Assembly: GCF_014206975.1 (NCBI RefSeq)
Contig: NZ_JACHOU010000008.1
Span: forward strand, 124,001 to 188,000
Length of the DNA: 64,000 nt
Direction of reading: 5' to 3'
DNA from: Aminobacter aganoensis
GTDB lineage: Bacteria; Pseudomonadota; Alphaproteobacteria; Rhizobiales; Rhizobiaceae
Every line of letters starts with the position of its first letter. Positions within the stretch are counted from its first letter, which is position 1. Shown here piece after piece: positions 1 through 64,000 of the stretch. Both the position numbers and the translations under genes were made by a program. Below the pieces are notes generated by a model. It ran no database searches and was not told the DNA's origin. It saw only the letters and a list, made by a program, of their open reading frames with translations.

Positions 1-1006
1 GCTCGGCCCATTCCTGCATGATCGAGAATTCCGACGTCGTCCAACCCCAGTCGCCGACATGCGACAGCGACCAGTGGTCCCGGTCGTTGTAGTTGTAGGT
101 CGAGGTGCCGTTGGCGGCGAGCGTCTCGCCGGCATTCGCATCGCGCCTGAGCCGCGCCGTGCCGCCTTCGAGGCGGAACTCGTGGTTCTCGTTCGGCACG
201 AAGGTCAGACGACCGCCGAGCGTACCTTCCTTGGCGCCGGTGATGCCGCCCAGAAACTGGTCCTCGTCACGCTTCAGGCCCTTGCCCCAGACCTGCAGGC
301 CGAGCGTGTCGGTGACGACCGGTCCGTTCAGGTAGAACGAGCCCTGCCCGGAATTGCCGAACTCATCGTGCTGCTGCATGGTGCCGTCGGCGGTGAACGA
401 GCCTGACCACGTCTCCCCGACCTTGCGGGTGATGATGTTGATGACGCCGCCCATCGCATCCGAGCCGTAGAGCGAGGACATCGGCCCACGCACGACCTCG
501 ATGCGCTCGATCGCCGCGAGCGGCGGCATGAAATTCTGCTCGAAGCCCGAATTGCCGTTGGTGCGCGCATCGCGCGTGCTCTGGCGCTTGCCGTCGATGA
601 GGATCAGCGTGTACTGGCCCGGCAGGCCTCGGATGAAGATGTCCTTTTCGTTGGCCGGTCCCGTCACCGCCACGCCCTGCACGTCGCGCAGGGCATCTGT
701 CAGGTCGCGATACGTCCCCTTCTCCAGCTCCTCGCGCGAAACCACCGTGATGCTGGCCGGGGCGTCCTTGACGTTCTGCTCGAAGCCCGACGCCGTCACC
801 ACCAGTTGCTGCAGCACCAGCGCATCGCTTTCCGCGCCCGTCTTTTTCTGGGCGGCCTGCGCGAATGCGGCCGAGGATGCCATCAGCGCTATGCCCGAAA
901 GGCAGGTGCAGGCGAGCAACGCGCGCCCGAACGGGCCAAAGCCCGTGCCTGGCCAGCAGCGGGCAGGGTGACGCTCCACGATTGCATCCGGGTTGAGAAA
1001 ATTCAT
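1..1006 (-). CDS. TonB-dependent siderophore receptor (5' part; gene runs off the left edge)
   Basis: Outer-membrane receptor for TonB-driven uptake of iron-siderophore complexes. Only the first ~335 residues are present. A signal peptide ends near residue 49 (AFA before QAAQ). A TonB-box-like stretch (LVLQQLVVTA) follows, then a plug domain at about 75-195 with GLPGQYTLILIDGKRQ and VVRGPMSSLYGSDAMGGVIN, closest in style to FepA/CirA catecholate receptors; the barrel starts after that. ATG at 1006 and an in-frame ATG at 1018 (preceded by AGGTG) are both possible starts. It is divergent from the HTH-TrpD2 gene. The substrate cannot be fixed from the plug alone; a catechol siderophore is an inference. 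Confidence 0.9.
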   Translation of the reverse strand, partial: MNFLNPDAIVERHPARCWPGTGFGPFGRALLACTCLSGIALMASSAAFAQAAQKKTGAESDALVLQQLVVTASGFEQNVKDAPASITVVSREELEKGTYRDLTDALRDVQGVAVTGPANEKDIFIRGLPGQYTLILIDGKRQSTRDARTNGNSGFEQNFMPPLAAIERIEVVRGPMSSLYGSDAMGGVINIITRKVGETWSGSFTADGTMQQHDEFGNSGQGSFYLNGPVVTDTLGLQVWGKGLKRDEDQFLGGITGAKEGTLGGRLTFVPNENHEFRLEGGTARLRRDANAGETLAANGTSTYNYNDRDHWSLSHVGDWGWTTSEFSIMQEWAE

Positions 1007-1154
1007 GAAAAGCCCCATCACCTAAACTTGAGTATAAAAGTCTTCTTATTTATCGAATAGGGACGGTCAACTCGGGTGTTTGAGAGCGATTCCAAATTCA
1101 GAAAAGCGCAATTTGGACTGGTGCCTGCACGTGCCCGGATGGTTTTCGCAGGCG

Positions 1155-2630
1155 ATGAAGGAACAGATGGATAGGACTGACGCGCACGAAACCAGGCCGC
1201 CGGCGGAAGCACGCGGCGCCGTGGCGGAGCCGCGCCTCGGCCAACTGCGCCTGCTGGTGGCGTTGGATGCGCTCTTGGTCGAGGGCAGCGTCGGCAAGGC
1301 CGCCGCGCGCATGGGCCTTGGCGCTCCGGCCATGAGCCGGCTTCTGAAGCAGATCCGCGAACTCTACGGCGACCCGATCCTGGTGCGGACCGCGCGCGGC
1401 ATGACGCCGACCCCCTTCGCCGAGACGTTGCGCCTGCGCCTGCGCGCCGTGGCGGCGGAGACCGAAGACCTCATCGCCCCGCGACGTGAAGCAGCCGAGA
1501 AGGCACGTACCGAGACCAACGGCTGGAACCAGACCACCATCATCGACGCCCCGCCGCTGGCCATGCGACCCAGCCTCTATCTCGAGGACGAGCCGTTTCC
1601 AGAGGACTTTGCCCGCAGGCTGCGCTCGATCGGCAAGGATGCCGCGCCGCGGCAGAGGCTGGCCAGACACATCGCGACCATAGGCGCCGGCGTCGGCGGT
1701 GCCCGGCCGCTGACCCTCGATGAGGCCGACGACGCCTTCTCCTTGCTGCTCGAAGGCGAGGCCGACCCGATACAGGTCGGAGCACTTCTGGTCGTTCTGC
1801 AATATCGCGGCCTGACGGCGATCGAGCTTGCCGGGTTGACCAGGGCGAGCCGGCGCCATCTCGGCTGCCCCGTCCATCCCGGACTGGCTGACCTCGACTG
1901 GCCGGCCTATGTCTCGCCGAGATCGAGGTCGGCGCCGTGGTTCCTGCAGGCGGCCAGGCTTGTCGCCGACGCCGGCCACCGCGTGCTCCTGCACGGCAAC
2001 AGCGGCGGCGGCGCGACTCCCAACGCGCTCGACATGGCTGCCGGCGCCCTCGGCATATCAGTTGTGGCATCCATTGCCGAAGCGAACGACGCCCTGCAGC
2101 AACGCCGCATCGGCTACTTGCCGCTCGCGGCGATGTCGCCGCAGCTCCATCGCCTGCTCGGCATCTACAACCTTCTTGAAATGCGCTCGCCGCTCAGCGC
2201 CGTTGTGCACCTGCTCAATCCGCTCACCGCCGGGGCCAGCCTGATCGCGGCGTTCCGGCCAAGCTACCGCGACCTGCACCGCGATGCCGCCGCCCTGCTC
2301 GGCTGGCCGAAGCTCGGCATCCTGGGCAACAGCCGCGACGTCGCCCAGGCGACGCCCTTTCGCACGACGACGATGTACACCCTCGACGATGGCAGTCCGG
2401 GCGAGGTGATCATCCCGTCGCACAGGCGCCCGAGAGCCGAGCTGCCGACGGGGCTCACCAGCTTCGAATACTGGCGGGCGGTCTGGTTGGGACAGGCCAG
2501 GGACGAGGCCGCCGAACGCACCGTCGTGGACACTGCCGCCGCCGCCTTGCTGACGCTCGATTCGAAGACGAATTTCGCCGACGCCCGCAGCAAGGCGGGC
2601 GAACTCTGGCGCCTCCGCCTGTCGCAATGA
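1155..2630 (+). CDS. LysR-type HTH fused to a TrpD2/YbiB-like (anthranilate phosphoribosyltransferase fold) domain
   Basis: About 491 residues in two parts. Residues ~28-85 are a LysR-style winged HTH (LRLLVALDALLVEGSV, then AAARMGLGAPAMSRLLKQI and GDPILVRTARGMTPTP). No LysR effector domain follows. From ~140 to the end the chain resembles the TrpD2 family (YbiB): a helical N-domain (LTLDEADDAFSLLLEGE, QVGALLVVLQYRGLT) and a phosphoribosyltransferase-like core (VLLHGNSGGGATPNALDMA, LGILGNSRDVAQATPF). The PRPP loop GTGGDG of true TrpD is absent, so TrpD activity is unlikely. Known YbiB proteins bind nucleic acid. Starts at 1155 and 1167 are both possible; AAGGA lies 4 nt before 1167. It is divergent from the siderophore receptor. 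A regulatory role is inferred. Confidence 0.85.
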   Translation: MKEQMDRTDAHETRPPAEARGAVAEPRLGQLRLLVALDALLVEGSVGKAAARMGLGAPAMSRLLKQIRELYGDPILVRTARGMTPTPFAETLRLRLRAVAAETEDLIAPRREAAEKARTETNGWNQTTIIDAPPLAMRPSLYLEDEPFPEDFARRLRSIGKDAAPRQRLARHIATIGAGVGGARPLTLDEADDAFSLLLEGEADPIQVGALLVVLQYRGLTAIELAGLTRASRRHLGCPVHPGLADLDWPAYVSPRSRSAPWFLQAARLVADAGHRVLLHGNSGGGATPNALDMAAGALGISVVASIAEANDALQQRRIGYLPLAAMSPQLHRLLGIYNLLEMRSPLSAVVHLLNPLTAGASLIAAFRPSYRDLHRDAAALLGWPKLGILGNSRDVAQATPFRTTTMYTLDDGSPGEVIIPSHRRPRAELPTGLTSFEYWRAVWLGQARDEAAERTVVDTAAAALLTLDSKTNFADARSKAGELWRLRLSQ

Positions 2631-2643
2631 CTGGTCGCAGAAG

Positions 2644-3738
2644 CTACCGCGCCGCGTCGGCGAACGTGACGAGCCGCCGGCGGTCTTCGCACCACAGCGC
2701 GAGATTGACGCAGGCAACGCTGTTCCAGAAGGTCAGCTTCACGCTCTGGCTGGCATCGCGCAATTCCGCATTGCTGTCGAAGCAAGCCTGCAGGCGATAG
2801 AACGGCACCCGGCTGCACAGATGGTGGATGTGGTGCAGGCCGATCGAACCGGTGATCCACTGGGCCACAGCGGGCAAGGCATACCACGAGCTGCCCCCGA
2901 AGGCGGCGACATGCAGGTCCCAGGCTTCGCCGGCATCCCAGCGTGTTTCTTCGAATTGATGCTGCACGTAGAACAGCCAGCCGCCGACCCATGCACCCAT
3001 CACCACGACAGGCAGGATCGCCAGCATCACCGCCCAGCCGGCCACGAACACCAGCCCGCCATAGACGACCAGCAGTGCAAGGTTGAGTCCGCCGGCGCTG
3101 CGCCAGGCCTCGACGCGCGGAATGGCGTCGTTGTAGGGCAGCCGGTGCATGATCAGGAAATAGATCGGCACGCCGATCACGATCAGGATGATCGGATTGC
3201 GATAGATGCGATACATCAGCCGCTGGCCGGTGGTCATCGCCTCGTATTCGGCGACGGTGCGGGTATCGATGTCGCCGATGCCGCGCTTGTCGAGATTGCC
3301 CGACGAGCCGTGGTGCACGGCGTGGGCCTTCTGCCACAGCGTGTAGGGCGTGAAGGTGAAGACGCTCAGCACCCGCCCGATGACGCGGTTTGCCTCGCGC
3401 GAACTGGTGAAGGAGCCGTGGCCGCAATCGTGCTGGATCGCAAACAGCCGGACCAGGAACGCCGCGCATACCGGCGCCAGCAGCGCCAGCAGCAGCCAGC
3501 GCCAGGCGCCGAGTAGCGGTTCGGCATAGGCGGCGAGCCAGACCAGCACCGCTCCCATCGCCAGGAACGGCACCAGCGTCACCGCCAGTTCGAAGGCCGC
3601 GCGCCGGTCGTCGGGATCGCGAAAGCGATTGCAATGCGACGCAAGCCGGCGAACCAGCGCCTTTTCAGACGCATGATCGGCAGCAATGACAGCCCCCGCA
3701 GGCAGGCCGTCCGCCCTGGACGACATCAATTTCGTCAT
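2644..3738 (-). CDS. Membrane fatty-acid desaturase
   Basis: Di-iron membrane desaturase of 364 residues that would introduce a double bond into acyl chains of membrane lipids. The three histidine clusters of the family are visible: HDCGH near residue 103, HAVHH about 35 residues later, and LHHIHH near residue 297. Hydrophobic segments surround them (about 50-105 and 180-245). Length is normal for the DesA/FADS group. The start ATG at 3738 is followed by a hydrophilic head (MTKLMSSRADG). It stands alone, convergent with the upstream HTH-TrpD2 gene and divergent from the AGE-family gene. Regioselectivity (delta-9, delta-12) cannot be read from sequence. Confidence 0.92.
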   Translation of the reverse strand: MTKLMSSRADGLPAGAVIAADHASEKALVRRLASHCNRFRDPDDRRAAFELAVTLVPFLAMGAVLVWLAAYAEPLLGAWRWLLLALLAPVCAAFLVRLFAIQHDCGHGSFTSSREANRVIGRVLSVFTFTPYTLWQKAHAVHHGSSGNLDKRGIGDIDTRTVAEYEAMTTGQRLMYRIYRNPIILIVIGVPIYFLIMHRLPYNDAIPRVEAWRSAGGLNLALLVVYGGLVFVAGWAVMLAILPVVVMGAWVGGWLFYVQHQFEETRWDAGEAWDLHVAAFGGSSWYALPAVAQWITGSIGLHHIHHLCSRVPFYRLQACFDSNAELRDASQSVKLTFWNSVACVNLALWCEDRRRLVTFADAAR

Positions 3739-3964
3739 TCAATCCCCGAAATCTCGCTGCCAACTCGGTCAAGCGCGCCATTTGTCCATAATGCGCGGCA
3801 AGCGCCGTGACTAGTGGGTCCGCCGTGGCATATTGGCTAAATACAGTGTCGTTGCACCGCTGCATGCCAATCATGGCGTTTTCCTGTTGAGTGCGGCCGC
3901 CAATACGTCTTAGGTCGCGGAATTCATGCAATTCGGCGCCGCCAGCCGCAAGGGAACGCTCTCC

Positions 3965-5230
3965 ATGGCTTCTTTGGACATTTCCGCCGGCTCGGCCAGG
4001 TGGACCACGCTCGCCAGCCATCGCCTGTGGCTCTTGCAGCAGGCGGACGCGCTGTTCTCCTTCTTCGAACGCGAAAGCCTCAATCCGCTCGGCGGTTTTC
4101 ACGATCTCGACGACCGGGGCCACCCGCTGGCGCCCGGTGCCGTGCCGGGCAAGTTCGCCGGCCGCCAGATCCACGTCACCACGCGCATGGTGCACTGCTT
4201 TTCGATCGCCCATCTGCTCGGCCGGCCGGGAGCCGGCACGCTCGTAGACCACGGCATGGAGTTCCTCTGGAACGGCCATCGCGACAGCGCCAATGGCGGC
4301 TATTTCTGGGGCGTCGGCTATGACGGCCCGGCCAACGACACCAAGCAGGCCTATGGCCACGCCTTCGTGCTGCTGGCCGCCTCGAGCGCCAAGGTCGCCG
4401 GGCATCCCGATGCCGACCGCCTGCTGACCGACATCTCGACCGTCCTGTCCGAAAAATTCTGGGAAGACGGCCATGGCGCCGTCGCCGAAGAATTCACCCG
4501 CGACTGGAAGCCTTTCGACAGCTATCGCGGCCAGAACTCCAACATGCACCTGACCGAGGCGCTGATGGCCGCCTTCGAGGCAACCGGCGACGGCAATTAC
4601 CTCCGCATGGCCGAACGCATCGCCGATCTGATCATCCGCCGCCATTCGGCCGCTGCCGGCTGGCGCCTGCCGGAACATTTCACCCTGGATTGGAAGCTCG
4701 ACCGCGACTATTCCGGCGACCCGATGTTCCGCCCCTACGGCACCACGCCCGGTCATTCGTTGGAGTGGGCGCGGCTTCTGCTGCAGCTCTGGGAGCTCGG
4801 CGAGCGCAAGCTCGACTGGCTGCCGGATGCAGCCAGGAACCTGTTCGGCCAGGCAACGGCGGATGGCTGGGACGCAGCGACGGGCGGCTTCTACTACACG
4901 CTCGAATGGGACGGCTCGGCCCGGATCAAGGATCGCTACTGGTGGCCGTGCTGCGAGGCGATCGGAGCGGCCAGCGTGCTCGGCGCGATCGATGGCGACC
5001 CCGCCTACGAGGAATGGTACCGCCGTATCTGGAGCTTCTGCGCGACGCGCTTCATCGACCACCGCAATGGCGGCTGGCATGCCCAGCTCGACGACGATCT
5101 CAAGCCCAATGCCGGCCCCTTCTATGGCAAGCCCGACATCTACCACGCGCTCCAGGCCTGCCTGATCCCGCTTTTGCCAACCACCGGCAGCATCACCCGC
5201 GGCCTCAGTCAGGGCGGCATCCAGCTCTAG
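3965..5230 (+). CDS. AGE-family (N-acylglucosamine 2-epimerase / mannose isomerase-like) sugar isomerase
   Basis: About 421 residues, the usual size for the AGE superfamily, which folds as an (alpha/alpha)6 barrel and isomerises or epimerises aldoses. Typical stretches are GGFHDLDDRG near the N terminus, HVTTRMVHCFSIAHLLG, GGYFWGVGY, AYGHAFVLLAASS, QNSNMHLTEALMAAFEATGD, GHSLEWARLLLQL, WWPCCEAIGA and a C-terminal GKPDIYHALQACLIPLLP. These resemble YihS/ManI-type aldose-ketose isomerases more than renin-binding epimerases. ATG at 3965 is preferred because AAGGGA lies about 9 nt upstream; ATG at 3926 is in frame. The substrate (mannose, sulfoquinovose or other) is unresolved, and no sugar kinase or transporter is adjacent. 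Confidence 0.85.
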   Translation: MASLDISAGSARWTTLASHRLWLLQQADALFSFFERESLNPLGGFHDLDDRGHPLAPGAVPGKFAGRQIHVTTRMVHCFSIAHLLGRPGAGTLVDHGMEFLWNGHRDSANGGYFWGVGYDGPANDTKQAYGHAFVLLAASSAKVAGHPDADRLLTDISTVLSEKFWEDGHGAVAEEFTRDWKPFDSYRGQNSNMHLTEALMAAFEATGDGNYLRMAERIADLIIRRHSAAAGWRLPEHFTLDWKLDRDYSGDPMFRPYGTTPGHSLEWARLLLQLWELGERKLDWLPDAARNLFGQATADGWDAATGGFYYTLEWDGSARIKDRYWWPCCEAIGAASVLGAIDGDPAYEEWYRRIWSFCATRFIDHRNGGWHAQLDDDLKPNAGPFYGKPDIYHALQACLIPLLPTTGSITRGLSQGGIQL

Positions 5231-5255
5231 CCACGACTATGGCCGGCGGTCCGGC

Positions 5256-7238
5256 TCACTGCCAATGCGCAGCAATCTGGTTGCCGAAGATCGCGCGCTG
5301 CATCGAGCCCGCAAGTGTCGCCGCATAGGGCGTGGCGATGTGATGCCGATCGCGGAAGGTCAGCTTACCGCCGATCATCGCCGGGCATGTGGTGGCGTTG
5401 CAGAACAATTCGGTGAGGTCGACATACCGGACCCCACGCAGGCCGGCCGTCGCGGCCTGTTCGGTCTCCGATATCCGCTCGTCGATCGCCTGGTCTCGCG
5501 GTGTGTCGCAGACCGTGGCACTCCGGCCCTGCCACAATGAACGGGCCACGCAGCGGTCGAGATACGATTTGTGGACTGGAACGTCCCGCAGCAGCACGAC
5601 CTCGGCGCCCGTCTCGCCCAGCTTTGCAAGCGATGCCCTCAAGCCGCCACCCCAGACATTGCGGCTGACCAGATGTTCCAGGCCGCCATTCACATCATTT
5701 TCGACATAGCTGTAGGAGAACTGCGCGACGATCACGGCGTCGGGCTTCAGCTTGGCGATTTCCTTCATCGCCGATTTCCGCCACGCATCGCACTCTTCAT
5801 AGGCCCGCATCAGCCGCACGTTCCACGTCGGCACCTCGGCGACCGAACAGGAGGATTTCAGATAGGTGACCACGCGCCAGTTGTTCGCCTCGGCGATCTT
5901 TGCCAGCGGTGTCGACCAGTGATCGGCGTGTGAATCGCCGAAAAGCACGATCGTCTTGCGGGGTTCCTCTGCCCCGAGGCTGCAGCTGCGCGGTTCCGTC
6001 TGTTCCAGGCTGGCAACGCAGCCGGCATCGACCTGGCGCGCCGACGACGATCGCGCCGCGCTTTCCGCGATCAGCTTCTGATCCGGGTCGACGCTTCGCG
6101 CCGCGACCTGGGCTGCGCCATAGGACAATGTCACGCCAGACGACGTCAGCAGCGCGGCAAGCCCCAGCGACCGCACCGAGCCGGCCGACAGCCAGCCGCT
6201 CAGGCGCACCGGGTTCTCGACGAAATGGTAGCTCAGCAGCGACAGGCCGAAGGTCGCCGCAAGGCACGCCAGCCTGCCGGCCAGCGACAGGTCGGGGATC
6301 AGGATGGTGGCGAACACGATCACCGGCCAGTGCCAGAGATAGAGCGAGTAGGACAGCTTGCCGGTCCACTGGAAGGGCGCAAGCGACAGCAGCGCCGCCG
6401 GCCCTGCTGCGCTTTGGCGCGCACCGGAAAGCAGCAACATTGCCGTGCCGAGCACCGGCATCAGTGCAAGGAAGCCGGGGAACGGATCGGCCTCCGACAC
6501 AGTGAGGTAGGTTACGACGATCAGCGCCAGGCCGGCCCAGCCCATGGCAGGCGCGAAGCGGAAGCCCGACGCCCAGCGTTCGGCGACCGTCAGCGAGACC
6601 AGCCCGCCGACGGCGAACTCCCAGGCCCGCAATGGCGAAAAATAGAACGCCCAGGGTTGCGACACCGTGGTCATCCAGGCGCAGGCGGCAAACGACGCCA
6701 CCGTCGCCACGCCAAGGAAAACGGCCACGCCCCTTTCGCCTGGACGGAACCGTGCCACCAGCAGCAGGAACGCCGGCCATAGCAGATAGAATTGCTCCTC
6801 GACCGAAAGCGACCAGAAATGCAGGAACGGGTTGATTGCCGTATCGGCGGCGAAATAGTCGAACGACCACCGCAGCAGCCAGAGATTGATGACGTAGCTC
6901 GAGGCGAACAGGGCGCCCTTGGCGTAGAGCTGCTGTTCGGACGGCGCCAGGATGAAATAGCCGGCCAAGAGCGTCGCCACGATCACCAGCAGCGATGCCG
7001 GCAGCAGCCGGCGCGCGCGACGCCCGTAGAAGCGCCAGAGGTCGACCGTGCCGCTGCGGCCGATCTCCTGCATCAGGTGCCTGGTGATCAGGAAACCCGA
7101 GATGACGAAGAAGATATCGACGCCGATGAAACCGCCGGGCAGGTTCGACATGCCGAAATGGAAGGCCACCACGCCACCCACGGCGATGGCGCGCAAGCCT
7201 TCGATGTCGGGCCGGAACGTCGACGGGCCTGCGCTCAT
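5256..7238 (-). CDS. Acyltransferase 3 (OafA/YrhL type) with C-terminal SGNH hydrolase-like domain
   Basis: A 660-residue membrane enzyme that O-acylates surface polysaccharide. The first ~380 residues are the acyltransferase-3 domain, opening with RPDIEGLRAIAV and containing about ten hydrophobic helices (FFVISGFLITRHLM, SLSVEEQFYLLWP). The last ~230 residues, beyond the final helix, form a periplasmic SGNH domain with the catalytic serine block FGDSHADHW and the terminal Asp/His block DRHHIATPYA. This two-domain layout is typical of OafA O-acetyltransferases of LPS O-antigen or capsule. ATG at 7238 gives the family N terminus; an upstream ATG at 7373 would add an unconserved 45 residues. 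No polysaccharide cluster is next to it. Confidence 0.92.
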   Translation of the reverse strand: MSAGPSTFRPDIEGLRAIAVGGVVAFHFGMSNLPGGFIGVDIFFVISGFLITRHLMQEIGRSGTVDLWRFYGRRARRLLPASLLVIVATLLAGYFILAPSEQQLYAKGALFASSYVINLWLLRWSFDYFAADTAINPFLHFWSLSVEEQFYLLWPAFLLLVARFRPGERGVAVFLGVATVASFAACAWMTTVSQPWAFYFSPLRAWEFAVGGLVSLTVAERWASGFRFAPAMGWAGLALIVVTYLTVSEADPFPGFLALMPVLGTAMLLLSGARQSAAGPAALLSLAPFQWTGKLSYSLYLWHWPVIVFATILIPDLSLAGRLACLAATFGLSLLSYHFVENPVRLSGWLSAGSVRSLGLAALLTSSGVTLSYGAAQVAARSVDPDQKLIAESAARSSSARQVDAGCVASLEQTEPRSCSLGAEEPRKTIVLFGDSHADHWSTPLAKIAEANNWRVVTYLKSSCSVAEVPTWNVRLMRAYEECDAWRKSAMKEIAKLKPDAVIVAQFSYSYVENDVNGGLEHLVSRNVWGGGLRASLAKLGETGAEVVLLRDVPVHKSYLDRCVARSLWQGRSATVCDTPRDQAIDERISETEQAATAGLRGVRYVDLTELFCNATTCPAMIGGKLTFRDRHHIATPYAATLAGSMQRAIFGNQIAAHWQ

Positions 7239-7492
7239 GAGGCGGAAATGAGGCTGCTGGACATCCGCGCAGGATCGGCGAGGCAGTCCGGCAGGACAAT
7301 TCAAACTATGTTGCAATGCAATATGCCCGCTTCCGCGCGATGTGGCGCAACACCATGGAAACGAAGGCGCCACGGCACATGCCGTTCATAACATCTGCCC
7401 CGACATTTCTTTCCGGGGCCGATTTGAGCGGAACCGATGCCGCGCCGACCGGTTAAACCGTCGCGAAGGGGTGAAATTCGAAGAGGAAGAAG

Positions 7493-7921
7493 ATGAGACA
7501 TTCACTCGCCGCCGCGATCCTGCTTGCATCCACCGTCGTTGCTGCGCCCGCCTTTGCCGCTGGTGCCACCAGCAGCGAGGCACAATCCGTGGACACGTCC
7601 ACCACGGCGAGCACCGGCGCCAAGGCAGATCTCGGCACGGTGCTGCCGGCCATCCAGGCCAGCAGGACCACCGCGACCGCCATCCAGGCCCTCACCACCG
7701 TCGGCACCGTCAACGTCGTCAAGCTGTCGCCCACGGGCAATGACAAGGAGGCGCTGGAAAAGGCCGTCAGCGAAAATCAGGCCGACATCACCGGCTTGCA
7801 GGCTGCGATCATGGCCAACAGCGCCCTGAAGACGAAACTCGACAGCGAAACGATCGACACGTCGGCGGTGGTCGCCGCCAGCATCGAAGCCGACGGCTCG
7901 GTTACGGTCTTTGTGAGATAG
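7493..7921 (+). CDS. Small secreted protein of unknown function
   Basis: 142 residues with a clear Sec signal peptide (HSLAAAILLASTVVAAPAFA, cut near residue 22). The mature part is Thr/Ser/Ala-rich, then has a helical segment (NDKEALEKAVSENQADITGLQAA) and a short C terminus (DGSVTVFVR). The start is firm: GAGGAAGAAG sits directly before the ATG. Similar short exported proteins are common in Rhizobiales, but I recognise no named family. It is likely periplasmic. It lies between a divergent acyltransferase and an MFS transporter, with no sign of an operon. Confidence 0.75.
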   Translation: MRHSLAAAILLASTVVAAPAFAAGATSSEAQSVDTSTTASTGAKADLGTVLPAIQASRTTATAIQALTTVGTVNVVKLSPTGNDKEALEKAVSENQADITGLQAAIMANSALKTKLDSETIDTSAVVAASIEADGSVTVFVR

Positions 7922-8104
7922 CCTCGCATCGGCCGCGCGGCGCGGTCCGGCGGCTCGAAAGCGCCGGACCTCGCTGGCACCTCTCGTGGCACGCTTGCCG
8001 AAAAGTTTTGATCCAGCGGCACAATGTTGCCCGCCGGACAGTGATCTGCGCTATTGCACCCTCGCCGGCGTGATCCGATCCGGCGTCGAAACCCGCCGGA
8101 CCAG

Positions 8105-9346
8105 ATGACAGCCCATCCCGCAACAGCGCCCGAACACCGCTTCGCTGCCTTTCGTCATGGTGCGTTCTCGCGCTTCTGGATCGCGCGTTTCCTCGCCACC
8201 TTCTCGACCCAGATCGTCTCCGTCGGCGTCGGCTGGCAGGTCTACGACCTGACGCGAAATCCCTTCGACCTCGGCCTCGTCGGCGTCATCCAGTTCGCGC
8301 CGGCCTTGCTGCTGGTGCTCGTCACCGGCGTCGTCGCCGACCGCTTCGGCCGACGCCTCATCATGGCGCTGGCAGCGCTTGTTGAAACTGCGTGCGCCGC
8401 TGCCCTGCTGCTCCTCACCTATCATGGCCTCGCCAGCCCGCTGCCGATCTTCGCCGTGCTCGCCGTCTTCGGCATCGCCCGCGCCTTTTTTGGCCCAGCA
8501 TCGGCATCGCTGGTCGCAAACCTGGTCCCAGCCGAGGATTTCGCCAACGCCGTTGCCTGGAATTCGTCTGCCTGGCAGACCGCCACCATCGTCGGCCCGG
8601 TCGCCGGCGGCCTGCTCTACGGCGTCTCGCCCGAAGCCGCCTATGGCGCGGCCACCGTCCTCATGCTCGCCTCGGCGGCGCTGATCTTTTCCATCCCGAA
8701 ACCAACCCAGCGCAGCGAGACGGACACATCCACCGCCGAAACCCTGTTCGCCGGTTTCCGCTACATATGGGGCGAGAAGATCGTGCTCGGCGCGATCTCG
8801 CTCGACCTGTTCGCCGTGCTTCTGTCAGGCGCCGTCGCTCTCCTGCCGGTCTACGCGCGCGACATCCTGGAACTCGGGCCCTGGGGCCTTGGCATGCTGC
8901 GCGCCGCCCCCGGCGTCGGCGCCATCGTCGTCGCCGTCTGGCTTGCCGGCCATCCGATCCGCGATCATGCCGGCCTGGTGATGTTCGTCTTCGTCGCCTT
9001 GTTCGGCATAGCCACGGCGATTTTCGGCGTCTCGACCATTCCCTGGCTGTCGATCACGGCCCTGGCCCTGATCGGCGCCACTGACATGGTCAGCGTCTAC
9101 ATCCGCGAGACGCTGATCCAGCTGTGGACGCCGGATCGTGTCCGCGGCCGCGTCAACGCCGTCAACGGCGTCTTCGTCGGCGCCTCCAACGAACTCGGCG
9201 AATTCCGCGCCGGCACCATGGCAGCCCTGATCGGCACCGTGCCTGCCGTCGTCTTCGGTGGCATCGGCGCCGTCGCCGTCGCCGGAATCTGGGCCTGGAC
9301 CTTCCCGCAGTTGCGCAAGGTCAGGCGCCTCGACGGCCGCGTCTGA
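8105..9346 (+). CDS. MFS transporter, EntS-like drug/siderophore exporter family
   Basis: About 413 residues with twelve predicted membrane helices, of the MFS branch that includes EntS (DHA3-like). Family marks are the N-terminal FSRFWIARFLATFSTQIVSV, the loop GVVADRFGRRLIMALA between helices 2 and 3, and ARAFFGPASASLVANLVP. A second half of similar design follows (LLSGAVALLPVYARDIL). The start at 8105 is the first ATG of the reading frame; the open frame upstream (TTG at 8054) has no family character. EntS-type proteins export enterobactin, but the substrate here is unknown. The nearest iron gene is the receptor at the left edge, 7 kb away. Confidence 0.88.
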   Translation: MTAHPATAPEHRFAAFRHGAFSRFWIARFLATFSTQIVSVGVGWQVYDLTRNPFDLGLVGVIQFAPALLLVLVTGVVADRFGRRLIMALAALVETACAAALLLLTYHGLASPLPIFAVLAVFGIARAFFGPASASLVANLVPAEDFANAVAWNSSAWQTATIVGPVAGGLLYGVSPEAAYGAATVLMLASAALIFSIPKPTQRSETDTSTAETLFAGFRYIWGEKIVLGAISLDLFAVLLSGAVALLPVYARDILELGPWGLGMLRAAPGVGAIVVAVWLAGHPIRDHAGLVMFVFVALFGIATAIFGVSTIPWLSITALALIGATDMVSVYIRETLIQLWTPDRVRGRVNAVNGVFVGASNELGEFRAGTMAALIGTVPAVVFGGIGAVAVAGIWAWTFPQLRKVRRLDGRV

Positions 9347-9374
9347 TACAAGGGCAGCAGGAAGCCCCCCTGCC

Positions 9375-10082
9375 TTACCGGCCCCCTCGGCCAAATATCG
9401 TGACGAGAAACTCGTCGAGCCAGCGCTTGAGGTGCATGTCCCAGATCAGCCGGCCGCCCAGATGGTCGCGGCCTGGCTGTGCGCCGGGCAGCACGAAGCG
9501 TTCGGCCCCGCGCACCACCCAGCGCTGCATCATCACCCGTGTCAGTTCGGCGTGGAACTGGATGCCCCAGGCATTGTCGCCATAGCGGAATGCCTGGTTG
9601 GGATAGGTGTCGGATGATGCCAGGAGCACGGCGTCGGTGGGCAGCGAAAAGCCCTCGCGATGAAACTGGTAGACCATCTCGGGCCAGTGCATCAGCTTGC
9701 GGCCTTCCTCGGTCGCCTTGATCGGATACCAGCCGATCTCCACCAGCCCATCGCCATGGCCCTCGACCTTGCCGCCGAGATGGTTGACCAGCATCTGCGC
9801 GCCAAGGCAGATGCCGAGGAACGGCCGGTTTTCGCTGAGCGGCACCGCCAGCCAGTCGGTCTCGCGGCGCACGAACTCGTCATGGTCGTTGGCGCTCATC
9901 GGCCCGCCGAAGACCACGGCGCCGGCATGGTTTTCCAGTGTTTCGGGCAAGGAATCGCCCAGCGGCGGCCGGCGGATATCGAGATCGAAGCCATTCTCGA
10001 TCAGCAAGTGACCGACACGGCCGGCGCTGGAATGCTCCTGGTGCAGGACGACCAGGATCTTCGCTCTCGCCTTGCCCGGCAT
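9375..10082 (-). CDS. Class I glutamine amidotransferase-like protein
   Basis: 235 residues of the stand-alone GATase-1 family related to GMP synthase glutaminase domains. The nucleophile elbow is LGICLGAQML, with the catalytic Cys around residue 95, and the His-Glu pair is in IQFHAELT near residue 190. The oxyanion stretch GGPMSANDHDEF precedes the elbow. With all three catalytic residues present it should hydrolyse glutamine or a gamma-glutamyl compound; the acceptor is unknown. The ATG at 10082 lies 7 nt after the stop of the TerB gene, so the two are probably co-transcribed. An ORF extension upstream overlaps terB and is not used. Confidence 0.88.
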   Translation of the reverse strand: MPGKARAKILVVLHQEHSSAGRVGHLLIENGFDLDIRRPPLGDSLPETLENHAGAVVFGGPMSANDHDEFVRRETDWLAVPLSENRPFLGICLGAQMLVNHLGGKVEGHGDGLVEIGWYPIKATEEGRKLMHWPEMVYQFHREGFSLPTDAVLLASSDTYPNQAFRYGDNAWGIQFHAELTRVMMQRWVVRGAERFVLPGAQPGRDHLGGRLIWDMHLKRWLDEFLVTIFGRGGR

Positions 10083-10089
10083 CGAGCGC

Positions 10090-10569
10090 CTATTCGTCCG
10101 TTTCGGGTCCGACCGCGCGCTGCGCCTGCTGCGCCGCCTTGCGCTTGGTCTCAATGCGGTCGCGGCTTGCGACCCCGATCAGTTCGGCGATGCGCCAGAT
10201 GGTGTTGTCCTCCATCTCATGCAGTTCGCCGTCGGCATAGACGATCTCCCACATCATGCCGATGAAATCCTTGCGCGCATCCTCGTCGAGGCTGCGCTTG
10301 AGCACGCTGGTGAAGGCGTAGAGATCGATCGCCTCGTTGTCGGCCTGCTCGCCGGCCTTCGCCAGCCGGTCGAGCTCGGTGCCCGAGACGCCGTAACTCT
10401 TGGCGAGCAACTGCTTGACGCGCTCCCACTCGATGTCCTGCCGGTCGCCGTCGGCGTCCATGACATGGTACATCAGCGCCGCCGCCGCCACGCGCGGGTC
10501 GTCCTCACCGCTGTGCCTGGCGCCTGCCGCGGGCAGGTCCTTCAGGAAGGAAATCATGCGTTCGAACAT
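10090..10569 (-). CDS. TerB family tellurite-resistance-like protein
   Basis: 159 residues forming an all-helical TerB domain: VAAAALMYHVMDADGDRQDIEWERV, then FTSVLKRS and MMWEIVYADGELHEMEDNTI. The paired acidic stretches DADGD and YADGELHEME are the metal-binding signature of TerB-like proteins. Single TerB-domain proteins in alphaproteobacteria are usually part of envelope stress or unknown functions, not tellurite resistance itself. It is the first gene of a short unit with the amidotransferase and lies downstream of hemY on the same strand (49 nt gap). Confidence 0.88.
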   Translation of the reverse strand: MFERMISFLKDLPAAGARHSGEDDPRVAAAALMYHVMDADGDRQDIEWERVKQLLAKSYGVSGTELDRLAKAGEQADNEAIDLYAFTSVLKRSLDEDARKDFIGMMWEIVYADGELHEMEDNTIWRIAELIGVASRDRIETKRKAAQQAQRAVGPETDE

Positions 10570-10617
10570 CGGCGAATCCTGCTTGGGGCAAAGCCTAGAC
10601 TTAGGGTCGGCCTCGAA

Positions 10618-12198
10618 TCAAAACAAACGGAAACGTCGCTGCGCGTTGTCCCGTTCCACCTCGGGGTCCACGCCGGGATCGTCGGGAAGCCGGATCGGCT
10701 CTGCCTTGTCCTCGTCCACGACCCCGGCAACGCCGTCCAGCGCCGGTGGAACGACTTTTGCCACGGCCGGCTCGGCCTCCTTTTCCGGCATGGCCTCGAC
10801 GTCGCTCTCGACCTCTACGATGTCGTCGCCGGCGGGCTGCGCGGCCCGGATCGCCGGGATCGCCACGCGCTCCTCCGGCTCCTCGTCGTGCTGTTCGATG
10901 AGATGGCCGAGCCGTTCCTCCGGCGCCTTCCACTCGAATGCGTCGAGCCTGCCGGTCACCGGCGAGAACGGCGCCCAGCGCTCGGAAACGACGCCGTCGG
11001 CGACCCATGCCGGGTCGCGCGGCGCCCGCACCGCCTTGGCCAGCCACTGGCGCACCTTGCCCTGGTTGCCGGTCTCGGCCTCCTCGATGTCCGCGAGCAG
11101 CAGATAGGCGCCCTCGCGCGGCTGCATCCGCGCCGCTGCCTCGGCCTCGGCGCGTGCCAGCGCATAGTCCTGCGCCTCCAGCGCAGCGCGCGCCACGGCG
11201 AGTGAGGATTCCGGGTGGTTCTGCCGCAGCGACTGCAGCTTCTTCGCCCGGGCCAGCCGGTCGAGAACGGCGTCGCCGGGTCGGCCATGGACATAAAGTT
11301 CGGCGACATCGGGCAGCGGCTCGGCCTTCCACGCACCTTCCAGCGCCTTCGAACCCTTGCGCACGTCGTTCTGGCGGAACAGCGCCTTGGCTGCGGCGAT
11401 CGCCGCCGGGCCGAATTCCGGCCGCAGCCGGTTGGCCTCGAGCGCTGCCGTCCGTGCCGCATTGAAGTCGCTGTCGAACAGCTGCATCGCCTTGGCCGTC
11501 AGCAGGACCGAGCGGCGATTGTTGGCGACGTCGCGCTCGATCTGCCGCGTCGACTTCTGGGCATCGACCAGCGCCAGGGCACCGTCCCAGTCGCCGCGTT
11601 CGGCCTTTTCCTCCAGCGTCGAATCCGCCGCCCAGGAAAGCTGCGGCGCCAGCCCCGCGGCACGCCCGGCATAGTGGCGCGCGGCCGAGCGGTCGCCCAG
11701 TCTCTCGGCCTCGAGATAGAGCCCGCGCAGGCCAAGCAGGCGCATCTCGGGATCGTCGAGCATCGCCTCGAATTTCTGCCGCGCGCCGTCATGATCGCCT
11801 TCCAGCAATGCCGCCTGCGCGTCGAGCAGCTGGATCAGCGGTTCCTGGTCGGAGCGGATCAGCTTCGCCGCTTCCTTGTTCTTCTTACGCGCAAGCGCCG
11901 CATCGCCGGCACCCGCCGCGATCATCCCGGTCGACAGCGCCTGGTAGCCGCGGTCGCGGCGGCGGGCGCGGAAATGGCGGGCGATGGCATAGGGACTGTT
12001 CCACAGCGACTTGGTCAGCCACCACAAGAGCATCACCGCCGCAACGATGGCCGTCACCGCCACCGCCGCCACCATCAGGCTGACCTGGTACTGGTAGCCG
12101 CCGAAGGTCACCACCATGTCGCCCGGGCGATCGGCCAGCCAGGCGAAGCCCAGACCGAGAGCGAAGACGATGGCGAGGAAGAACAGGATGCGTATCAT
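10618..12198 (-). CDS. hemY: HemY-like inner-membrane TPR protein of the haem cluster
   Basis: 526 residues. Two N-terminal membrane helices (ILFFLAIVFALGLGFAWLA and LMVAAVAVTAIVAAVMLLWWL) are followed by a HemY_N region (KSLWNSPYAIARHFRARR) and a series of TPR-like helical pairs to about residue 400. The tail is acidic and low in complexity. Proteobacterial HemY of this type is a helical scaffold in the inner membrane encoded with hemC and hemD; it is distinct from the protoporphyrinogen oxidase also called HemY. It begins 10 nt after the Mic60-like gene and ends the hemC-hemD-mic60-hemY unit. Confidence 0.92.
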   Translation of the reverse strand: MIRILFFLAIVFALGLGFAWLADRPGDMVVTFGGYQYQVSLMVAAVAVTAIVAAVMLLWWLTKSLWNSPYAIARHFRARRRDRGYQALSTGMIAAGAGDAALARKKNKEAAKLIRSDQEPLIQLLDAQAALLEGDHDGARQKFEAMLDDPEMRLLGLRGLYLEAERLGDRSAARHYAGRAAGLAPQLSWAADSTLEEKAERGDWDGALALVDAQKSTRQIERDVANNRRSVLLTAKAMQLFDSDFNAARTAALEANRLRPEFGPAAIAAAKALFRQNDVRKGSKALEGAWKAEPLPDVAELYVHGRPGDAVLDRLARAKKLQSLRQNHPESSLAVARAALEAQDYALARAEAEAAARMQPREGAYLLLADIEEAETGNQGKVRQWLAKAVRAPRDPAWVADGVVSERWAPFSPVTGRLDAFEWKAPEERLGHLIEQHDEEPEERVAIPAIRAAQPAGDDIVEVESDVEAMPEKEAEPAVAKVVPPALDGVAGVVDEDKAEPIRLPDDPGVDPEVERDNAQRRFRLF

Positions 12199-12208
12199 CT
12201 GGTGTTCC

Positions 12209-13579
12209 TCACGCCTTCATCGCATTGGCGACCAGTTGGTCGACCAACGCCTCGACCTCCTGCCGCGCCTTGAGCGTGGCGGCGAAATCGGCGCCCGCCG
12301 CCTTGGCGGTGTCCGGCAGCGTCTCGTATTCGGCCAGCGCCTTGGCGAAGTCGCCCTGGGTGACCGCCAGTTCCATGCGCGCCACCGTCTCCGGCGCGCC
12401 TGCGCCTTCGACGGCGCCGATCGGCCGCACCTTGACCAGTTGCTCCGCGCTCGAAACCAGCCGCTCGAACACGCCGGCATCCGGATTAACCGGCTTCGCC
12501 GCCGCGATCATCGCATTGGCGGCGGCGTCGGTTTCGGCAACGATGTTGGCCCGCGTCGCCACGCCCTTTTCGGCATGGGCCCGGAGTTTCGCCAGCTCCG
12601 CCGCGTCGGGCGAAATGGCGGCAAAGGTCTCGAGTTCGGCGCCGAACGCGCCACCCCGGTCGACGGCTGCCTTGAGCGCCGATGCGGCAATCGCCAGCGC
12701 GATCTTGGGCTGCGATGCCTGTGCGTCGACCTTGGAGGTCAGCGCGGAAACCGACTGCTCCAGCGTCGCGATCTTGCCGTCATCGCTGGAAGCAGCCTCG
12801 CCCGCGGCCTTCAGCGCTGTGTCCAAAGCGCCCACCTTCTCGTTCAGGGCCGCAACCTCGCTTGCCGCCGCCCCGCCCTGTCCGAGCGACGTCACCGCCG
12901 TCTCGACATCCTTGATGCGCTGGTCGAGCCCGGCCAACGCCTCCGGCGAACCCGCCTGGCTGCCGGCTGTCTTCAGCCCTTCGACCTCGCTCTTCAGCTG
13001 CGCGATCTCGCCCGACAGGCTTTCGATCTGTCCGCCGGCGTCGCCGCTGCTGCGCGCGGCCGAAAGTTCGGCCACCTGCGACTTCAGCGAGGCGATCTCG
13101 GCCTGCATTTCGCCGCCATCGCCGGCACCAGACGACGGCGCGCCCAGCACGCCTGCATATTGCAGTCCGCCGGCGACCAGCAGCGCGATCAGGCCGCCGG
13201 CAAGGCCCGGCAGGAGGCCTGACGTCGGCTGTCGCATCGGCGCTTGCGAGGACGTCGCCGAACTCGAGGCATAAGAACTGCCGCCATCCGAAGCTGCGGC
13301 TTGTGCCGGCGCCTCGGCCTTGGGCTGCTGCGCCTGCGGGCCGTTGTCGAAATCATAGTCGTAGGACGCATATCCGCTGTCGGCCGGCGCTTGCGCCTCG
13401 CTGGCAGCGGGCTCCGCCGCCATCGCCTCGTCGCCCATCGTCGCCGAAACCTTTTCGCCCTCCGTCACGGTCTCGGCCTTGGCGGCATCCTCGACCCGCG
13501 ACACCGCGCCTGGCTCAAGCTCGATCGTCACCGGCTCGCGATGCGTCTTCGAATGGCGCGTCTTCGGCGTCTTGACCAT
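12209..13579 (-). CDS. Mitofilin/Mic60-like membrane protein (COG4223)
   Basis: 456 residues. The N terminus is cytoplasmic, charged and low in complexity (~130 residues). One membrane helix follows (LLPGLAGGLIALLVAGGLQYA), then a long periplasmic coiled coil (ASLKSQVAELSAARSS, ESLSGEIAQLKSEVEGL) and a C-terminal helical mitofilin-like domain (ALAIAASALKAAVDRGG, FAKALAEYETLPDTAK). This is the architecture of alphaproteobacterial Mic60, which is encoded next to hemY and is the ancestor of the mitochondrial crista-junction protein. The start at 13579 has GGAG 8 nt upstream. The longer ORF reaching into hemD is rejected. It probably shapes the inner membrane and contacts the outer membrane. Confidence 0.88.
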   Translation of the reverse strand: MVKTPKTRHSKTHREPVTIELEPGAVSRVEDAAKAETVTEGEKVSATMGDEAMAAEPAASEAQAPADSGYASYDYDFDNGPQAQQPKAEAPAQAAASDGGSSYASSSATSSQAPMRQPTSGLLPGLAGGLIALLVAGGLQYAGVLGAPSSGAGDGGEMQAEIASLKSQVAELSAARSSGDAGGQIESLSGEIAQLKSEVEGLKTAGSQAGSPEALAGLDQRIKDVETAVTSLGQGGAAASEVAALNEKVGALDTALKAAGEAASSDDGKIATLEQSVSALTSKVDAQASQPKIALAIAASALKAAVDRGGAFGAELETFAAISPDAAELAKLRAHAEKGVATRANIVAETDAAANAMIAAAKPVNPDAGVFERLVSSAEQLVKVRPIGAVEGAGAPETVARMELAVTQGDFAKALAEYETLPDTAKAAGADFAATLKARQEVEALVDQLVANAMKA

Positions 13580-13701
13580 GCTTGGGGCTCCGCGATTTTC
13601 GTTGGCACAGGTCCCGCGGCGAATGCGGGGTCGAAGATCAAAATCAGTAACACCCACCGTCCAGCGAAAAAAGGCCGCGTGATGGCACGGTCGACGCAAC
13701 G

Positions 13702-14418
13702 TCAGTCCGGCGCGCCGAGAAGGTCGAGCAGCGCGTCCTCGTTGGGATCTGGCGCGACCTCGATGTCGAAGCCGTCGCCCAGCGCCGAGGCAATCCGCCC
13801 TGACAGGCAAAAACACGTCGCGCCCCGGATCAGGTAGTCCGCCTCGGCATGCGTTTCCATCAGCGTCCCGAACGCTGCCGCCGAGCGTGCCGAATAGATC
13901 AGCACCGCGTCGATCGGCTGGCCGCCGAGTTGCTGCCGCACGTAAGTAGGAGGCGGTGAAAGTGCGATCGTGTCGTAGGTCTCGATCGGCACCACCTTGA
14001 TGCCGTTGGCGCCGAGGCGCCGCTCGAAATCCGGCATCCGCACGCGCCCGCAGAGATAGGCCAGCGTCGCCTTGCCCAGCTCGATGGCGATCATGTCGGC
14101 AAGTGCTGCTGCATCGCCCGGCCCTTCGCTGACGGAGAAAAAACCCGCCTTGCGCGCGCCCTCTGCGGTCCGGGCGCCGACTGCGTGGCACGGCAGGTGG
14201 CTGAGCCGCTCGACCAGCCCGCTCGGGGCGTGGCGGAGCGCGTTGGCACTGGTCACGGCCACTGCGGTGGCGTTGGTCGGCACGCTTTCGCGCGCCACCG
14301 GCAGCGGCTGCGTCTCGGAAAGCGGCAGCAGCACCGGTTCGAAGCCGAGCGCTTCAAGGCGCCGCGCGGTGCGGGTGGCGCCGGGATCCGGCCTCGTCAC
14401 CAGCACACGGCGTGCCAT
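13702..14418 (-). CDS. hemD: Uroporphyrinogen-III synthase
   Basis: 238 residues. It closes and inverts ring D of hydroxymethylbilane to give uroporphyrinogen III, the branch point to haem, sirohaem and cobalamin. The sequence is weakly conserved, as is normal for HemD, but shows RVLVTRPDPGATRTARRLEALGF at the N terminus and VAVTSANALRHAP, LIYSARSAAAFGTLM and CLSGRIASAL at the expected places of the two-domain fold. Its ATG follows directly on the TAG of hemC, which implies coupling with the preceding enzyme of the pathway. Confidence 0.93.
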   Translation of the reverse strand: MARRVLVTRPDPGATRTARRLEALGFEPVLLPLSETQPLPVARESVPTNATAVAVTSANALRHAPSGLVERLSHLPCHAVGARTAEGARKAGFFSVSEGPGDAAALADMIAIELGKATLAYLCGRVRMPDFERRLGANGIKVVPIETYDTIALSPPPTYVRQQLGGQPIDAVLIYSARSAAAFGTLMETHAEADYLIRGATCFCLSGRIASALGDGFDIEVAPDPNEDALLDLLGAPD

Positions 14419-15348
14419 CTAGCTCCATCCCTCGAAGAATTTCTCGCCGGCGCGTGCCCTGACGTCTTCGCCGGCCTTGCGGCCGATCTCGGCGGCGTCC
14501 GCCGCGCGGCCTTCGGCCTTTGCCTCGTGCCACAGCGTACCATCTGGCGTCAGGATAAGCCCGGAGAACGCCAGCATGTCGCCATCGATTGTTGCATATC
14601 CGGCGATCGGTGTCCGGCATGAACCGTCGAGTGCGGCGAGAAACGCCCGTTCGCAGGCCAGGGCCTGGCCGGTTGGCCTATGGTCGATGGCTGCCAGCAT
14701 GTCGCGCACGCGGCTGTCGCCGACGCGGCTTTCGATGCAGATCGCGCCCTGCCCCGGCGCCGGCGGAAACATGTCCAGCGGCATCAGGTCGGTGATGATG
14801 TCCGCCAGGCCGAGCCGGCGCAGGCCGGCATTGGCCAGGATGGTGCCCTGGGCCACGCCCTCGTCGAGCTTGCGCAGCCGGGTCTGCACGTTGCCGCGGA
14901 ACATCACCACGTCGAGGTCGGGGCGCATGCGGCGGATCAGCGCCTGCCGCCTCAGCGACGACGAGCCGACGACGGCACCTTCCGGCAGCTCGGCGATCCT
15001 GGCGGCAGCCCGGCCGATGAAGGCGTCGCGCGGGTCCTCGCGCGGCAGGAACGCCGACAGTTCCAGCCCGTCGGGCAGCTGCGTCGGCATGTCCTTGGAC
15101 GAATGCACGGCGAAGTCGACGTCGCCGGCATAGATCGCCTCTTCCAGCTCCTTGGTGAACAGCCCCTTGCCGCCGGCCAGCGCCAGCGAGCGGTCCTGGA
15201 TACGGTCGCCGCTGGTGGTGATCGGCACGATCTCGAACGCCTCTTCCGGCAGGCCGTGCGCCGCCATCAGCCGCGCGCGCGTCTCATGCGCTTGCGCGAG
15301 CGCCAGCAGGCTGCCGCGGGTTCCGATTCTCAAGGCTCTAGTTTGCAT
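14419..15348 (-). CDS. hemC: Porphobilinogen deaminase (hydroxymethylbilane synthase)
   Basis: 309 residues. It polymerises four porphobilinogen units to hydroxymethylbilane using a covalently bound dipyrromethane cofactor. Diagnostic sequences are [14 protein letters not shown] at the N terminus, [45 protein letters not shown], and the cofactor-anchoring cysteine in [11 protein letters not shown] near residue 220. ATG at 15348 ([10 protein letters not shown]) gives the family N terminus; the open frame continues 75 nt upstream towards tsaD without conserved sequence. First gene of the hemC-hemD-mic60-hemY unit and divergent from tsaD. Confidence 0.97.
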
Positions 15349-15425
15349 CGCGCTTGGTCCGTGATAACCCCGCGCTGGCGGGGCGGTCCCGTACCTCCTA
15401 TCTAGGAAATTACCACCGGGCAATC

Positions 15426-16532
15426 ATGCAGGGTAGCGACCAATTGATCCGCGTTCTGGGCATCGAGACAAGCTGCGACGAAACCGCGGCCAGCGTGGTC
15501 GCGCTCGAAGCGGGCAAGAAGCCGGTCATTCTGTCGAGCACGGTCTTCAGCCAGATCGAGGAACACGCAGCCTTTGGCGGCGTCGTGCCCGAAATCGCCG
15601 CCCGCGCCCATGTCGAGGCGCTCGACGGCATCGTCGAGGCCGCACTTGAGGATTCCGGCCTCTCGCTCGATGACATCGACGCCGTCGCCGCCACTGCCGG
15701 CCCGGGCCTCGTCGGCGGTCTGATCGTCGGGCTGATGACCGCCAAGGCGATCGCCGCATCCGCGCAAAAGCCGCTGCTGGCCATCAACCACCTCGAAGGC
15801 CACGCACTCACCGCGCGGCTGACCGACGGGCTCGAGTTCCCCTACCTTCTGCTGCTCGTCTCGGGCGGACACACCCAGATCGTGCTGGTTCGCGGCGTCG
15901 GCGACTACCAGCGCTGGGCCACCACCATCGACGATGCGCTCGGCGAGGCCTTCGACAAGACCGCCAAGATGCTGGCCTTGCCTTATCCCGGCGGCCCCAA
16001 TGTCGAGAAGGCGGCGGCCTCGGGCGACGCCACCCGCTTCGTCTTCCCGCGTCCGATGAAGGGCTCGGCCCAGCCGGACTTCTCCTTCTCCGGCCTCAAG
16101 ACCTCCGTGCGTCAGGCCGCCACCTCGGTCGCCCCGCTCAGCGATCAGGATGTCGCCGACATCTGCGCGTCGTTCCAGGCGGCGGTCACCGACACGCTCG
16201 GCGACCGCGTCAAGCGCGCGCTCGCCCGCTTCCGTGCCGAATTCCCCGATGTCGCAGCACCGGCGCTGGTCGTCGCCGGCGGCGTCGCCGCCAACCACCA
16301 GATCCGCGCCAGGCTTGAACTGCTATGCGCCGGCCATGGCTTCGCCTTCATTGCGCCGCCCATGGCGTTGTGCACCGACAACGCCGCGATGATCGCCTGG
16401 GCCGGCATCGAGCGGCTGCGCGCCGGGCTCGCCGAGCCTGACGCATTCGATTTCGTGCCGCGCTCGCGCTGGCCGCTGGACACCGTGTCCGCGCCGGTCG
16501 TCGGCTCCGGCAGGCGGGGAGCCAAGGCATGA
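15426..16532 (+). CDS. tsaD: tRNA N6-threonylcarbamoyladenosine transferase TsaD
   Basis: 368 residues. The catalytic subunit that moves threonylcarbamoyl from the AMP donor onto A37 of ANN-decoding tRNAs. ASKHA-fold signatures are present: [24 protein letters not shown], the metal-binding motif [50 protein letters not shown] and [10 protein letters not shown]. The start at 15426 gives the usual short head ([12 protein letters not shown]). It overlaps gpsA by 4 nt (ATGA), a pairing common in alphaproteobacteria, and is divergent from hemC. Confidence 0.97.
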
Positions 16533-17512
16533 GCGCATACAAGGTCACGGTTCTGGGCGGCGGCGCCTGGGGCACGGCGCTGGCCCTGGCCATGCTGCGC
16601 GCCGGCCATGCCGTCACGCTCTGGGCGCGCGACGCAGACAGCGTTGACGCCATCGCCAGGGGCCAGAACCCGCGCTACCTCCCCGGCATCACCTTCGAGA
16701 CCGGCATCGTCGCCACGACCGACCTCGCCGCCAGCGTGGCCGGCGCCGACTGCGTGCTGGTCGTCACCCCGGCGCAGGCGCTGCGCAGCGTGCTGTCGGA
16801 GGTCAAGCCGCATGTTGCCGCCCATGTGCCCCTGGTGCTCTGCGCCAAGGGCATCGAACGCGACACCGGCACGCTGCTCTCGGCCATTGCCGCCGAGATC
16901 CTGCCGGACAACCCGGTTGCGGCCCTGTCGGGCCCGAGCTTCGCCACCGACGTCGCCCGCGGCCTGCCGACCGCCGTCGTCGTCGCCGCCGAGGACGAGG
17001 CCCGCGCGTCGGCGCTTGCCCTGCGCTTCTCCGCCGCCAATCTGCGCTGCTACTCGACCGACGACCTCATCGGCGTCGAGCTCGGCGGCGCGCTGAAGAA
17101 CGTCTTCGCCATCGCTGCCGGTGCCGTCACTGGTGCCGGCCTCGGCGCCTCGGCGCAGGCAGCCCTGGTCACCCGCGGCTTTGTCGAACTGCGCCGCATC
17201 GGCGCCGCCTTCGGCGCCCGGCCCGAAACGCTGATGGGTCTGTCCGGCCTCGGCGACCTGATGCTCACCTGCTCTTCCGTCCAGTCGCGCAACTTCGCCT
17301 ACGGCGTGGCGCTCGGCAAAGGCGAGGAACTGTCCGGCCGGCCTCTGGCCGAGGGCGTGGCCACCGCCTACATCGCCGCCCGCCTGACGCGCGAGCGCGG
17401 TATCGATGCCCCCATCGTCGAGGCGGTTGCCGCTTTGCTCGACAAGGCCATCACCATCAACGAGGCCGTCGCCGGGCTGATGACCAGGCCGCTGCGCGCC
17501 GAAGCCGACTGA
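16529..17512 (+). CDS. gpsA: NAD(P)-dependent glycerol-3-phosphate dehydrogenase
   Basis: 327 residues. It reduces dihydroxyacetone phosphate to sn-glycerol-3-phosphate, the backbone for phospholipids. The Rossmann motif [13 protein letters not shown] is at the N terminus, [12 protein letters not shown] and [11 protein letters not shown] follow, [18 protein letters not shown] marks the family, and the catalytic lysine is in [13 protein letters not shown] near residue 185. The C-terminal helical domain contains [19 protein letters not shown]. Translationally coupled to tsaD by an ATGA overlap. Confidence 0.97.
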
Positions 17513-17531
17513 ATTCATCGAGAGGGACAAC

Positions 17532-17828
17532 ATGCTTTTCGCACTGATCTGCAAGGACAAGCCGGGCCATCTTCAGCTCCGCCTCGACACCCGCCCCGAC
17601 CACGTGGTCTTCCTCAACGACCTCAACGCCAGGGGCGCGCTGAAATTCGGTGGCCCGTTCCTCGATGCCGACGGCAAGCCGGAGGGTAGCCTCGTGGTCA
17701 TCGAAGCGGCGGATGCGGCTGTGGCCCAAGCAATCGCCGACGCCGATCCCTACGCCAAGGCCGGCCTGTTCGAAAGCGTCCAGGTCCGTCCGTGGAACTG
17801 GGTCTTCAACAATCCGGCCAGCGCCTGA
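17532..17828 (+). CDS. YciI-like protein
   Basis: 98 residues with the ferredoxin-like YciI fold: MLFALICKDKPGHLQLR, then RPDHVVFLNDL and the family block GPFLDADGKPEGSLVVIEA. It ends with VQVRPWNWVFNNP, a typical YciI C terminus. Some family members are dehydrochlorinases or dimeric catabolic enzymes, but most have no known reaction. GAGAGG lies 7 nt before the ATG. It follows gpsA by 19 nt and precedes the EVE gene by 31 nt, so it is probably in one transcript with tsaD and gpsA. Confidence 0.9.
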   Translation: MLFALICKDKPGHLQLRLDTRPDHVVFLNDLNARGALKFGGPFLDADGKPEGSLVVIEAADAAVAQAIADADPYAKAGLFESVQVRPWNWVFNNPASA

Positions 17829-17859
17829 ACTGGCATCTATCGGGCATCGAGGGGACGAC

Positions 17860-18294
17860 ATGAGCGACAAGAAGTACTGGCTGTTCAAATCCGAGCCGTT
17901 CAAATTCTCCTTCGAGATGCTGAAGGCGGCCGGCAAGAAGGGCACGCAGTGGGACGGCGTGCGCAACTACCTCGCCCGCAACAACATGCGCGCCATGCAG
18001 ATCGGCGACCTCGGCTTCTTCTATCACTCAAATGAGGGGCTGGAAGTCGTCGGCATCGCCGAAGTCTGCGCGCTCGCCCACCACGACACCACCACCGAGG
18101 ACCCGCGCTGGGAATGCGTCGACATCCGCTACCACAGCGAGATCCCCAGGCCCGTCACGCTCGCCGACGTAAAAGCCAATCCGGCGCTCGAGAAGATGGC
18201 GCTCGTCACCTCGATGCGCCTGTCCGTCCAGCCGGTCACGCCGGACGAGTGGCAGGAAGTCTGCCGCATGGCCGGGCTCGACAAGGCGCCGTGA
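17860..18294 (+). CDS. EVE (PUA-like) domain protein
   Basis: 144 residues covering a complete EVE domain: KYWLFKSEPFKFSFEML, WDGVRNYLARNNMRAM, GDLGFFYHSNEGLEVVGIAEV, and near the end LVTSMRLSVQPVTPDEW. EVE domains share the YTH/PUA/ASCH fold and bind modified bases in DNA or RNA. Its stop overlaps the GTG start of the next gene (GTGA), so the reader-type protein and a methyltransferase are translationally coupled. That link is by position only; there is no evidence that the enzyme makes the mark the domain reads. Confidence 0.93.
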   Translation: MSDKKYWLFKSEPFKFSFEMLKAAGKKGTQWDGVRNYLARNNMRAMQIGDLGFFYHSNEGLEVVGIAEVCALAHHDTTTEDPRWECVDIRYHSEIPRPVTLADVKANPALEKMALVTSMRLSVQPVTPDEWQEVCRMAGLDKAP

Positions 18295-18962
18295 CCACGG
18301 CCTCCACGACACGCCTGACGTCCGAAGGCGCGGCCACCTTCATCCGCGCCAACACGGCGCTGATGCGGCCGCCGCATGTGCCCGAGATTGCGCTCTACCT
18401 CGCCGACGAGGCGCATGATCTCTGGCACCGGACCGAAGAGGAACTGGCCGAGATCGGCCTGCCACCGCCCTTCTGGGCCTTCGCCTGGGCCGGCGGCCAG
18501 GGCTTGGCGCGCTATGTGCTCGATCACCCTGGAACCGTGGCCAGCAAGCACGTCCTCGACTTCGCCTCCGGCTCCGGCCTCGTCGCCATTGCCGCCATGC
18601 AGGCCGACGCGGTGTCGGTCGTCGGCGCCGACATCGATCCCTTCTGCGAGGCGGCCATCCGCCTCAATGCCGGGGCCAACGATGTGACGATCGGGTTCGA
18701 AGGCGCAGATCTCGTCGGCCATGACGGCGGCTGGGACGTCGTCCTCGCCGGCGATGTGTTCTACGAAAAGCCCTTCGCCGACCGGCTCGTGCCCTGGTTC
18801 GAAAAGCTCAGGGCACGCGGCGCAGACGTGCTCGTCGGCGATCCCGGCCGCTCATACCTGCCCAGGGAGCGGCTCGAAAAGCTGGCCACCTACGAGGTGC
18901 CTGTCACCCGCGCGCTCGAGGACGCCGAGGTCAAGCGTACGACCGTCTGGCGCTTTGCCTGA
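18291..18962 (+). CDS. Class I SAM methyltransferase, ETF-beta lysine methyltransferase-like
   Basis: 223 residues starting at a GTG that overlaps the EVE stop. Motif I is VLDFASGSGLVAIAAM at about residue 85, the acidic end of motif II is VVGADIDPFCEAAI, and the post-motif is DVVLAGDVFYEKP. The preceding PPFWAFAWAGGQGLARYVL is typical of the seven-beta-strand lysine methyltransferases that include METTL20 and its Agrobacterium relative acting on electron-transfer flavoprotein beta. That substrate is a plausible inference. A ribosomal L11 methyltransferase is less likely because the L11-binding N domain is missing. Confidence 0.85.
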   Translation: MTTASTTRLTSEGAATFIRANTALMRPPHVPEIALYLADEAHDLWHRTEEELAEIGLPPPFWAFAWAGGQGLARYVLDHPGTVASKHVLDFASGSGLVAIAAMQADAVSVVGADIDPFCEAAIRLNAGANDVTIGFEGADLVGHDGGWDVVLAGDVFYEKPFADRLVPWFEKLRARGADVLVGDPGRSYLPRERLEKLATYEVPVTRALEDAEVKRTTVWRFA

Positions 18963-18967
18963 GGCCT

Positions 18968-19885
18968 TCAGGCCAGCGTCTGGGACGCTTCCCCGACAAT
19001 CCACTCCCGGAAGGCCGCAATGCGCGAATCGCCCTCCGAGCTTTTCGGATAGACGAGGAAATAGGCGAACTCGCGTGACGCCCTGATGCCGAGGTCGAAC
19101 GGCCTGATCAGCCTCCCCTCGGAAAGATCGTTGGCCACCATGGCGAAATCGGCGAGTGCCACGGCACTGCCGTCAATCGCCGCCTGCACGGCGTCGGACG
19201 AATTGGTGAAGACGATGGCCCGGCTGTCGTCGAAGTCGTCGACGCCCGCCGCCGCCATCCACATCCGCCAGTTCGGCCATGTCACGCCCTGCTGCGACCA
19301 TTCGATGTGCACAAGCGTGTGATGGAACAGGTCGCGCGGCACGTTGAGCGGCCGCTCGGATTGCAGAAGCCTCGGACTGCACACCGGAATGATGATGTTG
19401 TCGAACAACCGTTCGGCATGCAGCCCCGGATACTTGCCCGTGCCGAAGCGGATACCGACATCGACATCGTCGAGGTCGAAATCGCGCACGTCGTAGCTGA
19501 TGTCGAACCGCAGCTCGACGTCTGGATGCAGCTTGCGAAAAGCGTCGATGCGCCGCATCAGCCATTTCGAGGCGAAATGCGCATCGAGCGTCACCTTCAG
19601 AAGCGCCGTCCCGCGCGTCAGCTTGCGCGCCTTCGAAACGGCCCGGTTGAGCAGGTCGATGGCATCGGCCGATGCATCCACCAGCGCCACCCCCGCCTCG
19701 GTCAGCCGGATGCTGCGGCTGGTGCGCGTGAACAAGGTGACGCCGAGCTGGTCCTCGATTTCCTTGATTTGGTGGCTGACGGCGGCCGGCGTCAGCCCGA
19801 GTTCGTCGGCGGCACGCGTGAAATTCAGGTGCCTGCCGGCAGCCTCCAGCGTCCGCAAAGCACGTGTCCCGGGTACGAAGCGCAT
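18968..19885 (-). CDS. LysR-family regulator, GcvA-like
   Basis: 305 residues. The HTH is in the first 65 residues (LRTLEAAGRHLNFTRAADEL, GLTPAAVSHQIKEIEDQLG, then FTRTSRSIRLTEAG). The GcvA-type effector domain shows RFDISYDVRDFDLDDVDVGIRFG and ends with EFAYFLVYPKSSEGDSRIAAF. GcvA-type LysR proteins control amino-acid or beta-lactamase genes; no target is evident. It is convergent with the methyltransferase gene and divergent from the small gene at 20020, leaving a 134-bp intergenic region where its own control site should lie. Confidence 0.92.
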   Translation of the reverse strand: MRFVPGTRALRTLEAAGRHLNFTRAADELGLTPAAVSHQIKEIEDQLGVTLFTRTSRSIRLTEAGVALVDASADAIDLLNRAVSKARKLTRGTALLKVTLDAHFASKWLMRRIDAFRKLHPDVELRFDISYDVRDFDLDDVDVGIRFGTGKYPGLHAERLFDNIIIPVCSPRLLQSERPLNVPRDLFHHTLVHIEWSQQGVTWPNWRMWMAAAGVDDFDDSRAIVFTNSSDAVQAAIDGSAVALADFAMVANDLSEGRLIRPFDLGIRASREFAYFLVYPKSSEGDSRIAAFREWIVGEASQTLA

Positions 19886-20019
19886 CGCCAGATCTTCAAA
19901 TTCGGTTTGATGATCGAGAAAGAACTACTCGTTTCTCTTTTGTCTTTCAGCGCTGCATCATGAGCCCAGTTCAATCAATGTCAAACCGGATTTGATGTCC
20001 GGACGAAACGGAACCGACC

Positions 20020-20268
20020 ATGTCTACCGATGTCCTGAAAGCCACCTTTGTCCAGCCGGCACGGCTGCAGCCGGTTTTCGATTGGTTTCGCCAGATGAGG
20101 GCAGCTCTCAACGTGCCTGTACAGGACGCGTCCGAGTTGTCCGAGCACTACCGCCGCGACACCGGTATCGCCAAGCAGGACATCGCCAAGGCCGTCGACG
20201 CCGATCTTGGCCGCCTGGGCCTGCTCGACATCGGCTGGCAGCAGCCGCGCCGCCAATCCCATCGCTGA
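20020..20268 (+). CDS. Small conserved hypothetical protein
   Basis: 82 residues, no signal peptide or membrane segment. The second half, LSEHYRRDTGIAKQDIAKAVDADLGRLGLLDI, is faintly like the C-terminal part of DUF1127-type rhizobial small proteins (arginine-containing helix followed by LGL-D-I), but the match is weak. The upstream region starts at the divergent GcvA-like LysR gene, which may regulate it. A strong hairpin terminator follows at 20303. Function unknown. Confidence 0.65.
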   Translation: MSTDVLKATFVQPARLQPVFDWFRQMRAALNVPVQDASELSEHYRRDTGIAKQDIAKAVDADLGRLGLLDIGWQQPRRQSHR

Positions 20269-20302
20269 ACCCCTCTCCCACTCACTCTGGGAGTTCACTC
20301 GG

Positions 20303-20341
20303 CCCGAAGATCACGTCTCCCGATCTTCGGGTCGCTTTCTT
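20303..20341 (+). terminator. Rho-independent terminator
   Basis: Ten-base stem (CCCGAAGATC / GATCTTCGGG) around a 9-nt loop, followed by TCGCTTTCTTT. It lies 34 nt after the small gene at 20020 and can also insulate the convergent YkuD gene. Confidence 0.75.
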
Positions 20342-20387
20342 TCCGCGCCTCGCGTCCAAAAACGCACCGCGTCTCCTTGGATCGGTC

Positions 20388-21014
20388 CTAGCGAACCACT
20401 TTCAAGATCGTGCGGCTCGATAGGTGCGGCAAAAGCCGCGCCATCGTCTGCGCCGTCACCGCCACGCAGCCCTGCGTCGGGGTGAAACCCGGTCGTGCCA
20501 GGTGGAAGAAGATGGCGCTGCCGCGCCCGCGCCGCCGCGGCCGTATGTTCCAATCGAGCACGATGCAGGCGTCGTAGAGCCGGTCGTCGCGCTTCATCCG
20601 CTCGTGGCTCGCGCCGTAGGGGATTTTCACCGGCCTGTTGTAGTTGCGATCGTCGGGCACCTCGCACCAGCCGAGATCCGCGCTGATCGGGCTCATCGCA
20701 AGCCGCGTGCCCCGCCCTCTGAAATGGTCGTTGCGGAAATAACCCGACAAGAGCCGCATCTGCCCGAGCGGCGTTCCGCCATCGCCCTCGCGCTTGTTAG
20801 CGGTGATGCCGCCACGCCCCAGCGCACAGGGAAACACCACCCCGCCGACTTGCAGCAGCCCCTTGGTCGGCTCGCCCGGCTTGGCGCGCACGACGATTGT
20901 CGAAATGCCTTGTCGCAAAAAACCGTCCGCCCCAATTACGCCTTTGATTTTTCTTGTATGATCGTACGCGGAACAAATCACCGCGTTGACAGTTGTGCCG
21001 TTCAGCTTCTTCAT
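20388..21014 (-). CDS. YkuD-family L,D-transpeptidase-like protein
   Basis: Up to 208 residues. The catalytic region is FHLARPGFTPTQGCVAVT, with the expected HxxxxxxxxxxGC layout, preceded by ALGRGGITANKREGDGGTPLG, the substrate-side signature of this branch. It forms or exchanges 3-3 peptidoglycan or lipoprotein crosslinks. There is no signal peptide, as in the short COG3786 group. The start is doubtful: ATG at 21014 gives an unusual head, and a TTG at 20918 would give the compact family form. It is divergent from the CenR-like regulator, which fits a shared envelope theme. Confidence 0.85.
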   Translation of the reverse strand: MKKLNGTTVNAVICSAYDHTRKIKGVIGADGFLRQGISTIVVRAKPGEPTKGLLQVGGVVFPCALGRGGITANKREGDGGTPLGQMRLLSGYFRNDHFRGRGTRLAMSPISADLGWCEVPDDRNYNRPVKIPYGASHERMKRDDRLYDACIVLDWNIRPRRRGRGSAIFFHLARPGFTPTQGCVAVTAQTMARLLPHLSSRTILKVVR

Positions 21015-21064
21015 CCAATTGCCGCGGTCAACAGAATTTTGATTTTAAAACAACGGATTGATTC

Positions 21065-21748
21065 ATGACCTCACGTACCATCCTGATCGTCGACGACGAC
21101 GACGATCTGCGCAGCACGCTGGTCGAGCAACTCGCGCTTTATGAGGAGTTCGAAGTCCTCGAGGAGGCTTCCGCCGCCAAGGGCGTCAATGTCGCCCGCG
21201 CCGGCCTCATCGACCTGCTCATCATGGATGTCGGCCTGCCCGACATGGATGGCCGCGAAGCGGTGAAGATCCTGCGCAAGGGCGGCTACAAGGCACCCAT
21301 CATCATGCTGACTGGCCACGACACCGATTCGGACACCATTCTCGGTCTCGAAGCCGGCGCCAACGACTATGTCACCAAGCCGTTCCGCTTCGCCGTCCTG
21401 CTCGCCCGCATCCGCGCCCAGCTGCGCCAGCACGAGCAGAGCGAGGACGCCACCTTCTCCGTCGGTCCCTACACCTTCAAGCCGAGCCAGAAGCTTCTCA
21501 TCGATGCGCGCGGCGGCAAGGTCCGGCTGACCGAGAAGGAAGCCTCGATCATCAAATATCTCTATCGCGCCGACCAGAAGGTGGTCACCCGCGACGTGCT
21601 TCTCGAAGAGGTTTGGGGCTATAATTCGGGAGTGACGACACATACGCTGGAAACACATGTCTACCGGCTGCGGCAGAAGATCGAGCGCGATCCTTCCAAT
21701 GCGGAAATTCTTGTGACAGAAAGCGGCGGATACAAGCTGGTTCCCTGA
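21065..21748 (+). CDS. cenR: OmpR-family response regulator, CenR-like
   Basis: 227 residues. The receiver domain has the acidic pocket IVDDDDDLR, phospho-acceptor Asp in LLIMDVGLPDMDG, and the conserved Thr and Lys in MLTGHD and YVTKPF. The C-terminal winged HTH contains LTEKEASIIKYLYRADQKVV, LLEEVWGYNSGVTTHTLETH and VYRLRQKIERDP. The sequence style and the divergent L,D-transpeptidase match the alphaproteobacterial cell-envelope regulator CenR. The gene name is a family judgement; the cognate kinase is not in the window. An AT-rich stretch upstream has TTGACA at 20986 with a weak -10. Confidence 0.85.
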   Translation: MTSRTILIVDDDDDLRSTLVEQLALYEEFEVLEEASAAKGVNVARAGLIDLLIMDVGLPDMDGREAVKILRKGGYKAPIIMLTGHDTDSDTILGLEAGANDYVTKPFRFAVLLARIRAQLRQHEQSEDATFSVGPYTFKPSQKLLIDARGGKVRLTEKEASIIKYLYRADQKVVTRDVLLEEVWGYNSGVTTHTLETHVYRLRQKIERDPSNAEILVTESGGYKLVP

Positions 21749-21821
21749 CCGGTTTTCCGGCGGTGTGCGGCCGCCGGCCAACAACAGGGAGAAGGAGCCG
21801 GTCTGAGAAGTCGGGGACATA

Positions 21822-22277
21822 ATGGCGCTGGATGACGACATCCGCATCCTGTCCGGCGTGAGGCTGTTCGAGGGCTTCACCCAAGAACAGCTGCGTTTGC
21901 TGGCCTTCGGCGCGGAGAACGTAAATCTCCCGGCCGATCGCAAGCTCTATCGCGAGGACGACGAGGCTGATTCGGCCTATGTCGTCATCTCGGGCCGCAT
22001 AGCGCTTTATCGCGAGGCCGATGGCGCGCGCCTCGACCTCGGCTCCGCCGGCCCCGGCGCGATGCTCGGCGAACTCGCCCTCATCGCCGACACCAGGCGG
22101 CTGACCAGCGCCGCCGCCGCCATCGATTCGGAAATCATCCGGCTCAACCGCAAGATGTTCCACCGCATTCTCGAGGAGTACCCCGAGGCCGCCGCCCGCC
22201 TGCACCAGCACATCCTCGAGGAGCTGCAGGACATGCTCGCGCGGATCGAGGACATGGCTCCGAGGTTCGGAAAGTAG
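21822..22277 (+). CDS. Cyclic-nucleotide-binding-domain protein without an output domain
   Basis: 151 residues, almost entirely one cNMP-binding beta-roll: ILSGVRLFEGFTQEQLRLLA, then ADSAYVVISGRIALYREADG, GPGAMLGELALIADTRRLTSA and a C-terminal helix. The phosphate-binding cassette is GAMLGELALIADTRRLTSA, including the Arg expected to bind the cyclic phosphate. A Crp-type HTH is missing, so it is a stand-alone sensor or a degenerate regulator acting through a partner. It lies 73 nt after the CenR-like regulator on the same strand. A hairpin follows at once. Confidence 0.9.
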   Translation: MALDDDIRILSGVRLFEGFTQEQLRLLAFGAENVNLPADRKLYREDDEADSAYVVISGRIALYREADGARLDLGSAGPGAMLGELALIADTRRLTSAAAAIDSEIIRLNRKMFHRILEEYPEAAARLHQHILEELQDMLARIEDMAPRFGK

Positions 22278-22304
22278 GCTCACGTTGGCCAATGGAACGT
22301 GAGC
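22278..22304 (+). terminator. Hairpin after the cNMP-domain gene
   Basis: Perfect 9-bp stem GCTCACGTT / AACGTGAGC with a 9-nt loop, beginning on the base after the stop codon. There is no U-tract, so it may be an mRNA 3'-end stabiliser or an attenuated terminator. Confidence 0.5.
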
Positions 22305-22322
22305 ATGGGCGAAGGCGACCCG

Positions 22323-22361
22323 GTAGCCCTCATGGTGAGCCTGTCGAACCACGAGGGCTAC
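22323..22361. repeat. Short palindromic repeat related to the one at 33749
   Basis: GTAGCCCTC / GAGGGCTAC arms enclose a core with GAGCCTGTCGAA. The core GAGCCTGTCGAA is shared with the larger inverted repeat at 33749-33863, which suggests one dispersed intergenic repeat family. Confidence 0.6.
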
Positions 22362-22427
22362 GCCAGGCTCAGCTACGTGACGGAAGCGGAGAAAGCTGCG
22401 GCAGATGCCCGCCGGGGCGTGTTTTCC

Positions 22428-22533
22428 CTAGAGCAATTCCAGGAAAAGTGTGCAGCGGTTTTCCGTCCGGAATTGCGCAAAAACAAGAGCATAGAGCGTT
22501 TTCGCGTTTCGAAGAAAAGCGGAAACACTCTAG
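22428..22533 (+). repeat. 106-bp CTAG-bounded dispersed repeat, copy 1
   Basis: Begins CTAGAGCAATTCC and ends ACACTCTAG, so the ends are inverted repeats (CTAGAG / CTCTAG). Inside are two imperfect hairpins: GCAATTCC...GGAATTGC with an inner AGGAAAA/TTTTCC, and TAGAGCGTTTTCGC...GCGGAAACACTCTA. It matches copy 2 at 57691-57796 at all but 4 of 106 positions, with no length difference. The right-hand CTAG contains the stop codon of the convergent xth gene. It behaves like a small non-autonomous palindromic element; no transposase is encoded. Confidence 0.9.
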
Positions 22534-23336
22534 TCCAGGTCGAACCGGGCGATGACCGGCACATGGTCCGACGGACGGTCCCAGCCGCGTGCAGCGCTCA
22601 GGATCTCGATGCCAGTCAGCTGCGGCGCCAGGTTGGCCGACGACCAGACATGGTCGAGACGGCGGCCGCGGTTGGAGATCGCCCAGTCCTTCGCCCGGTA
22701 GCTCCACCACGTGTAGATCTTCTGGTCGTCCGGCACGTTGAGCCGCATCAGGTCGACCCAGCCGCCGGCCTTGCGCATCGCCTCGAAATTCTCCGTCTCG
22801 ACCGGCGTGTGGCTGACCACGTTGAGCAACTGCTTGTGCGACCAGACGTCGTGCTCCAGCGGCGCGATGTTCAGGTCGCCGACCAGGACCGAGGCCGACG
22901 TTTCGTCGTGAGCCGCCGGGATGGCATTCATCTCGGCGATGAAATCGAGCTTGTGGCGGAACTTCGCGTTTATCTCGGGATCGGGCTCGTCGCCGCCAGC
23001 CGGCACGTAGAAATTATGCGCCGTCACCTTCTTGCCGCCGACGTCGAACCGCACCGACAGGTGGCGGCTGTCGTCGATTTCGCAGAAACGCCGCTTTTCC
23101 ACAATCTCCAGCGGCCGCCGTGCCACAGTCGCCACGCCATGGTAGCCCTTCTGGCCATGGATCGCGATGTGCTCGTAGCCGAGCTTGCGAAACGCCGCCG
23201 ACGGAAACTGGTCGTCCGGGCACTTGGTTTCCTGCAGGCACAACACGTCGGGCGCGTATTCGTTCAGCAGCCGCTCGACCAGCGGCATGCGCAGGCGCAC
23301 TGAGTTGATGTTCCAGGTGGCGATGGACAAGGGCAT
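22530..23336 (-). CDS. xth: Exodeoxyribonuclease III
   Basis: 268 residues, AP endonuclease and 3'-5' exonuclease of base-excision repair. EEP-fold motifs: SIATWNINSVRLRMP at the start, VLCLQETKCPDDQFP (metal-binding Glu), YVPAGGDEPD, GDLNIAPLEHDVW and the terminal SDHVPVIARFDLD with the catalytic Asp-His. ATG at 23336 matches the family start; the upstream in-frame ATG at 23393 adds an unconserved leader. The stop codon TAG lies inside the right end of the 106-bp repeat. Confidence 0.96.
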   Translation of the reverse strand: MPLSIATWNINSVRLRMPLVERLLNEYAPDVLCLQETKCPDDQFPSAAFRKLGYEHIAIHGQKGYHGVATVARRPLEIVEKRRFCEIDDSRHLSVRFDVGGKKVTAHNFYVPAGGDEPDPEINAKFRHKLDFIAEMNAIPAAHDETSASVLVGDLNIAPLEHDVWSHKQLLNVVSHTPVETENFEAMRKAGGWVDLMRLNVPDDQKIYTWWSYRAKDWAISNRGRRLDHVWSSANLAPQLTGIEILSAARGWDRPSDHVPVIARFDLD

Positions 23337-23456
23337 GGCGGGTTCCGGCACGAAGTTGCCGCGGAACCTGCCAGCAAGGCCAAGCGATGACAAGGCGCGA
23401 AGACGGATGCAGCGCCGGTCGCGGCGCTGTCCACAGCTTAGCCGTGCGGAACGGCG

Positions 23457-24119
23457 TCAGTCGTTCTTCTTTTGCGCGTTGAGTTCGCGGTTGAGCTTGT
23501 AATCGATCTTGAACGTGTCGGCGGCAAACGAACCGCCCTGCTTGACGTTGAACACCATGACGGTGGTGTCTTTGCCCTGCGCGTCGGTGATCGTCCACTG
23601 CCGGAGCTCATAGGTCTTCGGGTCGAACATCATGGTGATGGTCGAATTGCCGAACACCTGCCGGTCGGACAGCTTGATCGTCGTCAGGTCGTCCTCTTCG
23701 GTGACGCTCTTGACCTTGTTGCCGGTGAGATCGATGCGCTCGTCGAGCAGCAGCTTCAACGGCGTCTTCGACAGCGGATAGAGATCGGAGGTCCGCATCT
23801 TGGAGTTCAGGATGACCACTGACTTGCCGTCGGAGATGACCTTGAAATTCGACGGCGCCTCGTAGTTGAATCGGATCTTGCCCGGGCGCTGCAGGAAGAA
23901 CTTGCCGCCCGTCTGCTCGCCACGCGGACCGAACTGCACGAACTCGCCCGACATCGAGCGCACGTTCGAAAAATGGTCGGCGATGCGCTGCGCTGCCTCG
24001 GAAGCCTGCGCCTGGGCCGGGATGGCCTGCAGCGCCATCAGCGGCGTAGCGGTCAGGGCCATCGCTGCCGCGAAGCCGAGCAGGCGCCGGCGGGTCGGGG
24101 TGCGAAAATCGTCGTTCAT
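23457..24119 (-). CDS. lolA: LolA-like outer-membrane lipoprotein carrier
   Basis: 220 residues. Periplasmic chaperone that carries lipoproteins from LolCDE to the outer membrane. The N terminus TPTRRRLLGFAAAMALTA carries a twin-arginine-like or Sec signal ending at AQAQA, near residue 38. The mature part has the LolA half-barrel: HFSNVRSMSGEFVQFGPRGEQ, GKFFLQRPGKIRFNYEAP, then FKVISDGKSVVILNSK and ELRQWTITDAQGKDTTV. It follows ftsK on the same strand with a 118-nt gap, the usual alphaproteobacterial arrangement. Confidence 0.93.
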   Translation of the reverse strand: MNDDFRTPTRRRLLGFAAAMALTATPLMALQAIPAQAQASEAAQRIADHFSNVRSMSGEFVQFGPRGEQTGGKFFLQRPGKIRFNYEAPSNFKVISDGKSVVILNSKMRTSDLYPLSKTPLKLLLDERIDLTGNKVKSVTEEDDLTTIKLSDRQVFGNSTITMMFDPKTYELRQWTITDAQGKDTTVMVFNVKQGGSFAADTFKIDYKLNRELNAQKKND

Positions 24120-24237
24120 GCCGTTACTCTCTCATTCCATTTGGACGGTTCTATCGGCACTTAGTAGGGCTGAAGTTTGACATGGTTCACGCCATGCGCC
24201 CCAGAACGCGAAAACGTGATCGCGGGTTCCCCTGATC

Positions 24238-26889
24238 CTACATCTTGTCGTCTTCGGTCGGCACCAGAATCTCGCGCTTGCCGGCATGATTGGCCGGCCC
24301 GACGATGCCTTCCTTCTCCATCTTCTCGATGATCGAGGCGGCACGGTTGTAGCCGATGCCGAGACGGCGCTGGATATAGCTGGTCGAGGCCTTGCCGTCG
24401 CGCAGCACCACGGCGACCGCCTGGTCGTACGGATCGTCCGAATCCTCGAAATTGCCGCCGCCGCCACCGCCGCCCTTGCCCGACGGCTGGTCGTCCTCGT
24501 CCTCGCCGTCGTCCTCGGTGATCGCGTCGAGATATTCCGGTACGCCCTGCAGCTTGAGATGGGCGACCACCTTCTCGACCTCGTCGTCCGAGACGAAGGG
24601 GCCGTGCACGCGCTGGATGCGGCCGCCGCCGGCCATGTAGAGCATGTCGCCCATGCCGAGCAGTTGCTCGGCGCCCTGCTCGCCCAGGATGGTGCGGCTG
24701 TCGATCTTCGACGTCACCTGGAAGGAGATGCGGGTCGGGAAGTTTGCCTTGATCGTGCCGGTGATGACGTCTACCGACGGACGCTGCGTCGCCATGATGA
24801 CGTGGATGCCGGCGGCGCGGGCCATCTGCGCCAGGCGCTGGACAGCACCCTCGATGTCCTTGCCGGCGACCATCATCAGGTCGGCCATCTCGTCGATGAT
24901 GACCACGATATAGGGCATCGGCTCTAGGTTGAGGTCCTCGGTCTCGTAGATCGCCTCGCCGGTCTGGCGGTCGAAGCCGGTCTGCACGGTGCGCGAGATC
25001 TTCTCGCCCTTCTTGTCGGCGGCAGCCACCCGGGCGTTGAATCCGTCGATGTTGCGCACGCCGACCTTCGACATCTTGCGGTAGCGGTCTTCCATCTCCC
25101 GCACCGTCCATTTCAGCGCCACGACGGCCTTCTTGGGGTCGGTCACGACCGGCGTCAGAAGGTGCGGGATGCCGTCATAGACGGACAGTTCCAGCATCTT
25201 CGGATCGATCATGATCAGCCGGCATTCCTGCGGCGTCATGCGGTAGAGCAAGGACAGGATCATGGTGTTGATCGCCACCGACTTGCCCGAGCCGGTAGTG
25301 CCGGCAACGAGCACGTGCGGCATCTTGGCGATGTCGACGATGACCGCTTCGCCATTGATCGACTTGCCGAGCGCCAGCGCCAGCTTCGACTTGGTCGTCT
25401 CGAAGTCGCGGCTCGCCATGATCTCGCGGAGATAGACGGTCTCGCGCTTGGCATTGGGCAGTTCGATGCCGATGGCGTTGCGCCCCGGCACCACGGCGAC
25501 ACGGGCAGCGATGGCGCTCATCGAGCGTGCGATGTCGTCGGCGAGGCCGATGACCCGGGACGACTTGATGCCCGGCGCCGGCTCGAGCTCGTAGAGCGTC
25601 ACGACCGGGCCCGGGCGGACATGGATGATCTCGCCCTTGACGCCGAAATCTTCCAGCACGCCTTCGAGCAGGCGCGCATTCTGTTCCAGCGCGTCCTTCG
25701 ACAGGCTGGCGTCGCGCGCCACGTTCTTGGGCTCCGAGAGGAAATGCAGCGACGGCATCTCGAAGGTCTCGGAGCCGATCAGCGTCGTCTGCGCCTCGCG
25801 TTGTACGCGTGCGCCGGGGGCAGGCCGCGGTGCCGGCGCCGCGACGCGGGCCGAGGCGGGACCGGCCGAGGCCGGCGTGCGGAAGTTCTGCACCTGCGCG
25901 CCGCCGTCGAGCGAGGGCATGTCGAAATCATCGTCGTCGCCGAACACATCCTGGTCGTCCGGGGCGATCGAGACCTGGCGGTCCTGCGACACCATCTGCG
26001 CGAAGAATTCCGGCTCGACGCGCGCGCGTCCACCCGCGGTCACGCGTGCCTCGGCCCGCTCGGCCGATTCGACGCGCTCGGCGGCCTGGCGCCAGGCGCT
26101 CTCGCGCTTCACCGGCGGCATCTCGTAGCCTTCCTGCTCGCGCCGCTTGGCGGCGCGGCGGCGCATCCAGGCCTTGGCCGACAGCCACCAGTGCGTGATC
26201 GCGCCCAGCGCCAGCACGCCTTCGTTGTCGTCTTCGTCCTCGTCGTCGAAGCTGGCGAAATCCTGCTCGCGCATGTCGGGCTTCGGCTTCGGGTTGACCA
26301 CGGCAAAGCCGTTCTCGCGGTTGAGCAGGCCGGCCCCGAAAGCAAACATCCACAACGCCGGCGCGATCAGCAGCACGCCGATGACGGTGGCGATCAGCCC
26401 GGTCGGATAGCCGCCGATGAACAGCCCCGGCACCTTGAGCACCATGTCGCCGAACACGCCGCCGAGGCCGGTTGGAAGCGGCCAGGTCGGCGGTGCGCCG
26501 ACACAGCCGGCGATCGCCGCCGCCAGCATCGCCGAGCCGAACCAGACCAGGCCGCGCTTGGGCATGCGGTCGACGCCGCGCGCGGTGGCAAACAGCACGC
26601 CCCAGATGACCGCCGGCATGAGGGCTGCCACCGAGGCGAGGCCGAAGAACTGCATGGCGAGGTCGGCAAACACCGCGCCGGGATAACCCATGGCGTTGGT
26701 CACCGGATTGTCGGTGGCGTGGCTGAAACTCGGATCGGCGACGTTCCAGGTGCCGAGCGCTGCCAGCCCGAAGGCAACGAAGGCAAACAGGCCCAACCCC
26801 GCCGCTCGGCCTGCCTGCCGCCGCGCGAATGCCTGGATGCCGTGCCCCGTTTCGGTCAGCGCGAGCGGTGAGGAAACCCCAGAACGCAT
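24238..26889 (-). CDS. ftsK: DNA translocase FtsK
   Basis: 883 residues. Septal dsDNA pump that clears chromosome ends and activates XerCD at dif. The N-terminal ~200 residues contain about four membrane helices ([40 protein letters not shown]). A variable charged linker runs to ~400. The motor has Walker [13 protein letters not shown], Walker [15 protein letters not shown] and [12 protein letters not shown]. The C-terminal gamma winged helix that reads KOPS is [20 protein letters not shown]. All parts are complete. ATG at 26889 starts the protein; 132 nt separate it from the next gene on the same strand. Confidence 0.97.
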
Positions 26890-27021
26890 GCCTCGTCCCC
26901 GTCCAATAATGCCTTGGCCCGGGCGCGGACGCGTCTCGGGCAGATTCGGCTGTCAGACTATCGGGGCGAAGGTTAAGGCCGCATTAAGGTTAAGCCATCG
27001 TTCATCGGGCCGCCCGCAGCC

Positions 27022-27972
27022 TCAGCGGCCGAGCCACGCGCGATCGAACATCTCGACGAGGCGCTGGAAATCCTCGGTGGCGATCTGGTCGACGCCGCCG
27101 TCGCCGCTGCGTTCCAGGAACCTGCGCAGGTGCCCGTCCGCAACTTCGGGCTGGTCGAGCTTGATGCCGAACCGCGCCAGGTCTTCCGTGATCGTCAGGG
27201 CCGGATCGAGATAGCCGTCGGCCGCGCTCGCCTGCGTCTCCGGCTGCTTCAGCCGCACCAGCACGGCGCGCGTCGCCGACGGCTGGGATTCCGGGCCGAG
27301 CACCGTGGTGCCCGTCAGATATCCGCCAAGCACGCTGCCCGGCGGCGAGAACGGAAACAGCGCGAAGAAGAAATGTGTGTCGTCACCTGCTCCGCCGACA
27401 TGGATGTAGACACCGCGCCGCGTCACCGTCACCTGGCCCTTGCGCTGCAGGCGCATCGTCGGGAGCTGCTCGGAATAGGTCGCCGTCAGACGCTGCGGCC
27501 CGTGCTCCTGTTCGATCACCAGCGTCCCGCGGATGAGCTGGCCGCGAAAATAGGGCGACCAGCTGTGCGAATAGCAGGCATAGCGGCCGACGATCGTGGC
27601 GCCACTGTCGTCCAGTCCGTGCAACTGGGGCTTGCCGAAGGCCGCCGCCCTCCGCTCGAGCTGCTGGCGGTTCTTGCCGTGGTGGTCGCAAATCTGGCCG
27701 ACGAAGGTTTCCAGGTCGCAGTCGACGATCCAGTCAGCCGGCTGCGGCAGGTCCAGCAGCCTGATCCAGTCTTCATAGACGCTGAACTGTCTAGGCCTTG
27801 ATCGACCCTGCAGCCACTTGTCTGCACGGTCGACATCGAATGCGGTCGTCGGGTTGATCCGCCTGAAAGCCGCCGCCAAGTCCTTACGTGTCGCAGCACC
27901 GACAAAAGCTGCGGTCAGGCGCAGCTTCCGGTCAATATTCATTCCAAGAAATCTCCCAAGCCCCAGCGGCAT
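27022..27972 (-). CDS. Conserved protein of unknown function with HTH-like N terminus
   Basis: 316 residues (or 306 from ATG at 27942, which has GGGAG 10 nt upstream). I do not recognise a named family. Residues ~11-75 (LRLTAAFVGAATRKDLAAAF, then DVDRADKWLQGRSRPRQFSV and DWIRLLDLP) look like a helical DNA-binding or adaptor domain resembling XRE-type packing. The middle part (GLDDSGATIVGRYACYSHSW, GTLVIEQEHG, RRGVYIHVGGAGDD) is beta-rich, and the C terminus is helical. No signal peptide or membrane segment. It follows the small gene at 28220 in opposite orientation. The long upstream ORF extension is not supported. Confidence 0.75.
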   Translation of the reverse strand: MPLGLGRFLGMNIDRKLRLTAAFVGAATRKDLAAAFRRINPTTAFDVDRADKWLQGRSRPRQFSVYEDWIRLLDLPQPADWIVDCDLETFVGQICDHHGKNRQQLERRAAAFGKPQLHGLDDSGATIVGRYACYSHSWSPYFRGQLIRGTLVIEQEHGPQRLTATYSEQLPTMRLQRKGQVTVTRRGVYIHVGGAGDDTHFFFALFPFSPPGSVLGGYLTGTTVLGPESQPSATRAVLVRLKQPETQASAADGYLDPALTITEDLARFGIKLDQPEVADGHLRRFLERSGDGGVDQIATEDFQRLVEMFDRAWLGR

Positions 27973-28219
27973 ATTTTCTTCTTTGCCGCCGAAAGCAAGG
28001 CATGTCGGGAACTTCCCGGAAATTCCACAGTGTTCCAGCCATTCCATATCCGTTGCATTTACACTGCCATCAGCCTGCGAGATCGTCCGCTCGCACGGTC
28101 GGGCATTGTCGCCGGGGGGCGCCAGACTGCTCGATGACGCGGGCCATAGGCCCAAGCCGGGTTCCGGCTTGGGCCGGCGCCGCGTGTCCCCGCTTTCGGC
28201 ACTGGAAGGGCGCAAACTC

Positions 28220-28429
28220 ATGCAAGGCGATGCGATCCAGCTACGGCAGCCTGCCGATGGCAGTCCCAAGGCTGCCTTCCGGCGTTCATACCTCGCCAAC
28301 GTCTTCCGGCGCGCCCTCGCGCTGTTCCCGTCGACACGGTCGCATCCCCAGGAGCACGCCGACGGCCTCGAAGCCTTTGACATGCTCGGTGGCTGGCAAG
28401 GCTCGGACCGGAAGCAGCGCAAACGCTAG
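28220..28429 (+). CDS. Small hypothetical protein
   Basis: 69 residues, basic at both ends, containing RRSYLANVFRRALALFPSTR and HADGLEAFDMLGG. Third codon positions are strongly GC-rich and GGAAGG lies about 10 nt before the ATG, which supports coding. The longer antisense ORF (extension of the 27022 gene) has no such character. No family recognised. It is divergent from the unknown HTH-like gene. Confidence 0.5.
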   Translation: MQGDAIQLRQPADGSPKAAFRRSYLANVFRRALALFPSTRSHPQEHADGLEAFDMLGGWQGSDRKQRKR

Positions 28430-28568
28430 CCGGCGGTAAAGATCTCCACCCCGGACGCCTCCTGCGCCTGCCTTTGGGCGCAGCCCCTCCTGCTCGCCGC
28501 TCAATTGATGCAACCATGCCGGCCTTGGGCCGTTGGTACGGCGAGGGACGCAACCAAGGAGAAGCAGA

Positions 28569-28820
28569 ATGAGAAAGCTCGTTTTGGCTTTGGGTGCCGC
28601 GGCACTCATGACAGGTGCAGCTTGGGCCGCCTCGGCCGACGGCGTCGTCAAGGAGTTCAATAAGGACACCCGCGTCGTCACGATGGAAGACGGCAAGAGC
28701 TACACCGTGCCGGCTGACGTGGCACTGCCGGCCGATCTGGCAGCCGGCATGAAAGTCACGGTCACGACGGCCGACGACGATGCCACAAAGGTTACAGCAC
28801 TGACGATGTCCGCGATGTAG
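28569..28820 (+). CDS. DUF1344-like small periplasmic protein
   Basis: 83 residues with a signal peptide (RKLVLALGAAALMTGAAWA, cut near residue 20). The mature part is a small beta-barrel-like domain: SADGVVKEFNKDTRVVTMED, GKSYTVPADVALPADLAAGM and KVTVTTADDDATKVTALTM, which is the DUF1344 pattern of rhizobial exported proteins. AAGGAG stands 7 nt before the ATG at 28569. A strong terminator follows 26 nt after the stop. Monocistronic. Confidence 0.85.
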   Translation: MRKLVLALGAAALMTGAAWAASADGVVKEFNKDTRVVTMEDGKSYTVPADVALPADLAAGMKVTVTTADDDATKVTALTMSAM

Positions 28821-28846
28821 CGCATGTTGCAGGCCTGATCTCTGGA

Positions 28847-28875
28847 AACCCCGCTCCATCCGAGCGGGGTTTTTC
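28847..28875 (+). terminator. Rho-independent terminator of the DUF1344 gene
   Basis: Perfect 10-bp stem AACCCCGCTC / GAGCGGGGTT with a 5-nt loop and a T-run immediately after. Confidence 0.9.
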
Positions 28876-28959
28876 CGTTCCGGCAGGCCGATACGGGCTT
28901 GCCGCGGCATCGGCACCGCCATACCTTTGTATATTAGCGAAAACTAAAAGGAGGCAACG

Positions 28960-29379
28960 ATGAAGCACCATAGCATCGAGCAATTGCAAGCCTTCGCTGA
29001 AGTCCGTCCCGCCAGCCCGCACCTGCCGATGACGCGAACCGAGCGCCTCGAACGCTGGGCCGAGCTTCTCGAGCGCGAGCCGGAACGGCGCCTCGGAACG
29101 CTTTCGGGCACGGAGTACACGCCGCGCGCCGCACGGCAGGCGCTGCGCGTCGCGGGCTCCCCCATCACCGTGGCATTCGAAGACGCGGGCTTCCGGGCCG
29201 ATGGCCTGGCCGACGACAGCTATGGCGAGGCAAAGCGCTTTTTCGACTTGTCCGACAGGCAACTGCACAACATCGTTTGCTACTGCCACTTCGGCGAAGC
29301 GGTGAGAGGTGCCAATGCCGCCCGCCGCGTGCGCGCAGCGATCGGCTGGTGGCCGCGGATACGGGCGTTTTTCGCCTGA
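28960..29379 (+). CDS. Conserved hypothetical protein
   Basis: 139 residues, soluble, no signal peptide. It has a strong ribosome-binding site (AAAAGGAGG before the ATG) and an AT-rich promoter-like stretch upstream (TTTGTATATTAGCG). Sequence features are TRTERLERWAELLEREPERR, SPITVAFEDAGFRADGL and a C-terminal basic segment ending WWPRIRAFFA. I recognise it only as a rhizobial conserved hypothetical. It is convergent with amtB and shares its terminator region. Confidence 0.75.
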   Translation: MKHHSIEQLQAFAEVRPASPHLPMTRTERLERWAELLEREPERRLGTLSGTEYTPRAARQALRVAGSPITVAFEDAGFRADGLADDSYGEAKRFFDLSDRQLHNIVCYCHFGEAVRGANAARRVRAAIGWWPRIRAFFA

Positions 29380-29397
29380 GCTGGTGCGCACGGCATG

Positions 29398-29427
29398 AAA
29401 AAAGAGGGCCCGGATTGCTCCGGGCCC
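29398..29427 (-). terminator. Rho-independent terminator of glnK-amtB
   Basis: Read on the minus strand: GGGCCCGGA / TCCGGGCCC 9-bp stem with a 4-nt loop, then CT and a run of six T. It lies about 80 nt after the amtB stop. Confidence 0.85.
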
Positions 29428-29507
29428 AAGGCGCGGGCGCCTTTCGGGCGGCCACGACGGGATAGGGAGGATGCGGCGCCGGATCTGAGATCCGCCGCCG
29501 ACCGGGA

Positions 29508-30890
29508 TTACGTGTGGTAGGCCACTTCGCCATGCGAGGTCAGGTCGAGACCCTGGCGTTCGGCCTCGACGGTCGGGCGCAGGCCGACGACGAGGTCGAC
29601 CAGCTTGTAGAGCACCAGCGAACCGACGCCGCACCAGACGACCGTGACCGATACGGCGAGGATCTGCGTCCACACCTGGCCGGCGATCGACATATCGCCA
29701 TAGCCAATGCCGCCGAGCGACTCCGCGTTGAAGATGCCGGTGCCGATCGCGCCGACGATGCCGCCGACACCGTGGATGCCGAACACGTCGAGCGAGTCGT
29801 CATAGCCGAGCTTGATCTTCACCACAGCCACGAAGAAGTAGCAGATGGCCGAGGCGATGGCGCCGAGCACGATGGCGCCGACCGGGCCGACGAAGCCAGC
29901 GGCAGGCGTCACCGCAACCAGCCCGGCGACCATGCCGGAAGCCGCGCCCAGCATCGAGGCCTTGCCGCGGGCGACCACTTCGATGAGCACCCAGGCCAGG
30001 ATCGCGCCGGCGGTGGCGGTGAAGGTGTTGACCATGGCAAGTGCTGCGCCGCCATTCGCTTCGAGGTTGGAGCCGGCATTGAAGCCGAACCAGCCGACCC
30101 ACAGGATCGAGGCGCCGACCATGGTCAGCGTCATCGAGTGCGGTGCCATGTTGTCCTTGCCGTAGCCCGTGCGCTTGCCGACGAGCAGGGCGCCAACCAG
30201 CGCTGCGATGCCGGCATTGACGTGCACGACGGTTCCGCCGGCGAAATCGAGCGCGCCCCAGCCATAGATCAGGCCGTCCGAATCCCAGACCATGTGGGCG
30301 ATCGGGAAGTAGACGAAGGTCACCCACAGCGCCACGAACAGCAGCACCGCCGGGAACTTGATGCGTTCGGCAAACGAGCCGACGATCAGCGCCGGCGTGA
30401 TGCAGGCAAAGGTCATCTGGAAGACGATGAACACATATTCGGGAATGACCACGCCCTTGGTGAAGGTCGCCGCCATGCTTTCCGGCGTCACGCCGGCAAG
30501 GAAGGCCTTGCCGAGGCCGCCCCAATAGGGGCTCGCGGCGTCGCCGAAGGCCATCGAATAACCCCAGAACGTCCAGATCACGATCACCAGCGCCACGATC
30601 ATCGTGCACTGCATCAAGACCGACAGCATGTTCTTGGCGCGCACCAGGCCGCCATAGAACAGCGCCAGGCCCGGCAGCGCCATGAACAGCACCAGCAGCG
30701 ACGAGGTCAGCATCCAGGCGACGTCGCCCTTGTCCATGACGTCGGCGGGCGCGGGTGCGGCGGCCGCGGCGTCAGCGGCAGCCGGTGCGGCTTCCTGGGC
30801 GAAGGCCGCGACCGTTCCCAGGGCGGTCAGCGCGAGCGTGCCGACAAGGGCCGTCCGCGCCGCCGTCTTCAATGAGGTTGGAATTTGCAT
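29508..30890 (-). CDS. amtB: Ammonium transporter AmtB
   Basis: 460 residues. Inner-membrane ammonia channel with an N-terminal signal sequence (TALVGTLALTALGTVAAFAQ) and eleven helices. Conserved pore sequences: DFAGGTVVHVNAGIAALVGA with the first pore His, the Phe-containing gate segments, and DVFGIHGVGGIVGAIGTGIF with the second pore His. The ATG at 30890 has GGAG 6 nt upstream and is preferred to 30902. It follows glnK by 30 nt, the standard pair: GlnK blocks the channel when nitrogen is sufficient. Confidence 0.97.
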   Translation of the reverse strand: MQIPTSLKTAARTALVGTLALTALGTVAAFAQEAAPAAADAAAAAPAPADVMDKGDVAWMLTSSLLVLFMALPGLALFYGGLVRAKNMLSVLMQCTMIVALVIVIWTFWGYSMAFGDAASPYWGGLGKAFLAGVTPESMAATFTKGVVIPEYVFIVFQMTFACITPALIVGSFAERIKFPAVLLFVALWVTFVYFPIAHMVWDSDGLIYGWGALDFAGGTVVHVNAGIAALVGALLVGKRTGYGKDNMAPHSMTLTMVGASILWVGWFGFNAGSNLEANGGAALAMVNTFTATAGAILAWVLIEVVARGKASMLGAASGMVAGLVAVTPAAGFVGPVGAIVLGAIASAICYFFVAVVKIKLGYDDSLDVFGIHGVGGIVGAIGTGIFNAESLGGIGYGDMSIAGQVWTQILAVSVTVVWCGVGSLVLYKLVDLVVGLRPTVEAERQGLDLTSHGEVAYHT

Positions 30891-30920
30891 TGAGGTCTCC
30901 ATGAGAATTGGTTGGCCGGC

Positions 30921-31265
<345 letters not shown>

Positions 31266-31346
31266 TCACCCCTTTCTGATGCGGGTCCCCCGCGATTGCA
31301 GACGTCGCCGGCGGACCCGAAAGCCACCGGTGAGTGCAATACGGGA

Positions 31347-31363
31347 TTCAAGCTCCGTGCCAG
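31347..31363 (-). promoter_or_regulatory. Sigma-54-like promoter of glnK-amtB
   Basis: On the minus strand CTGGCACGGAGCTTGAA, compared with the RpoN consensus YTGGCACG-N4-TTGCW: the -24 box is perfect and the -12 box has TTGA for TTGC. Position about 75-90 nt before the glnK start and the function of the operon both fit NtrC/RpoN control. No convincing NtrC site was seen upstream. Confidence 0.6.
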
Positions 31364-31481
31364 TTTGCGCAGGCAGGAGATAAACCACTGAAATTCAAGT
31401 GAAATTCCAAACGGACAAGCAGCATCCCGAGCAGATGCCGCAAGGCACCTGCTTACAGAGTGTGCAGAATCTCTGAAATGC

Positions 31482-32354
31482 CTATTTTGAAGGCTTCGTG
31501 CGCAGGCGGATCAGCCCTTCCTGGGCCACCGAAGCGATCAGGGTGCCGTCCTGGGCGTAGAGCGCGCCGCGTGTGAAACCGCGCGATCCCGATGTCGACG
31601 GGCTGTCCTGGGTGTAGAGCAGCCAGCCGTCCAGCGCATGCTCGCGGTGAAACCACATGGCGTGGTCGATACTGGCGGCCTGGATGTCGGGATCGAAGAT
31701 GCCGCGGCCATGGGCAAAGGTTGCCGTATCGAGCAGCGTCATGTCGGAAACATAGGCAAGCACCGCGGCGCGCAATGCCCGGTCGTTGGGCACCGGCCCG
31801 GTCAGGCGCAGCCATACCTTCTGCAGCGGTGGCAGCTTGTCGCGACTGGAATAGTGCTCGGCATAGACCGGCCGCAGTTCCAGCGGCCGCTCCTTGGCCC
31901 AGAACAGCCGGATCTGCTCGGGCACGTGCTTGGCCTCCTGCAGAAGCTCGCGCTGCGATTTCAGCTTCTCCGGCGGTGGCACGTCGAGCGGCATCGGCAT
32001 CTGGTATTCGAGCCCCTCCTCCTCAAGCTGGAAGGATGCCTCGAGCGAGAAGATCGCATGGCCGTGCTGGACCGCCACCACCCGCCGCGTGGTGAAGCTT
32101 GAGCCGTCGCGGATGCGGTCGACCTCGTATACGATGGGCACGTTGATGTCGCCCGGACGCATGAAATAGCCGTGCAGCGAATGCACGTGCCGGTCGGGCG
32201 TCACCGTGCGCTGCGCCGCCACCAGGGCCTGGGCGATGGTCTGGCCGCCAAACACCCGTTGCCAGTGCGCCTGCGGGCTGCGACCACGATACAGGTTGTG
32301 TTCCAGCTTCTCGAGATTGAGAATGCTCAGAAGCTCTTGTATTCCGGCCGGCAT
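31482..32354 (-). CDS. tesB: Acyl-CoA thioesterase II
   Basis: 290 residues, close to the 286 of E. coli TesB. A double hot-dog protein that hydrolyses medium and long acyl-CoA. N-terminal half: LYRGRSPQAHWQRVFGGQTI and HSLHGYFMRPGDINVPIVYE. C-terminal half: SDMTLLDTATFAHGRGIFDP, DHAMWFHREHALDGWLLYTQ and GFTRGALYAQDGTLIASVAQ, with the Asp and Gln of the active site. ATG at 32354 has AAGGGGA just upstream. Divergent from the ubiH-like gene. Confidence 0.95.
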   Translation of the reverse strand: MPAGIQELLSILNLEKLEHNLYRGRSPQAHWQRVFGGQTIAQALVAAQRTVTPDRHVHSLHGYFMRPGDINVPIVYEVDRIRDGSSFTTRRVVAVQHGHAIFSLEASFQLEEEGLEYQMPMPLDVPPPEKLKSQRELLQEAKHVPEQIRLFWAKERPLELRPVYAEHYSSRDKLPPLQKVWLRLTGPVPNDRALRAAVLAYVSDMTLLDTATFAHGRGIFDPDIQAASIDHAMWFHREHALDGWLLYTQDSPSTSGSRGFTRGALYAQDGTLIASVAQEGLIRLRTKPSK

Positions 32355-32446
32355 GCTTTCCCCTTTTCGGGACGAAGTATCCCCGGTTTCCATCAGGAAG
32401 CCCCTGTCGAGTCAAGGCAGGAAGCCTAGCCGCAAAGGACACCGCC

Positions 32447-33706
32447 ATGGTCACACGCCAGACTGACGACAACAAATCGACGCAGCTCGACGTGCTGGTC
32501 GCAGGTGCCGGTTATGTCGGCCTGGCGACCGCCGTCTCGATCAAGCAGGCCCGGCCCAATCTGCACGTCGCCATCGTCGACGCCGCTCCGGCCGAGGTCT
32601 GGCGCAAGGATGGCCGTGCCTCGGCGATCGCCGCTGCCGCCTGCCGCATGCTCGACCAGCTCGGCTGCTGGGAAGAGATTGCGCCAGAGGCGCAGGCCAT
32701 CACCGACATGGTCATCACCGATTCGAAGAGCGCCGATCCCGTCCGCCCGGTTTTCCTCACCTTCGACGGCGACGTCGGCGCCGGCGAACCCTTCGCCCAT
32801 ATGATCGAGAACAAGGTGCTCAACGGCGCGCTGCGCCGCCGCGCCGCCGAACTCGGCATCGACATCATCGAAGGCGTTGCAGTCGAGGCCTTCGAGGCAG
32901 GCATCGCCGGCGCCAAGGTCCATCTCGCCGATGGCGTCAGCATCGACACCCGCCTTCTCGTCGCCGCCGACGGCGTGAAGTCGAGGCTGCGCGACATGGC
33001 CGGCATCAAGACCGTGCGCTGGGACTATGGCCAGTCCGGCATCGTCTGCACTGTCGCCCACGAACGCCCGCATGGCGGCCGCGCCGAAGAGCATTTCCTG
33101 CCGGCCGGCCCCTTCGCCACGCTGCCTCTCAAGCCGAAGGACGGCGTCAACCGCTCCTCCATCGTCTGGAACGAACGCACCGAGGACGCCGACAAGCTGG
33201 TCAACGGCGACCCGTTCGTCTTCGAGATCGAACTGGAGCAGCGCTTCGGCCTGAAGCTCGGCGAGATCCGCGTCGAAGACAAGCCCCGCGCCTGGCCGCT
33301 CGGCCTGACGCTGGCACGCGCCTTCGTCGCGCCTCGCTTCGCGCTTGCCGGCGACGCCGCCCACGGCATCCACCCGATCGCCGGCCAGGGCCTCAATCTC
33401 GGCTTCAAGGATGCCGCCGCCCTCGCCGAGACCATCGTCGAGGCCGACCGCCTCGGCCAGGACATCGGCGCGCTCGACGTGCTCGAACGCTACGAGACCT
33501 GGCGCCGCTTCGACACCGTGCGCATGGGCGTCACCACCGACGTCCTCAACCGCCTGTTTTCCAACGACATCGCCCCCATCCGCGCCATCCGCGACATCGG
33601 CCTCGGCCTGGTCGACCGCGTGCCCCGGCTCAAGGACTACTTCATCCGCCAGGCGTCGGGCCTGACGGGCGAAACGCCACGACTGCTCAAGGGCGACGCG
33701 ATCTAG
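32447..33706 (+). CDS. UbiH/UbiF/Coq6-family FAD monooxygenase
   Basis: 419 residues. Hydroxylase of the ubiquinone pathway. FAD-binding Rossmann motif VLVAGAGYVGLATAVSIKQA at the N terminus, the DG segment LLVAADGVKSRLRDMAGI, and the second FAD motif FALAGDAAHGIHPIAGQG near residue 300, all typical of the UbiH/Coq6 group. Which ring carbon it hydroxylates cannot be decided; alphaproteobacteria often use one UbiL-type enzyme for several steps. Divergent from tesB. A palindromic repeat follows the stop. Confidence 0.93.
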   Translation: MVTRQTDDNKSTQLDVLVAGAGYVGLATAVSIKQARPNLHVAIVDAAPAEVWRKDGRASAIAAAACRMLDQLGCWEEIAPEAQAITDMVITDSKSADPVRPVFLTFDGDVGAGEPFAHMIENKVLNGALRRRAAELGIDIIEGVAVEAFEAGIAGAKVHLADGVSIDTRLLVAADGVKSRLRDMAGIKTVRWDYGQSGIVCTVAHERPHGGRAEEHFLPAGPFATLPLKPKDGVNRSSIVWNERTEDADKLVNGDPFVFEIELEQRFGLKLGEIRVEDKPRAWPLGLTLARAFVAPRFALAGDAAHGIHPIAGQGLNLGFKDAAALAETIVEADRLGQDIGALDVLERYETWRRFDTVRMGVTTDVLNRLFSNDIAPIRAIRDIGLGLVDRVPRLKDYFIRQASGLTGETPRLLKGDAI

Positions 33707-33748
33707 GGACGAGGTTATTCCACCGCGGCCCGTGCAGCCGGTCGGTTG

Positions 33749-33863
33749 TGCGTCCTTCGACAGGCTCTGGATGAGGGCCCTGGGTGCTGCCGACGTGCAC
33801 GTCGAGAGGTTCTGCGAGGCGGCAACGCAATCGGTCCTCATCCTGAGCCTGTCGAAGGACGCA
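33749..33863. repeat. Long inverted repeat, 28-bp arms
   Basis: Left arm 33749-33776 and right arm 33836-33863 are reverse complements at 27 of 28 positions, around a 59-nt spacer. The core CCTTCGACAGGCTC(A/T)GGATGAGG belongs to the intergenic repeat family also seen partly at 22323. It fills most of the 333-bp space between the UbiH-like gene and osmC; no gene is supported there. It could fold into a long hairpin in RNA. Confidence 0.85.
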
Positions 33864-34039
33864 CTCCCAGGCAACCTCGCTTCCACACTGGCCCCACCGA
33901 CAAGCCGGCATTTTTCGCGGGACAGTTTTTTCGCCCTACATGGCTTTCCTGGCGCCGGAACTCTGGCAGCCGCGTCAACCGGCGCTATAGTCTCATCCGG
34001 CTGCCGAACCCGGCCCCGTCAGAAATCATGGAGAAGATC

Positions 34040-34465
34040 ATGAACCACAGCGCCAACGCCGTCTGGAAAGGCAATCTGAAGGAAGGTTCCGGGACGCTCG
34101 ACACCCAGAGCGGCGCGCTCAAGGGCCAGCCCTATTCGTTCAAGGCACGCTTCGAGGACGAGACCGGCAGGTCCGGCACCAATCCCGAGGAGCTGATCGC
34201 CGCCGCCCATGCCGGTTGCTTCGCCATGCAGCTGTCGCACTTCCTCGCCGAGAATGGCACGCCTGCAGACAAGCTCGACACCAAGGCAGTCGTGACGCTC
34301 GTCCCGGGCACCGGCATCACCGAAAGCGCGCTCACCCTCGTCGGCACCGTCCCCGGCATCGACAACGCCAAGTTCCAGGAACTCGCCGCCAAGGCCAAGG
34401 AAGGTTGCCCCGTGTCCAAGGCACTCGGCGCCATCAAGGTCTCGCTCGACGCCAGGCTCGCCTGA
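34040..34465 (+). CDS. OsmC-family peroxiredoxin
   Basis: 141 residues. Thiol peroxidase for organic hydroperoxides. The two catalytic cysteines are Cys60 in AAAHAGCFAM and Cys123 in KEGCPVSKAL, with the family arginine region in the N-terminal strand (YSFKARFEDETGRSGTNPEE). ATG at 34040 is preferred because GGAGAAG lies just upstream; ATG at 34028 is in frame. This is the OsmC (not Ohr) subtype by the KEGCPVSKALG motif. It stands alone, convergent with an AraC regulator. Confidence 0.94.
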   Translation: MNHSANAVWKGNLKEGSGTLDTQSGALKGQPYSFKARFEDETGRSGTNPEELIAAAHAGCFAMQLSHFLAENGTPADKLDTKAVVTLVPGTGITESALTLVGTVPGIDNAKFQELAAKAKEGCPVSKALGAIKVSLDARLA

Positions 34466-34507
34466 TCCAGGCTTTCCCATGGGGCGCCGGGCGATGGCTC
34501 GGCGCCC

Positions 34508-35479
34508 TCATGCCGCCAGAACCCCCGCGCGGATGTCCGACGGCGTGACGCCGTAGCGCTTGCGGAATGCCCTGTTGAAATAGGACAGGTCGTTGAAGCC
34601 GGCCTCATAGGCGATGTCGATGATGCCGTGACCCGCCCAGGCCGGATCGGCCAGCATCCGGTGCGCCCGCATCAGCCTTTGCCCAAGCGCGAATGCGGTG
34701 AACGACAGCCCCTCGCCCTCGAAAAGCTTCCTGACATAGCGCGCCGACAGCCTGTGCTCGGCGGCGAGCGCCTCGGCCGAGAGCCCGCGCAGGTCGGCCC
34801 GCGCCGAAATGTCGGCCTTGATCGCCGCCAGGCGCGCGGCCCGCAGCCCGCGCCCCATTGCCACCTGCTCGGCGTCGCGCGTCGCCCCCAGCGTCAGCGC
34901 CGTCAGGTCCAGCATATGGCTTGCCACCTTGCGCGCCATGTCCCCGGGCAAGGCATCGTCCAGTTGCTGAAGCGCAGTGGCATAGCTCAGCAGCAGGTGC
35001 ATAGGCCCTTGGTCCACGGCGATCGGGCGCATCATCAGCTTCGACACGTCTCCGACAAGCGGCTGCAGCGCCTTCCGCTCGAAGCGCAGATTGACATAGC
35101 TGAAGCCTGGCCGCGTCACATTGGCGCCTGCCCGTCCGCCGGGTACGAACATTGCGCAGCCGGGCAGCACGCTTTCTTCCTGCTTGCCGATCTGCATGTG
35201 GCTGCCGCCGGCGAGCGCGGCCAGGAGAATGACGTCGTCATTCTCGATCATCTCGGATTTGACGCCGACCTTGATCGGCGAGGCCGTGCCGGTGGCGATG
35301 CCGACCCCCGGCAACAGCCTGACCCGCATGTCCATCTCAAGTGGACTGTCGTCGACGGGTTCGAGGTCGGCCTTGAGGATGGTCTTGCCATAGACCTCGC
35401 GCAGCATTGGCAACCTGTCCTCTACCGGCAGGTCCGCCGTCACGATGCGGAATGAAGTGAACTGTCCGTCAGTTGCCAT
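34508..35479 (-). CDS. AraC-family transcriptional regulator
   Basis: 323 residues. The C-terminal ~100 residues hold the double HTH: GLSAEALAAEHRLSARYVRKLFEGEG and GIIDIAYEAGFNDLSYFNRAFRKRYG, ending TPSDIRAG, a textbook AraC/XylS signature. The N-terminal ~200 residues are a cupin-like AraC-binding-like domain (QIGKQEESVLPGCAMFVPGG) of the type found in RhaS/FeaR-like regulators. ATG at 35479 is preferred over 35506. The inducer and targets are unknown; no catabolic operon adjoins it. Confidence 0.93.
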   Translation of the reverse strand: MATDGQFTSFRIVTADLPVEDRLPMLREVYGKTILKADLEPVDDSPLEMDMRVRLLPGVGIATGTASPIKVGVKSEMIENDDVILLAALAGGSHMQIGKQEESVLPGCAMFVPGGRAGANVTRPGFSYVNLRFERKALQPLVGDVSKLMMRPIAVDQGPMHLLLSYATALQQLDDALPGDMARKVASHMLDLTALTLGATRDAEQVAMGRGLRAARLAAIKADISARADLRGLSAEALAAEHRLSARYVRKLFEGEGLSFTAFALGQRLMRAHRMLADPAWAGHGIIDIAYEAGFNDLSYFNRAFRKRYGVTPSDIRAGVLAA

Positions 35480-35666
35480 CGACTCACCCAACCAGATACA
35501 ACCCATACGCGAGGTTGGGCTTTCTAGTTCTCGTTTGATGATAGGTCAATCCAGGACCGCCCAGACCCGGCGCAGGTGCCGTTCCGTCCAAGAATCTGCA
35601 CTGGCCGGCCTCTAGTTTGCCGCTCGCACATCGAACTTGGTCCAGTCCAGCCACGAGGAAACGGGC

Positions 35667-35819
35667 ATGCACCATCTTCAGTTCTGGAAGACTTTGAAGG
35701 CCCTGGCCGCGGCGGGGTTCAACCCGCGTGCGTTTCTGGCGCCGATGGCATCGGGCAGCAATCTTCCAGGGCCGCCCGAGCCGAAACCGCCAAGGGAGCG
35801 GGACGAACGAAGGCGCTGA
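35667..35819 (+). CDS. Possible small protein (50 residues)
   Basis: MHHLQFWKTLKALAAAGFNP opens a short peptide with a Pro/Glu/Arg-rich end. GAGGAAACGGGC precedes the ATG, a good ribosome-binding site. The remainder of the 585-bp gap (35480-36064) between the AraC regulator and leucine dehydrogenase shows no other gene; its long open frame in phase with the dehydrogenase lacks conserved character. Weak candidate. Confidence 0.3.
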   Translation: MHHLQFWKTLKALAAAGFNPRAFLAPMASGSNLPGPPEPKPPRERDERRR

Positions 35820-36064
35820 GGGCGCAGGGACCGTACGGATTGACAGGTCTGGCTGCAGAGCAAGCAAGCTGGGGGCAGTGGCAACTTGCGGCAGCACAGC
35901 GGCCGGGCGTCGGGTGGGCAGACCTGGCGTCCGGCCATTTTTTTGTTTGTTGCGCGGCAGCCCGCGCAAGCGCAACGCGCGGTCGCGGCGCGCCCTGTCT
36001 TCGAAACCAAAAATCGCCCGAAATGTTTACCCTCCAGGGGATCAGCCTACCGGGAGGAGCCCTC

Positions 36065-37183
<1,119 letters not shown>

Positions 37184-37194
37184 GCCATTAGCTC

Positions 37195-37220
37195 CCTTCT
37201 CCCCGCCCGCGGGGAGAAGG
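37195..37220. repeat. CCTTCTCCCC palindrome (rhizobial intergenic repeat)
   Basis: CCTTCTCCCC / GGGGAGAAGG arms with a 6-nt loop, followed by TGCCGGCAGGCGG. The same motif is a widespread intergenic repeat in rhizobia. It lies 12 nt after the leucine dehydrogenase stop and may also serve as its mRNA 3' hairpin. Confidence 0.7.
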
Positions 37221-37273
37221 TGCCGGCAGGCGGAAGAGGGCAGCGCCGCCTCTGCGAACACCCACCCAAATGC

Positions 37274-37312
37274 AAAACGGCCCGGCTGCGTCCACAACCG
37301 GGCCGTTTTCAA
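37274..37312. terminator. Bidirectional rho-independent terminator
   Basis: AAAACGGCCCGG / CCGGGCCGTTTT, a 12-bp perfect stem with a 12-nt loop. A-run on the left and T-run on the right let it stop both leucine dehydrogenase (+) and yceH (-). Confidence 0.85.
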
Positions 37313-37327
37313 TTACCTGCCAAGCGC

Positions 37328-37966
37328 TTATGCGCCGACAGCGTCAAGCCTTGCCTTTAGCGCCGCCACTTCCTCTTCTAGAAGCCGGACGCGTTCCTCG
37401 AGCTCAGAAACAGCGGGGGCGCTCACGCTCGGCGCCCGGCTTGCCGTGACAACCGCAGCGTCGACATCACCGGACAACAGATGCGCGAAGCGATCTTCGC
37501 GCTGGCCGGGTGCTCGGCCGATCTCCTTGACCAGCGCCGGCCTGCGGCCGATCAGCATGTCGAGTTCGCTGCGCACGGCGTCGGCATCGGCAAAGTTCGC
37601 CATGCGCTCGGTGCGGGCGAGCAGTTCGTAGACGGTCTGCGGTCCGCGCAGCAGCAGCAGGCCGATCAGCGCACTCTGGTTGCGCGTCAGCGAGAACTTC
37701 TGCGCCATCTGGTGTTCATAGCGCTCGACACGCGAGGCAAATTGCTGCTTCGCCAGTCCCTTTGCCTGCAGCGAACCAAGCGTCCTGGTGATGTCGACCA
37801 TCTCCAGGGCCATCACCGGCTCGCGCGACGTCTTCTGGTTGGCCGCGGCCACCAGCGCATTCGACGTCATCGGATAGACGTCAGGCGTCAGTTCCTTCTT
37901 CTCGATCAGGCAGCCAAGCACGCGTGCTTCGGCTGGAGTAAGGTGAGGAAGGTCCGTGTCCGTCAT
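37328..37966 (-). CDS. YceH-family (DUF480) protein
   Basis: 212 residues. Two winged-helix units: LTPAEARVLGCLIEKKELTP, then DVYPMTSNALVAAANQKTSR; and ALIGLLLLRGPQTVYELLAR with RTERMANFADADAVRSELD. A C-terminal coiled coil (SELEERVRLLEEEVAALKAR) follows. This is the UPF0502/YceH pattern. No biochemical function is established for the family. It lies on the same strand just downstream of sdhB, 31 nt apart, so it may be read through from the sdh operon. Confidence 0.93.
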   Translation of the reverse strand: MTDTDLPHLTPAEARVLGCLIEKKELTPDVYPMTSNALVAAANQKTSREPVMALEMVDITRTLGSLQAKGLAKQQFASRVERYEHQMAQKFSLTRNQSALIGLLLLRGPQTVYELLARTERMANFADADAVRSELDMLIGRRPALVKEIGRAPGQREDRFAHLLSGDVDAAVVTASRAPSVSAPAVSELEERVRLLEEEVAALKARLDAVGA

Positions 37967-37997
37967 ATGCGCTGTTGCCTCAAGCCGATCGACGAAA

Positions 37998-38777
37998 CTA
38001 CACCCGGCGTTCGACCATCATCTTCTTGATCTCGGCGATCGCCTTGGCCGGGTTCAGCCCCTTGGGGCAGGTCTGGGCGCAGTTCATGATGGTGTGGCAG
38101 CGATACAGCCGGAATGGATCCTCGAGATCGTCGAGGCGCTCGCCCTTGGCCTCGTCGCGGCTGTCGATCAGCCAGCGATAGGCCTGCAGCAGCACGGCCG
38201 GGCCGAGGTAGCGGTCGCCGTTCCACCAGTAGCTCGGGCAAGAGGTCGAGCAGCAGGCGCACAGGATGCACTCGTAGAGGCCGTCGAGCTTGGCGCGGTC
38301 TTCATGGCTCTGCAGCCATTCCTTCGCCGGCTCCGGCGACACAGTCTTCAGCCACGGCTCGATCGAGCGGTGCTGGGCGTAGAAATTGGTGAGGTCGGGC
38401 ACCAGGTCCTTGACCACCGGCATGTGCGGCAGCGGGTAGATCTTTACCGCGCCCGAAATGTCGTCGCAACCCTTGGTACAGGCCAACGTGTTCGAGCCGT
38501 CGATGTTCATCGCGCAGGAACCACAGATGCCCTCGCGGCACGAGCGGCGCAAGGTCAGCGTCGGGTCGATCTTGTTCTTGATGTAGAGCAGGTGATCCAG
38601 CACCATCGGGCCGCAATCGTCGACGTCGACGAAATAGGTGTCGATGCTCGGGTTCTCGCCATCGTCCGGCGACCAGCGATAGATCCGGTATTCGCGCAGG
38701 TTGGTTGCGCCCTCGGGCTTGGGCCAGGTCTTGCCCTGCCTGATCTGCGAGTTCTTGGGGAGCGTTAGTTCGACCAC
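37998..38777 (-). CDS. sdhB: Succinate dehydrogenase iron-sulfur subunit
   Basis: 259 residues. Carries electrons from the flavin of SdhA to ubiquinone through three Fe-S clusters. Cysteine sets: [15 protein letters not shown] with CTKG (2Fe-2S), [16 protein letters not shown] (4Fe-4S) and [17 protein letters not shown] (3Fe-4S). The GTG start at 38777 has GAGGAACC 6 nt upstream and gives the usual rhizobial N terminus (VVELTLPKN). It overlaps the end of the DUF3052-like gene by 13 nt, so the two are coupled. Confidence 0.97.
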
Positions 38778-39229
38778 GATCGGTTCCTCACAGCTTGGCG
38801 CAGTTCCTTGCGGATGACGAGCTTGAGCCCGCTCCACACGGCGTCCACGGCACAGACCTTGACGTCCACCAGCCCCTCGGGCAGCGCCACGTCGCGAATG
38901 ACATCTTCGGTGATGTCGGTGGCGATCTTCGACGCCTTCTTGGGCCAGGAAATCCAGACCGCGCCGTCGGGCGCGATCATCTTCTTGAAAGTCCCGACAT
39001 TGTCGTCGAGATCGGCACGGCGCCGCGTGAAGGCGTGCACCACGTCGTGGCCCCCGCCTGCCTCGCCCAGCGCCGGCCAGTCGGTCAGCGTCCTGACGGC
39101 GAAGTCACGCGCCGTGGCCAGGTCGCCAAGCGCGTCCGGCAGGCCGACAAACACCACGCTCTGGCCGTCCTTCAGGCCGAGCTTCACCGCAAGCGGCGTT
39201 GGCGAATATCCTGCTGCCGCCGACGCCAT
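38765..39229 (-). CDS. DUF3052-like protein inside the sdh operon
   Basis: 154 residues, soluble. Sequence: [30 protein letters not shown], then [17 protein letters not shown] and [39 protein letters not shown]. The last two blocks match the DUF3052 pattern (WISWPKK and VWSGLKLV). Function unknown. It lies between sdhA (3-nt gap) and sdhB (13-nt overlap) and must be co-transcribed with them. Most bacteria have sdhA and sdhB adjacent, so this is an insertion into the operon; a role in assembly or repair is speculative. Confidence 0.85.
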
Positions 39230-39232
39230 GGC

Positions 39233-41062
39233 TCAGTACACGCGCGCCTTCGGCGCGATCTTGGCCAGGCTGATGCCGCCGTCTTCTTCCTTGAGCAACG
39301 GCTCGGTGTGCACCGGCCGGTAGGTCAGCGTCACCTCGCCATTCTCGGCGACATTGGCCAGCGTGTGCTTGCGCCAGTTGGCGTCGTCGCGCGCCGAGAA
39401 GTCCTCGCGGGCATGCGCGCCGCGGCTTTCCTTGCGTGCTTCGGCGCCATAGACGGTGGCGATCGCGTTCGACATCAGGTTCTCGAGTTCCAGCGTCTCC
39501 ACCAGGTCCGAATTCCAGATCATCGAGCGGTCGAAGACCTTGATGTCCTTCATCTCGCCCCAGATCTGGGAGATGCGCTTGCAGCCCTGCTCCAGCGATT
39601 CCTGCGTCCGGAACACGGCGGCGTCGTCCTGCATCGCGCGCTGCATCTTTTCGCGCAGCACCGCCGTCGGCGTGCCGCCGTTGGCATGCCGCAGGCGATC
39701 GAAGCGGTCCATGATCTTTTCGACCGAAGCCGCGTTCGGCGCCTGGATCGGCGCGTTGCGGTCGACCACTTCGCCGGCGCGGATGGCGGCGGCGCGGCCG
39801 AACACCACGAGGTCGATCAGCGAGTTGGAGCCGAGGCGGTTGGCGCCATGCACCGAGGCGCAGCCGGCCTCGCCGACGGCCATCAGGCCAGGCGACACGC
39901 GGTCCGGATTGCCGGCTGTCGGGTTGAGCACCTCGCCCCAGTAATTGGTCGGGATGCCGCCCATGTTGTAGTGCACCGTCGGCAGCACCGGGATCGGCTC
40001 GCGGGTCACGTCGACGCCGGCGAAGATCTTCGCCGATTCCGAGATGCCGGGCAGCCGCTCGTGCAGCACCGCCGGATCGAGGTGGTCGAGGTGCAGGAAG
40101 ATGTGGTCCTTGTTCTTGCCGACGCCGCGGCCGTCGCGGATCTCCAGCGTCATGCAGCGCGAAACCACGTCACGCGAGGCCAGGTCCTTGGCCGACGGCG
40201 CGTAGCGTTCCATGAATCGCTCGCCCTCGGCGTTGACGAGATAGCCGCCTTCGCCGCGCGCGCCTTCGGTGATGAGGCAGCCCGAACCGTAGATGCCGGT
40301 CGGGTGGAACTGCACGAACTCCATGTCCTGCAGCGGCAAGCCGGCACGCGAGGCCATGCCGCCGCCGTCGCCGGTGCAGGTATGGGCCGAGGTCGCCGAG
40401 AAATAGGCGCGGCCGTAGCCGCCGGTCGCCAGCACCACCATCTTCGCCGAGAAGCGGTGGATGGTGCCGTCGTCGAGGTTCCAGGCCACGACGCCGGTGC
40501 AGGTGCCGTCCGGCTCCATGATCAGGTCGAGGGCGAAATACTCGATGAAGAACTGGGCGTTGTTCTTCAGCGACTGGCCGTAGAGCGTGTGCAGGATGGC
40601 GTGGCCGGTGCGGTCTGCGGCAGCGCAGGTGCGCTGCACGGGCGGGCCGTCGCCGTAGTTCATCATGTGGCCGCCGAACGGCCGCTGGTAGATCTTGCCT
40701 TCCTCGGTGCGCGAGAACGGCACGCCGTAGTGCTCTAGCTCGTAGACGGCGGCGGGCGCTTCGCGCACCAGGTACTCCATGGCGTCGACGTCGCCGAGCC
40801 AGTCCGAGCCCTTGACGGTGTCGTACATATGCCACTGCCAGGAGTCAGGCCCCATGTTCTGCAGCGAGGCGGCAATGCCGCCCTGTGCCGCGACCGTGTG
40901 CGAGCGGGTCGGGAACACCTTGGTGATGCAGGCGGTCTTCAGGCCCTGCTCGGCCATGCCGAGCGTGGCGCGCAGGCCGGCGCCGCCGGCGCCGACGACG
41001 ACGACGTCGAACTTGTGGTCGACGAATGTGTAGGCGGATGCTCCGCTGGTCTTGCTGGCCAC
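39233..41062 (-). CDS. sdhA: Succinate dehydrogenase flavoprotein subunit
   Basis: 609 residues. Oxidises succinate to fumarate. FAD motif [20 protein letters not shown], flavinylation His in [36 protein letters not shown], the active-site region [35 protein letters not shown], and the C-terminal [19 protein letters not shown]. The start is GTG at 41062, with GGAGG 8 nt upstream; no suitable ATG exists. It begins 4 nt after the sdhD stop. Confidence 0.97.
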
Positions 41063-41066
41063 CGTA

Positions 41067-41462
41067 TCAGCCTCCGAATGCGATCTTGAGCAGGGCGAAC
41101 AGCGAAGCCGCACCCACCACAATGGTGAAGAAGGTGTTCAGCATGAGCAGGGCAAGCTTGCCGCCCTCGCCATGCACGTAGTCCTCGATGACGATCTGCA
41201 TGCCGAGCTTCATGTGGTAAAGGCCCGAGATCAGCACCAGCGCCATCACCAGCGCCACCAGCGGATTGGCGAGCGTGGCGCGCACGGCGGCGTAATCGGC
41301 GCCGTTGAGCGCGATCAGCAGGCCGACGAAGATCAGCATCAGCGGAATGTTGGCGACCGCCGTCAGGCGCTGGCGCCAGAAATGCAGGGTGCCTTCGCGG
41401 GCGGAACCCAGGCCGCGCACCTTGCCGAGCGGCGTGCGCATGTCGTTGTTGCTCCCGCTCAT
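41067..41462 (-). CDS. sdhD: Succinate dehydrogenase hydrophobic membrane anchor subunit
   Basis: 131 residues with three membrane helices ([56 protein letters not shown]). [20 protein letters not shown] holds the haem-ligand His and the quinone-site Asp/Tyr typical of SdhD. N terminus [18 protein letters not shown] is the alphaproteobacterial form. One base separates its ATG from the sdhC stop. Confidence 0.96.
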
Positions 41463-41463
41463 G

Positions 41464-41880
41464 TCAGGCTCCCCGAACCATGTAGCCGACGATCCAGACC
41501 AGCGCGGTCACCACCACGGAGGCGACCACCGTCGCCCAGGCGATCTTCGACGCGGTGTGCTTCTCCAGGCCCACGCCGGTGTCCCAGACCAGGTGGCGGA
41601 TGCCGCCCATCATGTGGAATACCAGCGCCCAAGTGTAGCCGAGCAGCACCAACTGGCCGAACCAGCTGCCGTAGATCCCGCTGACGAAATCGAAATACTC
41701 CTGCGACGTCGCCGCCGCGATCAGCCACCAGGCGACCAGCAGCGTGCCGAAATACAGCGCGCCGCCGGTGATGCGGTGCAGGATCGACGTCGTCATGGTG
41801 ATCGGCGGGCGATAGACGGTCAGGTGCGGCGACAATGGCCGCGCACGCGATGTGGCTTGGGTGGCTTGTGATTTGCTCAT
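41464..41880 (-). CDS. sdhC: Succinate dehydrogenase cytochrome b556 subunit
   Basis: 138 residues, three membrane helices. [20 protein letters not shown] and [20 protein letters not shown] carry the quinone-site Ser/Arg, and [18 protein letters not shown] contains the haem-ligand His. ATG at 41880 has GGGGGAG just upstream and gives the standard N terminus; the ATG at 41898 has no ribosome-binding site. First gene of sdhC-sdhD-sdhA-DUF3052-sdhB. Confidence 0.96.
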
Positions 41881-41960
41881 GGCTCCCCCGGTCTGCATCC
41901 GAGCGTGGCTATGTTTGAATACGGCGCCGCCGCACCGTTTTGCGACGTCGGACTGCGCGC

Positions 41961-41989
41961 TTTCTAATGTGCTTTTTGCACCGCGTCAA
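41961..41989 (-). promoter_or_regulatory. Candidate promoter of the sdh operon
   Basis: On the minus strand TTGACG (41984-41989), a 17-nt spacer, then TAGAAA (41961-41966). The spacer contains the dyad GTGC-AAAAA-GCAC. The start of sdhC is about 80 nt downstream. Placement and spacing fit a sigma-70 promoter. Confidence 0.45.
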
Positions 41990-42060
41990 AGACCAAAAAA
42001 CCGTTCAGGCGCACCTATTTAGTCGCATCGCGGCTTCAATCGATTGAACGCCGATTGGAG

Positions 42061-42156
42061 CTACCCGCCTGGGTAAGTGGGGGATCGGCGACCGGGCACG
42101 GGTAACAGCCAAGGCCTCCCCATTGGGGCGAGCGACGCCCTACCCGGTCGGGTGAG
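42061..42156. promoter_or_regulatory. Paired dyad CTACCCG-N3-GGGTRAG, intergenic of sdhC and 42301
   Basis: CTACCCGCCTGGGTAAG at 42061-42077 and CTACCCGGTCGGGTGAG at 42140-42156, 79 bp apart, each nearly symmetric. They lie in the 420-bp divergent region between sdhC and the small secreted gene. No known regulator site was recognised; a dimeric repressor or activator is a guess. Confidence 0.4.
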
Positions 42157-42300
42157 TCGCAACCTGCCGGTCGCATCGGGGCAGAATTAACCATGTTCGT
42201 TAATCAGTGCGGCCCCGACCGTGCCGGCCTCTTAACAAAGATTAAGAAAAGGTTAAGGTTCGAATCGAAACTTCGCGCCGCAAACCATGGAGATTGCGCG

Positions 42301-42657
42301 ATGCGCCTCCCGTTGGCTTTCCTCGGAACTGCGTCCCTCGCACTCGCGGCGACGATGGCCTTGGCGACACCTGCCGTTTCCGGCGGCTGGGACCATGACC
42401 GCGTCTACGCCGATTCGTTCGGCAATCTGGTGGTCGACAGCGCTGCCGGCTACAAGCGCATCGTCGTCGGCCAAGGCCATTCGGCACGCCAGTTGGCCGA
42501 ATACACCGGCTCCGCCAAGCCAAAGGTCGTCTATCTCGACGAAGGCCGGCGCGCCGCGCGGCATTGCTACCGGCCGCCGATGCTGCTCAAGGGCCGCAGC
42601 TACATGTATGGCTTCTCCGAGGGAGAAATCCCCCAGCCCGGCCTGCGCTGCTACTGA
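42301..42657 (+). CDS. Small exported protein of unknown function
   Basis: 118 residues with a signal peptide (LPLAFLGTASLALAATMALA, cut near residue 28). The mature part begins GGWDHDRVYADSFGNLVVDS and contains AGYKRIVVGQGHSARQLAEY and a C-terminal pair of cysteines (ARHCYRPPMLL, PGLRCY) that may form a disulfide. GGAGATTGCGCG precedes ATG 42301; the longer ORF from 42193 has no coding support. A Rhizobiales-type conserved hypothetical. Convergent with the diguanylate cyclase, 7 nt apart. Confidence 0.75.
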   Translation: MRLPLAFLGTASLALAATMALATPAVSGGWDHDRVYADSFGNLVVDSAAGYKRIVVGQGHSARQLAEYTGSAKPKVVYLDEGRRAARHCYRPPMLLKGRSYMYGFSEGEIPQPGLRCY

Positions 42658-42664
42658 TTTCGGG

Positions 42665-43876
42665 TCAGGACTTGCCGCCGAAGGGCACGATGTTTGACTC
42701 GGCGTGCATCTCGACGACGCTGCCGGAGGCCACCCGCACGCAGTCGCGCCCGTCCTTCTTGGCTTCGTAGAGTGCTGCGTCCGCGCGGCGCATCAGCTGG
42801 TCGATGAACTCGCCGGTGACCAGTTCGGCCACGCCGAAGCTCGCGGTGAACCGTTGGTTCGACGGCAGCCCTTCGATCGGCAGGGCCGAGAACGCGCTGC
42901 GCGCGCCTTCGGCGAACAGCCGTGCCGCCGCCAGGTGCGTGCCGGGCAGGATGATCGCGAACTCCTCGCCGCCGATGCGCCCGGCGATGTGATGGCCCAC
43001 CTTGGATTCGTGGATGAAGCGCGCGAACGCCTCGATCACCCGGTCGCCGGACAGATGGCCATAGGTGTCGTTGATCGACTTGAAATGGTCGAGGTCGGAG
43101 ATCACCAGCGTCACCGGCAGGCCCTGGCGCTCCGCCTCGCGTAGCGCAATCGCCGCCTGGCGCTGGAAACCGCCGCGGTTGAGCAGGCCCGACAGCGCGT
43201 CGGTCTCGGATTTCTGCGTTGCATCGGCAAGGATGTCGCGGACCAGGATGACCAGCAGCATCAGCGCGATCGACAACGCAAACACCGTGCCCAGCGCCTG
43301 CGAAATCATCGCATAGGTACTCTGCAGATATTGATGCGGATCGGAACCGGAGCCGACGGCTAGCGCCAGATAGGGCTTGGAAAAGAACTGCAGCGCACTC
43401 GCCAGCAGCACGCCGGCGAGGCCGTAGTCGAACTGGCTGAGCTTGTCCCGCGACCTGAGCACGATCGCCGCCCCCATCGCCTGCACCGCGGCATAGGGCG
43501 TCTGGAACATCATCATCCTGAGCAACGAATCGCGCGGCAGGCCCTGCGTGATATAGACGGCCACCGTGGCCGCCACGACGAACACCAGCATCGTGCGCCA
43601 GGGCGGCGGCACCTCGTAGCGACGCGCCAGCCCGACATTCATGATGCACAGCGTCGCCAGGAAGGCGGCGAAATTGGCGGTGACGATGGGCCTCGTGTTC
43701 TCGAACCACGGGATCGAGAATTCCGTGCCGATATAAAGCAGGCCGGTCAGGTAGCAGAGCGCGAACCAGCGCGCCGAAGCGCGCTTGGCGTCATAGATCG
43801 AGATCGCCATGAACGCCGCGGCCAGCAGGCCGGCAACGAACACGTTGATCGCGAGAATGAACTCTGCACCACTCAT
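42665..43876 (-). CDS. Membrane-bound GGDEF diguanylate cyclase
   Basis: 403 residues. Eight or so hydrophobic segments occupy residues 1-225 (EFILAINVFVAGLLAAAFMA, FALCYLTGLLYIGTEFSIPW, LALMLLVILVRDILADATQ). The GGDEF domain follows: DALSGLLNRGGFQRQAAIAL, ISDLDHFKSINDTYGHLSGD, and active-site GGEEF in GRIGGEEFAIIL. An RxxD inhibitory site five residues before GGEEF is not present. It should make cyclic di-GMP in response to a membrane signal. ATG at 43876 is the first residue of the first helix. No EAL domain. Confidence 0.92.
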   Translation of the reverse strand: MSGAEFILAINVFVAGLLAAAFMAISIYDAKRASARWFALCYLTGLLYIGTEFSIPWFENTRPIVTANFAAFLATLCIMNVGLARRYEVPPPWRTMLVFVVAATVAVYITQGLPRDSLLRMMMFQTPYAAVQAMGAAIVLRSRDKLSQFDYGLAGVLLASALQFFSKPYLALAVGSGSDPHQYLQSTYAMISQALGTVFALSIALMLLVILVRDILADATQKSETDALSGLLNRGGFQRQAAIALREAERQGLPVTLVISDLDHFKSINDTYGHLSGDRVIEAFARFIHESKVGHHIAGRIGGEEFAIILPGTHLAAARLFAEGARSAFSALPIEGLPSNQRFTASFGVAELVTGEFIDQLMRRADAALYEAKKDGRDCVRVASGSVVEMHAESNIVPFGGKS

Positions 43877-43977
43877 CGTCTGGCGTCGTCTCCCACCTCC
43901 GGACCAAACCATATCGGGGAGAAAAAGACGTTAACATGACCCCACGGAAGCAGAAGCTTCTCGACATCCTCAACAAA

Positions 43978-44009
43978 ATGAAAAGGCGGCGGGCTCGCGC
44001 CCACCGCCT
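43978..44009 (-). terminator. Rho-independent terminator of leuC
   Basis: On the minus strand AGGCGG-T-GGG / CCC-G-CCGCCT stem-loop followed by TTTTCATTTTG, 33 nt after the leuC stop. Confidence 0.8.
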
Positions 44010-44041
44010 CGAATTTGACAGGCCGATATCGCCCGCGCTGG

Positions 44042-45451
44042 TCAGTGCCAGTCGCGGATGTCGACGAAATGGCCGGCGATTGCCGCTGCCGCTGCCATGG
44101 CCGGCGACACCAGGTGGGTGCGACCCTTGAAGCCCTGGCGGCCCTCGAAGTTGCGGTTCGAGGTCGAAGCGCAGCGCTCATGCGGCTTGAGCCGGTCGTC
44201 GTTCATGGCCAGGCACATCGAGCAGCCCGGCTCGCGCCAGTCGAAGCCGGCGGCAACGAAGATCTTGTCCAGGCCCTCGGCCTCCGCCTGCTCCTTGACC
44301 AGTCCCGAACCCGGCACGATCATCGCGCTGACGGTCGACGCCACCTTCTTGCCCTCGACGACCTTGGCGACGGCGCGAAGGTCCTCGATGCGGCCATTGG
44401 TGCACGAACCGATGAACACGCGGTCGACCGCGATGTCGGTGATCTTGGTGCCGGCGGTCAGGCCCATATAGTCGAGCGCGCGCTTCTTGGAGTTGCGCTT
44501 GGCCTCTTCCTCGATCACTTCCGCGTCCGGCACCACGCCGGTGACGGCGACGACGTCCTCGGGCGACGAGCCCCAGGTGACGATGGGCGGCAGCTTGCCG
44601 GCATCGAGCACGATGATCTTGTCGAAATGCGCGCCTTCGTCTGTGTGCAGCGTCTTCCAGTAGTCGAGCGCCATGTCCCACGCCTTGCCCTTCGGCGCGC
44701 GCGGTTTGTCCTTGACGTACGCGTAGGTCGTCTCGTCGGGCGCGATCAGGCCGGCGCGGGCGCCACCCTCGATCGACATGTTGCAGATCGTCATGCGGCC
44801 TTCCATCGACAGCGCGCGAATCGCCTCGCCGGCATATTCGATGACGTAGCCGGTGCCGCCCGCGGTGCCGATCTCGCCGATGATGGCGAGCACGATATCC
44901 TTGGCGGTGACGCCTTCCGGCAACTGGCCGTCGACACGCACCAGCATGTTCTTGGCCTTCTTCTGGATCAGCGTCTGGGTCGCCAGCACGTGCTCCACTT
45001 CAGACGTGCCGATGCCGTGGGCCAGCGCGCCGAACGCGCCATGCGTCGAGGTGTGGCTGTCGCCGCAGACGATGGTCATGCCCGGAAGCGTAAAGCCCTG
45101 CTCGGGGCCGACGATGTGCACGATGCCCTGGCGCTTGTCGTTCTCGGAGTAATATTCCACGCCGAAATCGGCCGAGTTCTTGGCCAGCGCCTCGACCTGG
45201 ATGCGGCTTTCCTCGTTCTTGATGCCGTTTTTGCGGTCCGGCGAGGTCGGCACGTTGTGATCGACGACGGCCAGCGTCTTCTCGGGGTGACGCACGGTGC
45301 GGCCGGTCATGCGCAGGCCTTCGAAGGCCTGCGGGCTGGTCACTTCGTGCACCAGATGGCGGTCGATGTAGAGCAGGCAGGTGCCGTCGTCCTGGCGGTC
45401 GACAACGTGGTCATCGAATATCTTGTCGTAGAGGGTACGCGGTGCGCTCAT
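44042..45451 (-). CDS. leuC: 3-isopropylmalate dehydratase large subunit
   Basis: 469 residues, the normal length. With LeuD it isomerises 2- to 3-isopropylmalate in leucine synthesis. 4Fe-4S ligands: Cys in [20 protein letters not shown] and the pair in GCSMCLAMN. Also [20 protein letters not shown] and [10 protein letters not shown], which are diagnostic. leuD is not beside it, as in other rhizobia. Upstream (45452-45734) no recognisable leader-peptide attenuator was seen. Confidence 0.97.
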
Positions 45452-45518
45452 GATCTTGGATCCGTCGATGGCAATAAATGAAAATGACCGGCCGAAATGC
45501 CGGAAGGAGCCCGTCGGC

Positions 45519-45635
45519 TCAGGGAAGTCGGCAGCTTAGCGCGCCGGAAATGCGGGCAAAGAACCGGGCCGGCAGGCGCTTGTGGTCCTGCAGCACGAAA
45601 CCTTTGTAGGCCGGATCTCCAAAGAGCTCTTCCAT
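45519..45635 (-). CDS. Small ORF (38 residues), possibly a gene remnant
   Basis: [20 protein letters not shown], then [18 protein letters not shown]. The open frame reaches upstream to a TTG at 45671 (LPERQKIDIEPL). Composition looks protein-like and not random, but no family is recognised and no clear ribosome-binding site precedes either start. It occupies the gap between leuC and the dehalogenase. Confidence 0.3.
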
Positions 45636-45734
45636 AAGCGGCTCAATATCAATCTTTTGACGTTCCGGCAATCGGCTGCTTGCCCGGGCAGGCTGACCGG
45701 CGACCTGAGACCGCCAGACAGGGACACGCAGGGC

Positions 45735-46628
45735 TCAAGCTGTACGCGCCAACGCCTGGGCATTCGCTCGCAATCCGTGCCGGTCTGCCCACCCGGCAAT
45801 GGCTGCGGCAATCGCCTCGGGCTGATCCTCTGGCGCTGCATGCCGCGCCGGCCCGCAATTCTCGACCTCGATGCCGGCGATGTTCTCGGTACACCACGCG
45901 GTCATCTCCGCACCTATCATCAGCGTCTCGGGCGACCCCTCGAAGGTCAGAAGCAGCTTGGGCACATCCGGACTCTCGGCCAGCCAGCGGTCATAAGCCT
46001 CGATGCGGGCGATCACATCGGCCGGCTCGCCGTTGATCGGCATGGCGCGCGGCCATGCCAGCAGCGGCCGCCGGCTGTCGCGTGTCGGATAGGGCTTGCG
46101 GTAGGCGTCGAGGTCTTCGTCGCTCAGCCCGTTGAGCACGGTCGCACGCAGGGCGAACTCGATGAAGAAGTTCTCGTCCAGCACCTTGGCCTCGCCGGTG
46201 CCCGCGCCGCGCAGCGCCTCGTAGCGCGGCCTGGCACTGTCGGGAAAATCGGCCCATGTCATCGGCCGCACGATGGTCTCCATCACGGCAACCCCGCGCA
46301 CTCCACCGGGATGCCGCGCCGCCCGGTCGAAGGCCAGTGCCCCGCCCCAGTCGTGGCCGACCAGAACGACCTCCTCCAGCCCCATCGCCTCGAACCAGGC
46401 GTCGAGATAGCGGGCGTGGTCGTCGAAGCTGTAGGCGATGTCAGGTTTGCCGGAATTGCCCATGCCGATCAGGTCGGGCGCAAGGCAGCGCACATTGGCG
46501 CCCATCCCAGGCAGCACGTTGCGCCACAGATAGGACGAGGTCGGGTTGCCGTGCAGAAAGACGAACGGCACGCCATGGCCAATGTCGACATATGAAATCT
46601 CGGAGTCGAGTACGCTGATGTTCGGCAT
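45735..46628 (-). CDS. Haloalkane dehalogenase (HLD-II, DhaA/DmlA-like)
   Basis: 297 residues. Alpha/beta-hydrolase that cleaves carbon-halogen bonds to an alcohol plus halide. The halide-stabilising Asn is in FLHGNPTSSYLWRN, the nucleophile Asp in VLVGHDWGGALAF with its Trp, the catalytic Glu in AVMETIVRPMTW (HLD-II type), and the His in CGPARHAAPEDQPE. DLIGMGNSGKPDIAYSFDDH is almost signature for this group. ATG at 46628. Divergent from a MarR regulator that probably controls it. Natural substrate unknown. Similar enzymes are known from Mesorhizobium (DmlA). Confidence 0.92.
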   Translation of the reverse strand: MPNISVLDSEISYVDIGHGVPFVFLHGNPTSSYLWRNVLPGMGANVRCLAPDLIGMGNSGKPDIAYSFDDHARYLDAWFEAMGLEEVVLVGHDWGGALAFDRAARHPGGVRGVAVMETIVRPMTWADFPDSARPRYEALRGAGTGEAKVLDENFFIEFALRATVLNGLSDEDLDAYRKPYPTRDSRRPLLAWPRAMPINGEPADVIARIEAYDRWLAESPDVPKLLLTFEGSPETLMIGAEMTAWCTENIAGIEVENCGPARHAAPEDQPEAIAAAIAGWADRHGLRANAQALARTA

Positions 46629-46652
46629 CCGGCTTCCCTTCCCGCCCGGCAG

Positions 46653-46699
46653 ATAGTAAGGTACCTGTCTATATATCATTTGGTCAGGCAGCTGTCTAT
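46653..46699. promoter_or_regulatory. Candidate MarR operators between dehalogenase and marR
   Basis: A 20-bp near-palindrome ATAGTAAGGTACCTGTCTAT (46653-46672) and a second site containing GGCAGCTGTCTAT (46688-46699 region) share the half-site CTGTCTAT. They lie in the 52-70 bp between divergent starts, and so can block both promoters. Confidence 0.5.
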
Positions 46700-47183
46700 C
46701 TTGAAGGAAACGATTCCCGACAATCCCCCGCTCGGCCTGTTGCTGCGCCTCGTCCACCAGCATTGGACCCAGGCCGTCGACAATGCGCTCGATGCCGCCG
46801 GCTTCGGCGACATCCGTCCGCCGCATGCCAACGTCTTCACCTTCACCCCGCCGGAAGGCATCCAGGTGAGCGAACTCACCAAGCTCGCCCATGTGCGCAA
46901 GCAGACCATGACGCAGGCGGTCGAGGAACTGGAAAAACTTGGCTATGTCGAGCGCCGGCCCGACCCCAACGACCGCCGAGGCCGGCTGGTCTTCCTCACC
47001 GAGCGCGGCAGAGCGGTGCGTCCTATCGCCTCCGCCACCGGCCGCAAGGTCGACGAACGCTGGGCCGAACTCACCAGCCCGGAGGAAATGGAGATGCTGC
47101 GCCAGGCGCTCAAGCTGCTGTTCGAGAAGCTGCGCGACGACCAGCCGGCCGGTGCGGTGTCGACATCGAGGTCTGATAGCTAG
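46680..47183 (+). CDS. MarR-family transcriptional regulator
   Basis: Up to 167 residues. Winged HTH: PPEGIQVSELTKLAHVRKQT, MTQAVEELEKLGYVERRPDP and the wing NDRRGRLVFLTERGRA, flanked by helices for dimerisation. No ATG exists in the N-terminal region; a TTG at 46680 or 46701 is the likely start, neither with a good ribosome-binding site, so expression may be weak. Divergent from the dehalogenase with candidate operators between. Inducer unknown. Confidence 0.88.
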   Translation: MVRQLSILKETIPDNPPLGLLLRLVHQHWTQAVDNALDAAGFGDIRPPHANVFTFTPPEGIQVSELTKLAHVRKQTMTQAVEELEKLGYVERRPDPNDRRGRLVFLTERGRAVRPIASATGRKVDERWAELTSPEEMEMLRQALKLLFEKLRDDQPAGAVSTSRSDS

Positions 47184-47728
47184 GCCCGCTTGCTCTTTGC
47201 CGGGGCCTTGCGCGCCTCGGGCTTCTCGTCACGCTTGTCCTCGCTGAGGTCGAATTTCACTTCGAGCGAGTGCATCAGCCCGAGCACGACGAGCACCAGC
47301 AGCGTACCAAAGCCGGCGATCTGCCAGAAGCCGAGCCCGGCGGCCAAGCCGATCGCGCCGGCCAGCCACATGCCGGCCCCTGTGGTCAGCCCCTGCACTT
47401 CGCCGCGCGCAAACAGGATGGTTCCGGCTGCCAGGAAGGCGACGCCCGCCGTCACCGCCTCGACCGCGCGGATCGGGTCGACCTTGACCATCTCCTTCAT
47501 GCCGCCCGCCGCGAACATCGGCGCATGCACGATCTCGATAGTCAGGATGCCGAAGGTTGCCGCGGCAACGCACACCAGCACATGGGTCCTGAGGCCCGCC
47601 GGCCGGTTGCGCCATTCACGCTCGAAGCCGATCACCGCGCCGAAGATCGTGGCCAGCAAAAGCCGCGCCACGATGACGGGAAAGGATGTGTAGGTCGGGT
47701 GGCCGAATTCCTCGACAAGCTGTTCCAT
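47180..47728 (-). CDS. MgtC/SapB-family membrane protein
   Basis: 182 residues. Helices: VIVARLLLATIFGAVIGFER, THVLVCVAAATFGILTIEIV, AVTAGVAFLAAGTILFARGE and GMWLAGAIGLAAGLGFW. GFEREWRNRPAGLRTHVLVC and TTGAGMWLAGAIGLAAGLG are the MgtC signature. MgtC proteins act in magnesium-limited growth and modulate ATP synthase. The C-terminal tail is charged (EDKRDEKPEARKAPAKSKRA). Its stop overlaps the marR stop by 4 nt, convergent. Confidence 0.92.
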   Translation of the reverse strand: MEQLVEEFGHPTYTSFPVIVARLLLATIFGAVIGFEREWRNRPAGLRTHVLVCVAAATFGILTIEIVHAPMFAAGGMKEMVKVDPIRAVEAVTAGVAFLAAGTILFARGEVQGLTTGAGMWLAGAIGLAAGLGFWQIAGFGTLLVLVVLGLMHSLEVKFDLSEDKRDEKPEARKAPAKSKRA

Positions 47729-47787
47729 GGCGCCTCTCGCTGGTTCGGCCCCCAACGCGCCGAGACAGCCGAGGTTCCTTCGCCACC

Positions 47788-48423
47788 TTACAGGACTTCG
47801 AAAACGAAGGCCTGCACCAGCACCTCCGGCTCGGCCACGGCGAAGGCCCGGAACGGCGGGCTCTCTTCGACCGGCCGCCACTTTCTTGCCAGCTCCAGTG
47901 CGGCGAATTTCGGCCGGAACCCGCCAGCCTCCAGCACCACGTCGCGCACGGTGAAGATGACGAAGCCGCCCGGCCGTGTGATCCTGGCCAGTTCGTCCAG
48001 GCTCGAGGCCGGCGCGTGCCCCGCGGTGAACACGCCGGTCGAGAAGGCGGCGGCGAAGTGCCCGTTGGCCCACGGCAACGGCCCGCCCAGCGCGGCCCTG
48101 GTCAGCGCCGTGTAGCCGCCGCGTGCCCGGGCGAGGTCGAGCATCTCGTCCGACAAATCGAGCCCTTCGATCTCGTCATAGCCCAGTGCCCGGAGATACG
48201 GTCCCGACAGCCCGGTGCCGCAGCCGGCGTCGAGCAGCGGCAATGCACCCTTGGCGACGTGCCGCGCCACCCACGCCGCGATCACGAAGGGCAGGCAGTA
48301 GCCCAGCGCCGCCGTCTCCGTGTCATAGCTATTGGCCCATGCCGCATAGGCAGCCGCCAGTTCCGTTTCAGTCGAGGCCGCATAGACCATGTCGAGCGCG
48401 GTCTTGTCGGCCTCTCCGGTCAT
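47788..48423 (-). CDS. Class I SAM-dependent methyltransferase
   Basis: 211 residues, methyltransf_11 type. Motif I LLDAGCGTGLSGPYLRALG near residue 65, motif II EGLDLSDEMLDLAR, post-I ALTRAALGGPLPWANGHFAA, and GGFVIFTVRD. The N-terminal TELAAAYAAWANSYDTETA is typical of small-molecule methyltransferases such as the WBSCR27 group. Its ATG overlaps the stop of the permease gene (ATGA), so they are coupled although no functional link is clear. Confidence 0.88.
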   Translation of the reverse strand: MTGEADKTALDMVYAASTETELAAAYAAWANSYDTETAALGYCLPFVIAAWVARHVAKGALPLLDAGCGTGLSGPYLRALGYDEIEGLDLSDEMLDLARARGGYTALTRAALGGPLPWANGHFAAAFSTGVFTAGHAPASSLDELARITRPGGFVIFTVRDVVLEAGGFRPKFAALELARKWRPVEESPPFRAFAVAEPEVLVQAFVFEVL

Positions 48424-49226
48424 GGCTTGAAATCCCTCCGTATCCGCCGCTCCAGCGCCCTGAGGCTGAGCGACAGCCCGACGGTCAGGAGCAAGTAGAC
48501 ATAGGCTACGATGGAATAGGTTTCGAAGAAACGAAATGAGCCCGAGGCATAAACCTTGGCCATCTGGGTGATGTCGGCGACGCCGAGCACCGACACCAGC
48601 GAAGAATCCTTCACCATGGCGATGAAGTCGTTGCCATAAGGCGGCAGGATGGTCCTGAACGCCTGCGGCCAGACGATCAGCCGGAAGCGCTGATAGCGCG
48701 ACAGCCCCAGCGCCTTCGCCGCCTCGATCTGGCCGACATCGACGGCCTGGATGCCGGCGCGGAATATCTCGGCGATGAAGGACGAATATGCGATCGTCAG
48801 CGCGAGGATCGCCCGCCACAACAGCGAGAAGTCGCGCACCTGCATCGGCTCGACCAACCCCGCCGACTGCAGCGGGATGGTCACCCAGTTCCACCCAACC
48901 ACGAAGGCCGGGGCACCGACGAAGGCGATCCAGAACAGCAGCACCAGGATCGGCAGCCCGCGGATGATCTCGACATAGAAGCGCGAGATCTGGCGCAGCA
49001 CCTTTGAACTCGACAGCCCGAGCAGCGCGATGAACAGGCCGAGCGCCGAAGCCATGGCGAAGGCGACGATGGTGACGAACAGCGTCACCCACAGCCCTTT
49101 CACCAGCGTCGCGAGAATCTGGCTGTAGACGTCGCTGGTACCGATTGCCACCGCCGAGACCGCCGCGATTGCCACCGCGGTCACCAGCCACCACGGAAAA
49201 TCGTCCTTCTTGACCGGATGGCTCAT
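48420..49226 (-). CDS. Polar amino-acid ABC transporter permease
   Basis: 268 residues, His/Glu/Gln/Arg opine family (ArtM/GlnP type). Five or six helices (AVAIAAVSAVAIGTSDVYSQ, LWVTLFVTIVAFAMASALGL, LPILVLLFWIAFVGAPAFVV). The EAA loop is GQIEAAKALGLSRYQRFRLIVWPQAFR. The domain covers the whole protein. No ATPase gene lies beside it; the probable binding protein is at 50103, beyond the HxlR/NTF2 pair. It starts 4 nt inside the end of the HxlR gene. Confidence 0.93.
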   Translation of the reverse strand: MSHPVKKDDFPWWLVTAVAIAAVSAVAIGTSDVYSQILATLVKGLWVTLFVTIVAFAMASALGLFIALLGLSSSKVLRQISRFYVEIIRGLPILVLLFWIAFVGAPAFVVGWNWVTIPLQSAGLVEPMQVRDFSLLWRAILALTIAYSSFIAEIFRAGIQAVDVGQIEAAKALGLSRYQRFRLIVWPQAFRTILPPYGNDFIAMVKDSSLVSVLGVADITQMAKVYASGSFRFFETYSIVAYVYLLLTVGLSLSLRALERRIRRDFKP

Positions 49227-49591
49227 AGCGCTGCGTCCAGCCGCGCAAACGACTGCGGCAGCGTCTCGAACTGGTCGAGAATCGCAACCACCTGGCGGCC
49301 GCCCGATGTCAGCGAATAGACCACGCCGCGAGGGAAGGCGGCGACTGCATCACGCTCGACAAGCCCACGCCGCGACAGACCGTCCAGCCGCTCCGACAAC
49401 ACCTTGGCGGTAATGCCGGGCAGACGCGCCATCAGGTCGCCATGCCGTTTCGGACCAGCCGACAGCTGCCACAGCACCAGCGCGTTCCAGCGGTGACCGA
49501 GAAAGGAAAGCCAGTCCTCGACCGGGCACACCTCCGGCCGCCGTGGCATCGGCACCTCGCGCTCGCTGGTCGCGGTCATCTCTGTTCTCAT
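49223..49591 (-). CDS. HxlR-family transcriptional regulator
   Basis: 122 residues at most. HxlR/DUF24 winged helix: CPVEDWLSFLGHRWNALVLW, GPKRHGDLMARLPGITAKVL and [20 protein letters not shown], then YSLTSGGRQVV. The single conserved Cys near the start (CPVED) is the thiol or electrophile-sensing residue in YodB-type proteins. Starts at 49591, 49579 and 49549 are possible; the last has GAGG 5 nt upstream. It is divergent from the NTF2-like gene, with a palindrome between them. Confidence 0.9.
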   Translation of the reverse strand: MRTEMTATSEREVPMPRRPEVCPVEDWLSFLGHRWNALVLWQLSAGPKRHGDLMARLPGITAKVLSERLDGLSRRGLVERDAVAAFPRGVVYSLTSGGRQVVAILDQFETLPQSFARLDAAL

Positions 49592-49597
49592 TCGGGG

Positions 49598-49611
49598 TAT
49601 CCGTTTGGATA
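49598..49611. promoter_or_regulatory. Candidate HxlR operator TATCC-N4-GGATA
   Basis: Perfect 5-bp dyad in the 64-bp divergent region between the HxlR gene and the NTF2-like gene. The site is the size expected for a dimeric winged-helix regulator. Confidence 0.5.
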
Positions 49612-49655
49612 GTTCTGGAACGGCATGTTTTGCTCGCCAAAACAGGAGAAAGCCA

Positions 49656-50057
49656 ATGTCATCGCCAATGTCATCGAAAGTCTACCGGCCTGCCGACATG
49701 AACAAAACCTTCGCCGCCATGCGCAACAGTGGCGATGTCGGGGCTATGCTGGAGCTCTACGAGGAAGGCAGTCAGTTGCTGGTCGATGCCAGCGGCTCCG
49801 GCTTCACCGGCAAGGCCGCGATCGCCGAGGAGCTTGAACGGCTGGTGCGCATGCCGGGCAAGATGACGTCCAAGAACACCTTCTGCGTCGAGCACGGTAA
49901 CCTGGCGCTGCTGCGCGCCGATTTCGCAATCGTCAATGAGGAAGGCGTGACCCTCTATTCCGGCTTCACCGCCGAGATTCTGCGCAAGCAGGCCGACGGC
50001 GCATGGCTCTATGTCGTCGACCACGCCGGCGCCAGCCGCTACGGAGTGGACGCTTAG
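49656..50057 (+). CDS. NTF2/SnoaL-like protein
   Basis: 133 residues from ATG 49656 (AGGAG 8 nt before). Fold marks: FAAMRNSGDVGAMLELYEEG, SQLLVDASGSGFTGKAAIAE, LALLRADFAIVNEEGVTLYS and GAWLYVVDHAGASR. This is the cone-like NTF2 fold of the DUF4440/SnoaL group, used for isomerases, hydratases or stress binding proteins. A second ATG lies at 49668. It is divergent from HxlR, which probably regulates it; the substrate is unknown. Confidence 0.85.
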   Translation: MSSPMSSKVYRPADMNKTFAAMRNSGDVGAMLELYEEGSQLLVDASGSGFTGKAAIAEELERLVRMPGKMTSKNTFCVEHGNLALLRADFAIVNEEGVTLYSGFTAEILRKQADGAWLYVVDHAGASRYGVDA

Positions 50058-50102
50058 CCGGCAGCTTGCCGTCTCCGCCGCGAAGCGGAGACGGCAGCGC
50101 AA

Positions 50103-50900
50103 TCACTGGCCCATCTTGTAGTCGAGGAACCACTTCTTGTTCATCGCGTCGAACGTGCCGTCGGACTTCAGCGCGGCGATCGCCGCGTTGATCGGGGCAA
50201 CGAGGTCCGAGCCCTTCTTGAAGATGAAGCCGAAATCCTCGCTGCCCAGCGGCTCGCCCACCACCTTGAGCTTGCCTTCCGAGGCGTCGACATAGCCCTG
50301 GGCGGCGACGCTGTCGGTCAGCACCAGGTCGACGTCGCCGGCCTTGAGCGCCTGCACGGTGGCCCCAAAGGTCTCGAAGAGCTTGATGCGCGGGTTCTGC
50401 TCGTTGCCGTCGAGGATCTCGTAGACGGCGGTGTAGAACGGCGATGTGCCCGGCTGTGCCGCGATCAGTCCGTCCTTGAGGGCGCCGAAGCTCTTGGCGT
50501 CGGTGAAGCGGCTCTCGTCGGCGCGCACCAGCATGAACTGCTGCGAGCGCATGTAGGGATCGGAGAAATCGACCTTTTCCTTGCGGTCGTCCTTGATGGT
50601 GATGCCCGTCATGCCGACCTGGTACTGGCCGTCCGACACCGCCTGGATCATCGCGTCCCAGCTGGTGTTCTGGTACTCGATCTTGAAGTTCAGCCGCTTG
50701 GCGATCTCGTCCATCGCGTCATATTCCCAGCCGATCTGCTTGCCGGTCTTGGGATCGACGAACTGCAGCGGCGGATAGGCGTTCTCGGTCACCACCACCA
50801 CCGTCTTGCCGCCGAGGTCGGGCAGGCTCTGGGCCTGGGCGGCGAAGGGCGAAAGAACGAGGGCGAGAGCGCCGGCAAGCGCGAGCTTGAGATGGTTCAT
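50103..50900 (-). CDS. Amino-acid ABC transporter substrate-binding protein
   Basis: 265 residues, SBP family 3. Signal peptide LKLALAGALALVLSPFAAQA (cut near residue 23), then VVVVTENAYPPLQFVDPKTG, GWEYDAMDEIAKRLN, YQVGMTGITIKDDRKEKVDF, DLVLTDSVAAQGYV and the C-terminal IAALKSDGTFDAMNKKWFL. It binds a polar amino acid or related ligand in the periplasm. It is 37 nt from the convergent NTF2-like gene; the permease at 48420 is the probable partner on the other side of the HxlR/NTF2 pair. No ATPase in the window. Confidence 0.93.
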   Translation of the reverse strand: MNHLKLALAGALALVLSPFAAQAQSLPDLGGKTVVVVTENAYPPLQFVDPKTGKQIGWEYDAMDEIAKRLNFKIEYQNTSWDAMIQAVSDGQYQVGMTGITIKDDRKEKVDFSDPYMRSQQFMLVRADESRFTDAKSFGALKDGLIAAQPGTSPFYTAVYEILDGNEQNPRIKLFETFGATVQALKAGDVDLVLTDSVAAQGYVDASEGKLKVVGEPLGSEDFGFIFKKGSDLVAPINAAIAALKSDGTFDAMNKKWFLDYKMGQ

Positions 50901-51080
50901 GGTCAGTTCCCCGAAAACACAGGACCGGCGGCGCCGGTCGTTTGCGCCAGACTTTAGCTCGCCGCGGGCCGCATGCAAGCAGGCGCCATGCCTCGCGCAT
51001 GGAAGAACTGGAATTCCATCCCCCCGAAACGCAAAAGGGCGACCGAAGCCGCCCTTTCGAAAATCATGAAGTGCCGGAGA

Positions 51081-51632
51081 TTATTCGGCTGCAGGCTCGG
51101 CGGCGGCTGCCTCAGCTGCCTTGGCGGCCTCGTCTGCTGCCTTCTTCTCGGCTGCTTCCTGGGCGGCCTTCTCGGCGGCCAGGGCCTGGGCGGCTGCGAC
51201 CTTCTCGGCCTCGATGCGAGCCTTCTCGGCGTTGGCTGCCTCGCGCTCGGCGTCGTTCAGCTTGCGGGCGCGCACGCCGGTGTTCTCGACGATACGAGCC
51301 GACTTACCGCGGCGATCGCGCAGGTAGTACAGCTTGGCGCGACGGACCTTGCCGCGGCGGACGATCTCGACGCCCTCGATCATCGGCGAGTAGACCGGGA
51401 ACACACGCTCCACGCCTTCGCCATAGGAGATCTTGCGGACGGTGAAGTTTTCCTGGAAGCCCGAGCCGGCGCGGGCGATGACGACGCCTTCATATGCCTG
51501 CACGCGGGTGCGCGAACCTTCTGTGACGCGGACCAGAACGCGCACGGTGTCGCCTGGCTGGAATTCCGGCAGGGTGCGCTTGGCTTCGATCTTGGCGGCC
51601 TGTTCGGCCTCGAGCTGGCGGATGATATCCAT
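51081..51632 (-). CDS. rplS: 50S ribosomal protein L19 with long C-terminal tail
   Basis: 183 residues; the L19 core is about the first 115 ([78 protein letters not shown]). From about residue 120 the chain is a charged Ala/Glu/Lys helix ([19 protein letters not shown]...AAAEPAAE), longer than in E. coli (115 aa total) but seen in other alphaproteobacteria. L19 sits at the 30S-50S interface. Normally directly after trmD; here 1.9 kb of other genes intervene. Confidence 0.96.
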
Positions 51633-51798
51633 CTCAACTATCCACTTCTTGTTCTTCCGACAGCCAGAGCGCCCGCGCTCGCCTTGCAGTTCCAATGACC
51701 GCTCGGATATGCCTTGTTCCCTCGCGGGCCTTCCGGCAGGGGCGACTACACCGTCACTGTTGACGGGTCCGGTCGATTATTCGTCCGGTTCGGGCGGG

Positions 51799-51827
51799 CA
51801 CATACCGCTATTTCAGCCATTTGTCAC
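51799..51827 (-). promoter_or_regulatory. Candidate rplS promoter
   Basis: Minus strand GTGACA (51822-51827), 17-nt spacer, TATGTG (51799-51804), about 165 nt before the rplS start. The 345-bp gap 51633-51977 otherwise shows no gene; a promoter here is needed because rplS is detached from trmD. Confidence 0.35.
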
Positions 51828-51977
51828 GCCTTTGCCGCGTCTTTTTTGCGCGCCTCGCGTGCTGTCGCCGCTATCGGGAGCTTGGACCACATGGCTGCCA
51901 TCGGCAAGCCATGGCTTGCATCGCCGGCCCGGGCTTCCTACAGACCCCATGGCGCAGCGTATCGGAGCAGGCAACCC

Positions 51978-52733
51978 GTGACCTTCATCACAGTCGTGAT
52001 CCTCTTTGTCGCGGGCTTTTTGTCGGGCGTGGTCAACGCCATTGCCGGCGGCGGCACGTTCCTGACCTTCGGCGCGCTGACGATGGCCGGCCTGCCGCCG
52101 ATCTCCGCCAATGCGACGTCGTCGATCGCCCAATTCCCCGGCTACATCACCTCGACCTGGGCCTACATCAAGGACATCCGCCTGATGTGGCGCGGCGCGC
52201 TTGCTTTCGCCGTCATCTCGGCCGTCGGCGCCCTCATCGGCTCGCTGTTCCTGCTTTCGCTCGACAATGTCTCTTTCGGCGCGCTGGTGCCGTGGCTGCT
52301 GCTCGCAGCAACCGCGCTGTTCGCCGCCGGTCCCTGGCTTCGTCCGGCAAAGCTCGCCGATCGGCCCGAAGGTGCGCCGTCGTCGCTCACCGGCCGCATC
52401 GTCCAATTCTTCACCGCGATCTATGGCGGCTTCTTCGGCGCCGGCATGGGCGTCATGATGCTGGCGACGCTTGGCCTGACCGAAGGCGGCGACTACCACC
52501 GCCTCAATGCGCTGAAGAACATGCTCTCCATCGTCATCGCCGCGGTCGCCATCGTCATCTTCGCCTCGGGCGGCGTCGTCGCCTGGACGGCAGCGGCGGT
52601 CATGGTGCCCGGCGTCGCGCTCGGCGGCTATGCCGGCGTCTGGACCGCCCGCCGCGTGCCGCAGTCCATCGTCCGCGCGCTCGTAGTCGCCATCGGCCTG
52701 TTCCTGGCGTTCTATTATTTCACCAGGGGCTGA
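51978..52733 (+). CDS. TauE/SafE-family anion exporter
   Basis: 251 residues from GTG 51978 (GGAG about 10 nt before). Eight helices in two repeats; each repeat opens with the family motif: GFLSGVVNAIAGGGTFLTFG near the N terminus and IYGGFFGAGMGVMMLATLGL near residue 145. LNALKNMLSIVIAAVAIVIF follows. It exports sulfite, sulfoacetate or other organosulfur or carboxylate anions; substrate unknown. It is oriented against the rim-trm-rpl cluster and lies between rplS and higBA. The upstream ORF extension (from 51714) is unconserved. Confidence 0.92.
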   Translation: MTFITVVILFVAGFLSGVVNAIAGGGTFLTFGALTMAGLPPISANATSSIAQFPGYITSTWAYIKDIRLMWRGALAFAVISAVGALIGSLFLLSLDNVSFGALVPWLLLAATALFAAGPWLRPAKLADRPEGAPSSLTGRIVQFFTAIYGGFFGAGMGVMMLATLGLTEGGDYHRLNALKNMLSIVIAAVAIVIFASGGVVAWTAAAVMVPGVALGGYAGVWTARRVPQSIVRALVVAIGLFLAFYYFTRG

Positions 52734-52757
52734 CCAGCCGGCCAGGCTCGCTGAACC

Positions 52758-52806
52758 TTCCCAATTCGGGAAATTTCTTGTTCCCAAATTGGGAAACGGC
52801 TATATG
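52758..52806 (+). promoter_or_regulatory. higBA promoter with two palindromic operators
   Basis: Palindromes TTCCCAATTCGGGAA (52758-52772) and TTCCCAAATTGGGAA (52781-52795), centres 23 bp apart. Promoter -35 TTGTTC (52778-52783), 17-nt spacer, -10 TATATG (52801-52806). The second palindrome fills the spacer, so bound HigA would exclude RNA polymerase. The predicted start falls at the GTG of higB. Confidence 0.75.
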
Positions 52807-52811
52807 AAGAC

Positions 52812-53108
52812 GTGCAGATATTGAGCAGGAAGACGCTGCGTGACTTCTGGGAGAAACACCCCCAGGCGCAGCGTCCGCTCACCGCTTGGTATCAGGCCGC
52901 AAGCGTCGCTGTTTGGTCGGGCCCAGCCGACATCAAGGGCGCGTTCGGCGCGAGCGTGGACTTTGTCGCCGACAACCGTGTGGTCTTCGACATTGCCGGC
53001 AACAAATACAGGCTGGTCGTGCATGTTAGCTATACGTTCAGACGTGTGTTGATCAAATTTGTCGGGACCCATGCCGAGTACGACAAGATAGACGTGGAGA
53101 AGGTGTGA
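52812..53108 (+). CDS. higB: HigB-type mRNA interferase toxin
   Basis: 98 residues, RelE superfamily. ILSRKTLRDFWEKHPQAQRP near the start, then FDIAGNKYRLVVHVSYTFRR and VLIKFVGTHAEYDKID, the C-terminal block with the catalytic Tyr/Asp region. It cleaves mRNA on the ribosome. The start is GTG 52812; no Shine-Dalgarno precedes it and the mapped -10 box ends 5 nt upstream, which predicts a leaderless message. Its TGA overlaps the ATG of higA by one base; the toxin is first, as usual for hig. Confidence 0.93.
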   Translation: MQILSRKTLRDFWEKHPQAQRPLTAWYQAASVAVWSGPADIKGAFGASVDFVADNRVVFDIAGNKYRLVVHVSYTFRRVLIKFVGTHAEYDKIDVEKV

Positions 53109-53545
53109 TGGACAACATTCGACCCATCCGCAATGACGCAGACCTCGAATGGGCCATCTCAGAAGTAGCCCGCTACTTCGAGCATGAGCCCGAACCGGGC
53201 AGCGCCGATGCGGAACGCTTCGACGTGCTGTCGACACTCATCGAGGCTTACGAAGACAGGCACCATCCGATCGAGATTCCGGACCCGGTCACCGCCATCG
53301 TCGCTCATATGGAGATGCGGGGTCTGAAGCAGCGCGACCTCGCCGTCGTCCTTGGATCGGCATCGCGCGCGTCTGAGATCGTCAACCGCAAGCGTATGCT
53401 CAATGTCGACATGATCCAGCGGCTTCACGCGCAGTGGAAGATGCCGGCAGAGGCGCTGATTCAGCCCTACCACCTCGCAGCGCCAGACACTCGCGCGGTG
53501 AGAAAGCCGTCAAAACGTTCGGCGGCGGCGGTCCACAAGTCGTAG
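53108..53545 (+). CDS. higA: HigA-type antitoxin
   Basis: 145 residues. N-terminal ~65 residues bind the toxin (DADLEWAISEVARYFEHEPE, LSTLIEAYEDRHHPI). The XRE-type HTH is IVAHMEMRGLKQRDLAVVLG with SASRASEIVNRKRMLNVDMI. It neutralises HigB and represses the promoter at 52758. GGAGAAGGTG precedes the ATG. The C-terminal tail is basic. Convergent with trmD, 10 nt apart. Confidence 0.93.
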   Translation: MDNIRPIRNDADLEWAISEVARYFEHEPEPGSADAERFDVLSTLIEAYEDRHHPIEIPDPVTAIVAHMEMRGLKQRDLAVVLGSASRASEIVNRKRMLNVDMIQRLHAQWKMPAEALIQPYHLAAPDTRAVRKPSKRSAAAVHKS

Positions 53546-53555
53546 GGCACCGCCT

Positions 53556-54275
53556 TCAGCTCTTGTGTTGCGCCCACAAATCCGGCCGCCGCTCCTTCGT
53601 CAGCCTCTCCGCCTCGGCGCGGCGCCATTTGGCGATCTTGCCGTGGTTGCCCGAGGTCAGCACTTCGGGGATGGCAACACCCTCGAATTCCTGAGGCCGG
53701 GTGTAGTGCGGATGCTCCAGCAATCCGCCCTCGAAGCTCTCTTCTTCGCCCGAAGTCTCGTTGCCCATCACGCCGGGCAAAAGCCGCACCACGGCGTCGA
53801 GCAGCACCAGCGCCGCGGGCTCTCCGCCAGAAAGGATGAAATCGCCGACCGAGATCTCTTCCAGCCCGCGCGTGTCGATCACCCGCTGGTCGACGCCTTC
53901 GAAGCGGCCGCACAGGATCACCGCGCCCGGCCCGGCCGCCAGTTCGCGCACCCGCTCCTGTGTCAGCGGCCTGCCGCGCGGGCTCATCAGGATGCGTGGT
54001 CGCGCGTCGCCCTCGGGCGAGGCATGGTCGATCGCCTTGGCCAGAATGTCGGCACGCATCACCATGCCAGCGCCACCACCTGCAGGCGTGTCGTCCACGG
54101 TGCGATGCTTGTCGGCGGCGAAATCGCGGATCTGCACCGCCTCCAGCGCCCAGTCGCCCCGCTCCATCGCCCGCCCCGCCAGGGAAACCCCCAGCGCGCC
54201 CGGAAACATCTCCGGATAGAGCGTCAGGACAGTTGCCCGAAACCCGGGCAAATTCTTCTCATCATCTCCCGACAC
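53556..54275 (-). CDS. trmD: tRNA (guanine-37-N1)-methyltransferase
   Basis: 239 residues. Makes m1G37 in tRNAs reading CNN and similar codons, preventing +1 frameshifts; essential in most bacteria. SPOUT-knot signatures: [73 protein letters not shown] and [15 protein letters not shown]. The start is GTG 54275, 2 nt after the hicB stop, so in this arrangement it depends on transcripts that also carry hicAB. Confidence 0.97.
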
Positions 54276-54277
54276 GA

Positions 54278-54694
54278 TCAGCCGCGCGCCTTTCGTTTTT
54301 CTTCTCTCTCGATCTCGTGCTTGGCGGCGACCGCCAGAAAGCCCGAGCGCGTATAACCCGATTGCTGCGCAAACAGGTCGATCTGCTTGAGCACGTCCTC
54401 GGAGAAGGTCACGTTGACGCGAATGGAGCGCTGGTCGAGCGGCGGAGCTTTGACCAGCACAGCAACGCCGTCGCGGTTTTCGGCGACGCCCATCACATCC
54501 TCCAGTGACGTCGGCTCGGGAATTGGCTCACCGTCCTCCATCATGCCTTCGATATGCAGCGCCAAGGCCTCTTCGGCGCCGGCACGCGCTTCATCGAGCG
54601 TCGGACCAGCCGACACGCAACCCGGAAAGTCGGGGAACGATACGCCGTAGTCGCTGTCGGCGTCCTTGTGGATGAGGGCAATGTAGTTAGCCAT
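54278..54694 (-). CDS. hicB: HicB-type antitoxin
   Basis: 138 residues. The N-terminal HicB fold: [59 protein letters not shown]. The C-terminal DNA-binding part is ribbon-helix-helix-like ([20 protein letters not shown] and [18 protein letters not shown]). It inhibits HicA and should repress the site at 54886. One base separates it from hicA and 2 nt from trmD. Confidence 0.94.
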
Positions 54695-54695
54695 G

Positions 54696-54884
54696 CTATT
54701 TCAGCCTGATCCCGGATTGTTTCTCGATGCTGCGCAGCGTGCCCAGGGGAATTTCCCTTTTAGGATCCGGCACGGTGACCCTGCCTTTCTTGACAGGATG
54801 CTTGAACTGGACGTGGCTGCCTTTGCGCGCCACCTCAAGCCAGCCGTCCGCAACAAGCAGTCTGATCACCTCACGGCTGCGCAT
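54696..54884 (-). CDS. hicA: HicA-type mRNA interferase toxin
   Basis: 62 residues, the usual size. dsRNA-binding-like fold with the catalytic His: REVIRLLVADGWLEVARKGS, then HVQFKHPVKKGRVTVPDPK and REIPLGTLRSIEKQSG. The GSHVQFKHP motif is the HicA signature. ATG 54884 lies one base from an 18-bp palindrome. First gene of hicA-hicB-trmD. Confidence 0.94.
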   Translation of the reverse strand: MRSREVIRLLVADGWLEVARKGSHVQFKHPVKKGRVTVPDPKREIPLGTLRSIEKQSGIRLK

Positions 54885-54885
54885 G

Positions 54886-54903
54886 ATGTGTATCTATACA
54901 CAT
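54886..54903 (-). promoter_or_regulatory. hicAB operator/promoter
   Basis: ATGTGTAT-CT-ATACACAT: perfect 8-bp arms with a 2-nt centre, just before the hicA ATG. On the minus strand it contains TATAGA, a possible -10, with CTTGAA 16 nt further up as a weak -35. HicB binding here would cover the promoter. Confidence 0.7.
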
Positions 54904-54940
54904 AGCGACCGCAGTTCAAGATCATCGAAGTCTGATCCGA

Positions 54941-55543
54941 CTAGCGATTGCCCCCGGCGTCCTTCGGTCCGCGCGGCCGGGCCTTGTGCTCGAACTCGCC
55001 GTCGGATGGCGCGTTCTCGTCGTCTTCGTCCTCGACAAGCCCGGCCGCCACCGTATCGATGGCGACGAAGCCGCCGGCGATGTCGACCACCGGAACCGCC
55101 GCTTGCGTGAAGGGTATCAGCACGCCCTTGCGGTCCTGGTACTGGATTTCGAGGATGTCGCCGCCGCCGAAATTCTGCACGGCAAACACCTTGCCGACCG
55201 GCTCACCGGTCTCGTCGCGCACGACAAGCCCGACAAGGTCGGTGTGGTAGAACTCGCCCTCCTCGCCATCGTCGGGCAGGGCCGAGCGGTCGACGAACAA
55301 CTCGGTATTGGTCAGGGCCTCGGCGGCATTGCGGTCGTTGACGCCCTTGAAGCGCACCACCACCACCTCGTTGGCCGGCCGGATCGCGGCAATCTCGAAG
55401 GCGCGGCCGTCCTTGGCGTAAAGCGGGCCGTAGTCGGCCAGCGCCAGCGGATCGCCGGTGAAGGTCTTCACCCTGAGTTCGCCCTTGATGCCGTGGGCAG
55501 CGCCGATCACGGCCATCTGGATTGGATTTTGGGGTCTGGCCAT
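54941..55543 (-). CDS. rimM: Ribosome maturation factor RimM
   Basis: 200 residues. Assists assembly of the 30S head around S19. N-terminal barrel: VIGAAHGIKGELRVKTFTGD, PLALADYGPLYAKDGRAFEI, GVNDRNAAEALTNTELFVDR. C-terminal PRC barrel: YHTDLVGLVVRDETGEPVGK, GGGDILEIQYQDRKGVLIPF. The tail beyond residue 175 is acidic then basic (DEDDENAPSDGEFEHKARPR). First gene of the rimM-(hicAB)-trmD group; rpsP is not upstream, where xerC diverges instead. Confidence 0.95.
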   Translation of the reverse strand: MARPQNPIQMAVIGAAHGIKGELRVKTFTGDPLALADYGPLYAKDGRAFEIAAIRPANEVVVVRFKGVNDRNAAEALTNTELFVDRSALPDDGEEGEFYHTDLVGLVVRDETGEPVGKVFAVQNFGGGDILEIQYQDRKGVLIPFTQAAVPVVDIAGGFVAIDTVAAGLVEDEDDENAPSDGEFEHKARPRGPKDAGGNR

Positions 55544-55614
55544 TGCCTGCGCTTCACCGGTTGCTAACTTCGCTCGTTCAACACTGCCTTATTCCAATCG
55601 GACGCCGACTGCCA

Positions 55615-56553
55615 ATGCAGGAATTCCTCATCGCTGCAAAACCCGACCTCCAGGCGGCCCGCCAGGGCTGGCTGAAGTCGCTGGCCGGCGAACGCCGCCT
55701 GTCGGCACTGACGGTCGATGCCTACGAACGCGACACGCGCCAGTTCCTGCAATTTCTCACCGGCCATTGCGGCGGCCCGCCCGGCATCTCCGACATCAGC
55801 GACCTCCGCCCGGCCGACCTGCGCGCCTATCTCGCCGCCCGCCGCACTGATGGGGCCGGCCCCCGCACGCTTGGCCGCGGCCTTGCCGGGGTGCGCTCGC
55901 TGCTGCGTTTCCTCGAACGCCAGGGACTGGTCAATGCTGCCGGCTCTGCGGCGCTGCGCGCGCCAAAACAGCCAAAATCGCTGCCCAAGCCGCTCACCGC
56001 GATCGATGCCAGGCGTGTCGTTTCGGCCGGCGAGCAATTGGCGGAGGAGCCCTGGATCGCCGCCCGCAACGCCGCCGTGCTCACCTTGCTCTACGGCTCG
56101 GGCCTGCGCATTTCCGAAGCGCTCAATCTATCCGGAACCGAGCTCGCTTCGCCCTCCGACACCGTGCTGCGCATATCGGGCAAGGGCGGCAAGACCCGCC
56201 TCGTCCCGGTCCTGCCGGTGGCCCTGCAGGCTGTCGCCGAATACCGCAAGCTCTGCCCATATCATCTCGATGCCGAAGGCGCGCTCTTTCGCGGCGCCCG
56301 CGGCGGCCGGCTCGACCCGGCGATCGTCCAGCGCGAGATGCGCAAGATGCGCTCAGCCTTGAATCTGCCTGACACGGCGACGCCGCATGCGCTGCGCCAC
56401 TCCTTCGCCACCCACCTGCTCGGTCGTGGCGGCGACCTGCGCACCATCCAGGAACTGCTCGGCCACGCCAGCCTGTCGACCACCCAGGTCTATACCGGCG
56501 TCGACACCGCACGCCTGCTGGAGGTCTACGACGCCGCGCACCCCCGCGCCTGA
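55615..56553 (+). CDS. xerC: Tyrosine recombinase XerC
   Basis: 312 residues. Resolves chromosome dimers at dif with XerD, under FtsK control (ftsK is 29 kb to the left). The N-terminal SAM-like domain is GWLKSLAGERRLSALTVDAY. Catalytic set: Arg in YGSGLRISEALNL, Lys in GKGGKTRLVPV, HxxR in TPHALRHSFATHLLG, His in LLGHASLSTTQVYTGVD, with the Tyr nucleophile in VYTGV. ATG 55615 gives the normal length. XerC rather than XerD is judged from sequence style (GSGLRISEAL) and is moderately sure. Confidence 0.92.
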   Translation: MQEFLIAAKPDLQAARQGWLKSLAGERRLSALTVDAYERDTRQFLQFLTGHCGGPPGISDISDLRPADLRAYLAARRTDGAGPRTLGRGLAGVRSLLRFLERQGLVNAAGSAALRAPKQPKSLPKPLTAIDARRVVSAGEQLAEEPWIAARNAAVLTLLYGSGLRISEALNLSGTELASPSDTVLRISGKGGKTRLVPVLPVALQAVAEYRKLCPYHLDAEGALFRGARGGRLDPAIVQREMRKMRSALNLPDTATPHALRHSFATHLLGRGGDLRTIQELLGHASLSTTQVYTGVDTARLLEVYDAAHPRA

Positions 56554-56617
56554 CCTCGCGAGGCTGACAATTGTCACTGCGGCATTAACCGTTTTGCCGC
56601 TTTTGGCGGCTACACAA

Positions 56618-57694
56618 ATGCCCATGACACGTCTCACCGCCCTTGCCGACCGCGCCTCGTTGCCCGCGCTGAAGCTGCTCGCAGCACTCAACGTGCTGTT
56701 CTTCGTCCTGTTCTTCGCCGTCGCGTTTCTGTTCGCCGGCAAGGCCCATGCCGAAGCGCCCGTCTGCACCGGCTCCGACATCCTGGCGGAACTCGCCAAG
56801 GACAGCCCGGCGGTTCTGGCCAGGATCGAGACCGAGGCCAAGGCCACGCTGAACGGCCAGGGCCTGTTGTGGAAGCTGGAAAAGCCCGGCCAGAAGCCGT
56901 CATGGCTCTACGGCACCATGCATGTCACTGATCCGCGCGTCACCAAGCTCCAGCCCGAGGCGCAGAAGGCCTTCGACGGCTCGCACACTTTGGTCATCGA
57001 AACCACCGATGTGCTCGACCAGAACGCCATGGTCGCCAGCCTGATGAAGCAGCCCGAACTGATGATGTTCACCGACAGCACGACGTTGCCGTCGCTGATG
57101 TCCCCGGAAGAACTCGAAACCGTCAATGCCGCACTCGAAGCACGCGGCATCCCGCCGGCAAGCGTCTCCAAGATGAAGCCGTGGATGCTGTCGTCCATGG
57201 TCGCGCTGCCGGCCTGCGAGCTGACCCGCAAAGCCGCCGGCGCGCCGGTGCTCGACATCCTCATCGCCCAGCAGGCCAAGGCCGCCGGCAAGGAGGTCAA
57301 GGGGCTGGAGAGCGCCGCCGACCAGCTTTCGGCCATGGCCTCGCTGCCGATCGAGTTCCACATCAAGGGCCTTGTCGAGACCCTCAAGCTCGGCAACCGC
57401 ATGGACGACGTCATCGAAACCATGGTCGTGCTCTACCAACGCGGCGACACCGGCATGTTCTGGCCGCTGTTCCGCAATGCCCTGCCATCCGGCGGCTCCG
57501 ACGATTCCGGCTACGCCGCCTTCGAGGAAACGATGGTGACGACGCGCAACAAGACCATGGCCGAGCGCAGCGCACCTCTCGTCGCCCAGGGCGACGTGTT
57601 CATGGCCGTCGGCGCACTGCACCTGCCCGGCCCCGAAGGCCTGGTCGAGCTGTACCGCAAGGCCGGCTACACCGTCACTGCTGCCGACCGCTAG
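56618..57694 (+). CDS. TraB/GumN-family protein
   Basis: 358 residues. A membrane/signal segment (ALKLLAALNVLFFVLFFAVA) near residue 30, then the TraB domain: LLWKLEKPGQKPSWLYGTMHVTDPR in pieces, including the conserved GTMH, the Glu in LVIETTD, and the C-terminal VGALHLPGPEGLVELYRKAG with the second GxxH. These are the metal-binding GxxH motifs of the Tiki/TraB/EreA protease fold; most bacterial members have no tested function. Its TAG stop is the first CTAG of the 106-bp repeat copy 2. Follows xerC by 64 nt. Confidence 0.9.
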   Translation: MPMTRLTALADRASLPALKLLAALNVLFFVLFFAVAFLFAGKAHAEAPVCTGSDILAELAKDSPAVLARIETEAKATLNGQGLLWKLEKPGQKPSWLYGTMHVTDPRVTKLQPEAQKAFDGSHTLVIETTDVLDQNAMVASLMKQPELMMFTDSTTLPSLMSPEELETVNAALEARGIPPASVSKMKPWMLSSMVALPACELTRKAAGAPVLDILIAQQAKAAGKEVKGLESAADQLSAMASLPIEFHIKGLVETLKLGNRMDDVIETMVVLYQRGDTGMFWPLFRNALPSGGSDDSGYAAFEETMVTTRNKTMAERSAPLVAQGDVFMAVGALHLPGPEGLVELYRKAGYTVTAADR

Positions 57695-57796
57695 AGCAAT
57701 TCCAGGAAAAGTGTGCAGCGGTTTTCCGTCCGGAATTGCGCAATAACAAGAGCTTAGAGCGTTTTCGCGATTCGAAGAAAAGCAGAAACACTCTAG
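57691..57796 (+). repeat. 106-bp CTAG-bounded dispersed repeat, copy 2
   Basis: Same length and order as copy 1 (22428-22533) with four substitutions. Both terminal CTAGs hold stop codons: TAG at 57692-57694 ends the TraB-family gene, and CTA at 57793-57795 is the stop of the DUF2867 gene on the other strand. The whole space between the two convergent genes is thus the element. It can form two stem-loops and may act as a bidirectional 3' end. Confidence 0.92.
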
Positions 57797-58263
57797 CCGG
57801 CCACCCGGGCCAGCATCGCCGGAACGATGATGCGGTGGAACGGCATGACGACGGCAAGGTAGATCCGGCCGAACCGGTTGTGCGGCCTGACCAGCGTCGT
57901 CGCGCTGACCTCCTGCCGCCCAGCGCCCAGTTCCCTGACCTCGACCAGCAGCCGGAAATCGAGATGTCGGTCGTCGAGGCCGAGAACCATCCGCTCCGGC
58001 GCCTCGCTGATCACCGGAAACATCCCCACCAGCTTTTGCTTGGGCGGCAGGTCGCCGTGCCCGGTTTTCAGCCCGAACGGCCGCACCAGCAGATTGCGCA
58101 GCATCATCAGCCGGCCGATCCAGGCCGGGCCATTGACGATGGCGCGCTCCGCCGATGTCATGGCATCCAGCGACTGCCCGCCGACCACCACGGCGTAGCG
58201 GTCGGCAAAGCTGGTGCCGGGCAGAATTTCGTCTGTGTCGGAAAGGCACTGCACCACGGGCAT
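57793..58263 (-). CDS. DUF2867 protein
   Basis: 156 residues. Contains LPGTSFADRYAVVVGGQSLD, PAWIGRLMMLRNLLVRPFGL, FPVISEAPERMVLGLDDRHL, DFRLLVEVRELGAGRQEVSA and HNRFGRIYLAVVMPFHRIIV, the pattern of the DUF2867 family (START-like in some predictions). No function is known. Its stop codon lies in the right end of repeat copy 2. Stand-alone gene. Confidence 0.88.
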   Translation of the reverse strand: MPVVQCLSDTDEILPGTSFADRYAVVVGGQSLDAMTSAERAIVNGPAWIGRLMMLRNLLVRPFGLKTGHGDLPPKQKLVGMFPVISEAPERMVLGLDDRHLDFRLLVEVRELGAGRQEVSATTLVRPHNRFGRIYLAVVMPFHRIIVPAMLARVAG

Positions 58264-58483
58264 GTCGCTGGCCTCAGGGTCGCTGCATCTCGCTCGAAGC
58301 TAGCGCGAATTGCGGGCCTCGGCGGCGTGGCGAAACGCCGCCGTCCCCGCCTCCTGCCCGCCATCCACCGTCGGCCTGCTGTATTTGCAGTCTTTTTTCG
58401 TCTCCGGTGAAACCGAAATGCGTTTCGCGCGTTGATTGCGATGTTCACGCAATGATTGCGGAGCGCAGCTGAGGGAGATCTCA

Positions 58484-58816
58484 ATGGTGAACAATCCAGA
58501 TCCAGGACGCCCCACCGGTCAGTCGAGCATGGGCAGCACGTGGCTGATAGCCATCATCGTCGTGCTGCTCGCCGCCGTGGCTTACTACATCTTCGGCCCG
58601 ACCGGAGAAGCGCCAGCACCGGCCGAACCCCCGGCTGCGACAACGCCAGCTCCCGCTCCGGCAGAACCGGCACCCGCCCCCGCGCCGGCAGAGCCTGCCC
58701 CTGCGCCCGCACCGGCGGAGCCTGCTCCTGCGCCAGCTCCGGCTGAACCGGCTCCGGCTCCTGCTGAGCCCGCCCCGGCAACACCGGCGCCTGCCCCGGC
58801 AGCCCCTGCCAACTGA
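58484..58816 (+). CDS. Single-pass membrane protein with Pro/Ala/Glu repeats
   Basis: 110 residues: a short cytoplasmic head (NNPDPGRPTGQSSMGS), one helix (TWLIAIIVVLLAAVAYYIFG), then ~70 residues of periplasmic low-complexity sequence. It holds three exact 9-residue units AEPAPAPAP followed by shorter ones. The DNA of the units differs at many third positions, so the peptide pattern is old and not a fresh expansion. GAGGGAGAT precedes the ATG. Such extended segments often span periplasm or hold apart partners, as in TonB. Function unknown. Confidence 0.8.
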   Translation: MVNNPDPGRPTGQSSMGSTWLIAIIVVLLAAVAYYIFGPTGEAPAPAEPPAATTPAPAPAEPAPAPAPAEPAPAPAPAEPAPAPAPAEPAPAPAEPAPATPAPAPAAPAN

Positions 58817-58834
58817 GGTTGGTCCCGACATGCA

Positions 58835-58869
58835 AACGGCCCGCTCAAGAGCGGGCCGTTTTTTGTTTT
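58835..58869. terminator. Terminator between the repeat protein and lpd
   Basis: AACGGCCCGCTC / GAGCGGGCCGTT, 12-bp perfect stem with a 2-nt loop, T-run to the right. Stops the + gene strongly; the T-run on the minus side is short (TTT), so lpd termination is weaker. Confidence 0.85.
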
Positions 58870-58887
58870 CAGGCGTGGTCGCCGGTC

Positions 58888-60294
58888 CTACATGTGGATC
58901 GGCTTGAAGAAGGTGGCGAGCGCCGCCTCCTTGACCGCTTCCGACATCGTCGGATGCGCGTGGCAGGTGCGGCCGAGGTCTTCCGACGACCCGCCGAATT
59001 CCATCAGCACCGCCGCCTCGTGGATCATCTCGCCGGCGCCGAAGCCGACGATGTGCACCCCCAGAACCTTGTCGCTGTCCTTGTCGGCCAAGACCTTGAC
59101 GAAGCCGTCGGTGTGCAGCATGGCGCGCGCCCGGCCATTGGCCGTGAACGGGAACTTGCCGGCCTTGTAGGCGATCCCGGCCTTCTTGAGTTCTTCTTCG
59201 GTCTTGCCGACCGAGGCGACCTCGGGGCTGGTGTAGACCACGCCGGGAATGACGTCGTAGTTCACATGGCCGGCCTGGCCGGCAGTGATCTCGGCAACCG
59301 CCACGCCTTCGTCCTCAGCCTTGTGCGCCAGCATCGGGCCCGCGACGACGTCGCCGATGGCGTAGATGCCGGCGACGTTGGTGCGCAGGTGGCCGTCGGT
59401 CTTGACCCGGCCGCGCTCGTCCATCTCGACGCCCGCCTCCTTGAGTCCGAGGCCTTCGGTGTAGGGCTTGCGGCCCGTGGCGACCAGCACGACGTCAGCC
59501 TCGATGGTCTCGGCAGCACCGCCCTTGACCGGCTCGAAGGTCACAGTCGCGCCCTTCTTGGCCTTGGCGACACCGGTCACCTTGGAGCCGAGCTTGAACT
59601 CGAAGCCCTGCTTGGCCAGCATGCGCTGGAACTGCTTGGCGACGTCGCCGTCCATGCCGCCCAGGATGGAGTCGAGGTACTCGACCACCGTCACCTTGGC
59701 GCCGAGGCGCGCCCACACCGAGCCGAGCTCGAGGCCGATGACACCACCGCCGACAACCACCAGGTGGCCGGGAACCTTTTCCAGCGACAGGCCGCCGGTC
59801 GACGAGATGATCACCTTCTCGTCGAAGGCGACGTCGACGCCCGGAATGCCGGCGACGTCCGAGCCCGTGGCGATGACGATGTTCTTGGTCTCGATTTCCT
59901 GGCTCTTGCCGTCAGCACCGGTCACGCCGACCTTGCCCGCGCCCAGCACCTTGCCGGTGCCCTGGAAGCTCTCGATCTTGTTCTTCTTGAACAGGAACGA
60001 CACGCCGGTCACGTTGGCGGCGACGGTGGCGTCCTTGTGCGCCATCATCTTCTTCAGGTTCATCTTCGGCGTGCCGACCTCGACGCCGAGCGCATCGAAG
60101 GAATGCTGCGCCTCGGCCAGCATTTCCGAGGCGTGCAGCAACGCCTTGGAGGGGATGCAGCCGATGTTCAGGCAGGTGCCGCCGAAGGTCGCGTTCTTCT
60201 CGACCACGGCGACCTTCAATCCGAGCTGTGCCGCCTTGATGGCGCACACATAGCCGCCTGGGCCCGAGCCGATTACGACGACGTCATATGCCAT
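58888..60294 (-). CDS. lpd: Dihydrolipoyl dehydrogenase (E3)
   Basis: 468 residues. Reoxidises the dihydrolipoyl groups of E2, here most probably of 2-oxoglutarate dehydrogenase. FAD motif [20 protein letters not shown], redox disulfide [19 protein letters not shown] motif [20 protein letters not shown], and the C-terminal His-Glu pair in [15 protein letters not shown]. Complete. It is the last gene of a minus-strand run that begins with sucB; five small genes separate them. Confidence 0.97.
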
Positions 60295-60320
60295 TGTTCT
60301 TTCCTTCTTGCCTGGGGCGG

Positions 60321-61076
60321 TCAGCGGCCGCCGCTCACGTTCAAAATCGAGCCCGTCGTATATGATGCCTCATCCGACAAAAGCCAGATGACGGCGTGGG
60401 CAACTTCCTCAGCCTTGCCTTCGCGCTTCACCGGCACCATGCCGCGAATGGCGGCGATCCGGTCCGGCTGCCCGCCGGACGCATGGATCTCGGTGTCGAT
60501 GATGCCGGGGCGCACCGCGTTGACGCGCACGCCCTCGGTCGCCACTTCCTTGGCAAGCCCGATGGTCAAGGTGTCAATCGCCCCCTTGGAAGCGGCATAG
60601 TCGACATATTCGCCGGGAGAACCCAGTGTGGCCGCCACCGACGAGATGTTGACGATCGCGCCGCCGGCGCCGCCGTGCAGGCTCGACATGCGCTTCACCG
60701 CCTCGCGGGCGCACAGGATCGAGCCGACGACATTGATGCGCATCATGCGCTCCAGCCGGGCCGCGCTCATCTCGTCGACGCGCGCCTTCATGTCGACAAC
60801 GCCGGCATTGTTGACGAAGGCATCCAGCCGGCCGAACGTCTTGTCGACCTCGGCGAACATGGCCAGCACGTCGGCCTCGTTGCCGACATCGCCCTTGATG
60901 GCGATGGCCTCGCCGCCGGCTGCCTTCAGTTCCGTCACCAGGGCATTGGCCGCCGCATCGTTGGCGACATAGGAAAAGGCCACGCGATAGCCTGCCTCGG
61001 CACCAAGCCGGCAGATGGCGGCTCCGATGCCGCGGCTGCCGCCGGTCACCAGCAGTACCTTTCGGTGAGCGCTCAT
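60321..61076 (-). CDS. Short-chain dehydrogenase/reductase
   Basis: 251 residues, classical SDR. Cofactor motif [20 protein letters not shown] with NADPH-type basic neighbour, [15 protein letters not shown], the catalytic Ser in [15 protein letters not shown], and YxxxK in [34 protein letters not shown] follows, and the C terminus LNVSGGR is FabG-like. Substrate unknown. ATG 61076 overlaps the previous stop by 4 nt (ATGA). lpd follows 26 nt later. Confidence 0.93.
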
Positions 61077-61567
61077 TCCTGGCACCCCTGTATCTCGAAC
61101 ACGTCCCACGGCACTTTCGAAAAGCCGTCCGGACCATAGGCCGCCGACATGCGCAGCGAATGGCCAAGGTCGGCAAAGATCAGCTTCTTGGGTGCTGCCG
61201 CCGCGATGCGCTCGCGCGGCAGCAGCCCGACATTGCCCTGCTCGTCGACGCTGTAGATCACGCCTTGCCACACCGTGCAGGCATCCAGCTCCTCGCCGGT
61301 CACATCGCCTTCCGGGCACTGGTGCATTAGCATGCCGTTGGGCCGCGCCACCTCGTCCGACCACATCACCACGCCGTCGAGCACGATGTCGTTGTCCATC
61401 ACCATCTTGAAGCTGTTGGTGACTGTCGCCGACTCCAGCGTCGGCCGGAAGTCGATCGACGCCGCCTTGTCGCGGTCGCCATAGACGGCCAGTTCGATCG
61501 GGCAGGCGGCGTTGGCCGTCGTCGCCCAGAGCACCGCCACAGCCGGGATCAGGGCCGCGAACCGCAT
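61073..61567 (-). CDS. Secreted protein of unknown function
   Basis: 164 residues with signal peptide (FAALIPAVAVLWATTANA, cut near residue 20). The mature part has CPIELAVYGDRDKAASIDFR, ATVTNSFKMVMDNDIVLDGV, HQCPEGDVTGEELDACTVWQ and ends VFEIQGCQE. Four cysteines suggest two disulfides. No family recognised. It overlaps lysE by one codon region (its ATG at 61567 sits on the lysE stop) and the SDR by 4 nt, so it is tied into the operon. Confidence 0.8.
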   Translation of the reverse strand: MRFAALIPAVAVLWATTANAACPIELAVYGDRDKAASIDFRPTLESATVTNSFKMVMDNDIVLDGVVMWSDEVARPNGMLMHQCPEGDVTGEELDACTVWQGVIYSVDEQGNVGLLPRERIAAAAPKKLIFADLGHSLRMSAAYGPDGFSKVPWDVFEIQGCQE

Positions 61568-62211
61568 CAGCCGGCCTGTACGGTGGCGAGCTTCACGCCA
61601 AGCCCGATGAAGATCATGCCGGTCGCCTTGTTGAACCAGCGGCCCCAGGAGACGAAGCGCTCGCGCACCGACGCCATGGTGAAGAACATCGACACGCCGA
61701 CGAACCAGGCGATCAGCACCACAGCCATCAGCAGGCCGTAGACGCCCTTCACGCTCGCCGGCGTTTCGTGACTCACCATCGCCGTGAACAGCGGCACGAA
61801 GAACAGCACCGCCTTGGGGTTGAGCGCGTTGGTGACGAACCCCATCAGGAAGCAGCGCACAGCCGAAATCGACTTCGGCCCGTCAGCCTCCTCCGGCACG
61901 TCGACGGAGACCATGTCCATCGGACCGGCGCGCAGCGCCATGATGCCGAGATAGACGAGATAGGCGGCACCGGCCCATTTCAGCATTGAAAACAAAAGCA
62001 GCGACTTCGACACGATCAGCCCGATGCCAAGGATGGTGTAGCTGACATGGAACAAAAGCGACGTGCCGATGCCGAAGCTGGTGATGATCGCCGCGCGGCG
62101 GCCATGCACCACGCTCTGGCGCACCACCATCACGAAATCGGCGCCGGGCACCACCATCAGCACCGAAAACACCGCCAGCAGGCCGGCAAATTCGAACACG
62201 TATTGCGTCAT
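61567..62211 (-). CDS. LysE/RhtB-family amino-acid exporter
   Basis: 214 residues, about six helices. VVPGADFVMVVRQSVVHGRR is the family's N-terminal GPxxxxV region, SFGIGTSLLFHVSYTILGIG the second helix, LKWAGAAYLVYLGIMALRAG and FVTNALNPKAVLFFVPLFTA the conserved NPKA block. It exports amino acids such as lysine, threonine or homoserine lactone; substrate unknown. Its ATG overlaps the VOC stop by 4 nt. Confidence 0.93.
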   Translation of the reverse strand: MTQYVFEFAGLLAVFSVLMVVPGADFVMVVRQSVVHGRRAAIITSFGIGTSLLFHVSYTILGIGLIVSKSLLLFSMLKWAGAAYLVYLGIMALRAGPMDMVSVDVPEEADGPKSISAVRCFLMGFVTNALNPKAVLFFVPLFTAMVSHETPASVKGVYGLLMAVVLIAWFVGVSMFFTMASVRERFVSWGRWFNKATGMIFIGLGVKLATVQAG

Positions 62212-62663
62212 GTCCTGTCCTCCGCCGCCGTGCCCAGGGCAGCGTTGCCCAGGGGCGCGTTGAAGGCCCAGACATGGCCAAACGGATCGCGGATGCGGCC
62301 GTAGCGGGCGCCCCAGAACACATCGTCCGGTTCCATGGTGATCTCGGCACCGGCGGCGACCGCGCGCTCGACGGCCTGGTCGACTTCGCCGGGCAGCTTC
62401 AGGTTGATGTTGACGGTCATGCCGGCGCCGCCTCGCGACAGCGGCGACAGCACGTCGGCGCCGATTTCGGGAAACTCGTCGTGCAGCATCACTTCGCTGC
62501 CGAACATGGCAAGGTTGGCATGCAGCACGCGCACCCCGTCATCGGCCAACTGCTCGAAGGTCTCGACCGCGTCGAACGCCTTCTCGTAAAAGGCAATCGC
62601 TTCCTTGCCGCCCTTGACGCAGAGATGCACCTGGATCGGGGGAATGTCGGGTTCGAATGCCAT
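62208..62663 (-). CDS. VOC-superfamily (glyoxalase/PhnB-like) protein
   Basis: 151 residues. Beta-alpha repeat of the vicinal-oxygen-chelate fold: IQVHLCVKGGKEAIAFYEKA, FDAVETFEQLADDGVRVLHA, MLHDEFPEIG, VNINLKLPGEVDQAVERAVA and WGARYGRIRDPFGHVWAF. The last block is the PhnB-type signature. A metal-dependent enzyme or binding protein of unknown reaction. First gene of VOC-lysE-secreted-SDR, linked by ATGA-type overlaps. Confidence 0.92.
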   Translation of the reverse strand: MAFEPDIPPIQVHLCVKGGKEAIAFYEKAFDAVETFEQLADDGVRVLHANLAMFGSEVMLHDEFPEIGADVLSPLSRGGAGMTVNINLKLPGEVDQAVERAVAAGAEITMEPDDVFWGARYGRIRDPFGHVWAFNAPLGNAALGTAAEDRT

Positions 62664-62699
62664 GCAACCGTCTCGTTTCCGTTTCTTCAGGCGGCAAGG

Positions 62700-63116
62700 T
62701 TACGTCATCAGGCGGACGATCATCAGGACCAGTCCGGCAATCGAAACGAACCAGACGATCGAGCGCAGCACTGGCACGCCGGTCACGTACAGGACCGCAT
62801 AAGCGACGCGTGCGACGATCCACATCATCGCCCCGACGGCGCCCAGGTCGCCGGTCTTGCCGGTAACGGCCAGCGCCAGCGCCAGCCCGATGAAGACCGG
62901 ATAGGTCTCCAGCATGTTGTTGAGCGACCTGATGAGCCGCCCTGCCACCACGCTTTTCGGCACGCGCTGTTCGTCGCGCGGGCCGAGCAGGTATTTCGTG
63001 CCGAGACCGTCGGAGAGATCGAGCGCCAGCGCCTGCACGAGTATGTGCGCGATCAGCAGCACCGCGCTCCAGCCAAGCACCCAGATTTCAGTCGATACAG
63101 CCGCGGCTTCCATCAC
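62700..63116 (-). CDS. MAPEG-family membrane protein
   Basis: 138 residues, four helices (IWVLGWSAVLLIAHILVQAL, TYPVFIGLALALAVTGKTGD, MMWIVARVAYAVLYVTGVPV, VWFVSIAGLVLMIVRLM). GRLIRSLNNMLETYPVFIGL and WIVARVAYAVLYVTGVP are the MAPEG signature, shared with microsomal glutathione transferases. Enzymatic role unknown. ATG at 63116 or 63113. It lies between sucB and the VOC operon on the same strand. Confidence 0.93.
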   Translation of the reverse strand: MMEAAAVSTEIWVLGWSAVLLIAHILVQALALDLSDGLGTKYLLGPRDEQRVPKSVVAGRLIRSLNNMLETYPVFIGLALALAVTGKTGDLGAVGAMMWIVARVAYAVLYVTGVPVLRSIVWFVSIAGLVLMIVRLMT

Positions 63117-63194
63117 GTCTCCCCACTCTCAACATCGCTGATCAGCAAGGCGTTCCCGATTACCGGCAATTCCCCCGGAGGTAAGGGAAGGCAG

Positions 63195-63217
63195 GGTGCC
63201 CGGCCACGCGGGCACCC
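63195..63217 (-). terminator. Hairpin after sucB
   Basis: GGTGCCC / GGGCACC 7-bp stem (longer with one G-C pair) with an 8-9 nt loop, 16 nt after the sucB stop, no strong T-run. Possibly a partial terminator or processing hairpin between sucB and the small genes. Confidence 0.5.
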
Positions 63218-63232
63218 CTTGAGCTTGTCCGA

Positions 63233-64000
63233 TCAGAGATCGAGGACCAGGCGCTCCGGATCTTCCAGGCTGTCCTTGACGCGAACCAGGAAGGTCACGG
63301 CTTCCTTGCCGTCGACGATGCGGTGATCGTAGGACAGCGCGAGATACATCATCGGACGGATGACGATCTGGCCGCCGACGACCATCGGGCGCTCCTGGAT
63401 CTTGTGCATGCCGAGGATGCCCGACTGCGGTGCATTGAGGATCGGCGTCGACATCAGCGAGCCGTAGACACCGCCGTTCGAGATGGTGAAGGTGCCGCCC
63501 TGCATGTCGGCGACCGACAGCTTGCCGTCACGCGCCGCGAAGCCGAGACGGCCGATTTCCTTCTCGATCTCGGCGATCGACATCTGGTCGGCATCGCGCA
63601 CCACCGGCACCACCAGGCCCTTGTCGGTGCCGACGGCGACGCCGATATGGGCGAAGTTCTTGTAGATGATGTCGGTGCCGTCGATCTCGGCATTGACCGC
63701 CGGGATCTCCTTCAGCGCATGCGTCACCGCCTTGGTGAAGAAACCCATGAAGCCGAGCTTCACGCCGTGCTTCTTCTCGAAGATGTCCTTGTACTTGGTG
63801 CGCAGCGCCATCACGGCGCTCATGTCGACCTCGTTGAAGGTGGTCAGCATGGCGGCAGCCGACTGCGCCTCCTTGAGGCGGCGCGCGATCGTCTGGCGCA
63901 GCTTGGTCATGCGCACGCGCTCTTCGCGCGGTGCGTCCGCCGTGGCCGACGGAGCGCGTGCGGCCACCGGGGCGGCAGGCGCTGCCGGCGCCGCGGCGGG
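63233..64000 (-). CDS. sucB: 2-oxoglutarate dehydrogenase E2 (succinyltransferase), C-terminal part
   Basis: Partial: the gene enters from the right edge; ~255 residues present. It moves succinyl from lipoyl to CoA. The part visible is the Pro/Ala hinge ([15 protein letters not shown]) and the catalytic domain: [100 protein letters not shown] and the active-site HxxxDG in [13 protein letters not shown]. The lipoyl and peripheral-subunit-binding domains lie outside the window. Confidence 0.96.

Follow-up and report, generated by a model that had tools for sequence, protein, structure and literature searches.

The window, by which we mean the whole analysed stretch of 64,000 nucleotides of Aminobacter aganoensis DNA, contains two copies of a short element, each situated between convergent genes (Table 1). 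The copies were found to be 106 bp long each and 96.2% identical, i.e. they differ at four positions, and CTAG is read at all four of their ends; length, near-identity and CTAG boundaries had all been claimed in an earlier note on this DNA, together with two stem-loops per copy. RNA folding gives two stem-loops in each copy, with z-scores against dinucleotide shuffles of -5.25 (copy 1) and -2.76 (copy 2) on the plus strand, and stable folds are obtained on both strands of the element; a scan of the window against Rfam at the gathering score returned no matches. The right terminal repeat has the genus consensus GAGCRTTTCCGC. The earlier note had further proposed that three of the four ends are used as stop codons, and the TAG stops of the xth-like, TraB-family and DUF2867 genes are borne out by Pfam-matched frames. 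The fourth end, at 22428, is not a gene stop, and the frame there stays open for 16 codons.

Table 1. Coordinates of the two element copies and of the genes that flank them.
Feature	Start	End	Strand	Remarks
Cyclic-nucleotide-binding-domain gene	21822	22277	+	PF00027, 65 bits; convergent with the xth-like gene over copy 1
Element copy 1	22428	22533	+	As found; proper element 22431-22530 (100 bp) if TA is the target duplication
Left TA, copy 1	22429	22430	.	Putative target duplication; no gene stop
Copy 1, stem-loop 1	22431	22478	+	Starts with left terminal repeat GAGCAATTCCAGG
Copy 1, stem-loop 2	22492	22532	+	Ends with right terminal repeat, reverse complement GAGTGTTTCCGC
TAG stop of xth-like gene	22530	22532	-	Right-hand TA (22531-22532) and the element's terminal base (22530)
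xth-like exonuclease/endonuclease/phosphatase-family gene	22530	23393	-	PF03372 (Exo_endo_phos), 95 bits; consistent with xth
TraB/PrgY/gumN-family gene	56387	57694	+	PF01963, 247 bits
Element copy 2	57691	57796	+	As found; proper element 57694-57793 (100 bp) if TA is the target duplication
TAG stop of TraB-family gene	57692	57694	+	Left TA and first G of copy 2
TAG stop of DUF2867 gene	57793	57795	-	Right-hand TA and terminal base of copy 2
DUF2867 gene	57793	58263	-	PF11066, 119 bits; convergent to the TraB-family gene

We take the element to be a rhizobial interspersed repeat, presumably RIME, the Rhizobium-specific intergenic mosaic element reportedly described by Osteras, Stanley and Finan in 1995, which is said to be about 108 bp long, to contain two palindromes and to be repeated between genes in Rhizobium and Sinorhizobium; to our knowledge, that work connected the repeat with neither IS630 nor stop codons. 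The element studied here is likewise a rhizobial intergenic repeat with two palindromes, only 2 of 76 copies lying in a coding-like frame, and its distribution across 477 plasmid records (274 from Rhizobium, 146 from Sinorhizobium) fits RIME. At least nine matches occur in the draft genome from which the window comes, and up to at least 45 in a related genome. Five of the matches in the own genome are 105-106 bp long; all ten of their ends are CTAG and seven serve as the TAG stop of a frame that stays open over 168 codons or more, and thus the pattern seen in the window exceeds chance. Being short (105-106 bp), devoid of a transposase gene and present in several similar copies, the element has the general build of a MITE. 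Dozens of such rhizobial intergenic sequences of unknown function have been mentioned (PMC2573895), and in the openly licensed literature, as far as its text was available to us, we found no paper that links RIME to IS630 or names stop codons as its site; novelty is unproven.

The coincidence with stop codons extends beyond the window. The genus set comprises 85 copies (170 ends), including 80 of the 82 best-scoring matches from other genomes, which were not selected by their ends (passed over were G001:C1:1508799 and, close to where its contig begins, G003:C13:845); removal of nine orthologous duplicates leaves 76 copies. Most of the stop tests call genes by a rule of frame length and GC3 rather than by annotation. 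With this rule, a coding-like frame stops exactly at the terminal TAG or TAA (offset +1) in 58 of the 170 ends, while the next commonest offset is found six times and none falls between +4 and +111, which speaks against the possibility, raised by the earlier note against itself, that end positions are unrelated to stops. Among the de-duplicated copies, 49 are on a stop, 25 are intergenic and 2 are coding, as compared with 32, 100 and 85, respectively, for CTAG sites elsewhere, each locus taken once (n=217); stops thus account for 49/76 copies against 32/217 other sites, and the excess of stop over intergenic positions is significant (49:25 against 32:100, p = 4e-9). A second set of 63 copies, picked by the inner 34-mer only, gives 18 of 71 ends at +1 and at most two at any other offset (right ends are covered for 10 of the 63 copies, and two left ends are too near an edge). 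Finally, in annotated plasmid regions an annotated gene ends exactly at the element end in 4 of 10 cases, always with TAG; here 14 of 20 listed matches were opened, four of them unannotated at the site, and two (H11 and H12) look like one site.

It is possible, though we lean against it, that the element is retained at stops for its function, i.e. that selection keeps copies at the 3' ends of genes, a proposal compatible with the mobile-element interpretation developed below. On this view, a transcript arriving from either side would form two hairpins that end or protect the mRNA and insulate convergent genes from each other. The surplus of stop positions relative to other CTAG sites outside coding DNA and the stable folds on both strands agree with such a role, and a coding-like gene end, at a distance of up to 250 bp, faces at least one side of the element in 71 of 76 copies and both sides in 38. 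Moreover, full-length IS630 copies, which are presumably younger, coincide with a stop in just 9 of the 32 cases (with a looser GC3 cut of 0.65). On the other hand, a scan for intrinsic terminators finds no site within either copy, its one match near copy 1 (stem 22405-22420) lying outside the element. There is also little covariation (a double change in 3 of 30 pairs), the copies show no significant bias as to which end they turn to the gene (28 left-only, 18 right-only, p = 0.18), and the orthologues of both window sites manage without the element. The enrichment at stops fits the compact bidirectional 3' end suggested by the earlier note, but it is also in keeping with the simple harmlessness of such insertions.

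The note had also suggested that the element targets CTAG and duplicates these four bases; the first part agrees with what now looks like a mobile element with a preference for CTAG, while the second does not stand. Among the 114 ends that keep the TA, a base other than C is found on its outer side in 20 and a base other than G on its inner side in only 3 (p = 0.0005), and the asymmetry persists when orthologous duplicates are left out (17 against 3 of 104 ends, p = 0.003). In addition, two copies (L030 and L115) combine TTAG at the stop with CTAG at the opposite end, and TTAG occurs in some of the empty relatives of each. Most empty sites are unable to separate duplication of TA from that of CTAG, but the base asymmetry and the mixed TTAG/CTAG copies disfavour a 4-bp duplication. 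As judged from these ends, the duplicated target is most probably TA, preferably within CTAG, and not CTAG itself, the inner base of each junction (left G, right C) being part of the element. CTAG is present at both ends in 25 of the 85 genus copies, and 79 of the 170 ends are not CTAG, a frequency that the note would have counted against its proposal; the deviating ends look like decay at one end or an altered stop in a relative.

Duplication of TA is a property of IS630 / Tc1-mariner elements, as demonstrated in vitro for ISY100 (PMC2170065), and the title of a paper cited there (Tenzen and Ohtsubo 1991) ascribes to an IS630-associated transposon a preference for TA in CTAG. The IS630-type relatives in the same bacterial family have ends similar to those of the element (CTA followed by GAGCGTTTCCGC). 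Over the first 12 bases, the 50 ends obtained (25 of the 55 loci) match the element end consensus at 5-12 positions, one at 12, seven at 10 and ten at 9, so that 18 of 50 reach at least 9. The detected IS630 copies have outer flanks CTA...TAG in 15 of 32 cases, and the other 17, which deviate on one or both sides, all adjoin TA. The element combines a TA target duplication with IS630-like terminal inverted repeats (of the two ends of the best IS, just one is as close as 12 of 12), differing from a complete IS630-type element in its 100 bp and lack of a transposase gene. The partner end and the inner sequence of the best IS do not resemble the element closely, so that no parent IS has been found. 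PF13358 transposases are present in 4 of 10 genus genomes, with no match in the window's own genome (G000, a draft of 52 contigs in which a repeat may have collapsed); a partner transposase in the same genome is usual, but not strictly defining for relic MITEs. A close analogue by description is RUP, the repeat unit of pneumococcus, which is also intergenic, 107 bp long and inserted at TA sites, with ends like those of IS630-Spn1; it differs in its host and in its reported targeting of regions with IS elements, and the text available to us describes no stop-codon niche (PMC2229807).

A different parentage, which we consider improbable, would derive the element from an IS5-type system that duplicates the full CTAG. 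Its model is MITEPsy1 of Pseudomonas syringae, a MITE of 100 nt that inserts at CTAG or YTAA with a 4-nt duplication, and the copies with CTAG at both ends, as well as the CTA found on the left flank of most detected IS5-type elements (in a test that required TA flanks), are what it would lead one to expect. However, MITEPsy1 begins with GGAAGG and may derive from the IS5-type ISPsy2 (PMC3189936). The IS5-type control ends (PF13340 relatives; 20 ends from the 10 of 30 loci that gave TA-flanked end repeats) match the element at no more than 7 of 12 positions, and both the nearly fixed inner base and the copies with different ends speak against a 4-bp duplication; on these grounds we disfavour an IS5-type MITE.

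Comparison with orthologous loci reveals what the sites look like without the element. We tested 20 stop-ended copies, the first 12 having CTAG at both ends and a further eight picked for a non-CTAG stop end; an empty relative was found for 18 and none for the other two. Among the matches listed, which were drawn from the higher-scoring ones and exclude BLAST matches below 70 bases, a stop at the corresponding codon is seen in 79 of 100 empty rows, as TAG or TAA in 47 and as CTAG in 26; by site, TAG or TAA occurs in at least one relative at 15 of the 18 and CTAG at 12. The single CTAG predicted by the earlier note for empty sites is thus found, for example at the site of L094 in G001 (L259), with 98.5% identity over the whole 204-bp joined flank, but just 26 of the 79 same-codon stops are CTAG. 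At the site of window copy 2, the two genes of the closest relative (G005) overlap on one CTAA, at which both frames end, and CTGA is found in seven of nine relatives; at that of copy 1, no relative has CTAG, eight having CTGA and one (G007) CTAA. TGA is present in all eight relatives of L130, and a different stop codon position is used by the relatives at L125, at L105 and in most rows of L022, the element apparently having cut off the last codons at L105. That the coincidence with stops is due to chance or to long GC-rich frames mistaken for genes (the 64 kb contain 243 open reading frames of at least 100 aa, GC-rich DNA yields many spurious ones, and most tests used the frame-length and GC3 rule) is extremely improbable, given the sharp peak at +1, the low yield of the same rule at other CTAG sites, the agreement of annotated plasmid genes and Pfam-matched window genes, and the same-codon stops of the element-free orthologues.

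Taken together, we regard it as very probable that the element is a RIME-type MITE moved in trans by a transposase of the IS630 family, which would insert it at TA, preferentially within CTAG, and duplicate these two bases only. Because the element starts with G at its 5' end and finishes with C at its 3' end, its junctions are N-TA-G on the left and C-TA-N on the right, and the duplicated TA together with the terminal G rebuilds TAG; hence a TAG or TAA stop can receive the element without harm. Where convergent genes share one stop site in a 4-bp overlap, both would retain a stop, about 100 bp apart after the insertion. Since CTAG sites are few and a large share of them falls within coding sequence, where an insertion does harm, stops form a natural safe harbour in which copies accumulate, and with the signal rebuilt at either end of the element the adjacent genes as a rule suffer no damage. 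That stops are overrepresented relative to the remaining non-coding CTAG sites would then result from the loss of harmful copies. It is tempting, if speculative, to go further and to envisage a mobile element family spread throughout the Rhizobiaceae with stop codons as its main niche, self-repairing at TAG and TAA, many copies of which are now selected 3' boundaries that separate formerly overlapping convergent stops.

We believe that these results provide a widespread rhizobial repeat, whose function is unknown in print, with a likely means of movement (an IS630-type transposase acting on TA in CTAG) and with a simple rule governing where its copies come to lie. They illustrate how the choice of target and a single terminal base can render a transposon harmless at the ends of genes, and they make it testable whether such repeats have become working 3' ends of genes.

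As the earlier note had described, the two copies of the element in the window share the same length, differ at four positions, fold into two hairpins each, carry CTAG at all four ends and supply TAG stop codons at three of them, the end at 22428 supplying none. In the host genome (a draft of 5.76 Mb in 52 contigs) at least nine matches were found, five of them full length; in these five the ends are CTAG in 10 of 10 cases and coincide with a stop in seven of 10. CTAG itself is scarce in the window (24 occurrences against 66 expected from trinucleotides).

Copies of the element in the window and the genes that end on them
Feature	Position in window	Length	Description	Pfam
Element copy 1	22428-22533	106 bp	CTAG at both ends	
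Element copy 2	57691-57796	106 bp	CTAG at both ends	
xth-like gene			TAG stop supplied by copy 1 end	PF03372
TraB/PrgY/gumN gene			TAG stop supplied by copy 2 end	PF01963
DUF2867 gene			TAG stop supplied by copy 2 end	PF11066

Around copy 1, a mechanical ORF of 334 codons (22299-23303, + strand) runs through the element without a stop, and a second, different repeat adjoins it at 22308-22358. A 1306-bp query around this copy returned 35 matches in the own genome, against nine with the element by itself; one of the 35 covers 22308-22358 at 94%.

The coincidence with stop codons extends to the genus. Among the 170 ends of 85 copies (five own and 80 from seven related genomes, i.e. 80 of the 82 best-scoring rows from other genomes), 58 coding-like frames, defined by composition rather than annotation (at least 80 open codons, GC3 > 0.70, GC3 > GC1 > GC2), end at exactly +1, i.e. 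on the terminal TA plus the next base; the commonest other offset has six frames, and none falls between +4 and +111. After removal of nine orthologous duplicates, 49 of the remaining 76 copies lie on a stop, 25 are intergenic and 2 coding, compared with 32, 100 and 85, respectively, of 217 other CTAG sites (window and fetched flanks, one count per locus), and the excess persists against the non-coding CTAG sites alone (p = 4e-9). In a second set, selected by the inner 34-mer alone, the +1 stop occurs at 18 of 71 ends and every other offset at most twice; right ends were tested in only 10 of its 63 copies, and three of its loci (L205, L228 and L238) lie in genomes already represented in the first set. 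Of 14 plasmid regions opened, 10 were annotated: in four an annotated gene, one a hypothetical of 66 codons, ends exactly at the element's end, with TAG each time, in one it ends 4 bp outside, and in five no annotated gene end lies at the element.

Comparison with orthologous sites indicates what was there without the element. Within the stretch read, none of the nine other genomes carries it after the TraB stop; this stop falls at the same codon in all of them, reading CTGA in seven, CTAA in G005 and, in G009, a single CTAG. The TraB and DUF2867 frames of G005, the closest relative at this site, share one CTAA in a convergent 4-bp overlap. The same nine lack it after the xth stop as well: at the matching position eight have CTGA and G007 has CTAA, and G009 retains both flanks around an empty TCAG. 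For 20 further stop-ended copies, empty relatives were found for 18, with the stop at the same codon in 79 of 100 rows, those of one site being related and hence not independent. TAG or TAA makes up 47 of these 79 stops versus 54 of 181 in ordinary flank genes. CTAG is present in 26 of the 79. The clearest pair, L094 (in G003) and its empty counterpart in G001, is 98.5% identical over 204 bp, with one CTAG. In L030 and L115 the stop end is TTAG and the opposite end CTAG, and their empty relatives show TTAG but also CTAG, ATAG, GTAG, TTAA or TGA stops, as a duplication of TA would allow. Same-codon stops occur in two of six relatives of L022, all relatives of L130 have TGA, and none stops at that codon for L125 and L105. 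At L105 (1500-1605) the relatives stop one or two codons further on, and a new stop ahead of theirs appears to come from the end of the element.

The proposal of a duplicated 4-bp CTAG target stands for the target, not for the duplicated unit. CTAG bounds 44 of 85 left and 47 of 85 right ends across the genus, other ends departing from it. Where TA is intact (114 ends), the outer base is something other than C 20 times and the inner base something other than G three times (17 and 3 of 104 with orthologous duplicates removed, a weaker test); the inner base, being far steadier, is part of the element, which leaves TA as the duplicated unit. One insertion, common to the window's genome and G003 (L002 and L106), differs between the two in its outer base (C versus G); among the five own full-length copies it is the sole one found filled in a relative in the site comparisons made.

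These ends resemble those of IS630-type elements. PF13358 transposases match in 4 of 10 genomes of the genus and 82 of 151 of the family; a search of the window's own genome for them found none. A stricter scan of 55 such loci gave TA-bounded terminal repeats in 32, typically CTA|GAGC, with outer flanks joining to CTAG in 15. The best end, L150 (GAGCGTTTCCGC), agrees at all 12 bases with a variant form of the consensus for the element's right end; the opposite end of this locus shows less similarity. IS5-type parentage was disfavoured: among PF13340 elements of the family, no end agrees with the element at more than 7 of 12 positions (20 ends, from only 10 of 30 loci).

The element, presumably RIME, matches 9 of 10 genomes of the genus, with at least 45 matches in the richest. 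It occurs at 2240 places in 477 of 72,556 plasmid records, chiefly from Rhizobium (274) and Sinorhizobium (146), and its inner 34-mer in 61 stretches of named genomes, mostly Mesorhizobium and Rhizobium. In G003 (C1:714737-714906) the left half, about 53 bp, stands by itself in three tandem copies, and in Sinorhizobium psoraleae (L189, 2495-2642) the 34-base core recurs three times at 57-bp spacing; these arrays are a mosaic of half-units. PMC2573895 describes such repeats as occurring by dozens, with function unknown.

The element is a known kind of entity, most likely an IS630-type MITE (miniature inverted-repeat transposable element), like RUP (PMC2229807). It is highly probable, though slightly less so in view of the duplicate-free base test and the 10 loci behind the IS5 control, that it inserts at TA within CTAG and rebuilds the stop. 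The TA would be duplicated and the terminal G and C contributed by the element, so that a TAG or TAA stop would read TAG at the left junction, with the same rebuilding on the opposite strand at the right one; an element landing on a stop would leave the protein unchanged. TGA stops could not be targets because they contain no TA. The portions of the openly licensed literature that we consulted hold no report of the stop-codon rule, its mechanism or the IS630 link for this element. Of 32 full IS630 copies, nine lie on a stop (GC3 cut 0.65), below the element's share, which hints that its excess comes from loss of copies elsewhere, or from a benefit at stops.
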